Of a DNA stretch of 64,000 bases, positions 1-64,000 are shown one piece after another. Source of the DNA: Halichondria panicea (taxonomy: Eukaryota > Porifera > Demospongiae > Suberitida > Halichondriidae); contig NC_087381.1 in NCBI RefSeq assembly GCF_963675165.1, forward strand, positions 1,550,001 through 1,614,000. Direction: 5' to 3'. The translations under genes and the position numbers were made by a program. Position 1 is the first letter of the stretch. Each line of letters opens with the position of its first letter. Below the pieces are notes generated by a model that was not told the DNA's origin, did not search any database, and saw nothing but the letters and a program-made list of their open reading frames with translations.

Positions 1-39
1 GGAATCACAAGGTACCTTCTGTAATCTGCTCTTACTTAA

Positions 40-1979
40 AGGGAAGGTACCATGAAAAAATAAAGTATTATTTTTTTGCCTTAAAATGTTCTTTGTGAGA
101 TATAAAATAACCTTGATGCAAAAAAATTTTTTTTAAAATTAAAGTTTCTGAGGAACAGGATTGTTAAGAAAGGCTTAAAATTTTACTTCCTGTTGAGGTC
201 AAATGTGGGCGCGGTCAAACGTGACGTCAGAGTAGGTACTAGTAAACATTGAATTGATGCATACTGGTGGCTGCATGAGTCTGACTGACAGACACATGTG
301 ATTTTAGCTATGATTTTCAAGCCAGTTGAGTTTTTCCTACTCCTTCTCATCTGTTGAGCATGAAAAAAGCTGCAGTGAAGATAAAGCAAGCGCTGTGGAG
401 CCATATCTGTATGAGCGAGAAAGCCTTCCCATGCTAGTTCGAGTGGTGATGATGATGGTGACAATGAAGGCAGGATAGGAAATGTTAATTGACTAATTAG
501 TATATAGACTAGGTCTATATGTATAAGTATACAGTCATGCAATTGAGTGTGTCAGGTGTGAATGCATGCGGTAGTACGTTGTGTAGAAATGTATATACCA
601 ATAGAGAATCAGTGTGATGGATTTGATCCTTGATATGTGGGTGCTACAGATGGCGTACACTGCCCACAAACACAGATATGGTGAGGCAGATGAGAATGAA
701 GTATACACCAGTAAGTTTATCAGTGCGAAAGGTATAACTTTCTTAACTAGTCGGTTGTGCTGGGGCTGGCTTGGAAGACATATAATTATACGAGTTGTTC
801 TACCAAGCTGTGCATGCAGTATAGCTGCGATTCGTAACAAATTTCCTTCTTCTTCACATGCAGGATTATTGACTCAACCTGTATTACGTGTATTACTCTT
901 GAGACAATTTAAAAGTTACGTTTTTGTCAATGTCGCGACAAACGTTTAGGAGAAGAAGATGCTGGGCTCAAAATTAGGTTGTATGGGATTTGACAACAGG
1001 GGGAGAGTCACCATGCATGAGTCCAAGCACTTCACACTAAATATCGACATCCTTGGTAGTTATAATTTATAATTTAGATGGGGTTTGAGTTACTATCGGT
1101 AATCTTTACATTATTAACACGTCAAGTTTTAGTTTCACTGGTCTTTGCATGACAATGAGACCCTTGCTGAAGTTGTTTCCAACATGAAAATAGGAAGAGA
1201 GGTACTGCATGCATATGTAGTCTGATCAGGAGTCTCAGTTGCATGCCGGGTCTACATGCAGGAGTCACGGTATAGAGAGGTTGTCTCTTGTAAAGCATCA
1301 AGTATCAACTGCAGCGAGGTATTATAATTATACATGATTGAACAAAAACAGAAGCTATTAACCTGTCTCCGTTCTCGCTTTTCCGTATACAGTGGCCGAC
1401 CGGGCACTTCTCTATAGGGCTATCTCTCCATTCCATGACTCTGATCTCAGGGCCTCTCTTTTTACAGGACAATATGGCAGTTTATTTCTGAATAACTGCC
1501 TTATAGAAAACAGTTAGAATGGCTTCAGACCTCAGATCTCAGCTTCTTCCTCTTTTGGATCCCAAACTGAGCAGCAAGGGAGGTCATATCTGTGAGTTTT
1601 CACTGTACACAGAAACAGGATTCTGTTGCTTTTCAGTGAGCTCTGGTAAATAGGACTTGTTTTTCCCACTCATATTTCAACTGAGAGAACTGTATGACTG
1701 CTAGATGTAAAGGAGCAACCAGCTGCAACACACTCAACACACACAGAATACATTTTACATGCAGCACAAATGCCTACTCTGACGTCACGTTTGACCGCGC
1801 CCACATTTGACCACAACAGGAAGCAAAATTTTAAGCCAGAAATTGTGTTTCTACAGTCCTGTTTCTCTGAAAAGTTAATTTTCAGAAAAATATTTTTTTG
1901 TCTCAGGGCTATTTTATACCCCACAAAGAACATTTTAAGGCAAAAAAATAAAACTTTATTTTTTCATGGTACCTTCCCT
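40..1979. mobile_element. TTAA-flanked non-autonomous DNA transposon
   Basis: The ends are long terminal inverted repeats of about 200 bp (40-238 and 1772-1979) starting AGGGAAGGTACCATG. They are flanked on both sides by TTAA (36-39 and 1980-1983), which fits a TTAA target-site duplication. The forward copy of the same host sequence near 63,920 has a single TTAA and no element, so it serves as a paralogous empty site. The interior contains only short open frames (up to about 119 codons) with no recognisable transposase, so the element looks non-autonomous. TTAA targeting is typical of the piggyBac superfamily, but the termini do not start with the usual CCC, so I leave the superfamily open. 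Confidence 0.85.
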
Positions 1980-1983
1980 TTAA

Positions 1984-2120
1984 AAGGCCTTCTACATGTA
2001 TACCCAACCTAAACTAGGAAATCACAAGGTATCTTCTGTAATCTGCTCTTACTTAAAAGGCCTTCTACATGTATACCCAACCTAAACTAGGAAATCACAA
2101 GGTACCTTCTGTAATCTGCT
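1984..2120 (-). repeat. Tandem copies of a ~64-bp SIN3 intron unit
   Basis: A unit of about 64-70 bp containing AAATCACAAGGTACCTTCTG occurs at 1984-2056 and 2057-2120, with a further partial copy at 1-35 cut off by the transposon. The reverse complement of the same unit occurs at 63,852-63,960 in the SIN3 intron at the right edge. It belongs to the inverted duplication of SIN3. Confidence 0.7.
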
Positions 2121-2191
2121 CTTGCTTTGAGAAACACAGTAAAAGGCTTTCTATAAACCCCTTGAGATGTGGTCACTCAGTTGTACCCTAC

Positions 2192-2326
2192 CTTCCATGA
2201 AATTCTTGGCCATATTGAGGAAAGTGGGGTAGTACTCTTCCACTTTGATGTCAGGTGGTTTCCGGAGACCCAGTTGGAGCGCCACAGAGCTCTCCTTCAC
2301 CTCTGCTGACTCCACCCCATCACCCC
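2192..2326 (-). pseudogene. SIN3: Inverted duplicate of a SIN3 exon (partial gene copy)
   Basis: On the minus strand this 135-bp stretch is the same as the SIN3 exon at 63,653-63,787, with the same acceptor (CTTCAG) and donor (GTAGGG). It encodes the segment ending [15 protein letters not shown], which corresponds to the conserved DYYPAFLDM region in the C-terminal half of SIN3 proteins. The flanking intron sequence is duplicated as well (about 2000-2498). Upstream of the exon on the minus strand the SIN3 similarity stops at about 2500, where a membrane-protein gene fragment begins, so this copy cannot be part of an ordinary full-length SIN3 transcript. The downstream part may continue off the left end of the window. 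It could be a true segmental inverted duplication or an assembly artefact from two haplotypes. Confidence 0.85.
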
Positions 2327-2499
2327 CTGAAGGGTAATAGCAAATACAGTCTATATCACATGCACATGAAAAACTCCAAAATCCAAATTAAAGTACAGAT
2401 TAAAAATTAATGTTCCTGTATGTACATGTATGTATGCTAAAATCAAGGGAGGGAGGGACAGCTCTACATAATTCCGCTATGACAGATGAATGAGAATGA

Positions 2500-2655
2500 A
2501 AAAAAAGTTTCACAGGGTATTTGTATCTTTGTCCAGCAAGTATTGTTATCCACTGCTTCAGTGTTTGCTTCTACTGTTACAGAATTAGCAGTAGTAATCA
2601 TAAGAAGTGAAGAGAGTGCTAACATTAGGAGATAGAATAAATCCATACCTATATA
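2500..2655 (-). pseudogene. 5' fragment of Cys-rich polytopic membrane protein family gene
   Basis: Read on the minus strand from ATG at 2655, this encodes the signal peptide and first ~45 residues of the family found intact at 7392 and 13555 (start MDLFYLLMLALSS, then the VTVEANTEAVDNNTCW region). The similarity ends after the IPCET residues at about 2500, where SIN3 intron sequence takes over. Sequence upstream of its start (2656-2830) resembles the region upstream of copy C (17,930-18,088), including ACTCTCCCAAA and GGAACTATCAAGTG. It is a promoter plus 5' end orphaned by a rearrangement. Confidence 0.85.
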
Positions 2656-2830
2656 CATATCTCTTATGTCTTATTCTGTATAAATTCATTAACTGATGTC
2701 TTGCTTTTAATCTAGCAACAACCTGCATGTAATAAGCAGTATTAAATTTTAGATGAAGTTGATAACAGTTTTTGTATTTCACTTGATAGTTCCGTTGTGA
2801 TATGGCTCGTTTTGGGAGAGTAAATTTTAC

Positions 2831-3630
2831 TAAGCCTGATTAAAAAATTAATAATTAACTATAGATAATAATTATGATAGTGGTCTCAAAAATTTCAAAT
2901 GGCGTAATATTATAGCCATAATTATAACATAGTCACTGACTGTGTACTGCCAGCTCAAAATATTCAATAGACAGATAAGTAGTCTATAGTCGGCTACATG
3001 TGGGGCATTCCACATCAAATAAAATTGCAGAAAATTTGCTATAGTTTTCGTGTCCATGCATATATATATTATTTATAATATTCTATCTGTAGTTAGCCAC
3101 AAATCATGCAATCTGATTTGCTAAAAGTAGTGTTCTATTCAACTTAGAAAATCATGTACTTATTTAAACAATCATACTTCACTTACACAATCTTGTAGTG
3201 AAGATTAGATAAATCTGATTAGCTATAGCTGGAGACTCATGGTTGCTATGATCTAGACACTGTTTAGGACATGATTTAGAAGCCCTCAGGGCTAGTAGAA
3301 CCCTCACTATGTTCGGACTGCAACAAGTCCTTTGAGTTTCTAAATCATGTATAAACTTCTTCAACTATTATAATTTATGTTGACAGCATCTTAGATGAAG
3401 TTTAATTGATCTGCCCTTAGCAGAAAATTATATGGTGGGTTTCTGTGCTCAAATAAACTGCAAATAATATTATTACTGACAGGTGTAACAGATCAGTATT
3501 CCAGTGGAGTGTTTGAGAGTATGGGGGGTGATTCAGCACAGAAGGTGGGAAAAAGAGGAGAATCGACTGTTGACAACAACACACTGCAATGTTTTTGTAC
3601 ACTATGCTTTGTTTTTGCCTCCAAAATTAA
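2831..3630. other. Non-coding stretch, nothing recognised
   Basis: AT-rich sequence with only short open frames that resemble no family I know. No splice-bounded exon or repeat structure could be identified. Confidence 0.5.
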
Positions 3631-3631
3631 C

Positions 3632-5128
3632 TACCGTATATGCTTGATCAGGAGCCGCGGCTACTAAATGTTTCATTTTGCTGGAAGAGGAGGTAGCCTC
3701 GATCCCAGGCCGAGTTTTCGCTTTTATAACGGTTAGGCGAACAACTGGGCCTGGTACTAGTTGTCTGCGCATGCGTCAAATTTTCATTGTATATTTGTGG
3801 TCGGCAAAAATATTTAATAAATCAATAATCAAAATTTGTACACAGAAAATGCACAGAGTGAGTACACAAAAGATGCACATAGGGAGCTGCTTCACAAAGG
3901 CCTGGGGAGTTGCCAGTTGTGCTGCAGCACAATTACAGTGACCCAGGGCAACTTCAGGATGATTGAATGCCTTCAAATTACGTTTCAAAAAGATTTAGCA
4001 GGCTGCTGGACTTCTCTGATTCTAGGCCCCAACTCGTAACTCATTGCTTGAGAAAACGTAGATTCTCTTGATGTCTCTGAGCTACCCAGCAACGCTCGAA
4101 TGAGCAGGTCATACTCCAGTCCTGTGTCTGTGAGTATAGGACAATATTAAAAGAAACCAAAGACGGTTAAACCCTTACCTCAAACTGTCCAGTCTCGTCC
4201 GTTAGTATAGCCAAGAGGAGCACTGTTGGGATAGCTGGATATTAGCCATTGCTCCTGTACAGAGAAGTAGACATTTTAAATACGTGTAGATCTATACATA
4301 TTAAATTTCTCGGTTATAGTGTCATTGTCGACGAGCTGATGATGGCAGCACCAAGTTCTCTAGCTCACACTCTTCACTTGATCCACCATATTAATAATGA
4401 AACTATAGTCTACCTACATTCTTGCCAAACATGAACAAGACTTGATAGCATAGCCGGCCATAGGGCCCACACAAAAATATCTGACCTTAACAAGCTTGAC
4501 AAAGCTTTATACCTCTTCCCTTGTTGTTCAGTCTTCAGAATAAGCTTCAGAGAAGAGAGAAGCTTCAGCTAAGAGCCATTCCAATCAAGTCCAATAATGA
4601 TAAAACGGGAACTGACTTCTAGTACACGATAGTACACAAATATAAATGTCACGAAAGTGAACGAGAATATCCATTCGTCAGAATCTGACAAACGATTGAC
4701 GCATGCGCAGACAACTAGTACCAGGCCCAGTTGTTCGCCTAACCGTTATAAAAGCGAAAACTCGGCCTGGGATCGAGGCTAGAAGAGGAGGCTACAATTC
4801 AAGAGAGGCCACTGTTCAAGAGCGGCGTTTATTAGCTCCAGATAATTTAGTTTGTCATCAAAAGTTGTTTCCACCTGCATAAACTTGAACTCTGCCATGA
4901 GAAAGTCTTTGTGAAGCACTAACAAGCTGCTACTTGTAGCTACGTACATGTAGCTAGCTGCTAGTAATAATTTTTTTGGCTGCCACGTGCAGAAATGCTA
5001 GAGTCAAAGTTCACTGAGGCTACTATTTGAGAGCGGCTACTAAATGTTTCATTTTGCTAGCAAGGGAGGCTACTATTTGAGTGCGGCCTTTATACAAGAG
5101 CGGCCTCTGATCAAGCATATACGGTATA
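3632..5128. mobile_element. MITE-like element with terminal inverted repeats
   Basis: The outer ends are inverted: ACCGTATATGCTTGATCAG at about 3632-3651 and its complement ending at about 5127, flanked by TA. Just inside both ends lies the sequence CGGCTACTAAATGTTTCATTTTGCT (3656-3680; same strand at 5035-5060), together with several diverged GAGGCTACTATTTGAGAGCGG-type short repeats between 4780 and 5110. No transposase frame is visible. A second inverted-repeat element (3699-4783) is nested in it. Confidence 0.6.
3699..4783. mobile_element. Nested TIR element, TAGCCTCGAT termini
   Basis: Near-perfect inverted repeats of about 85 bp: 3699-3785 begins TAGCCTCGATCCCAGGCC, and 4692-4783 ends with the reverse complement. 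The presumed target duplication is TA, and removing the element would restore the GAGGAGG-containing host repeat. The interior has no transposase. The same terminal motif (GCCTCGATTCCAGGCC) recurs at about 10,279, 16,521 and 23,481, so related short copies lie in the tandem array. Confidence 0.65.
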
Positions 5129-5149
5129 TGCACTATATATAGAAAGTAG

Positions 5150-5390
5150 ATATTATCTTAATACGGTATCTATTAAGTGTATCGAGGGTTATAATCTTAA
5201 TACGGTATCTATTAAGTGCACCGAGGGTTAATCTTAATAATTATGGTATTATATATTATGTGTACCGAGTTAATTTTAATAATTATGGTATATATTAAGT
5301 GTACCGAGGGTTAACCTTGATACGGTATCTATTAAGTGTACCGAGGGTTAATCTTAATACGGTATCTATTAAGTGTACTGAGGGTTATGC
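5150..5390. repeat. Minisatellite, ~37-45 bp unit
   Basis: About six degenerate tandem copies of a unit containing AATACGGTATCTATTAAGTG followed by TACCGAGGGTTA. The second half of the array is better conserved than the centre, where AATAATTATGGTAT variants occur. Confidence 0.8.
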
Positions 5391-6094
5391 CATGACAAAG
5401 CAGGTGTATACTGCAAAATGGAATACCTGGTGTGAAGGCTGCTGTCATTTACACCATAAACTTTATATCGCTGCATGCATGATTGACACTTTGATCCCTG
5501 GCCGAATGTCTAATAGACCTGCATACAAATTCTCCTTCATTAATTGCACATGCACAAAGTGGTAATGAAGGGGGGCTACACTTCCAATAATATTGGAAGT
5601 GTAGATTTGATACAAATATTTTTTATATGCCATTGTGGAGAAAGTAGTTTTCATGCTCCATTTGTATACATTTTATTACACGGATAATTATATATGTCGA
5701 CTCTTGATGTACCTTATAGCCAAAGCGATGTAAAACGTTAGGCTTAAATGTTGTTTTTCTTTGCCTCTGTGAGGGTCAACTGAAAGCTACTTTGTATACA
5801 TTCATGTCCAAGACGATAACAATAACTATACCCCTAGGGTATATAATACACTATGCATGCATGAAAGCTCCACTTGCATTGATGTGTTAGCTTGTAAATA
5901 AACGTCATGCCCTCGTGATGTACTGTTAATACAACTCTTTTCTTCATGTTGTGTATAATTATAGCTGTACACACGGTGGCCGAGAAGGGACACTCACGAG
6001 CGCCTACCGTCATAATTAACCATGTGTATATTTTCTACCATTAATAAAATTACTTGAATAACGTATCTATCGTATTATTTTGATGTCACAGAAA
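5391..6094. other. Non-coding spacer before the membrane-protein array
   Basis: No exon, RNA gene or duplicated block could be recognised. A short inverted repeat (CTACACTTCCAATA / TATTGGAAGTGTAG) lies at 5577-5605. Confidence 0.5.
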
Positions 6095-6255
6095 TCAGTG
6101 GGGTATTTGATGAGGAGTAATCCATCAGATTACCGGGTGTGAAATAGCACTGTCTGAAAATGATTGTGGATTTTCAGGTGTAGCTCTAAAAGCTGTGAAA
6201 TTTGCTTATGCACCAGGTTTTGAGTTGTTTCTTTACCAGGAGCCACCAAATGATC
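6095..6255 (-). pseudogene. Inverted 3' fragment of membrane-protein family gene
   Basis: Reverse-complemented pieces of the family's C-terminal tail are visible: the NTPLISA coding region at 6095-6122, the FSDSDIPHR region around 6130-6160 and the WWLLVKKQLKT region at 6200-6252. They are out of order and interrupted. This decayed copy lies head-to-head with the forward 3' fragment that starts at 6267. Confidence 0.65.
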
Positions 6256-6266
6256 AACACTGATAA

Positions 6267-6667
6267 TAAAGTGTATAACATAACAGATGCCTTCATGCTA
6301 CTGATTCTTAGTGGAGTGTTCATTATGGCAATCGCAGGAGATGAAGCTGACATCAAAGCATCCTACTTCAGTACATTTTCTTATTTGTTTCTAGCACTCC
6401 TTGGAATTATCCCAACCATTTATTTTTTTGCGTTGATCATTTGGTGGCTCCTGGTAAAGAAACAACTCAAAACTTATAAGCAAACTTCGGAGCTTTCGAG
6501 CTCAGCCTGATATCCCACAAATTGAAGAGCCATTTTCAAAGAGTGATATTCCACACCGATTAGAGAATCCATCAGATTACTCCTCTCCAAATACCCCGCT
6601 GATTTCTGCCCCAAGAAAGGATGCAAAGTACGGCTCAGTTGCTTGTGCTGATTCCACAAAGCCATGA
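6267..6667 (+). pseudogene. 3' fragment of C-type membrane-protein gene (repeat 1)
   Basis: Starts abruptly at the codons for KVYNITDAFML, equivalent to the last quarter of the intact family members, and runs to the family's stop codon at 6665-6667. A deletion after QLKT (about 6475) shifts the frame, so the tail is read as TYKQTSELSSSA and stops at 6510. It is closest to copy C (19,490-19,879) and to the fragment at 12,413. It marks the left edge of the tandem duplication unit. Confidence 0.85.
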
Positions 6668-7391
6668 TGGTTGCATACTAAATCGGACTGTGTAGAGTGT
6701 ACTGTCAGTGTATAGCAAGCTCCCTTCATATAATTATACATACAAGTTGGCGTTTGTGCAAAGTTTTTTGTTTGTGTCTAGAATAATTGATTTAGTCGGC
6801 TTGACTGATTGAGCCATACATTTTCTCAAGGGGGGGGGGGGAGTAATCCCAGCTCTCCTTGATTTTGCCCCAAGAAAAAAATCCAGATGATCGAGAGTAT
6901 GAATCATTGTAAATGGGTGTAAAGATGTAACTGTTGTAATTCCAGCTTTCTAGTAACCACTGTAATGGATGCATATATGTAATCACTGTATTCCTATTCA
7001 GTGAGTCAGTTAGAAAAAGCAACGGATGAAGCTCAAAGCTGTTTCTCCCTCAATAGGAGACAGCCTACACCTATATAAAAATATTGGATTGATTGATAGA
7101 ATGGACCATGCACATGTATCCTGTATTATTGAATGATAAGCTGGCAGTGTACAGTAAATGTTATAATTATGCCTACAGGATAGTAACATAAACGTATTAT
7201 ATTAGACAGTTGGCTTGCCAAGCCTCTACTTCCATACCGCAACGGAACTCTCAGGTGATTCACAAACAGATTTGTTTATTTATAAACTGTTTTCAACTTC
7301 AGTCACATTTTTATCATGTGCAGGTGTCACTATATAGTGGACTTACCCCATAGAGAACAAGTCATTATTATAATCAGTCTAAGTGATAGAT
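6668..7391 (+). promoter_or_regulatory. Duplicated upstream region of membrane-protein copy A
   Basis: This ~720-bp block (with a poly-G run at about 6831) recurs almost unchanged at 12,821-13,554 and 19,880-20,605, each time directly upstream of a family start codon (A, B, D). It must contain the promoter and 5' UTR. A stretch beginning AACGGAACTCTCAGGTGA (7240-7257) resembles the region upstream of copy C and of the orphan at 2656. A TATATAGTGG motif lies about 60 bp before the ATG. Confidence 0.5.
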
Positions 7392-9365
7392 ATGGAGTTC
7401 TATTACCTCCTAATGTTAGCACTCTCTTTTCATCTTATGATTGCTACTGCTAATTCTGTAACAGTAGAAGCAAACACTGAAGCAGTGGATAACAATACTT
7501 GCTGGACAAAGATACAAATACCCTGTGAAACTTCATCAACCACACAAACTGGTTTAATAAAAGATCTCAGCTCAGAGAAATTCATTGGTTCAACGGTTCT
7601 CAAAAAACACGATGTCATGGACTGTTATCCGTGGATGTTTCGCAATCCCAGAAATGGAAAATGTGAATGTAGTAACATTCCATATCGCTCTGTACTATGT
7701 GATGTTGAAATCAGCAGGACATCCATTCTTGATTGCTATTGTATGACTTATGATAGTGAGAGCAATGAAACTCAACTAGGAAGATGTGTGTATGGTTGTG
7801 GACATAAAACAGACACTGTCTTTTATACACTTCCAAGTAACACGAACAAACTTAATTCAAACTCTTGTGGAAGAATGAACCGAGATTCAACACTGTGTGG
7901 GAAGTGTCTACCAGGATATTCACCACTCTTGTACTCGTATGAAATGAAATGCATGAACTGTACGGGAGAGAACATGACCTACAACTGGATCAAGTACATA
8001 GCAGTTGCTTACATTCCTTTAACATTCTTCTTTTTCTTTGTCTTAATTTTTAAATTTAACGGAACTTCGCCTTTGTTGAAAAATTTCATTAGTGTGTCCC
8101 AAGGAATCTTTTCACCTATTGCCATTCGAGCTTTTCTTTCTGTCATTTCAGGGAAGGCGTACATTGAGAATTTCATTAAAGCTATAGGTTGCCTTTATAG
8201 CATCTGGAATTTGGATTTCTTTCGTACAGTCATTCCACCTATTTGTGCAACGGACATCAGTCAAATACAAGTGCTTGCTTTGGACTATGCGATTGCCTTT
8301 TATCCATTGGTGCTGGTTATTCTGACTTACTTTCTCATTAGTTTGCATAGCCATGATGTGCGTATAGTTGTTTGGTTGTGGAGACCTTTTCATAAGGTTT
8401 TCAGTTTAGTTAGTCAAAGCTGGGATATGGAAGGATCGATTGTGAAAGCTTTTGCGACCTTCTTTTTACTCTCCTACTTTAAAATTCTCAATGTTACTGC
8501 TGACTTGCTAGTATTTACTGGAATGTATGTACTGAAGGCAAACAGCAAAGAATACACTAAAAAGCATGTACTTTACTATGATGCAACAGTGGAATACTTG
8601 GGACAAGAACATCTTCCGTACGCAATAGTAGCTTTGTGTGTCGGAGTTTTCATTGTAATACTTCCTATAGTGTTTCTGATTGTATATCCGATGAAATGGT
8701 TTCAGAAATGTCTCAATTCTTTGAAAATTCAGCGTCAACGTCTTGACATGTTTGTTAACTGCTACCAAGGTTACTACAAGGATGGAACGAATGGTACCAG
8801 AGATTATCGATGGTTTTCTGTGGCATACTTTCTTCTTCAGATAATTCTGATTGTATTATTTACAGTCTCACAAACTATCTATTTTTATTCGATCGGAGTC
8901 TTAGTCGTAGTCATCCTCATGTTTTTACAGCTCTCATTACGACCATACAAGGAAGAATTTAAAGTGTACAACATAACAGATGCTTTCATGCTGTTGCTTC
9001 TTAGTGGAGTTTTTACTATGGCAATCGCAGGAGATGAAGCTGACATTAAAGCTTCTTACTTCAGTAATTTTTCTTATATGGTACTAGCGCTCATTGGAAT
9101 TGTCCCGATAATCTATTTCTTTGCATTGATCATTTGGTGGATCCTGGTAAAGAAACAACTCAAAACTTGGTGCATGAGCAAACTTCGTAGCTTTCGTGCT
9201 CCGACTGAAATCCCACGAATTGAAGAGTCATTTTCAGATAGTGATATTCCACACCGGTTAGAGAATCCATCAGATTACTCATTACCAAATACCCCGCTGA
9301 TTTCTGCCATTGGAAAGAATACAAAGTATGGCTCAGTTGCTTGTGCTGTCATTCCAGAGCCATGA
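7392..9365 (+). CDS. Cys-rich polytopic membrane protein, array copy A (intact)
   Basis: Single-exon gene for 657 residues. The ATG at 7392 is preferred because it starts a clean signal peptide (residues 1-20, MEFYYLLMLALSFHLM). Residues 21-200 form an extracellular region with about 16 cysteines and several N-glycosylation sequons; its end carries a CGKCLPGY...CMNC cluster. About eight or nine hydrophobic segments follow (near 203-221, 234-253, 293-318, 352-378, 409-434, 475-494, 499-514, 530-547, 560-587). An LRPYK-x(4)-YNITDAF motif sits before the last two, and a ~70-residue hydrophilic tail closes the protein. I know related uncharacterised sponge proteins but no named function. The layout suggests a receptor or channel; that is inference only. 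It differs from copy B at about four residues. Confidence 0.9.
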   Translation: MEFYYLLMLALSFHLMIATANSVTVEANTEAVDNNTCWTKIQIPCETSSTTQTGLIKDLSSEKFIGSTVLKKHDVMDCYPWMFRNPRNGKCECSNIPYRSVLCDVEISRTSILDCYCMTYDSESNETQLGRCVYGCGHKTDTVFYTLPSNTNKLNSNSCGRMNRDSTLCGKCLPGYSPLLYSYEMKCMNCTGENMTYNWIKYIAVAYIPLTFFFFFVLIFKFNGTSPLLKNFISVSQGIFSPIAIRAFLSVISGKAYIENFIKAIGCLYSIWNLDFFRTVIPPICATDISQIQVLALDYAIAFYPLVLVILTYFLISLHSHDVRIVVWLWRPFHKVFSLVSQSWDMEGSIVKAFATFFLLSYFKILNVTADLLVFTGMYVLKANSKEYTKKHVLYYDATVEYLGQEHLPYAIVALCVGVFIVILPIVFLIVYPMKWFQKCLNSLKIQRQRLDMFVNCYQGYYKDGTNGTRDYRWFSVAYFLLQIILIVLFTVSQTIYFYSIGVLVVVILMFLQLSLRPYKEEFKVYNITDAFMLLLLSGVFTMAIAGDEADIKASYFSNFSYMVLALIGIVPIIYFFALIIWWILVKKQLKTWCMSKLRSFRAPTEIPRIEESFSDSDIPHRLENPSDYSLPNTPLISAIGKNTKYGSVACAVIPEP

Positions 9366-9817
9366 TGGTAATGCTAAATAATAGTAAAGCTGACTCAGTA
9401 GATTTTAGCAAAATGTTTAGTAGTGTAACTTCGATCCCTTCACATGCATGTTAGGCATCTTTTAGTTGTATAGTTAATGTGTGTTTATTCGCACATAAAT
9501 TATGCGCATGAATGTGGGGCTCCTTGTCTTCTGAAATAATGGTGTATCCTGTGCGATAGAGTCATGTGAGAGCGGTTCATGCAGTTTGTCGAGCATTTTA
9601 AGAGGAAAGCAGTTTATTGTGTAATGCGCATGGTTAGCTATGGCAGTACTGTATGTATATATGCCTTGCATGGGAGTGTACAGAGTTTAACAACCAATCC
9701 AGATAGCAAAGATTCAATCTTAGCTCTTTCAAGCAACATTTCCGAGCATATGTACATGACTGTATATAAAAGAAACCTCAACGAGGTATATACATACATG
9801 CGTCCAATTCTTTCTGA
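9366..9817 (+). other. 3' flank of copy A, repeated after B and D
   Basis: Sequence with the ATTATGCGCATGAATGTGGG motif is shared with 15,529-15,995 and 22,583-23,023. It contains the 3' UTR and no further gene. Confidence 0.6.
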
Positions 9818-10020
9818 GTTAGATCCATGCAATCGCATTCTATCCTGAAGCAGTAATGAAGCCAGCAAGCTCTTGTAGTGACGCCCCTCAAGACGGACCA
9901 TCTGAAAAATACTGGATTGCCACTGATAGTACTAGATCTAGCTCTCATTCGCCCTAGGGCGCTACTGTGACATGAATCTGAACAAGCTAGCTGTAGCTGC
10001 AACACTGCTGGAGGATGGAT
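9818..10020 (+). pseudogene. Relic of fibrinogen-like family gene (repeat 1)
   Basis: Forward-strand remains of the family intact at 40,130-59,368. The end of the stalk (GAGTTAGATCCATG, intact genes ELGPM), the PASSCSD...PQD...YWIATDST segment and the CSCNTAGGW segment can be followed, but in shifted frames. Equivalent relics lie at 15,996-16,227 and 23,024-23,228. They show that a fibrinogen-like gene lay downstream of the membrane-protein gene before the tandem duplications. Confidence 0.8.
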
Positions 10021-10595
10021 TCAAGAATCAGTTGGATTACATGGAAATAAATTATAGCTGATTCTGAGTGCTTCTGATGAATCTGTATATTAAAGTTATG
10101 ACTACTGTGTCCGTGTGTCCTTTTTTGGTAGTGGGCTCATGTAAAGTGTATCTAGAATGTGCCTTTTGCACATGTGCACGCAATTAATGGGACTGACATA
10201 AGACATAAAGATAGTTAACTAAACAAATGAAAAATATATTCCTACGACGACCTTTGCCCAACAGCGTATACTAACTAGCCTCGATTCCAGGCCGCAGGAA
10301 AAGCTTTTGAAGGGGCTGCATTACACAGTACAGAGCCGGTGAACAGAGCAATGAAGTTCACACTGTTGTTAATCATTAATTACAGAAGCTGATACAACAC
10401 AGTCATATAATTAGAACACATAAAATATTAAATTTCTATAGTGCACAACAGTAAAAATTAATTTTAGGCAAAAAACAAAAGAACTATAGTGCACGTATAT
10501 ACGTAGATTTTACTACACGTACAACAGTTTTGAGAGAATGACAAGAAAATTTTGGTGTTAAAAGATTCAACCAGCTTTCACTAAAAAGTTTCAGC
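10021..10595. other. Spacer with short TIR-motif repeat
   Basis: Non-coding; shared with 16,228-16,808 and 23,229-23,780. Contains ACTAGCCTCGATTCCAGGCCG at about 10,276, resembling the end of the element at 3699. This is also the 3' flank of the duplicated Rab last exon. Confidence 0.5.
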
Positions 10596-10682
10596 CTAGC
10601 AACAGCCTCCTTTCTTCCCCTCCTTCTCTGCGGAGTCCCCAACTCTGACTCCACTTGAATAGGCCGGCTGCTGATCTGTTAC
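10596..10682 (-). pseudogene. RAB8: Duplicated last exon of Rab8-like gene (repeat 1)
   Basis: An 87-bp minus-strand block identical in layout to the Rab exon at 23,781-23,867: acceptor CTGACAG, then codons for VTDQQPAYSSGVRVGDSAEK and the C-terminal GGCC followed by TAG. It is still open. With the exon copies at 11,985-12,035 and 12,236-12,301 it forms a three-exon 3' piece of the gene lacking the GTP-binding N-terminal exons. Confidence 0.85.
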
Positions 10683-10757
10683 CTGTCAGTGTGTGTGTGA
10701 GGGGGAGGGGGTCATAATCATGTGATCTAACAAATAAATGTTAACACCGTTCAGAAC

Positions 10758-11876
10758 TAGCAAGCTACCTCAGGAATAGATCACAATATGTCATAATAAA
10801 TGGAAAGTCATCAAATATCTCGGAGGTTGTGTCAGGAGTTCCCCAGGGTTCGGTGCTGGGACCTCTTCTTTTCCTAATCTTTATAAATGACATCGATCTA
10901 CATCAAAATGAAGGAAGTCTCTTGCTCTATGCTGATGATCTTCTTCTTTACCATCCTATTCAATCTCCTGAAGATTATATAAAATTGCAAGGAGATATTG
11001 ATCAACTCCAAGCATGGTCTGAAAGAAATGTACTCTTGTTTAACCAAAGCAAGTGTAAATACATGACTATATCAAGAAAATTCAGCCCACCACTTCCCAA
11101 CATGTGTCTCAATATCAGTGGACGTCCCCTACTTAAAGTTGACCACTACAAGTACCTTGGCGTGTGGATCTCTCACGACCTCTCATGGTCAAAACACATA
11201 GAAGAAATGTGCAGAAATGCCTGCAAGCAGGTTGGTATAATTTACCGACAGTTCTATGGCCACTCGTCACTAGAATGTTTAAGACAACTCTACATCTCCC
11301 TTGTGAGATCAAAACTGGAATATGCTGCCCCTGTTTGGGATCCACACCAAAAAACAAATTCTCACAAAATAGAAAAAGTACAAAAGTTTGCCCTTAAAAT
11401 CTGCACAAAACTTTGGAATATGGACTACGACTCCCTATTAGATACTGTGGACCTACCGTCCCTTTCTACAAGAAGATTGTACCTGAAGCTATCATACCTT
11501 TACCAGGTAATAAATGGTAACTTTAAATTCCCTGATCCACCACTGGAAAGAAGAGTATGCCCTCTCAATCTAAGAAGCACAAAAAATATACAGTTTGAAA
11601 GACCAATTTGCAGAACAAATGCATATGCGAACTCTTTTTTCCCAAAGGCAATATCTGTGTGGAATGAATTACCACTGGAGCTGCAGGAAAGTACATCGAT
11701 TTTGTCATTTAAGAGAAATGTACTCTGTCACTTGCATTAGTATAATACTAGTCTTTATTTTTAATTTGTACTCGCTATTGTAAGTAATATATACAGGGCA
11801 CACATTAGGTTAGCGTAATATGCTACTAGTGTATCCATGCATTTTGCAGAATTATTATAAAAAAATAAAAAAAAAA
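10758..11876 (+). mobile_element. 5'-truncated non-LTR retrotransposon (LINE) insertion
   Basis: The insertion lies between TTCAGAAC (to 10,757) and ACGAATGTTT (from 11,878). In the third repeat these two are contiguous (23,936-23,950), giving a paralogous empty site. It ends in an A-rich tail (11,860-11,876) and starts directly within the reverse-transcriptase reading frame, as expected for 5'-truncated target-primed insertion. It sits in an intron of the duplicated Rab exons and is absent from the other repeats, so it inserted after the duplication. Confidence 0.9.
10829..11740 (+). pseudogene. Partial LINE reverse transcriptase
   Basis: The reading frame is already open at the insertion boundary (about 10,765) and continues to the stop at 11,738-11,740, giving about 325 residues. 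Reverse-transcriptase motifs are visible: GVPQGSVLGPLLF, the catalytic LYADDLLLY, and the HYKYLGVWI region after it. The C-terminus (FFPKAISVWNELP) is characteristic of Jockey/CR1/L2-type elements. The endonuclease, any ORF1 and the N-terminal part of the polymerase are missing, so the copy is dead. No stop codon interrupts it, which suggests recent insertion. Confidence 0.9.
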
Positions 11877-11984
11877 CACGAATGTTTATGACTGAATAAG
11901 GGCTTTCATATTATGTAATCGACATAATAATAAACATAATTATAAAAGTTGGCACACATCACTGTTACTGTGCTAGTCACTTAC

Positions 11985-12035
11985 TGATTTCCTGTCCATT
12001 TTATTCTTAATATCCTTCGCAAGTGCCAAGAATGC
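11985..12035 (-). pseudogene. RAB8: Duplicated Rab8-like exon 6 (repeat 1)
   Basis: A 51-bp exon with acceptor TGTACAG and donor GTAAGT encoding AFLALAKDIKNKMDRKS, the same as the intact gene's exon at 24,043-24,093. Part of the 3' Rab fragment carried in the duplication unit. Confidence 0.85.
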
Positions 12036-12235
12036 CTGTACATAGGAGATGCAAGTATAAAGGTAAAGATCGACAGAGTAAAAAGATGGTAATAATATAA
12101 TTATATACAACAGGTAAAGGCATCATACTGACAAGTACTAAACACGCTCATGAAAGAGGGAGCATATGCATAATTGAATGAATGAGCATGAAAATACAAA
12201 TATCAAATAATTATTTCTTAATAATTGATACATAC

Positions 12236-12301
12236 CGAATCAACGTTCAGTCCAGACTTGGCACTGGATTCCATGAACTTGACCCCGTGCTCCTCTGCAA
12301 G
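12236..12301 (-). pseudogene. RAB8: Duplicated Rab8-like exon 5 (repeat 1)
   Basis: A 66-bp exon with intact splice sites encoding LAEEHGVKFMESSAKSGLNV. It differs from the functional exon at 24,241-24,306 in ESSAK instead of ETSAK and in the last two codons (DS for ES). The adjoining Rab intron sequence continues to about 12,410, where it is cut and joined to a membrane-protein gene fragment. Confidence 0.85.
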
Positions 12302-12410
12302 CTGAAAGTGAACATAGAGAGATATAATCAACTCCTTTCACTAAAACTTCTAACAAAGAGATAATTAATATACTTCTAATAATTATTATAGAGAACGCAC
12401 GGATCTTCCT

Positions 12411-12820
12411 AATTCAAAGTGTATAACATAACAGATGCCTTCATGCTACTGATTCTTAGTGGAGTGTTCATTATGATAATCGCGGGAGATGAAGCTGACA
12501 TCAAAGCATCCTACTTCAGTACATTTTCTTATTCGTTTCTAGCACTCCTTGTAATTATCACAACCATCTATTTTTTTGCGTTGATCATTTGGTGGCTCCT
12601 GGTAAAGAAACAACTCAAAACTTTGTGCATAAGCAAACTTCGGAGCTTTCGAGCTCAGCCTGATATCCCACAAATTGAAGGGCCATTTTCAAAGAGTGAT
12701 ATTCCACACCGATTAGAGAATCCATCAGATTACTCCTCTCCAAATACCCCGCTGATTTCTGCCCCAAGAAAGGATGCAAAGTACGGCTCAGTTGCTTGTG
12801 CTGATTCCACAAAGCCATGA
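12411..12820 (+). pseudogene. 3' fragment of C-type membrane-protein gene (repeat 2)
   Basis: Begins at the same codon region as the fragment at 6267 (KVYNITDAFML) and stays open to the stop at 12,818-12,820, giving about 133 residues: the last two membrane segments plus the cytoplasmic tail. No signal peptide or ectodomain is present. It is fused on its left to Rab intron sequence, so the join is a tandem-duplication junction. Confidence 0.85.
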
Positions 12821-13554
12821 TGGTTGCATACTAAATCGGACTGTGTAGAGTATACTGTCAGTGTATAGCAAGCTCCCTTCATATAATTATACATACAAGT
12901 TGGCGTTTGTGCAAAGTTTTTTGTTTGTGTCTAGAATAATTGATTTAGTCGGCTTGACTGATTGAGCCATACATTTTCTCAAGGGGGGGGGGGGGGGGGA
13001 GTAATCCCAGCTCTCCTTGATTTTGCCCCAAGAAAAAAATCCAGATGATCGAGAGTATGAATCATTGTAAATGGGTGTAAAGATGTAACTGTTGTAATTC
13101 CAGCTTTCTAGAAACCACTGTAATGGATGCATATATATATGTAATCACTGTATTCCTATTCAGTGAGTCAGTTAGAAAAAAGCAACGGATGAAGCTCAAA
13201 GCTGTTTCTCCCTCAATAGGAGACAGCCTACACCTATATAAAAATATTGGATTGATTGATAGAATGGACCATGCACATGTATCCTGTATTATTGAATGAT
13301 AAGCTGGCAGTGTACAGTAAATGTTATAATTATGCCTACAGGATAGTAACATAAACGTATTATATTAGACAGTTGGCTTGCCAAGCCTCTACTTCCATAT
13401 CGCAACGGAACTCTCAGGTGATTCACAAACAGATTTGTTTATTTATAAACTGTTTTCAACTTCAGTCACATTTTTATCATGTGCAGGTGTCACTATATAG
13501 TGGACTTACCCCATAGAGAACAAGTCATTATTATAATCAGTCTAAGTGATAGAT
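12821..13554 (+). promoter_or_regulatory. Duplicated upstream region of copy B
   Basis: Near-identical to 6668-7391. The poly-G run at about 12,986 is several bases longer than in repeat 1, and a short AT insertion lies near 13,133. Presumed promoter and 5' UTR of copy B. Confidence 0.5.
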
Positions 13555-15528
13555 ATGGAGTTCTATTACCTCCTAATGTTAGCACTCTCTTTTCATCTTA
13601 TGATTGCTACTGCTAATTCTGTAACAGTAGAAGCAAACACTGAAGCAGTGGATAACAATACTTGCTGGACAAAGATACAAATACCCTGTGAAACTTCATC
13701 AACCACACAAACTGGTTTAATAAAAGATCTCACCTCAGAGAAATTCATTGGTTCAACGGTTCTCAAAAAACACGATGTCATGGACTGTTATCCGTGGATG
13801 TTTCGCAATCCCAGAAATGGAAAATGTGAATGTAGTAACATTCCATATCGCTCTGTACTATGTGATGTTGAAATCAGCAGGACATCCATTCTTGATTGCT
13901 ATTGTATGACTTATGATAGTGAGAGCAATGAAACTCAACTAGGAAGATGTGTGTATGGTTGTGGACATAAAACAGACACTGTCTTTTATACACTTCCAAG
14001 TAACACGAACAAACTTAATTCAAACTCTTGTGGAAGAATGAACCGAGATTCAACACTGTGTGGGAAGTGTCTACCAGGATATTCACCACTCTTGTACTCG
14101 TATGAAATGAAATGCATGAACTGTACGGGAGAGAACATGACCTACAACTGGATCAAGTACATAGCAGTTGCTTACATTCCTTTAACATTCTTCTTTTTCT
14201 TTGTCTTAATTTTTAAATTTAACGGAACTTCGCCTTTGTTGAAAAATTTCATTAGTGTGTCCCAAGGAATCTTTTCACCTATTGCCATTCGAGCTTTTCT
14301 TTCTGTCATTTCAAGGAAGGCGTACATTGAGAATTTCATTAAAGCTATAGGTTGCCTTTATAGCATCTGGAATTTGGATTTCTTTCGTACAGTCATTCCA
14401 CCTATTTGTGCAACGGACATCAGTCAAATACAAGTGCTTGCTTTGGACTATGCGATTGCCTTTTATCCATTGGTACTGGTTATTCTGACTTACTTTCTCA
14501 TTAGTTTGCATAGCCATGATGTGCGTATAGTTGTTTGGTTGTGGAGACCTTTTCATAAGGTTTTCAGTTTAGTTAGTCAAAGCTGGGATATGGAAGGATC
14601 GATTGTGAAAGCTTTTGCGACCTTCTTTTTACTCTCCTACTTTAAAATTCTCAATGTTACTGCTGACTTGCTAGTATTTACTGGAATGTATGTACTGAAG
14701 GCAAACAGCAAAGAATACACTAAAAAGCATGTACTTTACTATGATGCAACAGTGGAATACTTGGGACAAGAACATCTTCCGTACGCAATAGTAGCTTTGT
14801 TTGTCGGAGTTTTCATTGTAATACTTCCTATAGTGTTTCTGATTGTATATCCGATGAAATGGTTTCAGAAATGTCTCAATTCTTTGAAAATTCAGCGTCA
14901 ACGTCTTGACATGTTTGTTAACTGCTACCAAGGTTACTACAAGGATGGAACGAATGGTACCAGAGATTATCGATGGTTTTCTGTGGCATACTTTCTTCTT
15001 CAGATAATTCTGATTGTATTATTTACAGTCTCACAAACTATCTATTTTTATTCGATCGGAGTCTTAGTCGTAGTCATCCTCATGTTTTTACAGCTCTCAT
15101 TACGACCATACAAGGAAGAATTTAAAGTGTACAACATAACAGATGCTTTCATGCTGTTGCTTCTTAGTGGAGTTTTTACTATGGCAATCGCAGGAGATGA
15201 AGCTGACATTAAAGCTTCTTACTTCAGCAATTTTTCTTATATGGTACTAGCGCTCATTGGAATTGTCCCGATAATCTATTTCTTTGCATTGATCATTTGG
15301 TGGATCCTGGTAAAGAAACAACTCAAAACTTGGTGCATGAGCAAACTTCGTAGCTTTCGTGCTCCGACTGAAATCTCACGAATTGAAGAGTCATTTTCAG
15401 ATAGTGATATTCCACACCGGTTAGAGAATCCATCAGATTACTCATTACCAAATACCCCGCTGATTTCTGCCATTGGAAAGAATACAAAGTATGGCTCAGT
15501 TGCTTGTGCTGTCATTCCAGAGCCATGA
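13555..15528 (+). CDS. Cys-rich polytopic membrane protein, array copy B (intact)
   Basis: Single-exon, 657 residues from the ATG at 13,555, with the same layout as copy A: signal peptide, Cys-rich glycosylated ectodomain to about residue 200, eight or nine membrane segments and a cytoplasmic tail of about 70 residues. Only about four residues differ from A: Ser/Thr in the LSSEK/LTSEK motif, Gly/Arg in ISGKAY/ISRKAY, Cys/Phe in ALCVG/ALFVG and Pro/Ser in TEIPRIE/TEISRIE. The flanking non-coding DNA is also nearly identical, so the duplication is recent. Both copies are open and probably expressed. Function is unknown; a surface receptor or channel is a guess from topology. Confidence 0.9.
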   Translation: MEFYYLLMLALSFHLMIATANSVTVEANTEAVDNNTCWTKIQIPCETSSTTQTGLIKDLTSEKFIGSTVLKKHDVMDCYPWMFRNPRNGKCECSNIPYRSVLCDVEISRTSILDCYCMTYDSESNETQLGRCVYGCGHKTDTVFYTLPSNTNKLNSNSCGRMNRDSTLCGKCLPGYSPLLYSYEMKCMNCTGENMTYNWIKYIAVAYIPLTFFFFFVLIFKFNGTSPLLKNFISVSQGIFSPIAIRAFLSVISRKAYIENFIKAIGCLYSIWNLDFFRTVIPPICATDISQIQVLALDYAIAFYPLVLVILTYFLISLHSHDVRIVVWLWRPFHKVFSLVSQSWDMEGSIVKAFATFFLLSYFKILNVTADLLVFTGMYVLKANSKEYTKKHVLYYDATVEYLGQEHLPYAIVALFVGVFIVILPIVFLIVYPMKWFQKCLNSLKIQRQRLDMFVNCYQGYYKDGTNGTRDYRWFSVAYFLLQIILIVLFTVSQTIYFYSIGVLVVVILMFLQLSLRPYKEEFKVYNITDAFMLLLLSGVFTMAIAGDEADIKASYFSNFSYMVLALIGIVPIIYFFALIIWWILVKKQLKTWCMSKLRSFRAPTEISRIEESFSDSDIPHRLENPSDYSLPNTPLISAIGKNTKYGSVACAVIPEP

Positions 15529-15995
15529 TGGTAAATGCTAAATAATAGTAAAGCTGACTCTATAGATTAGCAAAATGTTTAGTAGTGTAATTCCCTTCAC
15601 ATGCATGTTAGGCATCTTTAGCATTATTTTGTATAGTTAATAATTATGTGTGTTTATTTGCACATAAATTATGCGCATGAATGTGGGGCTCCTTGTCTTC
15701 GGTGTATCCTGTGCGATAGAGTCATGTCACAGTGAGAGCGGTTTATGCAGTTTGCCGAGCATTTTAAGGGAAAGCAGTTTATTGTGTAATGCGCATGGTT
15801 ATAGCTATGGCAGTACTGTATGTATAATTATATGCCTTGCATGGGAATGTACAGAGTTGAACAACCAATCCAGACAGCACAATTCAATCCTAGCTCTTTC
15901 AAGCAACATTTCTGAGCGTATGTACATGACTGTATAAGCAACATTTCTGAGCGTATGTACATGACTGTATATACATGCATGCGTCTATTCTTGCT
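15529..15995 (+). other. 3' flank of copy B
   Basis: Homologous to the flanks of A and D. A 36-bp stretch (AGCAACATTTCTGAGCGTATGTACATGACTGTAT type) is directly duplicated at 15,901-15,971. No gene seen. Confidence 0.55.
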
Positions 15996-16227
15996 GAGTT
16001 AGGTCCATGCAATCGCATTCTATCCTGGAGCAATAATGAAGCCAGCAAGCTCTTGTAGTGACACCCCTCAAGACCGACCATCTGGAAAATACTGGATTGC
16101 CACTGACAGTACTAGATCTAGCTCTCATTCAGGGCTACTTTGACATGAATCTGAACAATATCTGTAGCTGCAACACTGCTGGAGGATGGAAGAGGGTAAC
16201 CACCTTGACATGACCGATCCCAACCAG
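15996..16227 (+). pseudogene. Relic of fibrinogen-like family gene (repeat 2)
   Basis: The longest of the three forward-strand relics: GAGTTAGGTCCATG (stalk end), the PASSCSDTPQDRPSGKYW region, the CSCNTAGGW region and then LDMTDPNQ are recognisable in changing frames. The ectodomain breaks off after this. Closest to the F3/F6 type because of the ELGPM-type stalk end. Confidence 0.85.
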
Positions 16228-16808
16228 AGTACGTTGTCCAGATTATTTTTTTGTGAACAGAAGAGCGGAAACATTCAGGAATCAGTTGGATTACATGGAA
16301 ATAAATTATGGCTGATTCTGAGTGCTTCTGACGAATCTGTATATTAAAGTTATGACTACTGTGTCCGTGTGTATTTTTTTTGGTGGTGGGCTCATGTAAA
16401 GTGTATCTAGAAAGTGAAAGCACTAAGAGAATGCCTTTTGCACATGTGTGCGCAATTAATGGAACTGACATAAGATGATAAAGATCGTTAACTAAACAAA
16501 TGAAAAGTGTACAGCACTAGCCTCGATTCCAGGCCGCATGGAAAAGGCTAAATATTAACATTACACAGTACAGAGCCAGTGAACAGAGCAATACTGTTAT
16601 TAATCACAAGCTGATACAACACAGTCATAATTAGAACACACAAAGCATTAAATTGCTATAGTGCACAACAGTAAAAATTATAGTTTAGGCAAAAAACAAA
16701 ATGAACTAGATCTATATAGTCTAGTGCACGTATATACGTAGATTTTCCTACACATACAACATTTTTCAAGAAATTTGATTCAACCAGCTTTCACTAAAAA
16801 GTTGCAGC
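16228..16808. other. Spacer shared with repeats 1 and 3
   Basis: Non-coding sequence homologous to 10,021-10,595, again with TAGCCTCGATTCCAGGCCGC at about 16,520. Confidence 0.5.
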
Positions 16809-16895
16809 CTAGCAACAGCCTCCTTTCTTTCCCTCCTTCTCTGCGGAGTCTCCAACTCTCACTCCACTTGAATAGGCCAGCTGCTGATCTGTTAC
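16809..16895 (-). pseudogene. RAB8: Duplicated last exon of Rab8-like gene (repeat 2)
   Basis: 87-bp minus-strand exon copy ending in GGCC and TAG, with one visible substitution (QQLAYSS for QQPAYSS). Exons 5 and 6 are absent in this repeat; the unit breaks off at about 16,975. Confidence 0.85.
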
Positions 16896-16975
16896 CTGTC
16901 AGTGTGTGTGTGGAGGGGGGGTCGTAATCATGTGATCTATACCACAAATAAATGTATATGTATTAATACCGTTCA

Positions 16976-18088
16976 ATAATATAATAGTGGCTATTATGCT
17001 CCAAATTTTACCGGTTATTCTATTCTCCAATTCCCAAGCTATAGCCTATTATTCTCAGTGATTCAGCCCATTATTCTCATGAAAAAATCGATATTAAATT
17101 TTTCATTAAAAATCTCACAATAAAAATCAATTACTGAATTATACTTTCTTGCCTGGTATAGAGAGAGCATAATTATTGTAATTAAATGTCATAGTCTAGA
17201 ACAAGTATTATTATTGTGCACATGACTGTACATGTATGTTTATGCATCTGATTCATTATACACAACAGAAACCATATGCATTTAGTATTTATTTATTTAT
17301 TATGTCTGCCTTCAGGTTATAGTTGTGACACAGGCACAAGTGCCACATGGGATATATTGGCTCAGTAGTGACTTAGGCCCGAGGGCCACAGGCCTCGAGG
17401 GAAAAGGCACTACTGAGCCAATATATCCCATGTGCGCACGAGTGAGCTGTGTAACAACTGATTTGTTGCATTCCTTGTGCATTCCTTTCCGTGTACACAT
17501 CACTCCTTTTATAATAAACATGTAATGAATATTGTGAGTGACTGAGGCTGAAATATAGATATGGCAGGGTCCTTTTATAGGACAACTAGTTTCAACTAGG
17601 AATGCACCAGACGCATGAAAAACTTCTTCCTACCACTGAATCTAGTGTTATACTATAAAAGGGACCGTTTCAGGTTACTGGGTGGAGGGTGGGCTTTAGG
17701 TAACTTCAGCCATACTATGCCAGTATCTAGATAGGCAGATATTGGCAGAGTGTTTCCTTTGATCTGCCCACTCAAAATGCAACAATATCTATCATGAACA
17801 AGAGGTGTTAAGTAACTCACAATCTGTCTGAGCACAGATATCTATTATTGAGCTGAAAGAATAGTGAATGTGTTATTATATTGTACTATCATTGTATACA
17901 TAATTATTATAGTCTAGCTAATATTTTAATCAGGCTAGATCTAGTAAATACTCTCCCAAAGCGGGCCACATCAGCTAGCAAAGGAACTATCAAGTGAAAT
18001 ACAAAAACTGTAATACAAAATGTAATACATGCAAGGAGGTGCTTGCTAGATTTAAGGACGCCAGTTACTGAATTGATATGATTTAGAT
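16976..18088. other. Non-coding stretch between repeat 2 and copy C
   Basis: Contains a sequence rich in TTATTCTC motifs (17,020-17,085), a palindromic element at 17,331-17,450, and, from about 17,930, sequence shared with the region upstream of the orphan 5' fragment at 2656-2830. No exon recognised. Confidence 0.5.
17331..17450. repeat. Palindromic fold-back element
   Basis: CACATGGGATATATTGGCTC at 17,344 onwards is repeated in inverted order up to 17,433 (GAGCCAATATATCCCATGTG). The arms extend outward imperfectly (TGACACAGGCACAAGTG / GCACGAGTGAGCTGTGT). The loop of about 37 bp contains GGCCCGAGGGCCACAGGCCTCGAGG. Probably a small MITE. Confidence 0.75.
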
Positions 18089-19879
18089 ACGGAGTTCTAT
18101 TACCTCCTAATGTTAACAGTTTTTTCTTTCCATCTTATGCTTGCTACTGCTAATTCTGTAACAGTAGAAGCAAACACTGAAGCAGTGGATAACAATAACT
18201 GGACAAAGATACGAATACCCTGTGAAACTTCATCAACCACACAAACTAGTTTAATGAAAGGTCTCAGCTCAGAGAAGTCTATTGGTTCAACAGTAATCGA
18301 AGATCATGACCTGGATTGTTATCCGTGGATGTTTCGTAATTCAACAAATGGAAAATGTGAATGTAGTAACATTCCATATCACTCTGTATTATGTGATGTT
18401 GAAATCAGCAGGACATCCATTCTTGATTGCTATTGTATGACTTACGATAGTGAGAGCAATGAAACTCAACTAGGAAGATGTGTGTATGGTTGCGGGCATT
18501 AAACGGACACTGTGTTTTATTCGCTTCCAAATAACACCAACGATCTTAATTCGCACTCTTGTGGAAGACTGAACCGTGATTCAACACTGTGTGGGAAGTG
18601 TCTACCAGGATATTCACCACTCTTGTACTCGTATGAAATGAAATGCATGAACTGCACAGGAGAGAACATGACCTACAACTGGATCAAGTATATAGCAGTT
18701 GCTTATATTCCTTTAACATCCTTCTTTTTCTTCGTCGTAATCTTCAAATTCAATGGAACTTTACCAATGCTGAAAGGTTTCATTACTATTTCCCAAGGAC
18801 TTTCTTCACCTATTGCTGCAAGAGCTTTTTTACCTACAGGCTATTTCAAGGAAAACTTATATTGAGAATTTTACTAGGTAGCTTTTATGGCATCTGGAAT
18901 TTGGATTTCTTTCGTGCTGTCATTCCACCTATTTGTGCAACAGACATCAGTCAAATACAATAGTTGTTTGGTTGTGGAGACCTTAATTTTCATAAGCTTT
19001 TCAGTTTAGTTAGTCAAAGCTAATATTCACGACAGTATATGTACTGAAGGACAACAGCAAAGAATACGATATAAAGCATGTACTTTACTATGATGCCGTC
19101 AAGGAGGGCCCCGGGTTTACGATGAAATACTTTGGACATAAACATCTTGTATGCAATAGTAGCTTTGTTTGTCAGAGTTTTTGTTGTAATATTTCCAATA
19201 GTGTTTCTGGTTGTATGTCCAATGAATTGGTTTCAGAAATGTCTCAATTCTTTAAAAATTCAGCGTCAACGCCTTGACATGTTTGTCAACTGTTTTCAAG
19301 GTTACTACAAGGATGGAACAAATGGTACTAGAGATTATCGATGGTTTTCTGTGTCATATTTTTTCTTCAGCTGATTATGTTCGTACTATTCACAGTCACG
19401 CAAAGTATCTATTGTTTTTCTATTGGCTCATTAGTCACAGTCACCCTCATGTTTATGCAACTCTCATTACGGCCATACAAGGAAGAATTCAAAGTGTATA
19501 ACGTAACAGATGCCTTCATGCTACTGATTCTTAGTGGAGTGTTCATTATGGCAATCGCAGGAGATGAAGCTGACATCAAAGCATCCTACTTCAGTACATT
19601 TTCTTATTCGTTTCTAGCACTACTTGGAATTACCCCAACCATCTATTTTTTTGCGTTGATCATTTGGTGGCTCCTGGTAAAGAAACAACTCAAAACTTTG
19701 TGTACTTCGGAGCTTTCGAGCTCAGCCTGATATCCCTCAAATTGAAGAGCCATTTTCAAAGAGTGATATTCCACACCGATTAGAGAATCCATCAGATTAC
19801 AAATACCCCGCTGATTTCTGCCCCAAGAAAGGATGCAAAGTACGGCTCAGTTGCTTGTGCTGATTCCACAAAGCCATGA
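18089..19879 (+). pseudogene. Membrane-protein family copy C (degenerate)
   Basis: Homologous to A and B over its whole length but clearly broken. The start codon is changed to ACG (18,089-18,091). A nonsense codon interrupts it at 18,500-18,502 (CAT TAA, where A has CAT AAA). Frameshifts occur around 18,840-18,880, and several hundred bases of the central membrane region are missing near 18,960-19,040. A further shift lies near 19,370, and a deletion near 19,700 shifts the tail. It is more diverged from A, B and D than they are from each other, and the 3' fragments at 6267 and 12,411 belong to its lineage. The ancestral unit was therefore probably a C-type and a D-type gene side by side. Confidence 0.9.
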
Positions 19880-20605
19880 TGGTTGCATACTAAATCTGAC
19901 TGTGTAGAGTCAGTGCACTGTCAGTGTATAGCAAGCTCCCTTCATATTTATAATTATACATATACAAGTTGGCGTTTGTGCAAAGTTTTTTATTTGTGTC
20001 TAGAATAATCGATTTAGTCGGCTTGACTGATTGAGCCATACATTTTCTCAAGGGGGGGGAGGAGTAATCCCAGCTCTCCTTGATTTTGCCCCCAGAAAAA
20101 ATCGAGATGATCATTGTAAATGGGTGTAAAGATGTAATTCCAGCTTTCTAGTAACCACTGTAATGGATGCATAGTTATATGTAATCACTGTATTCCTATT
20201 CAGTGAGTCAGTTAGAAAAAAGCAACGGATGAAGCTCAAAGCTGTTTCTCCCTCAATAGGAGACAGCCTACACCTATATAAAAATATTGAATTGATTGAT
20301 AGAATGGACCATGCACATGTATCCTGTATTATTGAATGATAAGCTGGCAGTGTACAGTAAATGTTATAATTATGCCTACAGGATAGTAACATAAACGTAT
20401 TATATTAGACAGTTGGCTTGCCAAGCCTCTACTTCCATATCGCAACGGAACTCTCAGGTGATATATAAACAGATTTGTTTATTTTATAAACTGTTTAACT
20501 TCATTCACATTTTTATCATGTGCAGGTGTCACTATATAGTGGACTTACCCCTACTCCATGAACATAGAGAACAAGTCATTATTATAGTCAGTCTAAGTGA
20601 TAGAT
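19880..20605 (+). promoter_or_regulatory. Duplicated upstream region of copy D
   Basis: Same block as 6668-7391 and 12,821-13,554, with a short poly-G run at about 20,052 and small indels. It links the C-type 3' end to the D start codon and is the third copy of the putative promoter. Confidence 0.5.
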
Positions 20606-22582
20606 ATGGAGTTCTATTACCTCCTAATGTTAGCACTCTCTTTTCATTTTATGATTGCTACTACTAATTCTGTACCAATAGAATCAAACACTAAAGCAGT
20701 GGATAACAATACTTGCTGGACAAAGATACAAACACCCTGTGAAACTTCATCAACCACACAAACTGGTTTAATAAAAGATCTCAGCTCAGAGAAATTCATT
20801 GGTTCAACGGTTCTCAAAGAACACGATGTCATGGACTGTTATCCTTGGATGTTTCGTAATCCCAGAAATGGAAAATGTGAATGTAGTAACATTCCACATC
20901 ACTCTGTACTATGTGATGTTGAAGTCAGCAGGACATCCATTCTTGATTGCTATTGTATGACTTACGATAGTGAGAGCAATGAAACTCAATTAGGAAGATG
21001 TGTGTATGGTTGCGGACATAAAAGAGACACTGTGTTTTATCCACTTCCAAATAACACGGACGATCTTAATTCATACTCTTGTGGAAGAATGAACCACGAT
21101 TCAACACTGTGTGGGCAGTGTCTACCAGGATATTCACCACTCTTGTACTCGTATGAAATGAAATGCATGAACTGCACAGGAGAGAACATGACCTACAACT
21201 GGATCAAGTACATAGCAGTTGCTTACATTCCTTTAACATTCTTCTTTTTCTTTGTTGTAATTTTCAAATTTAATGGAACTTCACCAATGCTGAAGTTGTT
21301 CATTAGTGTGTCCCAAGGAATCTTTTCACCTATTGCTGTTCGAGGTAATTTTTCTGTCATTTCAAAGAAATCATATATTGAGAAATTTATTATTAAAGCT
21401 ATAGGCTGCTTTTATGGTATCTGGAATTTATATTTCTTTCGTGCTGTCATTCCACCTATTTGTGCGACGGACATCAGTCAAATACAAGTGCTTGCTTTGG
21501 ATTATGCGATTGCCTTTTATCCATTGGTACTGGTTATTCTGACTTACTTTCTCATTAGTTTGCATAGCCGTGATGTACGTATAGTTGTTTGGTTGTGGAG
21601 ACCTTTTCATAAGGTTTTCAGTTTAGTTAGTCAAAGCTGGGATATGGAAGGATCGATTGTGAATGCTTTTGCGACCTTTTTATTACTCTCCCACTTAAAG
21701 ATTCTCAGCGCTACTGCTGACTTGCTAGTATTTACTGGAATGTATGTGCTGAAGGCAAACAGCAAAGAATACACTAAAAAGCATGTACTTTACTATGATG
21801 CCACAGTGGAATACTTTGGACATGAACATCTTCCGTACGCAATAGTAGCTTTGTTTGTCGGAGTTTTTGTTGTAATACTTCCTATAGTATTTCTGATTGT
21901 ATATCCGATGAAATGGTTTCAGAAATGTCTCAATTCTTTGAAAATTCAGCGTCAACGTCTTGACATGTTTGTTAACTGCTACCAAGGTTACTACAAGGAT
22001 GGAACGAATGGTACAAGAGATTATCGATGGTTTTCTGTGACTTACTTTCTTCTTCAGCTAATTCTGATCGTATTATTTACAGTCTCACAAACTATCTAAT
22101 TTTATTCGATCGGAGTCTTAGTCGTAGTCATCCTCATGTTTTTACAGCTCTCATTACGACCATACAAGGAAGAATTCAAAGTGTACAACATAACAGATGC
22201 CTTCATGTTGTTGCTTCTTAGTGGAGTTTTTATTATGGCAATCGCAGGAGATGAAGCTGACATTATAGCTTCTTACTTCAGCAATTTTTCTTATTCGGTA
22301 CTAGTGCTCATTGGAATTGTCCCGATAATATATTTCTTTGCATTGATCATTTGGTGGATCTTGGTAAAGAAACAACTCAAAACTTGGTGCATGAGCAAAC
22401 TTCGTAGCTTTCGTGCTCCGACTGTAATCCCACGAATTGAAGAGTCATTTTCAGATAGTGATATTCCACACCGGTTAGAGAATCCATCAGATTACTCATT
22501 ACCAAATACCCCGCTGATTTCTGCCATTTGAAAGAATACAAAGTATGGCTCAGTTGCTTGTGCTGTCATTCCAGAGCCATGA
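20606..22582 (+). pseudogene. Membrane-protein family copy D (two premature stops)
   Basis: Open from the ATG at 20,606 for 497 residues: signal peptide, Cys-rich ectodomain and the first hydrophobic segments, including one extra Ile (FIIKAIG). A TAT to TAA change at 22,097-22,099 stops it at the position of SQTIY in copy A, within the paired late membrane segments. Beyond it the frame continues to a second nonsense codon (TGA at 22,529-22,531, where A has GGA) and then to the family stop at 22,580-22,582. A truncated protein lacking the last three membrane segments and the tail could still be made, but a decaying copy is more likely. It is about 5-7% different from A and B at protein level by eye. 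Confidence 0.85.
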
Positions 22583-23023
22583 TGGTAATGCTAAATAATA
22601 GTAAAGCTGACTATAGATTAGCAAAATGTTTAGTAGTGTAACTTCCCTTCACATGCATGTTAGGCATCTTTAGCATTATTTTGTATAGTTAATATGTGTG
22701 TTTATTTGCACATAAATTATGCGCATGAATGTGGGGCTCCTTGTCTTCGGTGTATCCTGTGTGATAGAGTCATGTCACAGTGAGAGCGGTTTATGCAGTT
22801 TGCCGAGCATTTTAAGGGAAAGCAGTTTATTGTGTAATGCGCATGGTTAGCTATGGCAGTACTGTATGTATATATGCCTTGCATGGGAATGTACAGAGTT
22901 TACCAACCAATCCAGACAACAACGATTCAATCCTAGCTCTTTCAAGCAACATTTCCGAGCGTATGTACATGACTGTAAAAGAAACCTCAACAAGGTATAT
23001 ACATGCATGCGTCCATTCTTTCT
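22583..23023 (+). other. 3' flank of copy D
   Basis: Homologous to the flanks after A and B; no gene seen. Confidence 0.55.
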
Positions 23024-23228
23024 GAGTTAGGTCCATGCAATCGCATTCTATCCTGAAGCAGTAATGAAGCCAGCAAGCTCTTGTAGTGACGCCCCTCAAG
23101 ACGGACCATCTGAAAAATACTGGATTGCAACTGATAGTACTAGATCTAGCTCTCATTCGCCCTAGGGCGCTACTGTGACATGAATCTGAACAAGCTAGCT
23201 GTAGCTGCAACACTGCTGGAGGATGGAT
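23024..23228 (+). pseudogene. Relic of fibrinogen-like family gene (repeat 3)
   Basis: Same decayed fragment as at 9818-10,020 (stalk end, PASSCSDAPQDGPSEKYW, IATDST, CSCN/CW remains), sharing the GCCCTAGGGCGC insertion with repeat 1. Repeats 1 and 3 are thus closer to each other here than to repeat 2. Confidence 0.8.
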
Positions 23229-23780
23229 TCAAGAATCAGTTGGATTACATGGAAATAAATTATAGCTGATTCTGAGTGCTTCTGATGAATCTCTATATTA
23301 AAGTTATGACTACTGTGTCCGTGTGTCCTTTTTTGGTAGTGGGCTCATGTAAAGTGTATCTAGAATGTGCCTTTTGCACATGTGCACGCGGGACTGACAT
23401 AAGACGATAAAGATCGTTAACTAAACAAATGAAAGATATATTCCTACGACGACCTTTGCCCAGCAGCGTATACTAACTAGCCTCGATTCCAGGCCGCAGG
23501 AAAAGCATTACACAGTACAGAGCCGGTGAACAGAGCAATGAAGTTCACACTGTTGTTAATCATTAATTACAGAAGCTGATACAACACAGTCATATAATTA
23601 GAACACACAAAATATTAAATTTCTATAGTGCACAACAGTAAAAATTAATTTTAGGCAAAAAACAAAAGAACTATAGTGAACGTATACGTAGATTTTACTA
23701 CACGTACAACAGTTTTGAGAGAATGACAAGAAAATTTTGGTGTTAAAAGATTTAACCAGCTTTCACTACAAAGTTGCAGC

Positions 23781-26755
<2,975 letters not shown>

Positions 26756-27224
26756 CCTCACAGCGAAAGTATGTACAATGTGCTTTTGATGAGTGATGCA
26801 GTACTTTAGTATACTGTGGCCCTAATTAAACAACTTGCTGGGCACACCCTTTTTGCACTGAGGAGAGGCTGTAAAAGCCAGAAAGACTCTTTGTCAGCTA
26901 GGAACTATCGCTGGTGGCTATACACTACCTATACAAGTAGCTACACTGCTTCTACACGAGTTCCTAGTCGACAAAGAAAGCTATTTTCAGCAATCACAAA
27001 GTGCAACTGTTAATTGTCTCCAAACCGAGTCACGTGAGGACATTCTATGCTATGGGCGTGGCGCACTGGCAGCTGATTCAGCAGAAAAAGTTGTAGGTGT
27101 GACCGACACATTTTATGTTGAGTCAGCAGAAAACTTGTCAGTGGGCAGGGCTGCTTGCTTGGTGATGCTGAGTCAGCACAACTGTGCCTCACCATGTGGC
27201 TGTGTTTCAAGCCACTGTAAAGAG
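26756..27224. promoter_or_regulatory. Bidirectional promoter region, Rab8/GPATCH4
   Basis: 469 bp separate the two start codons of divergent genes, so both promoters must overlap here. A CACGTG (E-box) occurs at 27,031-27,036. Two TGAGTCAGCA motifs (27,119 and 27,169) and two further CAGC/GCAGAAAA repeats lie nearer GPATCH4. No TATA box is evident. Confidence 0.5.
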
Positions 27225-28774
27225 ATGGATTTTGCTAGAAAACAGCTCCAAAAGTATGGTTGGAAAGAAGGTAAGAATGACACTAGCTCTACTACAGTTA
27301 TAGTATTGCTGATTTTGTGTGCACAGGTCAAGGGCTTGGCAAAACTGAGAGTGGTATAGCTAAACCAATCAAGGTTGGAATCAAGAGAGATCATGCTGGT
27401 GTAAGCTTTAGTACTGCTATTACACTGTACGCTCGTCTCCATCACGAGCAATGATATGCACACTCTCATTCATGCACACATAACTGTACTATGAGTCGGC
27501 AAAAATGTTCGACTGACTGTTGTATCTACGTTTTAAACATGAAATGCATGCATGTACATATATGTAGCGGATCAACTTACTGGCATTCTATATATAAATA
27601 ATTTGTCCGTGTGCAGGTTGGAGCTGTTCCTGGGGAGGAATATACTAGCGACTGGTGGAGCAGTCTCTTCAACAAGGCTGCCAGTAACATATTAGTAGTT
27701 GACGGACAGGTACTTACAGCATTGACCGGCCGTCAATCATAATTAAGGGCTTATTATTATGTCGGATTTACTGTTCCAACACAAGGCTGAAAGTTTTTAT
27801 ACACAATTTTAACTATTCAAGATAGTTTGATTGGTCTCCCGTAGATATATATAAACTTGACCCATTATATAATACATGCAGCTCTGCTAAAGCTTGTTGA
27901 TTGTGTATATACTAGTTGCTGTAAATTTGCTTATAAATTACACAAAATTCTTGTGATAGCTCAGGCTTTAAAGGTGCTCCGATTCAATCATTAGCTGTTT
28001 CATATAAATTCTAATTTGTACTCTCTATAGGATACTGTGGAACTGAAGACAGGTGCAGATTCTGGTGTTTGCCTCAAGAAGAGACACTACGGCAAACATC
28101 GTTCATCTCTCCTATACGGAGGGTTTGTAGACGCCGCTACAAAGTCACATGATGTAGGTCTAGTGACGAATGATAAGGACTTGAGCAAAGAGGTTGTGCC
28201 AAAGAAATTGATTCAAGAGAGGTGTGTTATTGTGACTGCTACCTCTCTATTGGCGTGTTTCAACACACATACAATAATTAATTGATGAATTGTATACGTA
28301 CAATAATTATACCACTATGTTATGTATTTACTTTATACAGTATCTCCGATGATGCTTTAATTCGCGCTTGTGAAGGACGAACTGGACACAAGTAAGTTTC
28401 ATGGAGAAATTTGTGCTACAAAATGTCTTATATAATTATACTGTTCATTCATACTATACCTTGCACCTGAGGCTATACCTGTAACTCTGAGACCTTGTAC
28501 CGTGCATACTTCAAGCTATTATATCCCGCTGGCTCTTTGTGACCATGCAACATTTCTTCGTACACTTGTCTTGTACAACTATGCTAATGTTTGTGATTTT
28601 GACACTCCTCACATCTGTTATTTGATCCACTGCAGGGCTGCCAGACACGGATTAAAACTGTGTGGAAAATTAAAGAGACTGAGAGAGCAAGAGGGAAAGC
28701 AAACTGAGATGATACATAAGAAACAAAAAACACACAAGTGTGAACACTTTCTCAATAGAACTGAATCTTTTTAA
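27225..28774 (+). CDS. GPATCH4: G-patch domain protein 4 (six exons)
   Basis: Exons 27,225-27,270; 27,327-27,400; 27,617-27,709; 28,031-28,221; 28,341-28,391; 28,636-28,774, all GT-AG and in phase, give 594 bp, 197 residues. The N-terminus MDFARKQLQKYGWKEGQGLG is a G-patch, followed by the family signatures DWWSSLFNKAASN and ACEGRTGHKAARHG, which match animal GPATCH4. G-patch proteins bind RNA helicases of the DHX15 type; GPATCH4 is nucleolar in mammals. The protein is much shorter than the human one (about 450 residues) because the long Lys/Glu-rich tail is missing; only a short basic end (KKQKTHK) remains. An in-frame ATG lies 126 bp upstream, but the chosen start matches the usual position just before the G-patch. 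Confidence 0.9.
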
Positions 28775-28921
28775 TCTAGCGATTCTATTATTTTGTTCTT
28801 AAATATTATTTATTGACGAACAGAAATCATTCACTCTAGGATCGATATCATGGAAGTATGATAGGGAAGTAATTTAATTGATAATTATATAAATACCAGT
28901 TTTTAGTCTCTCCATTAGCTT

Positions 28922-30154
28922 TTAGCGAACATATATTTGTATAAAGCTGAAAGCAATATTTTCAGATTCGTTTAGGTCATCTTCGCAAAGCCTAAACTCG
29001 ATATCTTCTGAACTTGGCTGGTTTAACTCTCTACAGAACACCGGTGGGTTGTTTCGAGTGCAACAGTCATCAGAGACACCTACCATGCAACCTTTAGAAT
29101 CGCTCCACATTATACCGTTGTTTGGGGGATTTCCACAGAAGTAATCGCTACCTATGAAAGATTGGTCGGCGTGAGGAGATTCGTGATTACTACTGAAAGT
29201 CCAGATGTGTTCTCGTGGGCTGGAACCATATGTAAGACTAACCCCATCGACATAGTTTGTGTCAATACCTCCAGTGTGAAAACCATCTGCTAAAGCGACT
29301 CTATATCCGATAATTCTGCCACAAATGTGAGAATATTCAACTCCATGGGTAGGAAAAATTATAGACCTACAACCAATACTATCTTTGTTGCAAAAACGTA
29401 CTGTCTCGGTATTTATCGTTATCTCTATTAGGCTAAAGCCAGATGGACAATCTTGTTCCGGATCTATCATGTTAAGGTTTGCTATTCGCATCCATCCATT
29501 TGTGCTAGTGGTGCAGCTGCAAGTTGTTTGGTCCATTTCGCAATAAACTTGAGCAGGTTCGCTAGTACTTGTCGTGTTAATCCAATAGTTACCAGATGGT
29601 AAGATGGAAATTGCAATGCAAGAGTTCGCTGGATTCTCAAATGTACCTATTGAAGGTGGTAGGGTTGGCGGCGGTTGAGTCGTTGGTCCTTCCACCTCCG
29701 CTCTTAGCTCTGCAATCTCGTTTCTCAGATCCTGTATATCACTTGAGACCGTAGACGACACATTCGGGTAAACAACTACCAAAACAATCGCAGCAACTCC
29801 AGCACAGAGAGCCAAGAAAGCAATCAAACCAACAAAAAATAAAAAAAAACATTGTAATTTGCCAGTACTTTTATCTTTTTTGTCCACCTGTCTTTCATTG
29901 TTGCTTGTCACCGCTGTAGCCGGTTCATAACTTGCCAAAAAGTTTCCAGCTTTGGGAGTAGTTGGTGGAATATAGCTTAAGTTAAAACCTGTCGTAGTAG
30001 GTTCTTCCATGTTCGATCCATATGCATCAGTGTTCTGGGTTTTCATTTTGTCTACCTGCCTTTTATTGTTGCTTGCTGGCCTGTAACTTGCAAAAATGTT
30101 TTCTTCAGGAGTAGTTAGTGGGAAAAAGTCAAAACCACTCTTATTGGGTTCCAT
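28922..30154 (-). CDS. Type II membrane protein with fibrinogen-related ectodomain, F1
   Basis: Single exon, 410 residues. The cytoplasmic N-terminus (1-100) holds an internal repeat: the block around IFASYRPA...NNKRQVDK recurs as FLASYEPA...NNERQVDK. One transmembrane helix (about 101-129) is followed by a short coiled-coil (131-155), a Pro/Thr-rich linker (157-168) and a Cys-rich domain (173-410). That domain starts like a fibrinogen C-terminal domain (NPANSC, YW, VYCEMD, GWMRIANL) and continues with the VCGRI-type, YVDGVSL, IWTF, DYFC, NNPP and DIEFRLCED blocks seen in uncharacterised proteins of sponges and other invertebrates. The gene ends 148 bp from GPATCH4, tail-to-tail. It lacks the AYN(I/V)V motifs of F3-F6. 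A surface receptor or lectin-like role is inferred. Confidence 0.85.
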   Translation of the reverse strand: MEPNKSGFDFFPLTTPEENIFASYRPASNNKRQVDKMKTQNTDAYGSNMEEPTTTGFNLSYIPPTTPKAGNFLASYEPATAVTSNNERQVDKKDKSTGKLQCFFLFFVGLIAFLALCAGVAAIVLVVVYPNVSSTVSSDIQDLRNEIAELRAEVEGPTTQPPPTLPPSIGTFENPANSCIAISILPSGNYWINTTSTSEPAQVYCEMDQTTCSCTTSTNGWMRIANLNMIDPEQDCPSGFSLIEITINTETVRFCNKDSIGCRSIIFPTHGVEYSHICGRIIGYRVALADGFHTGGIDTNYVDGVSLTYGSSPREHIWTFSSNHESPHADQSFIGSDYFCGNPPNNGIMWSDSKGCMVGVSDDCCTRNNPPVFCRELNQPSSEDIEFRLCEDDLNESENIAFSFIQIYVR

Positions 30155-31043
30155 GTTAGCTCCAATGCAGCAGTGTTCAGGGTAGGGCAGCCAATGATTT
30201 GTTTGTTTATTGTGTGGTATGAAAAATGGGTGGGTATGCTAATGAATACACTGTGCACAATGTTGCTGAGAAAAGTTAGGTGAATGAATATTATTGCACA
30301 TGCGCAGATCTAGCTCATCAGCAACTACTATAAACTCTGATTTATAGATTCACAATCATTCCCCATTTACAATGTGTAATCGTGGCGCTGTGCACGTGAT
30401 CAACACACAGGGTGAGAACATCTTGGGTTGGTTATTGCTTAACCTTGCAAGCTAATTAATAGCTTCTACACCCATGCATATATAGCCTGCTACACCTCAA
30501 TTTCAATACAACTGGCATTTCAGTATCACTTCGACCATCTCAAGATCTGCCAAACACACTACAAATAAATATTGTTCACAGTAGAGACTACTGAATGTGT
30601 ACTTGTGCTAGAGTCTAGCGCAGGAGCCATAATTATTGTCGTGTGGTTATATACCTGTCCTTGGACATTTTTTTAATTAAGTACTAATCGTGAATATCTT
30701 GCAGTATAGTGACTATAAGAGAGTTGCATCTAAATGCTACTTTACATGTAGTCTTGTAGATGAGCCATCTTGCATGCCTGGCATGGGGATTCTTGGGCCC
30801 AAGGCTGGAGCTATCATTACTGCATGGCAACATGCAGCTACATGTAAAAGTAAGCTGCATGATGGTACAATAATAGACAACTTATTATGGACTCAAATCG
30901 CCCATGAGTTCATGACACCTTAATTAATAATTAATCAGTATTTTACATAACCGTGACAAGTCATGCTACAGTCAAGCATATTATAGCTAATACATTCAGC
31001 TCTCCGAACTATGATTTAGTTTACCATATCATGGATTAAGCTC
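30155..31043. other. Intergenic region between F1 and F2
   Basis: Upstream region of F1 and 3' flank of F2 (both minus strand). No other gene or repeat recognised. Confidence 0.5.
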
Positions 31044-32162
31044 TCAGCGAACGTATATCTCTACGAAGCTAAATGGAATATCTTCATTGGAATTCACTTC
31101 ATCTTCGCAAAGTCTAAACTCGATATCTTTGGAAATTGGCGGGTTGAGCTCTCTATGAAACCATGGTGGGTTATTTCGAGAACAACAGCCAGATGTGTCG
31201 GCCATTTGTGTTTCACACTCTTCAGTACTGATCCACATTGCATAGTAATTGTCTGCTGGGAGAGGATTTCCACAGAAGTCAGTAATTGTCTCCAACAAAC
31301 TGTTGCCCTGTACCAGGTGTATCCAACCAATTACTAAAGCTCCAGATGTGCTGCCGAGGCCGTGATCCGTACGTAAGACTAACACCGTCTATACATAGGT
31401 ACTGTCAATACCTATATCAGGGTTAAAATCATCTCCTGAGAAATGTCTATGTCCAACAACCCTGCCACAAATCTGAGAATAGTCAATTCCGTAAGTGGGG
31501 AATAATACAGACGTGCAACCAATAACCTCTTTGCTGCATAAGCGCATCAGCCCTGTATCTGCAACATTTACAGTTATAGTGTCAAAGCCAGTTGGGCATT
31601 CTTGTTCTGGATCAGACATGTTGACTTTCGCTATTCGCAACCATCCACTCATGTCATCACCACAATTTCTTTGATCCATGTCGCAATAAACTTGAACAGA
31701 TACGCTAGTACTTGCCGTATCAATCCAATAGATTCCAGATGTTCTGTCTTCAGGAATTGCAGTGCAAGAACTTGCTGGATTCTCAAAAGATCCGATCGCA
31801 GGAGGTTGGGTTAGTGGTAGTTGAGTTGGTGGTGGTTGAGTTGCTTCCACTTCCAGTCTCAGTTCTGCAATCTCTTTTCTTAGCTCTGTAATCTCGTCTT
31901 TCAAATTCTGTGTATCACTCGGGACTGTACATGTCACATTCGGATAGACAACTATCAGAACAATTGCGGCAACTCCAGCACAAAGGGCCAAGAAAGCTAT
32001 CAAATATATAAGAAATATCATACAGCATTGGCATTTTCCAGCTTTTTTCTCTTTTCTGGCAGCTCGGTTTTCGCTGTTGCTTTCTTCTACAGTTAGTTCA
32101 TAGCTTGGCAGAAGCATGTCATTAGGAACAGTCGTCAGTTCATAATCATTCTTCGACTCCAT
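31044..32162 (-). pseudogene. Fibrinogen-related type II membrane protein, F2 (frameshifted)
   Basis: Closest to F1. Open from ATG 32,162 for 257 residues: cytoplasmic tail with two YELT motifs, transmembrane helix (about 48-74), a coiled-coil rich in Glu/Leu/Lys, a Pro-rich linker and the first half of the fibrinogen-related domain. At 31,389-31,394 a TA insertion turns the YVDGV codons into a TAG stop, and a further one-base shift lies near 31,277. After it the frame continues normally through the FCGNP, CCSRNNPPWF and DIEFRLCED blocks to a stop at 31,044. The two shifts add up to three bases, so the second half is in the original frame but unreachable. It is either a young pseudogene or a sequencing or allelic error; everything else looks conserved. 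Confidence 0.8.
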
Positions 32163-32912
32163 GTTGGCTCAACTGCAGTGTGTGTCAGTGAGCCCAGATG
32201 TGTGCTAACCCATGAATACATAAGTATCATTTCATGCAGGGTGTGTCAGTCAATGAATATAAGTAGCATTTAATGCAGGGTGTGTCAGTCAATGAATGAA
32301 TATAAGTATCATCCACCTCCTATCCAGCGCATCACATGATTGTTGTTTTTTTGCTGGTATAGGTATATTTATTAATTTATTAATTTTAGATTGGAGAAGC
32401 CTGCAAAAAATTGTGAGCCTGCTCACAGCTATACACTGAAAAAAAGGTTTCACTGGAATGTGTCGCAGATGTATGTCTCCATATAGATGACGCATTCAGA
32501 TGCAGAAGTAGTCGAATACCCGTCTCTACTTGAGCTTTTTGCGTAGAGGTGGGATTCGAGACTATTTATGTTTACGCAGAATAATATCAAACTGTGTGTC
32601 TTTTAGTTTGGAGCTGCAGAACGATTGTGAGCTAGCTAGCTATAGTGAGAAAGATTTCAAATGTTACCCCTGCGGTGTATCTCCGCGCAGTGTTGTGAGC
32701 ATGCGCATGCATTAAAAGCAAATTAAGGGCGGCTAATAATAAAGTGAAGAATATTCTTATAGGGGTCAAAGGTCATAGAGGCTAGGTACGTATGTAGACT
32801 TGATCTCACACGTACGTACACATGGTGATGTGTTTCTGAATCTAAGCTTAGCATAAAGCCGTGTACCCTATTGCTTTTCTGTTCTCATTGATTAAAGTAC
32901 CGCCCTATTGCA
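32163..32912. promoter_or_regulatory. Divergent upstream region, F2/SIN3
   Basis: 750 bp between the start codons of F2 (minus) and SIN3 (plus). A short segment (GTGTGTCAGTCAATGAATATAAGTA type) is repeated around 32,200-32,310. The SIN3 5' UTR probably lies in the last few hundred bases; no clear core promoter was found. Confidence 0.4.
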
Positions 32913-35900
32913 ATGGCAAGTGCCACAAATTCCAACACGGTGAGTTTCCCATTTAAAGCACACCATTAATGATTACACATTAATTTTTACATTACACACA
33001 CACACACACACACACATACATACATGAAATGAAATGATTAACTTCCCTTCACGCCCACGCCACATCACACACACAGGCCACTCCTCCATTGAGCCAGGCA
33101 TCACACAGCCCAATATCGGCAGCTGCCCTCTCGGCAGCACAACTCGTAACGTCTGCCGCTGTCAACAGTACTGCGGGGGCATCGTCACAGTCACAGGTGT
33201 GTATACTTGTGTGTGTGTACATGTACCCCAATAGGCATGTGCTTTTACAGAATGACATGTACATGTATGTGTGAAGTGTATGCCCAAGACAATATGATCG
33301 ATGGTGGTTACTTTGTTACCCTGCTCTACCACACACCTCTTAGTCCTAGTTACTACATAAATATTTTAATTTGTGTGTTGACTCGAGATTAATGTTTAGC
33401 GACCATTTCGACAATTCTGAGCAGAACACTTTTACATGATTGCATGTGTTCCTAGGAAGTGCTAAATGAACCAATTTCTACATGTAGTTCAAATTTCATG
33501 TACTTAACACTACTATAAGTAAATGTATGCACACACCTCCCTCCACACCCACACACCCACACCCCCCCACACACACACACCACCCACACACACACACACA
33601 ACCCTCTCTGCACACACCCTACACACTGATACACACATACACACTCACAACCCTCCCTCCACACACACACCACACACACACACACACACAACCCTCTCTG
33701 CACACACCCTACACACTGATACACACATACACACTCACAACCCTCCCTCCACACACACACCACCCACACACACACACACAACCCTCTCTGCACACACCCT
33801 ACACACTGATACACACATACACACTCACAACCCTCCCTCCACACACACCACCCACACACACACACAACCCTCTCTGCACACACCTTACACACTGAGACAC
33901 ACATACACACTCACAACCCTCCCTCCACACACACACCACCCACACACACACACAACCCTCTCTGCACACACCCTACACACTGATACACACATACACACTC
34001 ACAACCCTCCCTCCACACACACACCACCCACACACACACACAACCCTCTCTGCACACACCTTACACACTGATACACACATACACACTCACAACCCTCCCT
34101 CCACACACACACCCACACACACATCCTCCCCCACACCCACCCCCTCAGGGTTCATCATCGTCGAGTCAGTTCCAGCGTCTGAAAGTGGAGGATGCTCTCT
34201 CGTATCTGGACCAGGTCAAGCTGCAGTTCGGGAACCAGCCGCAGGTCTACAACGACTTCCTTGACATCATGAAGGAGTTCAAGTCCCAGAGGTGCTCCTG
34301 GTACTATAATAATTATATACATTGTATAATTATGCGTTCGATCCTCTAAATATGGACATTTCGCCCATACAATGTAATTATGTATAATGGATAGTTTTAT
34401 TAGTGTTGCTTGAAATTGAAGACATCCATGGATACGTTGATATAGTGAAACGTCCGAATAAAGGGGACACATTGGGAGCAATTGTACCACTCATCCCTTT
34501 GTCGAAATATTATATTATAAAAATGTTATTCAATGACGGAAGTACATTCCTTTGAAGATTTTCAGCCTCTCTATTTCTTGAAGTACTGATTTTGGTACAT
34601 GTACATATAATAATACGTCATCCTATCGTTCTTTCCTGCCTCCAGTATTGACACTCCCGGAGTCATCAGTCGTGTGTCTAACCTCTTCAAAGGTCATCCG
34701 GATCTCATAGTGGGTTTCAACACATTCCTTCCCCCAGGCTTTAAGATTGAAGTGCATCAGAACGAGATCAACATCAGTGGCCCTGCCCAACACTCCGTAA
34801 CACTGGCCAAGATAGCACAGGCTCACAACAGCAGCACTGCCGCCGCAATAGAGGCAGCAAAGGTGGAGATGAACGTTATATTAAAGAATTTTATATACTG
34901 TATCTATTATTTTTACGAGATTTGTACATTATTTTATGACAAATAGAGGCAGCAAAGGTAGAAATGACTATAAATATTGGAATTTTTATTTATTTTACGA
35001 GCAATTACTATAATTATGACATTCAAAAGATTATTGTTAATTATACATGTACATGTACGTGCACACACCACACCTCACATCCCCTCAGGCCGAGGCCGCC
35101 CTCTCCTCTGCCACCACAACCTCTGCTGGGGGCACCGCTGCAACAACTGGTTCAACCGGATCAACCAGCGGAGGCCATCAGCCAGTCGAGTTCAACCATG
35201 CTATCAACTATGTCAACAAAATTAAGGTACACTGTAGTTTTTGTCGGCAAACTTCAATCAGTTTATTTGAGAGGTCTGTAACAACTCTACCAATAAATTT
35301 GAAGGGCAAAGGTGTATTTATGTGGCGACACAAAAAATAATTGTATGTACATGTGCATGTATACGAATTACGGAGAAATATCCAAATGTCGTATATTTAG
35401 AGTGTTGCCTTGAACTCCATTCCTATACACTCAGAATCGGTTCCAGAACCACCCGGACATCTACAAAGCTTTTTTGGAGATCCTACACAAATACCAGAAG
35501 GAGCAGCGTATTCTCAAGGAGGGTGGCAACATCAGCAACATCCCTCTCAATGAGTCAGAGGTGTACATGCAGGTACGTAACTAAGGGGGTGTGACTAAGG
35601 GGTGTGGTCTCAGATATGTGCGCTTGCTGAGATTAGTGTGTGCAATTGTGAGAATTTATCATTGTAGTTTTCAAATACAGACACAGCAATAATTGTTAAA
35701 AAGCTGTAATTGTAATTCGGTTGATCTTATTTCAAAGAAGAGATTTGCTGGTGCCTTTCAGATTGTGTACTTCTCTGTCATTGGCAGCTAGTATTACAAT
35801 GTACAATTCACACACCTCTTACCACGTACAGGTGTACAGGTACTCTACATGTATGTACTATACATTATTTTGTTTACAGGTCTCCAACTTATTTGAGAAT

Positions 35901-36379
35901 CAAGAGGATCTCTTGTCAGAGTTTGGTCAGTTTCTACCGGATGCCACAGCGTCCTTTGGTGCCTCCTTTATGGGCCCACCCCCTACCAAGAAACCAGCAC
36001 TCAGCTCGTCCGGGGGCGGGAAGGGGTCCAAACCTGTACACAGCAGGAAGGCATCGCAGGTGAGAGGGGGTGTGGTCATGGTAGATGTATGAAGTAAAGA
36101 GGTACACACGTACACTGTGTACTTTAATATATGTGCAACCTCCCCCCACACACACACCACACACCCCACACACACACCCCACACACACACCCCACACACA
36201 CACCACACACACACACACCCCACACACACACCACACACCCCACACACACACCCCACACACACACCCCACACACACACCCCACACACACCCCACACACACA
36301 CCCCACACACACATCACACCCCCCCCACACACACACCCCACACACACACCACACACACTCACACACACACCCCACACAC

Positions 36380-36433
<54 letters not shown>

Positions 36434-39022
36434 GGGAGTACTTCCTCAGGGGGAGGTGGTAAGAAGCCGAAGAGTTCGGCCAAAGATGTCCTGGCTGAGG
36501 CCGCCAAACACACCAACTATACTGAGGTGGCTCTCTTTGACAAGGTACACAGTACACAGTCTGTAGTCATGGCGACAACTATAAAACAGTGTGTACAATA
36601 GCAGTGCACGTGCACTAGTCTCGTCCCCACACCCACTTCCGCTCCTCATTAAGTGTCCATGTATGTGTAAGAAAAGGGCTACAAGTACATGTATACGTGC
36701 ATGTTCACATATAGCCCATAAACAACATGTTGCAACATACATATGTAAAATTCTCATAAGAAACATGAGAATTTTACGTATGTATGTTGCAGCACTGTAC
36801 ATGCTACATGCTGTATGTAGCGTACTGCCATTGAAAACTTTAATACATGTATAATTTACTTGTACATGAACATGGCCACACCCCCTCACAGATTCGTCGG
36901 GCATTTAAGAATCCGGATATCTACGATAATTTCCTCCGTTGTCTGGTGCTGTTTAATGAGGAAATTGTATCGAGACAAGAGCTGGTGCATCTCGTCACAC
37001 CGTTCCTGGGGTGAGTAGTCATGTGACACTGTCATGTAGTGGTCATGTGACCTTCATCATTGACAGGGTGTCTTTTAGCTTATCCATACTTTTAATTCTG
37101 CCCACCCGCTGCATGTACATGTTAACCATTTGTTTGTGCAATTGTATTGATCACCAGAATACAAGTTAAAACTGTTTGAACCCAACTTGACAATTTCGAT
37201 AGTTACCGATTCTACATTTTACTGAGTTGTACTACGTGTATATACGTGTACAAAAAAAGTACATGTACTGACTGTGACTGTAATAAAAGCCTTTATGTTG
37301 TGTCAATTTCATCCTACTTCCTGTATAGAAAGTTCCCTGAATTATTATCCTCGTTCAAGACGTTGCTGGGGTTCAAGGACCCTAGTCTAGTGGAGGCCTT
37401 GCCCTCATCGGGGGGGACCACCCCCTTCTCAAACAAGGAGAGGGTCACAGAGTTTGCTGCCGAGATAGGTAAGTACATGTGTACCATTAGTCAGCCTGGC
37501 TGTACGTGTTACGCATACATGTATTAGAGGGTGGCTGTATTATAGAGGGTGGCTGCTAACACAGGTACAAGCACATGCTATAGAGTCTCTGGACCATTAA
37601 CCAGGCTGTATTATAGAGGGTGGCTGCTAACACAGGTACAAGCACATGCTATAGAGTCTCTGGACCATTAACCAGGCTGTATTATAGAGGGTGGCTGCTA
37701 ACACAGGTCCAAACACATGCTATAGAGTCTCTGGACCATTAACCTGGCTGTATTATAGAGGGTGGCTGCTAACACAGGTCCAAACACATGCTATAGAGTC
37801 TTTGGACCATTAACCAGGCTGTATTATAGAGGGTGGCTGCTAACACAGGTCCAAACACATGCTATAGAGTCTTTGGACCATTAACCTGGCTGTATTATAG
37901 AGGGTGGCTGCTAACACAGGTCCAAGCACATGCTATAGAGTCTTTGGACCATTAACCAGGCTGTATTATAGAGGGTGGCTGCTAACACAGGTCCAAGCAC
38001 ATGCTATAGAGTCTTTGGACCATTAACCAGGCTGTATTATAGAGGGTGGCTGCTAACACAGGTCCAAGCACATGCTATAGAGTCTTTGGACCATTAACCA
38101 GGCTGTATTATAGAGGGTGGCTGCTAACACAGGTCCAAACACATGCTATAGAGTCTTTGGACCATTAACCTGGCTGTATTATAGAGGGTGGCTGCTAACA
38201 CAGGTCCAAGCACATGCTATAGAGTCTTTGGACCATTAACCAGGCTGTATTATAGAGGGTGGCTGCTAACACAGGTCCAAGCACATGCTATAGAGTCTTT
38301 GGACCATTAACCAGGCTGTATTATAGAGGGTGGCTGCTAACACAGGTCCAAGCACATGCTATAGAGTCTTTGGACCATTAACCAGGCTGTATTATAGAGG
38401 GTGGCCTGCTAACACAGGTCCAAGCACATGCTATAGAGTCTTTGGACCATTAACCAGGCTGTATTATAGAGGGTGGCCTGCTAACACAGGTCCAAACACA
38501 TGCTATAGAGTCTTTGGACCATTAACCTGGCTGTATTATAGAGGGTGGCTGCTAACACAGGTCCAAACCCATGCTATGGAGTCTTTGGACCATTAACCTG
38601 GCTGTATTATAGAGGGTGACTGCTAACACAGGTCCAAGCACATGCTATGGAGTCTTTGGGGACCATTAACCTGGCTGTATTATAGAGGGTGGCTGCTAAC
38701 ACAGGTCCAAACACAGCTACATGTATTTAGGCATTAAATAGGCAGTAACCTGCTTACATACATGTATATGTATACAATGCAATTGACAGGTTGTTTCACA
38801 GTATTATGATTTGACCAACCTGCCCACAGATTACAAGAGCTTGAAACGTCATGGTGCCAGTTACAGAGCCCTCCCTAAAACATACGCCCAACCGAAATGC
38901 TCCGGACGATCTCACATGTGTCAGGATGTGCTCAACGATACGTGGGTGTCATTTCCAATGTGGTCCGAAGATTCAACTTTTGAGGGCACCAGAAAAACTC
39001 AGTATGAGGAGTACATCTTCAG
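32913..39022 (+). CDS. SIN3: SIN3 corepressor scaffold, exons 1-11 (5' part)
   Basis: Exons in phase: 32,913-32,939; 33,077-33,196; 34,149-34,291; 34,646-34,862; 35,089-35,226; 35,435-35,572; 35,880-36,059; 36,431-36,544; 36,892-37,010; 37,329-37,468; 38,830-39,022. They encode three PAH domains: PAH1 across exons 3-4 ([43 protein letters not shown]), PAH2 across 5-7 ([38 protein letters not shown]) and PAH3 across 8-10 ([19 protein letters not shown]). Exon 11 starts the histone-deacetylase interaction domain ([18 protein letters not shown]). SIN3 scaffolds the class I HDAC corepressor complex in the nucleus. The N-terminus before PAH1 is shorter than in vertebrate SIN3A. The ATG shown is the first plausible one. 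Confidence 0.93.
33541..34140. repeat. CA-rich minisatellite, ~88-90 bp unit
   Basis: Six tandem copies of an 86-90 bp unit (ACCCTCTCTGCACACACC, then a CTGATACACACATACACAC part and CCCTCCCTCCACACAC) in SIN3 intron 2, starting at 33,601, 33,691, 33,781, 33,867, 33,955 and 34,043. Long open frames on both strands here are low-complexity artefacts. Confidence 0.9.
36145..36430. repeat. CA-rich simple repeat in SIN3 intron 7
   Basis: CCCCACACACAC-type repeats passing into a pure (CA)n run directly before the exon 8 acceptor, where the polypyrimidine tract appears to have been replaced by CA repeat. Open frames across it are not genes. Confidence 0.9.
37531..38715. repeat. 71-bp tandem repeat in SIN3 intron 10
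   Basis: About 16-17 head-to-tail copies of a 71-bp unit (GCTGTATTATAGAGGGTGGC, then TGCTAACACAGGTCCAAGC and ACATGCTATAGAG...GGACCATTAACCAG). A few copies have one extra base (GGCCTGCT, at about 38,404 and 38,477). Copies are over 95% alike, with two alternating variants (CCAGG/CCTGG; AAGCAC/AAACAC). Confidence 0.95.
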
Positions 39023-39045
39023 GTGTGTACTATATAGATCAGGGA

Positions 39046-40129
39046 TGTGCCCACTCTGGTCGGTGGTAGTGGTCGGTACTAGATATAGTACTAGTACTTT
39101 GTCTCTAGACAAAGAATAATCACCTTTTAGCTAGGCCTACAATAGTTGACTACATTTTAAGCTGTAAAAGAAGAACATTTGTGAGATTGTTCTTAGGCCC
39201 AGTTGACTACATGTTAGGCTGTAAAAAGGAACATTTGTGTGTTTGAATTTGTAAATAGCCACCACTTTGAAAATGATGTGCACATCACTGTTAATATAGC
39301 AGGTAATTTTGCATAGTGCAGATTTTCGTATAAACTATATATTTAGTTCAGTTTCCATGCTTGAGTAGTAGAATGTTGAATGATGTCATACATGTAGTAA
39401 TTACTACTTGAGTAGTTAACACGAGCATGCAGTTACATTGTAAATATTTCATATTTTTAATTTTTGGACAGATTAGAATGGTTACATACATGTAGGGCCA
39501 ATTGTGCAGTAATATTTCACCGTAATTGCGGTATTTGTAAATCTCCTTTACATGCATGCACGTACGTGATTCAGTAGCGCTTTGTACATGTACAGACATA
39601 ATTATACATACAGACTCGGTGTATACAAATTCTCGTATTACTATACATGTACGAATATACCAAATTAGCAGAAAACGTTGCGATCTGGCAAGGATCGTGA
39701 TGTCACCATACAAGTGTCATATATACATGTGTACGTATAGTACGTCTTTGCTACATATGTACATGTATCTAGTCAATAGCGAAATACAGCATATCTTTTT
39801 ACGGGACGCAATTTAGATCATGGCCGTTCATAGATCCCGGCCATATGGCACTTTTTTATCGGCTGACTAATTACACTGTACGTACATGCATACATGTATA
39901 TATGTACATGTACAGGAGTGCATTGTACAGTACAGAGCTAGCTAGCTACATGCAGACGTGTTTTAGTGGCAGCATGCATGTCATTTTAGTTCATAGTCTT
40001 GGAAAACTAATTCTGAGTTTAATGTTGGCGCAGTTTCCTGCATGAGTGCAAGTGCATACATTCCAGCAGTGTAATAATTATATACAATATGTATACTTAT
40101 GTATGTAGTATGTTTTCAATTCTAAAGTT
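39046..40129. repeat. SIN3 intron 11 spacer block, first copy
   Basis: Starts 24 bp after the exon 11 donor (CTGGTCGGTGGTAGTGGTCGG) and runs to the 3' end of F3. The same sequence recurs in the spacers at 48,041-50,335 and 55,631-57,928, where extra elements are inserted, and briefly at 53,771-53,840. This copy lacks the insertions at 48,373-49,226 and 49,775-50,111 and so gives empty sites for both. Confidence 0.85.
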
Positions 40130-41542
40130 TTATCGTACGTACATCTCTATTATCTCAATGGGCGTGTCTTCATCTAGAAGAGCTTGATCAGCACAAATCC
40201 TCATCTCGATATCGTCTGTAGTTGGTTGAGGGAGTTGCTTGCAGAACCAAGGTGGGTTGTTGAACTCACAGCAAGTACTGTTACCCCCGCATCCCTGACC
40301 GTCCCAGAGTGGATCATCAGAATAGACGATATGAGTATTAGAAGTAATGAGCTGTCGACTTCCAGTTTCACAGAAGTAGTCTTGACCAATGAAGGGAGGT
40401 ACAACTCCAGTGTAGGTGAGGTCAGGTCTTGTGCAGGGACATACCTCTATAGTGGAGCGAGTTTCATCGATTGCATTCACAAATGTCCAGATGTGCTGAC
40501 GAGGCGACTGACCATGGGTTAGGCTCACACCATCAACGTAAACATCATCAATAGATAAAGCTCTGTTATTGAAATATGGAGTGAAAGCATCCGGAGTGGT
40601 ACTTTGATACGCAATAATTCGACCACAAACTTTCGAATACTCCACCCCATAAGTTGAATAGGTAGTGGAAGTACATCCTGCTGGTTCTTCTACTCGGCCA
40701 CAAGTACGCGATGGTGGTTCTGTTCTGGTTACCAGTCTCAATCCCTCTGGGCAGTTTTGGTTGGGATCAGTCATGTCGAGGTTGGCTACTCTCATCCATC
40801 CTCGGCCTCCTGCAGTGTTGCAGCTACAGCTTGTTCGATTCATGTCACAGTAGACCTGAACAGGAGAGCTAGTGGTGTTTCGAATCCAGTATTCTCCAGA
40901 TGGTCGGTCTTGAGGGATGTCACTACAAGAGCTAGCTGGGTTTCCTATTCTTGCTCCAGGATAGTATGCCATTGGACCTAACTCAGCAATATGGTTGTTC
41001 AGTTGCTCGTTAGTAGACTGTACTTGCTTATTAGTACTGCTCAGTTGCTCAGAAAAGTTGTTTTGAAGGAGCAAAATTGAATCACTGAGTTGAGCTTGTA
41101 GGATTTGAATCTGTTGACTGGATCGGTTGTTCAGTTGTTCGTTCATGGACTGTATTTGCTTATTGTTACTGCTCATCTGGTTCTTCAACTCTATATTGGT
41201 GTACACGAGTGCTGCCACAGCTACCAACAGAGACACAACAAAAGCTACGACGACAAGAATTGCAAACCATTTCTTACCAGATTCATTTTTAGCCACTTTT
41301 TGCCTTATTCTCTTTGTGTTGCTTTTGTTGTCCAGGACACTACTTTCGGTAGATTTAATATCTCCAGCAGTATTATGCTCTATGTATCCAGTGTTCTCAA
41401 CGGTACTGTACTCATTATCTTCGTCTGATTGGGTGAGACTTCTCTGGTGGATATTGTAAGCGGTGTTTTCCTGCGATATGGGGACTTGTGTGTCTCTTCT
41501 GTTGTTAGCATGCACAACATTGTAGGCAACATTTGGATCCAT
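40130..41542 (-). CDS. Type II receptor-like protein with tyrosine-motif tail and fibrinogen-related ectodomain, F3
   Basis: Single exon, 470 residues, on the strand opposite to SIN3 and inside its intron 11. The cytoplasmic tail (1-90) has tyrosines at 7, 29, 45 and 53. VAYNVV (5-10) fits the ITIM consensus [IVLS]xYxx[LIV], and YSTV is a YxxV motif. One transmembrane helix (about 92-114) has a basic cytoplasmic flank, indicating N-in topology. A coiled-coil stalk (115-190) contains a duplicated NNKQIQSMNEQLNN / TNKQVQSTNEQLNN block. The ectodomain (about 201-470) begins like a fibrinogen C-terminal domain (NPASSCSDIPQD, VYCDMN, GWMRVANLDMTDPNQNCP). Its conserved CGRIIAY, DGVSLTHG, CPCTRP, CCEFNNPPWF and TTDDIEMRIC blocks follow. 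Ligand unknown. Confidence 0.88.
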   Translation of the reverse strand: MDPNVAYNVVHANNRRDTQVPISQENTAYNIHQRSLTQSDEDNEYSTVENTGYIEHNTAGDIKSTESSVLDNKSNTKRIRQKVAKNESGKKWFAILVVVAFVVSLLVAVAALVYTNIELKNQMSSNNKQIQSMNEQLNNRSSQQIQILQAQLSDSILLLQNNFSEQLSSTNKQVQSTNEQLNNHIAELGPMAYYPGARIGNPASSCSDIPQDRPSGEYWIRNTTSSPVQVYCDMNRTSCSCNTAGGRGWMRVANLDMTDPNQNCPEGLRLVTRTEPPSRTCGRVEEPAGCTSTTYSTYGVEYSKVCGRIIAYQSTTPDAFTPYFNNRALSIDDVYVDGVSLTHGQSPRQHIWTFVNAIDETRSTIEVCPCTRPDLTYTGVVPPFIGQDYFCETGSRQLITSNTHIVYSDDPLWDGQGCGGNSTCCEFNNPPWFCKQLPQPTTDDIEMRICADQALLDEDTPIEIIEMYVR

Positions 41543-41830
41543 AATTCACTGTTGAAACTTGAAATAACTTCAATAATTCAGAACTCTGATACGTAAAAAA
41601 TACACAGGTTATTTACAATACTAGAAAGAACCTTCTAGAACACTAGTGGTACTTGTAACAGAAATGACTAAATAAGGACATGAAACTAGAAAGGAATCAC
41701 TAGAACTATAACACAACAGGTACAATACAGTATTGTCTTTATCTTAATGTTAGTTCCATACGGGAAGGATACCACAAAACTCTACCACTGGCTTGAAATA
41801 GTGTTACTATATAGACTTAGCTGAATGTTG

Positions 41831-41851
41831 GTAAGTGCAACACTCGATCGG
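41831..41851 (-). promoter_or_regulatory. Conserved upstream motif of fibrinogen-like genes
   Basis: GTAAGTGCAACACTCGATCGG. Related copies at 42,340-42,357 (TAAGTGTAGCACTCGGTAA) and 60,161-60,179 (TAAGTGCAATACTCGGCAC) lie about 80 bp upstream of the start of the truncated copy and of the relic near 60,080. This one lies about 290 bp upstream of F3. Confidence 0.45.
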
Positions 41852-41907
41852 TATACATGCATTTCCTTCTAGGTTTGTCTCAAGTCATTGACGCCAACAG
41901 TTACAAG

Positions 41908-42261
41908 TTATGTTATAAGAGGCTTGCACGATACTAACAGAGACAGAACAAAAGCTATGACCGCAATAATTGTAAACCACTTCTTAGCACATTCGTTTTT
42001 AGCCAAGCCTTGCCGTATTTTCTTTGTATTGCTCAGAACGTCGGAGGTAGAATTAGTTTTTGTTGTAAACACTTCTCTGTTTATTGCATAGGCTGTGTTA
42101 TTTTTCGATGCAAACGTTTCTCTCTCATTGTTCTCAACCGTAGTGTAGCCATTATCTTGGGTAGAATCGTTATTGTAAGCAGTGTTTCCTTGCAATGCAG
42201 TGGCTTGTGTTTCTCTTCTCTTGTTGGCATGCGCAACTTTGTAGGCAGTGTTTAGCTCCAT
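41908..42261 (-). pseudogene. Truncated fibrinogen-like family copy (tail and part of TM only)
   Basis: 117 residues from ATG 42,261: a cytoplasmic tail most like that of F6 (QDNGYTTVENN, RETFAS, NTKKIRQGLAKNECAKKWF) and the first half of the transmembrane helix (VIAFVLSLLV), then unrelated residues and a stop. Stalk and ectodomain are missing. Upstream on the minus strand are the conserved CGAGTG-type motif and a TATAAAA-like sequence (42,331-42,339), so the promoter looks intact. Probably a breakpoint remnant. Confidence 0.85.
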
Positions 42262-42330
42262 AATTTAAAGTTGAAACTCTACCACTAACGAGGCTAGCTG
42301 TTACTGTGCATGAGGTTAAAGTAGTTGCCG

Positions 42331-42339
42331 TGTTTTATA
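42331..42339 (-). promoter_or_regulatory. TATA-like box upstream of truncated copy
   Basis: On the minus strand GTATAAAAC, about 70 bp before the ATG at 42,261 and directly downstream of the conserved CCGAGTGCTACACTTA motif. The relic near 60,080 has a similar arrangement (TATTTTTATA at about 60,149-60,158). Confidence 0.45.
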
Positions 42340-42850
42340 CTAAGTGTAGCACTCGGTAAATATTTCCCTTTCAGATTTGTCTAATGCATCGATGAGTTAC
42401 ATATTGTTGTGTGCACGGGAGGCTTGCATGGTGATTCTATCACTTGCTTGTTTGTTCTGACTGCTTGCATAATGATTCATTCATTTTGTCACTGCATGTG
42501 CATGATAACACAACACCTTCTACCATGGTTTAGTAGTAGCTTTATGTTACATGTATGTAGCTTTGACACTTCCACTGAGGCATTATTAGCACATTATTCA
42601 CGGTTTTTATTTTCAGATTAATAGCACTATTAAGTATGAAAATAACCCGCTATTATAATACGATACCGTACATTTCCTTTACATGCGCACGTACATTGTA
42701 GGTCAGTAGAACTGTGGTACTGTACATAATTATATGTACATGCGCAGACTCAGTGTATACCAATTCTCGTATTACTATATGTACTGTGTCAGTGTGGGAA
42801 TCCTGTTGCCGAACTTTTACTTCTGTTTAATACTTGAGGCTATATGACAC

Positions 42851-43172
42851 CAAGAGTTTATGATAGAGAGAGAGTATCGAACGTAGGCATACTGTACATC
42901 AGATGTATGCGGAGAGTAACGTGACTTCCTGTATCTGTCACAAGCTTGGAATTTGCACACTGACCAATCCAGTGTGGGTGATGTAATCTATCAAGAAAGT
43001 AGATTACATCACCCACACTTGGATGGGTTGATAGATTACATCACCCACGCTTGGATTGGTCAGTGTGCAAATTCCAAGCTTGTGACAGATACAGGAAGTC
43101 ACGTTACTCTCCGCATACATCTGATGTACAGTATGCCTACGTTCGATACTCTCTCTCTATCATAAACTCTTG
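42851..43172. mobile_element. Fold-back (long inverted repeat) element
   Basis: Two near-perfect arms of about 140 bp (42,851-42,991 and 43,030-43,172; ends CAAGAGTTTATGATAGAGAG and its complement). The centre holds an extra copy of the inner arm sequence (AGATTACATCACCCACACTTGG). No coding capacity. It lies in the spacer between the truncated copy and F4. Confidence 0.85.
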
Positions 43173-44529
43173 ATTGACACACAGTACAACTACTTATTTA
43201 GGTTGTTCTAGCTGTATTATAGGTGTTATTGGTACAGTTGTACATGTGCGAATAAACCAAATTAGCAAAATTATTTGCTATCTAAGTTTGCTATCTGGTT
43301 AGGATTGTGATGTCATCATACAAGTACCATATATATAAACTGTACGTATAGATTTTGGTTATATTAGCACTAGAAAAGTTTGCATGGTTTGATGCAAACC
43401 ATTGTAGTAATAATTATGATTATATCTTTTACGGTAGATCATAGCCATGCATAAAGTGTGTACATATATATACATACATAGAATCTAAATCCCACGGGGC
43501 ACTTTTTCATTTGATGAACTAGAGCACTAAAGTGCAAACCCTCGGCTGGTGACATGATTATAAAGAAACCAGAAGACTGATATAATGCAGTGCATATAGT
43601 GATGTTGTTATCATCATCATGCATGACTTGCACAGCAACTCAGGAGCAATAAAACTAAACCAGACTGGAGGCATGCTGAAACATTTGAGAACAGGTAGTA
43701 GTACTATAAATATATGCACTGTGGATTAGGATCACAGCAAAGAAGCATGGAGTCTCAGAGAAGTATGGCTCCAGGTCCTGCATGGATCCCAGTCAGCTAA
43801 AGCAAGCTTTCTGGTTTAGTGACCCTGTTCCAATATTGTTCCTGGTATATACAGCTTTCTACTTTAGTGACCCTGTTCCATTGTTTCTGGACCTGGTACA
43901 GGATCACTTCAGTTATAAGTAACGCATGTGCAAGTTCTGTTCAAGCTACATTTTGCTCGCTTTTATTAGACAATGAAGCTTTAACACCGAAAGCTGCCAC
44001 TATTAGAAGTACTGACTTGTTGTGTGGAGGCTACCCATGCTGTAAACGCAGTGCTAGAGCATCCAGGTAAGCAGACCCAGTCACAAGCTTCTTAGCTTTT
44101 GCTCGTTTTTATTTGACAACGAAGGTTTAACATGAAATTCTGCCACTATTAAAATTAATAACTTGTTGTATGAAGGCTATCCATGCTGTAAACGCAGTGC
44201 CATGGCATGCAGGTGAGTAGACTCACACATTACAAACAAACAAACAAACAGACCAACGGACTACTATACCCGTGGCCGCCCACGCGCGCCTCGGGTAATA
44301 AGCATTACGTCATATGTAATCTACACAATCATGTATATAGTTACTGGGAAGTATGCACAATCATGCATGTATAGAACTGGCTAGCTACAGGTGCATGTTG
44401 TAGGTGGTAGTGTCATTTACAGTAGTTCATATGGATTCAGAGTACAGTGTTAAACTTAGTGTTAAATGTGTTAGTGCCAAGTGCAATGTGCAGAATAATA
44501 ACAAAACGTACTATTTTCAGTTTGAATTT
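43173..44529. other. Spacer 3' of F4
   Basis: Contains a diverged direct duplication of about 125 bp (43,965-44,080 and 44,100-44,225, sharing CCATGCTGTAAACGCAGTGC) and two copies of TAGTGACCCTGTTCCA around 43,815-43,880. A short (CAAA)n run lies at 44,235. No gene seen. Confidence 0.55.
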
Positions 44530-45939
44530 TTAGCGAACGTACATCTCCATTATCTCAATGGGTGTATCTTCATCTGGAAAACCTTGATCGAAACAAATCC
44601 TCATCTCGATATCGTCTGTAGTTGGTTGAGGGAGTTGCTTGCAGAACCACGGTGGATTGTTGAACTCACAGCAAGTACTGTTATCCGCGCAACCCTGACC
44701 GTCCCAGAGTGGATCGTTAGCGAAAAATCGTCCCCTATCGCCAGCCCCAGCGCCAGTCTCACAGAAATAATCTTGTCCGATGAAGGGTGGTACGGTTCCT
44801 AGGAAAGCATCGTTTGGACGTGTACAAGGACATCGGCTGGATTGGGTGTTAATGTTAGAGACAAACTCATCAATGGCGCACGCAAATGTCCAGATGTGTT
44901 GCCGTGGTGATTGTCCGTGTGTGAGACTGATTCCGTCAACGTAATCTCTGTCGATTGTCAGCGATGTTCTTCTTCGATGAAAAGGTGCAAAAGCATCCGG
45001 TCGACCATTTTGATACGATATGATTCGACCACACACATGCGAGTATTCCACTCCGTAAGTTTGAATTGGAAAAGACGTACAACCAGTTCTGAGTTCTCCT
45101 GTTCTACCACAAGTACGCAGTGGTGGCTCTGTCCTTATTGTAAGGTTGAATCCGTCTGGGCAGTTTTGGTTGGGATCGGTCATGTCGAGGTTGGCTACCC
45201 TCATCCATCCTCCTGCAGTGTTGCAGCTACAGCTTGTTCCATTCATGTCACAGTAGACCTGAACAAGAGAGCTAGTGGTGTTTCGAATCCAGTATTCTCC
45301 AGATGATCGGTCTTGAGGGATGTCACTACAAGAGCTAGCTGGGTTGTTGATTGTTCCAAGATAGAATGGCTCAAGTTCTTCAAGAATAGAATTTATGTTC
45401 TGAACATCTCTGAAAAGTATTTGTGAATTTTGTTGATCAGAAATGTTGTTTAGTATTATTGTGATTGATGTTATTTCTTGATTAACATTCCTTAACTCTA
45501 TGCTCGTGTGTACCAGTGCTGCCACAGCTAATGTAAGAGATAGTAGAGCAAATACAATAGCTAGGATGGATACAACTCTGTGGTGTTTTAGTTGAGTCGT
45601 CATTTGAGATGTGTTTGTTGTATGCTCATCTTTTCTCGTAGTTGTATTTGGCACTATGTATACATATTCGTCCGTTTCTTGTGTTTGACTGTCTTTCCGA
45701 ATTTTATTGGCATTTTCCACAATGTTATAGGCTGGATTTTTTTTACAACTTCTTTGTGTTTCAGTAGATGTCTCCACAATGTTGTAGGCAATGTTCTGAT
45801 CTGTAAGTGTTGCATATTTCTCATTATCGATGATGTTATAGGCAATATTCTCTTCCATTTGATGAGGGGAACCTTGCATTCCATGTTGTGTGACGTTCTT
45901 AGTAGTAGGAACAACATTGTAGGCTACATTAGACTCCAT
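44530..45939 (-). CDS. Type II receptor-like protein with ITIM/ITAM-like tail, F4
   Basis: Single exon, 469 residues from the ATG at 45,939, which aligns with the starts of F3, F5 and F6; the frame is open 56 codons further upstream, but that extension looks like untranslated leader. The tail (1-120) has VAYNVV (5-10), IAYNII (32-37), YATL (42-45), IAYNIV (50-55), PAYNIV (69-74) and EYVYIV (91-96). Three fit the ITIM consensus, and YATL-x6-YNIV has ITAM spacing. The transmembrane helix is at about 122-144. A stalk (145-185) shorter than in F3 and rich in Ile/Asn/Ser precedes the fibrinogen-related domain (about 190-469). That domain is the most divergent of the cluster (FNLTIRTEPP, TGCTSFPIQTYG, RRRTSLTIDRDYV, CPCTRPNDAFLG). 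No function is known; an inhibitory or activating cell-surface receptor is inferred. Confidence 0.87.
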   Translation of the reverse strand: MESNVAYNVVPTTKNVTQHGMQGSPHQMEENIAYNIIDNEKYATLTDQNIAYNIVETSTETQRSCKKNPAYNIVENANKIRKDSQTQETDEYVYIVPNTTTRKDEHTTNTSQMTTQLKHHRVVSILAIVFALLSLTLAVAALVHTSIELRNVNQEITSITIILNNISDQQNSQILFRDVQNINSILEELEPFYLGTINNPASSCSDIPQDRSSGEYWIRNTTSSLVQVYCDMNGTSCSCNTAGGWMRVANLDMTDPNQNCPDGFNLTIRTEPPLRTCGRTGELRTGCTSFPIQTYGVEYSHVCGRIISYQNGRPDAFAPFHRRRTSLTIDRDYVDGISLTHGQSPRQHIWTFACAIDEFVSNINTQSSRCPCTRPNDAFLGTVPPFIGQDYFCETGAGAGDRGRFFANDPLWDGQGCADNSTCCEFNNPPWFCKQLPQPTTDDIEMRICFDQGFPDEDTPIEIMEMYVR

Positions 45940-47929
45940 AATTGGAATTGTTAGCTGCTGCAAACTCTTTGGTTGTTGACAGCAGTTAGGACGTTTTTTT
46001 AACTTTCCTTCGTGACTTGTTGTACGATAGACTGACATGCACCTATATATATACTGCACACAGTGCCACATATACCTACAGTGTGAGTGGGTGTAGAGCA
46101 TGCACACATCATTATAGTGGACTTTTCCTTCCTGCTAACAGGATATGGGGGACACAAATATATGGCATCTTATAGTTGTTGTGTGTAATTTAATTAGGCC
46201 AGTATTTTAACCTTGCCTCCATGCATGCATGTACTTACACTAGTACTGCAACCTACATAATTATAATAATAGATGTATAATTAGAAATCTCTGCTTACAT
46301 GTATAATAGCATTCAAATCGTAGTTTACCTTTCCTTCCTGCTAACAGGATGCAGGGACACACACATACATTTATACAGACAGTGCACTCTCGCTAATCCT
46401 GTTCTCTCAAGTACGGTCACCTCAATATAACAGTCGTTTTGTTTCGTTTGGCACGTATTGCTACATACATTGTACATGTACATGTAGCTTGATCTTTGCT
46501 GCACAAAACTCGCCCTGAAATACGGTCACTCGCTATTCTATACCGGCCAGTTCTGGCTACCCCAAACTAGTTTTAATGTACGTTTGTTATGACCAGTTAT
46601 GACGTTTTGGGTGTGGTTTGGCAAAATCATTAACTTCAAGGTATAGGACCACTGTTTAGCCGCGGCTATTTTCTGAAATACAGCTACCTTCGCTATTCTG
46701 GCCCAAGGGTGACTGGATTAACGAGAGTCTACTGTACATAATCATGTATGCCCAGGAGTAGATAAGAGTAAGAGTGTTGAACTGCTGTAGTAATGTGGAA
46801 CCTTGACATGCGTCATCACTGTCAGCACTATTCAATTAATGAGTGCTGTTAAGTACACTGTGGTCTGTGGTTTGTTACACTGTGGTCTGTGGTTTGTAGC
46901 ACTGAACTGTGCAATCACAACATGTGCAGTTTCTGGGAAGTGTTGATAACATAACAATTAGTACTGATTAGCCTCTACACAGGCTCTCCTTTTTCTTCTT
47001 TATCACAATCATTCAATAAGATAAAATACTGTATTAATTGGAGAAATAAAGAAAGAAATAGACGTAGAGTTAGGGCCTGTATCGGGAAGTCGCGTGAGGG
47101 TAGAAGGGTGGTAGAAGGGTGAAAATGAGCGTGGGCATGCTGAGCTAGAAATGTTGGACTGCCCACGCAGAGATCTATGACTAATAAAACTTTGCCTGCA
47201 GCAAGCTGGACATGGACTTGGAACTGGAAGTTTGCAAGCACTATAGCTAGCTATACCTTAGGCTTAGCTAGATGATCTACTAGTCTAGATTGTGTGTTCA
47301 GATTCTATCAGACTATTACTTTTTCTTGTGTCTTTCTACACAGTATAGATCAAGAATAGCTTAGTCATCATTATCATATAGCAGGTAGCTACTGCCACCA
47401 GAGCTAGCCACGCTGTTCTCTGATCTGACTTGTAGCACAGCTTGGTGGTTATGCGTGGGAGAATACCTTACGTCACGATTGTGGGCTACATATCGCCCAC
47501 GTTCATAAAAATCCTTGTGGATCACGTGATTTCCCAAACCAGGCCTTACTTTTTCTTAACTGTACGCCCATTTTTTTCTTTGCTGCCTCACTATGTCTTT
47601 CTTATGATTTTAATGGATGAACAGTGACAGCAGCAAGAAAAAGTAAGGCCTGGGAACGAGGCTAAGTACTGATTACTATCAAGTGATGACACAAGAGCAG
47701 GAAATTGCTATTACTAGCAGTTCAACACTCTTACTCTTATCTACTCTGGCTATTACAACTTTTAGTTGTTGGAAGCAGAATTAGGCTGCCTCGCTTACTC
47801 TTATCTACTCTTGGTATGCCTTATAGGCTATTATTAATGAATTAAGTTAACTTTAATGACTGTACAGAATATATTGTGTATTTAATGCGTTAATTCTAGA
47901 AAGGATTCAATATGTCTTTTTAGCATAAT
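45940..47929. repeat. Spacer block upstream of F4 (duplicated upstream of F5)
   Basis: About 2 kb almost identical to 51,695-53,661, with a partial third copy at 53,841-54,480. It includes the leader of F4, an ACAGGATATGGGG / ACAGGATGCAGGG pair, and a longer direct repeat of CTGTGGTCTGTGGTTTGT. No gene apart from the promoter region of F4. Confidence 0.8.
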
Positions 47930-48040
47930 TTATGTACATCTCTATTATCTCAATGGGTGTCTCTTCATTATAAATGTCTTGATCAGCACAAAGCCTCAAC
48001 TCGATATCGTCTGTAGTTGGTTGAGGGAGTTGCTTGCACA
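47930..48040 (-). pseudogene. 3'-end relic of fibrinogen-like gene (first)
   Basis: On the minus strand it encodes the last ~35 residues of the family ectodomain (CKQLPQPTTDDIELRLCADQ, then YNEETPIEIIEMYI), with the final VR-stop lost. The upstream side is cut at CTGGTCGGTGG, which is SIN3 intron sequence. Copies at 53,662-53,770 and 55,520-55,630 have the same junction. Confidence 0.9.
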
Positions 48041-48372
48041 CTGGTCGGTGGTAGTGGTCGGTACTAGATATAGTACTAGTACTTTGTCTCTAGACTAAGA
48101 ATAATCACCTCTGAGCTAGGCCTACAATAGTTGACTACATTTTAAGCTGTAAAAGAAGCACATTTATTTTGTGAGATTGTTCTTAGGCCCAGTTTACTAC
48201 ATGTTAAGCTGTAAAAAGGAACATTTGTGTGTTTGAATTGTGATTGAGGATTGTAAATAGCCAACACTCTGAAAATGATGGGCACATCACTGCTAGCTTA
48301 AATGTAGGGGTTACCGTATTATAATATAGCAGGTAATTTTGCATGGTGCAGTTTTCGTATAAACTATATATT

Positions 48373-49226
48373 ACATGTATTTATGCCTCGAGGCGTAGCC
48401 GCACGAGGGATACGGTAAAGCTGACTGTGTGTGTGTCTGTCTGTCTGTGTGTGTGTGTATTCCAGCTATAACTGCTCAACGGTTGCAATGCGACGAAAAC
48501 TAACAGCTTCTATAGGCTTCTAGCCACGTTCTCTTGGATTTTGATTCGTGGATTAGCAAACTAAAGCTTCTTTCTCGAGTTATGGCTAGTTTGACTCACA
48601 TTGAAGGCTGTTGCAGTCTCTTCAGAATCTTTCATAGCATCATCTGTCCGCACAAACTTTCTATTCAACATATGAGTTAGCCTTGCACTAAAGCGCTAGC
48701 TTTTTGTTAGCTACAATACTCAGAAAATATCTGTTAAAACAGCTAGCTAGCTAGCAGTACAGTAGCCATTTGTGAAATTGATCTCTTTGGACACACCCTT
48801 TAATTATTCCTGTGGATGTAATGCGCATGCGCGCTCATTCCCACGTGTGATATCCAAGATCCAGATCCAGATTCTCCTGGCAGAATCATTTTTGTCTTGA
48901 GGGCCTGGTAAACCACAAAACACTACCATATAACAATATAGATAACAATATGCATGTACACAGGTCTTTTCTTCTTAGATATTATATACACTGAACTACA
49001 GATCCTGGAAGAATCAATTTTCTTCTTTCTTGAGGTCCTGGTAAGCCACATAATACAATAAATAACAACAATAGATGCATGTAAATAAGTATTTTCTTCT
49101 CAGTGACTTTATATAGATAAGCTAACTTTAATATAAAATTCATTATAGATAACACTCTAATACTTTTGAGCGAAAGCAAAAACATGGCGAGAGGCATTAG
49201 CACAGCGCCAGCTTGAACACTAGTTA
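48373..49226. mobile_element. Unclassified inserted repeat (~0.85 kb)
   Basis: Present here and at about 55,970-56,824 but absent at the matching position 39,340, where flanks ACTATATATT and TAGTTCAG are contiguous. It starts with ATGCCTCGAGGCGTAGCCGC, has a TG/TCTG microsatellite at 48,430-48,460, and carries an internal diverged duplication (about 48,850-48,980 versus 48,995-49,110, both with a CCTGGTAA motif). No transposase or reverse transcriptase is visible. Confidence 0.6.
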
Positions 49227-49774
49227 GTTCAGTTTCCATGCACTGTTTGCTTGAGTAGTAGAATGTTGAATGATGTCATACATGTAGTAATTACTACTTG
49301 AGTAGTTAATACGAGCATGCAGTTACATTGTAAATATTTCATATTTTATAAATTTTAGAATGGTTACATACATGCATGTAGGGCCAATTGCGCATTAATA
49401 TTTCACCGTAATTGCGGTATTTGTAAATCTCCTTTACATGCATGCATGCACGTAGGTGGTTCAGTAGCGCTTTGTACATGTACAGACATAATTATACATA
49501 CAGACTCGGTGTATACAAATTCTCGTATTACTACATACATGTACGAATATACCAAATTAGCAGAAAACGTTGCGATCTGGCAAGGATCGTGATGTCACCA
49601 TACAAGTGTCATATATACATGTGCACGTATAGTACGTCTTTGCTACATATGTACATGTATCTAGTCAATAGCGAAATACAGCGTATCTTTTTACGGGACG
49701 CAATTTAGATCATGGCCGTTCATAGATCCCGGCCATATGGCACTTTTTTATCGGCTGACTAATTACACTGTACG

Positions 49775-50111
49775 TTAGGTACTTTAGGTAAATAGCTGTG
49801 AGCTGGCTAAGGCTATGGCTATATAGAGTCACTTTCAATTTGTTTTATTGTCTTTTTATTGTCAAAGCTTTTCCTCGCATTGAGCGATTCATCAGGACAA
49901 AAAATAATAAAAACAAATAGTGACTTTTATAGACAAAAGTGATATCCAGACGTCAAACCAGACGTTATACAGGTATTTTACTATAGGGCTACCTAGTCAA
50001 CGTCAATGCGAGGAAAAGCTTTGACAATAAAAAGACAATAAAACAAATTGAAAGTGACTCTATATAGCCATAGCCTTAGCCAGCTCACAGCTATTTACCT
50101 AAAGTACTAAA
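49775..50111. mobile_element. Fold-back element with 10-bp target duplication (copy 1)
   Basis: Inverted arms of about 125 bp (AGGTACTTTAGGTAAATAGC and AAAGCTTTTCCTCGCATTGA, with their complements) around a short centre. It is flanked by ACACTGTACG on both sides (49,765-49,774 and 50,112-50,121). The corresponding site near 39,880 has no element. Target duplications of 9-11 bp with long inverted ends suggest a Mutator-like origin. Confidence 0.75.
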
Positions 50112-50335
50112 ACACTGTACGGAGTACATTGTACAGTACAGAGCTAGCTAGCTACATGCAGACGTGTTTTAGTGGCAGCATGCATGCATGTCATTTTAGT
50201 TCATAGTCTTGGAAAACGGATTCTGAGTTTAGTGTTGGCGCAGTTTCCTGCATGAGTGCAAGTGCATACATTCCAGCAGTGTAATAATTATATACAATAT
50301 GTATACTTATGTAGTATGTTTTCAATTCTAAAGTT

Positions 50336-51694
50336 TTATCGTACGTACATCTCTATTATCTCAATGGGCGTGTCTTCATCTATAAGAGCTTGATCAGCAC
50401 AAATCCTCATCTCGATATCATCTGTAGTTGGTTGAGGGAGTTGCTTGCAGAACCACGGTGGATTGTTGAACTCACAGCAAGTACTGTTACCCCCGCATCC
50501 CTGACCGTCCCAGACTGGATCATCAGAGTAAAAGATAAATCTACGTTCTTGTCGACTTCCAGTTTCACAGAAGTAGTCTTGATCGATGAAGGGAGGTACA
50601 ACTCCAGTGTAGGTCAGGTCAGGTCTTGTGCAAGGACACACACCAGAATCGGATCGAGTTTCCTGGACTGCATTAGCAAATGTCCAGATGTGCTGACGAG
50701 GCGACTGACCATGGGTTAGGCTCACACCATCAACGTAACCATCATCAATAGATAAAGCTCTATTATCAAAATATGGATCGAAAGCATCCGAAGTGCTACT
50801 TTGATATGCAATGATTCGACCACAAACTTTCGAATACTCCACCCCATAAGTTGAATAGGTAGTGGAAGTACATCCTGGTTCTTCTACTCGGCCACAAGTA
50901 CGCAATGGTGGTTCTTCCCTGGTTACCAGTCTCAATCCCTCTGGGCAGTTTTGGTTGGGATTGGTCATGTCAAGGTTGGCTACCCTCATCCATCCTCCTG
51001 CAGTATTGCAGCTACAGCTTGTTCGATTCATGTCACAGTAGACCTGAACAGGAGCGCTAGTACTGTCAGTCGCGATCCAGTATTCTCCAGATGGTCGGTC
51101 TTGAGGAATGTCACTGCAAGAGCTTGCTGGGTTGTTGATTGTTCCAAGATAGAATGGCTCAAGTTCTTCAAGAATAGAATTTATGTTCTGATCAGAAATG
51201 TTGTTTAGTATTATTGTGATTGATGGTATTTCTTGATTAACATTCCTTAACTCTATGCTCGTGTGTACCAGTGCTGCCACAGCTAATGTAAGAGATAGTA
51301 GAGTAAATACAATAGCTAGGATGGATACAACTCTGTGGTGTTTTAGTTGAGTCCTCATTTGAGATTCGTTTGTTGTGTGCTCATCTTTTCTCGTAGTTGT
51401 ATTTGGCACTATGTATACATATTCGTCCGTTTCTTGTGTTTGACTGTCTTTCCGAATTTTGTTGGCATTTTCCACAATGTTATAGGCTGGATTTTTTTTA
51501 CAACTTCTTTGTGTTTCAGTAGATGTCTCCACAATGTTGTAGGCAATGTTCTGATCTGTAAGTGTTGCATATTTCTCATTATCGATGATGTTATAGGCAA
51601 TATTCTCTTCCATTTGATGAGGGGAACCTTGCGTTCCATGTTGTGTGACGTTCTTAGTAGTAGGAACAACATTGTAGGCTACATTAGGCTCCAT
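50336..51694 (-). CDS. Type II receptor-like protein with ITIM/ITAM-like tail, F5 (chimeric)
   Basis: Single exon, 452 residues from ATG 51,694. The tail, transmembrane helix and stalk are nearly identical to F4: tyrosines 7, 34, 42, 52, 71, 92 and 94; three ITIM-consensus motifs; YATL-x6-YNIV; helix at about 122-144. The stalk has a short deletion relative to F4. From about residue 195 (YWIATDSTS) the fibrinogen-related domain instead follows F6 (EGLRLVTR, RVEEPGCTSTTYSTYG, FDNRALSIDDGYV, CPCTRPDLTYTG). The gene therefore joins an F4-type N-terminal half to an F6-type ectodomain, with the switch in the codons around 51,060-51,130. All cysteines expected from F3 and F6 are kept. As with its relatives, function is unknown. 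Confidence 0.88.
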   Translation of the reverse strand: MEPNVAYNVVPTTKNVTQHGTQGSPHQMEENIAYNIIDNEKYATLTDQNIAYNIVETSTETQRSCKKNPAYNIVENANKIRKDSQTQETDEYVYIVPNTTTRKDEHTTNESQMRTQLKHHRVVSILAIVFTLLSLTLAVAALVHTSIELRNVNQEIPSITIILNNISDQNINSILEELEPFYLGTINNPASSCSDIPQDRPSGEYWIATDSTSAPVQVYCDMNRTSCSCNTAGGWMRVANLDMTNPNQNCPEGLRLVTREEPPLRTCGRVEEPGCTSTTYSTYGVEYSKVCGRIIAYQSSTSDAFDPYFDNRALSIDDGYVDGVSLTHGQSPRQHIWTFANAVQETRSDSGVCPCTRPDLTYTGVVPPFIDQDYFCETGSRQERRFIFYSDDPVWDGQGCGGNSTCCEFNNPPWFCKQLPQPTTDDIEMRICADQALIDEDTPIEIIEMYVR

Positions 51695-53661
51695 GATTGG
51701 AATTGTTAGCTGCTGCAAACTCTTTGGTTGTTGACAGCAGTTAGGACATTTTTTTAACTTTCCTTCGTGACTTGTTGTACGATAGACTGACATGCACCTA
51801 TATATATACTGCACACAGTGCCACATATACCTACAGTGTGAGTGGGTGTAGAGCATGCACACATCATTATAGTTGACTTTTCCTTCCTACTAACAGGATA
51901 TGGGGTACACAAATATATGGCATCTTAGTTGTTGTGTGTAATTTAATTAGGGCAGTATTTTAACCTTGCCTCCATGCATGCATGTACTTACACTAGTACT
52001 GCAACCTACATAATTATAATAATAGATGTATAATTAGAAATCTCTGCTTACATGTATAATAGCATTCAAATCGTAGTTTACCTTTCCTTCCTGCTAACAG
52101 GATGCAGGGACACACACATACATTTATACAGACAGTGCACTCTCGCTAATCCTGTTCTCTCAAGTACGGTCACCTCAATATAACAGTCGTTTTGTTTCGT
52201 TTGGCACGTATTGCTACATACATTGTACATGTACATGTAGCTTGATCTTTGCTGCACAAAACTCGCCCTGAAATACGGTCACTCGCTATTCTATACCGGC
52301 CAGTTCTGGCTACCCCAAACTAGTTTTAATGTACGTTTGTTACGACCAGATATGACGTTTTGGGTGTGGTTTGGCAAAATCATTAACTTCAAGGTATAGG
52401 ACCTCTGTTTAGCCGCGGCTATTAATTTTTCTGAAATACAGCTACCTTCGCTATTCTGGCCCAAGGGTGACTGGATTAACGAGAGTCTACTGTACATAAT
52501 CATGTATGCCCAGGAGTAGATAAGAGTAAGAGTGTTGAACTGCTGTAGTAATGTGGAACCTTGACATGTGTCATCACTGTCAGCACTATTCAATTAATGA
52601 GTGCTGTTAAGTACACTGTGGTCTGTGGTTTGTTACACTGAACTGTGCAATCACAACATGTGCAGTTTCTGGGAAGTGTTGATAACATAACAATTAGTAC
52701 TGATTAGCCTCTACACAGGCTCTCCTTTTTCTTCTTTATCACAATCGTTCAATAAGATAAAATACTGTATTAATTGGAGAAATAAAGAAAGAAATAGACG
52801 TAGAGTTAGGGCCTGTATCGGGAAGTCGCGTGAGGGTAGAAGGGTGTTAGAAGGGTGAAAATGAGCGTGGGCATGCTGAGCTAGAAATGTTGGACTGCCC
52901 ACGCAGAGATCTATGACTAATAAAACTTTGCCTGCAGCAAGCTGGACATGGACTTGGAACTGGAAGTTTGCAAGCACTATAGCTAGCTATACCTTAGGCT
53001 TAGCTAGATGATCTACTAGTCTAGATTGTGTGTTCAGATTCTATCAGACTATTACCTTTTCTTGTGTCTTTCTACACAGTATAGATCAAGAATAGCTTAG
53101 TCATCATTATCATATAGCAGGTAGCTACTGCCACCAGAGCTAGCCACGCTGTTCTCTGATCTGACTTGTAGCACAGCTTGGTGGTTATGCGTGGGAGAAT
53201 ACCTTACGTCACGATTGTGGGCTACATATCGCCCACGTTCATAAAAATCCTTGTGGATCACGTGATTTCCCAAACCAGGCCTTACTTTTTCTTAACTGTA
53301 CGCCCGTTTTTTTCTTTGCTGCCTCACTATGTCTTTCTTATGATTTTAATGGATGAACAGTGACAACAGCAAGAAAAAGTAAGGCCTGGGAACGAGGTTA
53401 AGTACTGATTACTATCAAGTGATGACGCAAGAGCAGGAAATTGCTATTACTAGCAGTTCAACACTCTTACTCTTATCTACTCTGGCTATTACAACTTTTA
53501 GTTGTTGGAAGCAGAATTAGGCGGTCTCGCTTACTCTTATCTACTCTTGGTATGCCTTATAGGCTATTATTAATGAATTAAGTTAACTTTAATGACCGTA
53601 CAGAATATGTTGTGTATTTAATGCGTTAATTCTAGAAAGGATTCAATATGTCTTTTTAGCA
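51695..53661. repeat. Spacer block upstream of F5
   Basis: Copy of 45,940-47,929 with a few substitutions and one fewer CTGTGGTCTG repeat. No gene besides the F5 leader and promoter. Confidence 0.8.
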
Positions 53662-53770
53662 TATGTACATCTCTATTATCTCAATGGGTGTCTCTTCATT
53701 ATAAATGTCTTGATCAGCACAAAGCCTCAACTCGATATCGTCTGTAGTTGGTTGAGGGAGTTGCTTGCAC
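53662..53770 (-). pseudogene. 3'-end relic of fibrinogen-like gene (second)
   Basis: Same 35-codon relic as at 47,930, slightly shorter at the former stop end. It is followed by only 70 bp of SIN3-intron spacer before the sequence jumps back to spacer 45,940-type DNA at 53,841. Confidence 0.9.
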
Positions 53771-53840
53771 ACTGGTCGGTGGTAGTGGTCGGTACTAGAT
53801 ATAGTACTAGTACTTTGTCTCTAGACTAAGAATAATCACC

Positions 53841-54660
53841 TTACATGTATAATAGCATTCAAATCGTAGTTTACCTTTCCTTCCTGCTAACAGGATGCAG
53901 GGACACACACATACATTTATACAGACAGTGCACTCTCGCTAATCTTGTTCTCTCAAGTACGGTCACCTCAATATAACGGTCGTTTTGTTTCGTTTGGCAC
54001 GTATTGCTACATACATTGTACATGTACATGTAGCTTGATCTTTGCTGCACAAAACTCGCCCTGAAATGCGGTCACTCGCTATTCTATACCGGCCAGTTCT
54101 GGCTACCCCGAACTAGTTTTAATGTACGTTTGTTACGACCAGATAGGATGTTTTGGGTGTGGTTTGGCAAAATCATTAACTTCAAGGTATAGGACCTCTG
54201 TTTAGCCGCGGCTATTAATTTTTCTGAAATACAGCTACCTTCGCTATTCTGGCCCAAGGGTGACTGGATTAACGAGAGTCTACTGTACATAATCATGTAT
54301 GCCCAGGAGTAGATAAGAGTAAGAGTGTTGAACTGCTGTAGTAATGTGGAACCTTGACATGCGTCATCACTGTCAGCACTATTCAATTAATGAGTGCTGT
54401 TAAGTACACTGTGGTCTGTGGTTTGTAGCACTGAACTGTGCAATCACAGCATGTGCAGTTTCTGGGAAGTACTGATTACTATCAAGTGATGACGCATTTT
54501 TTTCTTTGCTGCCTCACTATGTCTTTCTTATGATTTTAATGGATGAACAGTGACAACAGCAAGAAAAAGTAAGGCCTGGGAACGAGGCTAAGTACTGATT
54601 ACTATCAAGTGATGACGCAAGAGCAGGAAATTGCTATTACAACACTCTTACTCTTATCTA
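53841..54660. repeat. Partial third copy of the F4/F5 upstream spacer
   Basis: 53,841-54,470 repeats 46,295-46,940, and 54,471-54,660 repeats 47,560-47,735 with internal deletions. Non-coding. Confidence 0.75.
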
Positions 54661-55334
54661 CAGCAGTTTTAAGCACCTTTGCAACACACACACACAAATG
54701 GGTAAACCACAATCTAAACCTACAATGTAAACATGGAATACATGCAGGCTAGCCTTGAGTGGTTTCTTACCAAATAAAAATTGGCCAGTGTACTAACACA
54801 ACGACTATAGATCTAGCTATACAGGGTTGCAGTAATAAGGCCTACTCCACAGATGTGATATGGAGAATGATGTACCAGAGCTGAGGTGTGTACTTGGTCT
54901 ATCTCATATCACACAGAAAAAATAACTAGCAATTTGAAATGTGAACATAATTATTGACAGCAGTGACAGCAGTGGCGTAGGAAGAGAGTTATCACTTAGA
55001 GAGCATGGAAAAAGTTTAGAAGGGGAGCTGATACGCATGTGCACACATATTAAAGTGCCTGCAAGGGGGTCTTAGGGTAGTCCCCTAAAAAAATTGCATG
55101 CTCTGGTATTGATTGGTGTATTTGGTACAATTAAAAGCTTGATCTTTGATTCAATTGAGCTTGGGTAAAAAGCAAGCATGCAGTGTTAGGGGCCTGGTTC
55201 CTACTTTTAGTACACCACTGGACTGGACAGTACTGCAGATGGTCTCCCATTTGAGTAACCACAATTTACTACAATAGTACATTGTGGTTTTATGCTTGTG
55301 TTCATGTGTTGCAAAGGTGCTTAAAACTGCTGTA
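54661..55334. mobile_element. MITE with CAGCAGTTTTAAGCACC termini
   Basis: Inverted ends CAGCAGTTTTAAGCACCTTT (54,661) and complement (to 55,334), about 28 bp each, flanked by TA on both sides. The sister spacer copies (47,735 and 53,480) read TCTACTCTGGC without the element, so the target was TA, which suggests a Tc1/mariner-type origin. 674 bp, no transposase. Confidence 0.85.
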
Positions 55335-55519
55335 CTCTTGCTATTACAACTTTTAGTTGTTGGAAGCAGAATTAGGCGGCCTCGCTTACTCTTATCTACT
55401 CTTGGTATGCCTTATAGGCTATTATTAATGAATTAAGTTAACTTTAATGACTGTACAGAATATGTTGTGTATTTAATGCGTTAATTCTAGAAAGGATTCA
55501 ATATGTCTTTTTAGCATAA

Positions 55520-55630
55520 TTTATGTACATCTCTATTATCTCAATGGGTGTCTCTTCATTATAAATGTCTTGATCAGCACAAAGCCTCAACTCGATATCG
55601 TCTGTAGTTGGTTGAGGGAGTTGCTTGCAC
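55520..55630 (-). pseudogene. 3'-end relic of fibrinogen-like gene (third)
   Basis: Third copy of the relic at 47,930 with the same fusion to SIN3 intron sequence at the CTGGTCGG junction. Confidence 0.9.
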
Positions 55631-57928
55631 ACTGGTCGGTGGTAGTGGTCGGTACTAGATATAGTACTAGTACTTTGTCTCTAGACTAAGAATAATCACC
55701 TCTGAGCTAGGCCTACAATAGTTGACTACATTTTAAGCTGTAAAAGAAGCACATTTATTTTGTGAGATTGTTCTTAGGCCCAGTTTACTACATGTTAAGC
55801 TGTAAAAAGGAACATTTGTGTGTTTGAATTGTGATTGAGGATTGTAAATAGCCAACACTCTGAAAATGATGGGCACATCACTGCTAGCTTAAATGTATAG
55901 GGAGGGGTTACCGTATTATAATATAGCAGGTAATTTTGCATGGTGCAGTTTTCGTATAAACTATATATTACATGTATTTATGCCTCGAGGCGTAGCCGCA
56001 CGAGGGATACGGTAAAGCTGACTGTGTGTGTGTCTGTCTGTCTGTGTGTGTGTGTATTCCAGCTATAACTGCTCAACGGTTGCAATGCGACGAAAACTAA
56101 CAGCTTCTATAGGCTTCTAGCCACGTTCTCTTGGATTTTGATTCGTGGATTAGCAAACTAAAGCTTCTTTCTCGAGTTATGGCTAGTTTGACTCACATTG
56201 AAGGCTGTTGCAGTCTCTTCAGAATCTTTCATAGCATCATCTGTCCGCACAAACTTTCTATTCAACATATGAGTTAGCCTTGCACTAAAGCGCTAGCTTT
56301 TTGTTAGCTACAATACTCAGAAAATATCTGTTAAAACAGCTAGCTAGCTAGCAGTACAGTAGCCATTTGTGAAATTGATCTCTTTGGACACACCCTTTAA
56401 TTATTCCTGTGGATGTAATGCGCATGCGCGCTCATTCCCACGTGTGATATCCAAGATCCAGATCCAGATTCTCCTGGCAGAATCATTTTTGTCTTGAGGG
56501 CCTGGTAAACCACAAAACACTACCATATAACAATATAGATAACAATATGCATGTACACAGGTCTTTTCTTCTTAGATATTATATACACTGAACTACAGAT
56601 CCTGGAAGAATCAATTTTCTTCTTTCTTGAGGTCCTGGTAAGCCACATAATACAATAAATAACAACAATAGATGCATGTAAATAAGTCTTTTCTTCTCAG
56701 TGACTTTATATAGATAAGCTAACTTTAATATAAAATTCATTATAGATAACACTCTAATACTTTTGAGCGAAAGCAAAAACATGGCGAGAGGCATTAGCAC
56801 AGCGCCAGCTTGAACACTAGTTAGTTCAGTTTCCATGCACTGTTTGCTTGAGTAGTAGAATGTTGAATGATGTCATACATGTAGTAATTACTACTTGAGT
56901 AGTTAATACTGAGCATGCATGCAGTTACATTGTAAATATTTCATATTTTATAAATTTTAGAATGGTTACATACATGTAGGGCCAATTGTGCATTAATATT
57001 TCACCGTAATTGCGGTATTTGTAAATCTCCTTTACATGCATGCACGTAGGTGGTTCAGTAGCGCTTTGTACATGTACAGACATAATTATACATACAGACT
57101 CGGTGTATACAAATTCTCGTATTACTATACATGTACGAATATACCAAATTAGCAGAAAACGTTGCGATCTGGCAAGGATCGTGATGTCACCATACTAGTG
57201 TCATATATACATGTGCACGTATATAGTACGTCTTTGCTACATATGTACATGTATCTAGTCAATAGCGAAATACAGCGTATCTTTTTACGGGACGCAATTT
57301 AGATCATGGCCGTTCATAGATCCCGGCCATATGGCACTTTTTTATCGGCTGACTAATTACACTGTACGTTAGGTACTTTAGGTAAATAGCTGTGAGCTGG
57401 CTAAGGCTATGGCTATATAGAGTCACTTTCAATTTGTTTATTGTCTTTTTATTGTCAAAGCTTTTCCTCGCATTGAGCGATTCATCAGGACAAAAAATAA
57501 TAAAAACAAATAGTGACTTTTATAGACAAAAGTGATATCCAGACGTCAAACCAGACGTTATACAGGTATTTTACTATAGGGCTACCTAGTCAACGTCAAT
57601 GCGAGGAAAAGCTTTGACAATAAAAAGACAATAAAACAAATTGAAAGTGACTCTATATAGCCATAGCCTTAGCCAGCTCACAGCTATTTACCTAAAGTAC
57701 TAAAACACTGTACGGAGTACATTGTACAGTACAGAGCTAGCTAGCTACATGCAGACGTGTTTTAGTGGCAGCATGCATGCATGTCATTTTAGTTCATAGT
57801 CTTGGAAAACGGATTCTGAGTTTAGTGTTGGCGCAGTTTCCTGCATGAGTGCAAGTGCATACATTCCAGCAGTGTAATAATTATATACAATATGTATACT
57901 TATGTAGTATGTTTTCAATTCTAAAGTT
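55631..57928. repeat. Spacer block between relic and F6
   Basis: Third copy of the SIN3 intron block with the same two insertions as 48,041-50,335. No gene. Confidence 0.85.
57369..57704. mobile_element. Fold-back element with 10-bp target duplication (copy 2)
   Basis: Same insertion as at 49,775 with the same ACACTGTACG duplications (57,359-57,368 and 57,705-57,714). It was duplicated together with the spacer rather than inserted twice. Confidence 0.75.
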
Positions 57929-59368
57929 TTATCGTACGTACATCTCTATTATCTCAATGGGTGTCTCTTCATCATAAATGTCTTCATCAGAACAAAGCCT
58001 CATCTCGATATCGTCTGTAGTCGGTTGAGGGAGTTGCTTGCAGAACCACGGTGGATTGTTGAACTCACAGCAAGTACTGGTACCCCCGCATCCCTGACCA
58101 TCCCAGAGTGGATCATCAGGGAAAAAGATAAATCTACGTGCTTGTCGACTTCCAGTTTCACAGAAGTAGTCTTGACCAATGAAGGGAGGTACAACTCCAG
58201 TGTAGGTGAGGTCAGGTCTTGTGCAGGGACATACCGCTGTAGTGGAGCGAGTTTCATCGATTGCATTCACAAATGTCCAGATGTGCTGACGAGGCGACTG
58301 ACCATGGGTTAGGCTCACACCATCAACGTAAACATCATCAATAGATAAAGCTCTGTTATTGAAATATGGAGTGAAAGCATCCGAAGTGCTACTTTGATAT
58401 GCAATGATTCGACCACAAACTTTCGAATACTCCACCCCATAAGTTGAATAGGTAGTGGAAGTACATCCTGGTTCTTCTACTCGGCCACAAGTACGCAATG
58501 GTGGTTCTGTTCTGGTTACCAGTCTCAATCCCTCTGGGCAGTTTTGGTTGGGATTGGTCATGTCAAGGTTGGCTACCCTCATCCATCCTCCTGCAGTATT
58601 GCAGCTACAGCTTGTTCGATTCATGTCACAGTAGACCTGAACAGGAGAGCTAGTACTGTCAGTCGCGATCCAGTATTCTCCAGATGGTCGGTCTTGAGGG
58701 ATGTCACTACAAGAGCTAGCTGGGTTTCCTATTCTTGCTCCAGGATAGTATGCCATTGGACCTAACTCAGCAATATGGTTGTTCAGTTGCTCGTTAGTAG
58801 ACTGTACTTGCTTATTAGTACTGCTCAGTTGCTCAGAAAAGTTGTTTTGAAGGAGCAAAATTGAATCACTGAGTTGAGCTTGTAGGATTTGAATCTGTTG
58901 ACTGGATCGGTTGTTCAGTTGTTCGTTCATGGACTGTATTTGCTTATTGTTACAGCTCATCTGGTTCTTCAACTCTATATTGGTGTACACGAGTGCTGCC
59001 ACAGCTACCAACAGAGACAGAAAAACAAAAGCTACAATGAAAAAAAGTGCAAGGCACTTTTTAGCACATCCATTTTTAGCCAAGTTTTGCCTTATTCTCT
59101 TCGTGTTATCTAGAATGTCGTAGGTAGAATTAGTCTCTGCCGTATTATTTATTACATCAAAAGCAGTGTATGATATGTTAGTTCTCGATGCGAACGTTTC
59201 TCTCCCGTTGTTCTCAATGACACTGTAGCCATTATCTTGAGTGGAAGTTCTTTCGTCTCCAGAAGTCCCAATATTGTAGGCAGTGTTTTCCTGCACTGCA
59301 GTGGCTTGTATTTCTTTTTCTCTTCTATTTTTAGTGTGCACAACATCGTAGGAAACGTTTGGCTCCAT
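57929..59368 (-). CDS. Type II receptor-like protein with tyrosine-motif tail, F6
   Basis: Single exon, 479 residues. Tail tyrosines lie at 7, 31, 48, 67 and 83: VSYDVV (5-10) and STYDIL (81-86) fit the ITIM consensus, and YSVI is a YxxI motif. The transmembrane helix is at about 105-128. The coiled-coil stalk and membrane-proximal sequence (NIELKNQMS, NEQLNN repeats, ELGPMAYYPGARIGNPASSC) are almost identical to F3, whereas the tail is diverged from F3 and close to the truncated copy at 42,261. The fibrinogen-related domain (about 212-479) matches F5 and F3, with a distinct end (CSDEDIYDEETPIE) shared with the 3' relics. A surface receptor role is inferred from architecture. Confidence 0.88.
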   Translation of the reverse strand: MEPNVSYDVVHTKNRREKEIQATAVQENTAYNIGTSGDERTSTQDNGYSVIENNGRETFASRTNISYTAFDVINNTAETNSTYDILDNTKRIRQNLAKNGCAKKCLALFFIVAFVFLSLLVAVAALVYTNIELKNQMSCNNKQIQSMNEQLNNRSSQQIQILQAQLSDSILLLQNNFSEQLSSTNKQVQSTNEQLNNHIAELGPMAYYPGARIGNPASSCSDIPQDRPSGEYWIATDSTSSPVQVYCDMNRTSCSCNTAGGWMRVANLDMTNPNQNCPEGLRLVTRTEPPLRTCGRVEEPGCTSTTYSTYGVEYSKVCGRIIAYQSSTSDAFTPYFNNRALSIDDVYVDGVSLTHGQSPRQHIWTFVNAIDETRSTTAVCPCTRPDLTYTGVVPPFIGQDYFCETGSRQARRFIFFPDDPLWDGQGCGGTSTCCEFNNPPWFCKQLPQPTTDDIEMRLCSDEDIYDEETPIEIIEMYVR

Positions 59369-59974
59369 AATTCACTGTTGAAACACTACCACTGACTTGA
59401 AATAGAAATAGACAGGCTGCTACTGTATGTTAGTTATAAACTATATAATATATAGACTTGATATTCAGTACATTTCCCTTCTACATTGTCTTGTTTTGGT
59501 ATCCCTTTATTCAGTACATGTACAGTGTGTATCTTTAAATGATGTCATGCATGCCAAGGTTATAGGGTATGTTATAAGAGAAGGGTAGGAGGTTAAGTAT
59601 GTATATATATAGGCATGCATCATAATAAAGATTCTTAGATTACACTGAGTATTTTCATTTGCAAGATGGTTTATTGCTGTGCGTGCACTGTGTAATTGTG
59701 TGACAATTTGTATTAAGTTGCGCAACCATTTTTGGTCATTCAATTAAGTGTGCCCAATTGGGCCTGAGTACTATAATTAACTGGCTACTTTATGAGCATG
59801 ATTTGAAGTCAATCATATCTATATATGCATGGGTGAGTGCATATATGGTAGCTAATTGAGATCCCTCTTTTCATTGGAGAGCTACAGTACTATAGCAACC
59901 AATATGAAGTTCCCGTTCAGGAGAATAATTATAGCGAGCCAGCAGCAATTATTCTCGTTCGCATTCTAAGCACT
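59369..59974. other. Upstream region of F6
   Basis: Holds the F6 promoter. Sequence around 59,469-59,485 (CAGTACATTTCCCTTC) matches the block next to the conserved CGAGTG-type motif of the other family members. No other gene. Confidence 0.5.
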
Positions 59975-60082
59975 ATTCTCCTGCGTTGCAATGGCTTGTA
60001 TTTCTCTTTCTCTTCTATTGTTAGTGTGCACAATATACATGTGTATAGCGTATTGTGTACAGGCAACGTTTAGCTCCGTAAC
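59975..60082 (-). pseudogene. 5'-end relic of fibrinogen-like gene
   Basis: On the minus strand it resembles the first ~30 codons of F6 (AGTGTGCACAA, TCTTCTATTGTTAG, GCAATGGCTTG blocks), with an internal insertion and the start codon changed from ATG to ACG (GCTCCGTAA, where F6 has GCTCCATAA). Upstream motifs (60,161) are still present. No downstream part of the gene remains. Confidence 0.75.
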
Positions 60083-60516
60083 TGCTGTCAGAAATCTACC
60101 ACTGACTTGAGACTGTTACTGTATTTGACAAGTTGCTGTGCACTTGGGTATAAAAATACCCTAAGTGCAATACTCGGCACATTTCCCTTCCTGTAATGTC
60201 TATTGTTAATCAGTAGATCTACAGTGTCTGTGAGTCATCAGATGGTTACAGGTTATGCTGTAAGAGAATAACTGATGTGTGATGGGAGATCAGTATGTGC
60301 TTAACTAGGCGTATTATCAATGGAGGGGAATGTTAGGGTTATGCTTTTTTATGCAAGAAGTTTCTTGCTGTGCATGCACAATGTGCACGAATGCGTGTCA
60401 ATGTCTATTTGCTTTAATTCAGTGCTGAATGCCTCGTCGATCAAAAAGAATTAGTCATTTAAGCATGCTCCATTGTGCCTGCAAGTACTGCATTTAACAG
60501 ATGACTTTTTACACAG
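60083..60516. other. End of SIN3 intron 11
   Basis: Family-type upstream sequence (conserved motif at 60,161) followed by ordinary intron up to the exon 12 acceptor at 60,516. No gene. Confidence 0.5.
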
Positions 60517-63500
60517 GTGTGAGGACGAACGATTTGAACTCGACGTTGTCTTGGAAACCAATCTCTCTGCAATACGGTATCTCGAAGCCATTCAGAAGAA
60601 AATGTCGCGGTACGTAATGGTTGGAGCTTACTATTTCAGTATGTGCAATGTACGTACATGCATGTATATGTTGATACTCCCAGCTCACACCCACTCACAC
60701 CACTCACACCCTCACACCACTCACACCTCACACCCTCACAGGATGTCTTCCGAGGAGCTCACTCAGTTCACACTCGACAGTGGTGTAGGGGGGCGCTCTG
60801 AGATACTACAACGAAAGGCCATACATCGTATCTATGGCGACAAGGCTGCGGACATTGTAGATGGCCTAGTAAAGAACCCCAATATAGCCGTACCTGTGGT
60901 TCTTAAGAGGTAAGAGTGAATAAATAATTATTGACCGTAATGTTACAATACTGCTTGTAAGCATGTTACGTTTTAGTTTGATTCAAGTGCCCAAAAGCTC
61001 ATTCTAAGTTTTCAGAAAACCTAAAAATGGATTATTAAAACTCAAAACTGGGTGGTTCTGGAAATGCAGTGTGTCATGTGACTGTGTGTATCTTGTCTTG
61101 TGCTATGTATTATGACTATGTTATGTACGATCTATAATTATATCTGCACACAGGCTGAAGTCGAAACAAGAGGAATGGCTTGAGGCTCAGAAATCATTCA
61201 ACAAAACGTGGAGAGACCAACTGGAGAAGTATTACCTCAAGTCTTTGGACCACCAAGGAATCAACTTCAAACAAGTGAGGAGGATGAGTGGGTAGAGAAT
61301 GAGTGGGTGTGTGATGAGTGGGTGGAGGATGAAGTGGGTGTACATGTACATTACATTACACTGAGTAGCATTGCAAATCAACCACTTTATATCACTTCAC
61401 GCGTACAGTGCACAGCGTCGTATTACTACTGACAACAATGTTTTGCAAGCATCAAACTCTGCGAGTGCTACTACATGTCATGTATACTGGCTTTGCAAAA
61501 AATATGATCACAACCTATTTACGTATCATATGACCTTCGCAAAATCACAATGTTGCTCATTCGCTAAGGTTTTCCACATTGTAGTAATACAGTACATGTA
61601 GTTCACATAAATTTTCTTTGTTTTGGTGGTACATAGTACATGTAGCTGTTAGCGCCCCAAAACGTTTAATCCGTACGTTTATCTAGGTGGAGCTCAAAGG
61701 AGGTCTGACACGTGATCCAGTTTTTAATACAAAGTATTGTTTTTTAATCCGTAATTTTGCAAGAGCCCAGACTACATGTACATGTATTATTATCTCCCCA
61801 GGTGGACACTCGAGCCATGCGCTCAAAGTCCCTCATCACAGAGCTAGAGACAGTGTTTGACGAGAGACAGGAACAGCTGGCAGAGGGCGGGGCTCCAGTA
61901 TTAGGACCACACCTACTTTACTCATTTCCCAGTGAAGGCGATGTGTTCAATGATGCTGTCGGCCTTGTCATGTACTATACTAAGAGGGCGTCCAGTTTAC
62001 AGCACAGCGATGCTTTAAAGATCAGGTCCCTGTTGACCATGACACTGGCGGACTTCTTCTTTTATCCGAGGTGAGACTCAGAGAGGATACAGCACATGTA
62101 CTGTATAGAGTGTTGTAGTATGTGCATTTGTTGTATAGCGTGTGTGTCTATAATTATGTTTGCATTTCCTCGCATTCCTCGCTTATAAAAATAACAGTAT
62201 ACGGGGGGAAAAGCTCTGTATTTTCAAATTCAGCTTGTAAACTTTCTCACACCCTCCAAATACACACCTCGTACACATCCACACACACACACACACACAC
62301 CCACCCACACACACCCACACACCCACACACCACACACCACACACACACACCACACTCTCACAGAGCCGAGGTGAGCTCAGAGGATGACCTCAGTCCTGAC
62401 ACAGACTCTGACTCTATGGAAGTGGATATCACTCCAACCAGGGAAATGGGTGAAGCTTCTACGCCTGTCCGAGTAGCTAGTAACCAAGACAACAAGAGCG
62501 GAGACAAGTCAATCGGGAGTGCACTAGTACCTGAAGTTCAACCACACTTTGCCGTGAGTATAAAGTAACATTTAAATACGCGTGTACACCTCTTGCAGTA
62601 GCGGGTTGTTAGAGAGGTTTTTGAAGGCCAGGACAACGTGTGATTGGGTAAAGGTCTCATTTGTAGTGAGAGAATTTTCGGCGCAGCTAAACACGATAGC
62701 TCAGAGGAGGTCCATTTTCGAGAGCCAGAGTCTGTTGACAATAGAGATCGGACTACAAATTAGTGCTCTGTTTCTGTATAAAGCATATAAAGCATGAAAT
62801 AAAATGTGAACTGAAAATGCTACTCTAATTGAGCTAAGGTATGTACAGTAGTATACAGAGGAGCCTATGGCGTGGTCCCACTGTGTACTGATACATTGTG
62901 GTGCAAAGGAGTGTAACAGCCACAGTATAAGTTGTTGTTGTGAAGAGTGTTGAACTACTGATTTGTATCTCTCGTAGAGCATGGACTATCATGTGATGTT
63001 CACCAACAGTGTCCTCTACACATTCTTCCGACTATTCCAGGTGGGTGTGGTCATCACTGTGTGTGTGTGTACCATACTGTACATGTACATGGTATCATTA
63101 TGGTCATAGTACATGTATCTCAAAAACAAAGATCTCTGCATGGTTGTGTTCTCCTGACCCGTGCAGTTTCTGTGTGAGCGCTTGAACAAAGTGTACCAGT
63201 CTTCTCTGTCGAGCATAGCGGAGCTAGAGTCCCACTCCACTGTCACAAGTCTGGAGGAGCTGAACGGTGAGGCAGACGGGGAGGGGGTGGGGTCAGTTAG
63301 CATGACGACTAGTGACGTATGCGTTGTGTGTTTTAGATCGGTCTGATTACAAGTATAGTTGCATGAGGTCTCATAAATGTTCAGTTATTATACTTAAAGG
63401 CAGTATGCAATAGAGTTACTTGTACATTGTACCTAATGACCTTAATAGAATCGGCTATTTTCATACCGATACAATGATTTCATTCTCGTTCATTTGTCAT

Positions 63501-63787
63501 AGCGAAATTATGTAGAGCTGTCCCTCCCTCCCTTGATTTTAGCATACATACATGTACAAACAGGAACATTAATTTTTAATCTGTACTTTAATTTGGATTT
63601 TGGAGTTTTTCATGTGCATGTGATATAGACTGTATTTGCTATTACCCTTCAGGGGGTGATGGGGTGGAGTCAGCAGAGGTGAAGGAGAGCTCTGTGGCGC
63701 TCCAACTGGGTCTCCGGAAACCACCTGACATCAAAGTGGAAGAGTACTACCCCACTTTCCTCAATATGGCCAAGAATTTCATGGAAG
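60517..63787 (+). CDS. SIN3: SIN3 corepressor scaffold, exons 12-19 (continues beyond window)
   Basis: Exons in phase with exon 11: 60,517-60,609; 60,742-60,909; 61,154-61,274; 61,802-62,070; 62,364-62,553; 62,978-63,040; 63,167-63,266; 63,653-63,787. Exons 12-15 complete the histone-deacetylase interaction domain ([48 protein letters not shown], then [18 protein letters not shown]). Exon 16 is acidic and Ser-rich. Exons 17-19 match the SIN3 C-terminal domain ([28 protein letters not shown]). The last visible exon ends with one base of a split codon, so the gene continues to the right. The split AG|G TGT codon across the 21.5-kb intron confirms that exons 11 and 12 belong together. Confidence 0.92.
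62275..62360. repeat. CA-rich simple repeat
   Basis: CACACA/CCCACACA run ending just before the SIN3 exon 16 acceptor. Confidence 0.9.
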
Positions 63788-64000
63788 GTAGGGTACAACT
63801 GAGTGACCACATCTCAAGGGGTTTATAGAAAGCCTTTTACTGTGTTTCTCAAAGCAAGAGCAGATTACAGAAGGTACCTTGTGATTTCCTAGTTTAGGTT
63901 GGGTATACATGTAGAAGGCCTTTTAAGTAAGAGCAGATTACAGAAGGTACCTTGTGATTCCCTAGTTTGGGGTTGGGTTTACTGGTGTGTGGCTCCCTTG
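63500..64000 (+). repeat. Right arm of the window-scale inverted repeat
   Basis: 63,480-63,960 is the reverse complement of about 2000-2500 at very high identity, covering intron, exon 19 and the following intron with its 64-bp repeat units. The right arm lacks the transposon present in the left arm. Confidence 0.85.

Follow-up and report, generated by a model that had tools for sequence, protein, structure and literature searches.

The window, by which we mean the whole 64,000-nucleotide stretch of Halichondria panicea DNA analysed here, contains the minus-strand genes F3, F4, F5 and F6, each an intact single open reading frame (ORF) from Met to a common C-terminus and each with an N-terminal tail followed by one transmembrane segment (TM), a stalk whose length varies and an ectodomain of the GGGWT type that is rich in Cys. 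F3 (40130..41542; a type II receptor-like ORF of 470 aa) has its tail at 41261-41542, its TM at about 41198-41269 and its ectodomain at 40133-40966. F4 (44530..45939; type II, 469 aa) has a tail with four Nx[AS]Y sites at 45568-45939 and an ectodomain at 44533-45369, and F6 (57929..59368; type II, 479 aa) has its tail at 59057-59368 and its ectodomain at 57932-58750. F5 (50336..51694; type II, 452 aa) is chimeric, with an F4-type tail (51323-51694) and an F6-type ectodomain (50339-51157). F3-F6 lie antisense within one Sin3 intron of about 21.5 kb. On the plus strand, Sin3 is represented by an ORF piece with a paired amphipathic helix (34614..34946), by a second ORF piece (38787..39022, the start given being that of the ORF piece) with the first part of Sin3_corepress and a GT donor at 39023, and by the following exon (60517..60610, 3′ end approximate), which is preceded by the intron and holds the remainder of that domain.

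The family set in the window exceeds F3-F6, as it also includes F1, a broken F2 and a tail-only F3b, all on the minus strand. F1 (28922..30154; 410 aa) and F2 (31044..32162) are divergent members, and the frame of F2 is broken between the pieces 31389-32162 and 31044-31388. F3b (41908..42261; 117 aa) consists of a tail and a partial TM only; it is a truncated copy, and its homology ends within the TM. An alternative first exon was considered for F3b and rejected, because the same GTA is present at that point in intact genes and a donor there is uninformative.

The original prediction placed the N-terminus of F3-F6 inside the cell (type II), and this orientation is supported. Each of the four has one strong hydrophobic segment, and in 31/31 members measured the net charge is more positive N-terminal to this segment, which points to an N-in, type II protein by the positive-inside rule. 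C-terminal to the TM, where the Cys-rich domain lies, a second strong hydrophobic segment is absent (highest 19-residue Kyte-Doolittle mean, 1.14). The type II call uses charge and hydropathy rules rather than a TM predictor. The predicted multigene, clustered receptor-like family is likewise borne out by the genome search, with 115 matches listed for the family, mostly in clusters, and with broken copies among the clustered, amplified members. A description of the family was not found in the titles and abstract openings of the open-licence literature.

We next describe the tails in a set of 32, hand-picked from the ORFs of 70 loci plus the window with a start Met and a TM required. The partial tails L014, L022, L025 and L032 and the complete tails of the broken-ORF members L035 and L036 were excluded, and the sample does not include members in 14 further regions. 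Two motifs recur across these tails, motif A (N-x-[AS]-Y-x-hydrophobic) and motif B (acidic-N-x-Y-x-x-[VIL], that is, [DE]-N-x-Y-x-x-[VIL]), the regular expression for motif B having been composed after inspection of the tails. Nx[AS]Y is present in 29/32 tails, with 57 observed versus 2.3 in shuffles, and the longer Nx[AS]Yx[VIL] is observed 45 times versus 0.3 in shuffles of the 32 tails. For NxxY the corresponding numbers are 66 and 14.5, again in 29/32 tails, and the canonical NPxY is found in only 3/32. When the tyrosine sites are split solely by the residue at -1, two classes emerge: the A class has N at -3 in 84% of sites and a hydrophobic +3 in 25% versus 18% background, and the other class has D/E at -3 in 46% and a hydrophobic +3 in 69%. 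Conservation in the main motif is highest at N(-3), A/S(-1), Y and the hydrophobic +2, and the main motif is of the NxxY type. The second motif has a hydrophobic +3 but N at -2, and thus it is YxxPhi and not an ITIM. Three members, F2, L048 and L055, keep the architecture with neither motif A nor motif B in the tail, and F1 (one Nx[AS]Y in its tail), L005, L039 and L064 are without motif B as defined.

The tail tyrosines are conserved, the Tyr columns being 100%, 100% and 93% identical versus a mean of 72% (P=0.004) in 15 C5 tails, F4/F5 not included. Excess conservation had been expected at both Y and +3, and the second half of this expectation fails, as pooling three sites in the 15 C5 tails gives no excess at +3 (mean 0.56, P=0.92). 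Across the whole tail set the site A Tyr codons vary synonymously (TAC 35/TAT 18), and in 13 C5 tails there is zero synonymous change at Tyr codons, so that selection there is inseparable from recent ancestry. The dN/dS is 0.46 in the tail versus 0.35 elsewhere.

The tails had initially been read as ITIM/ITAM-like, and the individual motifs quoted for them are indeed present: VAYNVV in F3, F4 and F5; IAYNII, IAYNIV and YATL-x6-YNIV in F4 and F5; and VSYDVV and STYDIL in F6. As a conserved pattern of the family, however, ITIM/ITAM had to be rejected. The strict ITIM [SIVL]xYxx[IVL] is found in 9/32 tails (three each in F4 and F5), the strict ITAM Yxx[LI]x6-12Yxx[LI] in 0/32, and an ITAM with Val permitted in two (F4 and F5; shuffle mean 0.7). 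Of the 15 C5 tails that were aligned, F6 alone has the Tyr of STYDIL. Strict ITIMs do number 15 versus 4.1 in shuffles of the 32 tails (shuffle maximum 11), which is more than composition would give, but F4 and F5 share 97% identity in the tail and their ITIMs therefore count as one event. Similarly, position -2 is hydrophobic in 33% of A-type sites versus 18% background, but over all Tyr sites it stays near background (0.18-0.23 versus 0.17-0.18), and the low hydrophobic +3 of the A class and the unconserved pooled +3 also speak against an ITIM. Inhibitory ITIM or ITAM-like immune receptors signalling via SHP/Syk-type proteins are thus improbable here, even with an SHP-type SH2-SH2-PTP gene in the genome (C3:8404573-8406287) and with an invertebrate precedent. 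Passages of PMC12065747 describe Botryllus FcoR and Hydractinia Alr as clustered invertebrate receptors with tail tyrosine motifs including YxxI/L/V, with ITIM/hemITAM tails in FcoR and such motifs in Alr. The sponge family resembles both in clustering and in its tyrosine-motif tails, but FcoR has Ig domains, a signal sequence and ITIM/hemITAM, unlike the type II topology, GGGWT head and NxxY found here.

Each of the two motif classes overlaps with signals known from endocytosis, and YxxPhi is observed 54 times versus 21.7 in shuffles, in 27/32 tails. The tail tyrosines might therefore serve mainly as NxxY/YxxPhi sorting signals by which a scavenger or feeding lectin is endocytosed via clathrin/AP-2 or an SNX-type route, with tyrosine-kinase signalling playing no part. 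Motif B sites, however, have acidic residues at -3/-4 and E/S/D at +1, which are not required for AP-2 and suit a kinase site, and a tail with as many as four A sites, as in F4/F5, has more than sorting needs. We regard a mainly sorting role as somewhat unlikely, while noting that, according to a passage in PMC8092387, PTB domains of the CED-6 type may bind NPxY whether or not it is phosphorylated.

The ectodomains of 41 members can be aligned, and the fibrinogen-type ectodomain of the original prediction stands for the first ~45 residues only, which match NCBIfam GGGWT_bact (NF040941) at E<=0.1 in 39/41 members; against a cut-off of 30, F6 is barely above at 30.3 bits and F1 is below at 24.9. 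An N-terminal stretch of about 48 residues (SC..YW..YCDM..GGW) can be aligned with fibrinogen beta (E 0.007; intelectin weaker, E 0.056), a likeness to fibrinogen-related domain proteins such as ficolin, angiopoietin and FIBCD1. Unlike in those proteins, a match to PF00147 (Fibrinogen_C) was not found in the other ~210 residues. Over the 41 members, PF00147 matches occur in 12 (best E 0.0044; 16.6 bits at E 0.0073) with scores below the cut-off (F2 13.5 bits versus 22), and the 32 PF00147 matches of the genome search, where true Fibrinogen_C is found, include none at these family loci, so a Fibrinogen_C domain was rejected.

The predicted ectodomain model (pLDDT 87) has as its best fold match the procollagen I C-propeptide (E 6.6e-4), and COLFI (PF01410) reaches E<=0.1 in 30/41 members, the best being L062 with E 6.9e-6 and 26.0 bits, below the 26.2 cut-off. 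Together with Gly-X-Y repeats in one paralogue, L063, this would suit a structural or adhesive, extracellular-matrix-like protein, with a head that works as an assembly module akin to a collagen C-propeptide or fibrinogen and with tails serving as anchors for adhesion. We consider such a protein improbable, because the TM-score of the fold match is low (0.32/0.35), the COLFI matches span only ~50 residues, and matrix proteins do not usually show large, clustered gene amplification that includes broken copies. The whole ectodomain is colinear with a Myxococcales MAG protein, L073 (33% identity, pairwise E 1e-47), which also matches NF040941 but, at 584 aa, has a different N-terminal part and no tyrosine tail that we could see; this bacterial homologue raises the question of horizontal transfer. 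Of 47 pattern-matching stretches, none was confirmed as a viral relative of the ectodomain. Positive selection on the head was rejected, as its overall dN/dS of 0.35 indicates purifying selection.

The explanation that we favor, at a probability of roughly 0.4, is that F3-F6 belong to a large single-ORF type II family with a dual-motif tail whose members would serve as oligomeric recognition or uptake receptors with a signalling function. The stalk, coiled-coil-like by eye, would multimerise the head, which would bind surface glycans or else other ligands of microbial or cell-surface origin, and clustering would lead to tail phosphorylation by Src-type kinases. PTB/FERM-type adaptors would read motif A and mediate uptake, and SH2 proteins, for instance a SHARK-type kinase or an SHP-type phosphatase as in Draper, would read motif B, while gene amplification and occasional tail/head exchange would diversify the coupling of ligand to output. 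By domain order, the genome encodes SHP-type and SHARK-type (SH2-Ank-SH2-kinase) genes, and SH2-kinase genes are present as well. A PTB adaptor such as CED-6/GULP was not identified among 9 PID matches, two of which were inspected and neither assigned to a known adaptor.

CED-1, Draper and MEGF10, whose NPxY plus YxxL/ITAM tails the motif pair resembles, are type I receptors, unlike the type II family here, which also differs from them in having mostly Nx[AS]Y rather than NPxY, no strict ITAM and a large multigene family; EMI/EGF Pfam matches were absent from the seven family pieces of the window scanned. Ly49 and NKR-P1, type II C-type-lectin-like NK receptors, are alike in having an N-terminal tail with a tyrosine motif, a TM, a stalk and a C-terminal binding head, and in their clustered, amplified genes, but their head is unrelated and the ITIM is not the conserved motif in the sponge family. 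A precedent described in passages of PMC8092387 is Draper, with NPxY plus ITAM, Src42a, Shark and Corkscrew; what the sponge family shares with the CED-1/Draper/MEGF10 group is a single-pass receptor with N-x-x-Y plus Y-x-x-hydrophobic in its tail and, in this genome, SHARK-type, SHP-type and SH2-kinase genes for the circuit. In an early-branching animal, such receptors would be a concrete, testable candidate for telling microbes or neighbours apart, and NxxY plus YxxPhi tails, rather than ITIMs, are suggested as the common wiring.

F5 is a clear hybrid of F4 and F6, its tail and 5′ flank being as in F4 and its ectodomain and 3′ flank as in F6, with 97.5% similarity to F4 and 97.7% to F6 on either side of a switch interval at the stalk/ectodomain junction (51133..51177, minus strand). 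This is a direct example of how tail and outer domain can be swapped between genes. Exchange beyond F5 is not supported by the tail-versus-head correlation test: a Mantel contrast over 14 C5 genes seemed supportive but depends on F4 and F5, as no blocks correlate once both are removed, and with F5 alone removed tail and head correlate (rho 0.40, p=0.04). Family-wide exchange was thus dropped. We think it rather unlikely that this early-branching animal has a recombining recognition system, one in which dozens of type II receptors with a GGGWT head related to bacterial proteins, together with secreted counterparts, would signal from a dual NxxY/YxxPhi tail into a Draper-like Src/SHARK/SHP circuit, and in which heads and tails would be newly combined by crossovers where stalk and head meet, the event seen in F5, leaving specificity and output to evolve separately. 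That the tails might be attached to other ectodomains was also rejected, since a search with the F4 tail matches F4/F5 only and the 34 matches to the F6 tail are every one on C5. In some paralogues, a signal-peptide-like start, recognised by eye, replaces the tail and TM.

In the window, F3, F4, F5 and F6, members of the type II receptor-like family, are intact ORFs of 470, 469, 452 and 479 aa on the minus strand, each with a start methionine supported by homology. All four lie antisense within one intron of a Sin3 gene, whose Sin3_corepress domain is divided between two exons, with a GT donor at 39023 and an AG at 60516, ~21.5 kb apart. F3b, upstream of F3, consists of a tail and stops inside the transmembrane segment (TM), while F1 and F2, the latter with a broken frame, lie at 28.9-32.2 kb. 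Long CA/CACAC-rich simple repeats adjoin Sin3 exons at 33500-34100 and 36090-36570.

When F3 was used to search the host genome (131.5 Mb, 39 contigs; E<=1e-5), it gave at least 115 matches, a lower bound that counts pieces and not genes. By hand count, 84 of the 115 are clustered at 0.88-0.95, 1.25-1.37 and 1.59-1.62 Mb on C5, the contig holding the window, and at 4.09-4.42 Mb on contig C13, in agreement with the original prediction of a clustered multigene family. Across the 70 loci that we read, the ectodomain appears in several settings: in type II proteins with a tail; after what look by eye like a signal peptide and a coiled-coil stalk (loci L006, L007, L010, L013, L021 and L056); on Pro/Thr-rich stalks (L026, L031, L034, L066 and L070); and behind Gly-X-Y repeats (L063). 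A single open frame runs to a C-terminal PWF/PVF motif in 27 of the 32 tail-bearing members, the exceptions being L012, L027, L053, F2 and F3b. Stalk length varies, and L009 contains a 132-nt tandem repeat (two TRF rows, 4.8 and 2.4 copies). This coding minisatellite, at 2427-3381 of that locus, lengthens the stalk of a 742-aa ORF.

The family had been predicted to be oriented N-in, and this held up: all 31 members measured carry more positive charge in the 15 residues preceding the TM than in the 15 following it, none of them has a second strong hydrophobic segment after the TM, and the ectodomain side is rich in Cys and bears sequons. Together, by charge and hydrophobicity rules, these features support an N-in topology.

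We then counted tyrosine motifs in 32 tails against the mean of 500 shuffles. The ITAM-like reading proposed for these tails did not survive as a family motif, since the strict pattern occurs in 0 of 32 tails (0 vs 0.2 shuffled). Strict ITIMs do exceed shuffles (15 vs 4.1), but they occur in only 9 of 32 tails, and a hydrophobic residue at -2 is near background over all tail tyrosines (0.18-0.23 vs 0.17-0.18), and we consider signaling through ITIM unlikely. Far more widespread are YxxPhi, where Phi is hydrophobic (54 vs 21.7; 27 tails), NxxY (66 vs 14.5; 29 tails), Nx[AS]Y (57 vs 2.3; 29 tails) and Nx[AS]Yx[VIL] (45 vs 0.3; 26 tails), and NPxY occurs 3 times (vs 0.3). In a motif-free test of windows around every tyrosine, with cluster weighting of the tails (28, 19 or 12 clusters), information is highest at -3 (N) and -1 (A), followed by +2 (0.87-0.90 bits), and is lower at +3 (0.56-0.78 bits). 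We split the sites into two classes solely by whether -1 is A/S (19 clusters). Class A sites (weighted n=36) have N at -3 in 84% (background 11%) and a hydrophobic residue at +2 in 62%, at +3 in 25% and at -2 in 33% (background 18% for the last two), while the remaining sites (n=31) have D/E at -3 in 46%, N at -2 in 45% and a hydrophobic residue at +3 in 69%. The tails thus carry an NxxY-like motif (A) and a YxxPhi motif (B). Regexes find both in 25 of 32 tails, the motif B regex having been written after the tails were inspected; F2, L048 and L055 have neither, and F1, L005, L039 and L064 lack motif B as defined.

Conservation of motif over flank was found in part. In an alignment of 15 C5 tails excluding F4 and F5, three consensus tyrosine columns are 100%, 100% and 93% identical vs a mean of 72% (P=0.004), and -3 averages 91% (P=0.06), but pooled +3 averages 56% (P=0.92), with Val or Ile at +3 of the third site in all 14 tails having that tyrosine. 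The three tyrosine codons are all TAC in 13 of 13 C5 tails checked, so tyrosine constancy there may reflect recent ancestry; the whole tail set uses both codons (35 TAC/18 TAT for A, 16/8 for B). Also weighing against our reading of the tails, tail dN/dS (ratio of sums; 88 of 105 pairs, the others saturated) is 0.46, vs 0.35 each for stalk and head.

The NxxY plus YxxPhi layout recalls CED-1/Draper/MEGF10, which use NPxY plus YxxL or an ITAM for uptake, with Src42a phosphorylating Draper, Shark reading that mark and Corkscrew removing it (PMC8092387). The host genome has SH2 domains adjoining tyrosine kinase domains on contig C2, an SH2-SH2-PTP gene at C3:8404573-8406287 and an SH2-Ank-SH2-kinase gene at C9:5255365-5259157, the latter two being putatively of SHP and SHARK type by domain order rather than by tree. 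Together with Sin3 and the fibrinogen-domain genes, these two agree with an animal source. Contig C4 shows a large PTP-domain expansion, holding most of the matches listed out of 176. Beyond the presence of the tail motifs, we infer that the family may be a recognition or uptake receptor with a dual-motif tail (probability roughly 0.4). That the tail tyrosines are purely sorting signals is less likely, and a structural role for the family improbable. Botryllus FcoR are described with ITIM/hemITAM tails and Hydractinia Alr with motifs of this kind (PMC12065747), and fibrinogen-domain genes responding to MAMPs are described from the sponge Dysidea avara (PMC6208332). The text of an Amphimedon grafting paper (PMC5450542) contains none of fibrinogen, tyrosine, receptor, SH2 or ITAM, passages of PMC11999971 and PMC8394812 hold nothing on a family like this one, and no open-licence paper listed in our literature search describes it in its title or the opening of its abstract.

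The ectodomain had been called fibrinogen-related, and this stands for ~48 N-terminal residues, where its profile aligns to fibrinogen beta among PDB sequences (E 0.007; intelectin is weaker, E 0.056), but Fibrinogen_C matches 12 of 41 ectodomains (E<=0.1), below cut-off. No Pfam family exceeds cut-off in the 41; COLFI reaches E<=0.1 in 30, with a top score of 26.0 bits vs a cut-off of 26.2. Of the 41, 39 hit NCBIfam GGGWT_bact, a fibrinogen-like YCDxxxxGGGW domain, at E<=0.1, with F6 slightly above cut-off. An AlphaFold ectodomain model (pLDDT 87, pTM 0.88) has procollagen I C-propeptide as its top PDB match and sole match at E<=0.001 (E 6.6e-4, TM 0.32/0.35). The next two matches are the ligand-binding domain of an ephrin receptor (E 0.010) and a second procollagen propeptide (E 0.011), with Ang1 FReD at E 0.07; because the listed TM-scores are low, we leave the whole fold unassigned. 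All 32 genome matches to Fibrinogen_C lie away from family loci. A separate cluster at C6:4161286-4209973 holds 22 of the 32 (hand count).

Of 131 pattern matches in a scan of prokaryote contigs, one was an ectodomain relative, an ORF of 584 aa (L073, 2005-3759) on a Myxococcales MAG contig of 65-70% GC, 33% identical to the family ectodomain over residues 8-273. Pfam places its neighbors among bacterial-type genes (coproporphyrinogen oxidase, NnrS, PPIC-type rotamase and a sigma-54 activator), which makes animal contamination unlikely for that piece; horizontal transfer in either direction is possible.

One gene, F5, shows exchange of tail and head (ectodomain). From ~2.15 kb upstream through codon ~172 it shares 97.5% identity with F4, and from codon ~187 through the end of the 2.5 kb downstream compared it shares 97.7% with F6; past the switch, at the stalk/ectodomain junction, the pieces that align with F4 drop to 84-88% identity. 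F3 and F6, compared per 100 nt, are 68-77% identical over the first 300 nt and 81-100% from nt 301 onward. Mantel tests on pairwise identities of 14 intact C5 genes correlate tail with TM (rho 0.63, p=0.0045) and the head halves with each other (0.54, p=0.0065), with tail and head uncorrelated (0.14-0.17, p 0.15-0.20). Removing F5 alone gives 0.40 (p=0.04) for tail vs the first head half and 0.28 (p=0.075) vs the second; with both F4 and F5 removed, every correlation between blocks is lost (0.09 for tail vs TM and 0.27 between head halves; p>=0.099 throughout). The block contrast therefore stems from F4 and F5; exchange is seen once, in F5, and family-wide exchange gains no support from these tests.

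Elsewhere in the window, a ~660-aa protein with a Cys-rich N terminus and numerous hydrophobic segments occurs in tandem copies, part of them broken (7383-9365, 13546-15528, 18077-19730 and 20597-22531); a Pfam scan of the 7383-9365 copy gave nothing at E<=1. A 331-aa ORF at 10745-11740 on the plus strand resembles, by eye, a retroelement reverse transcriptase.
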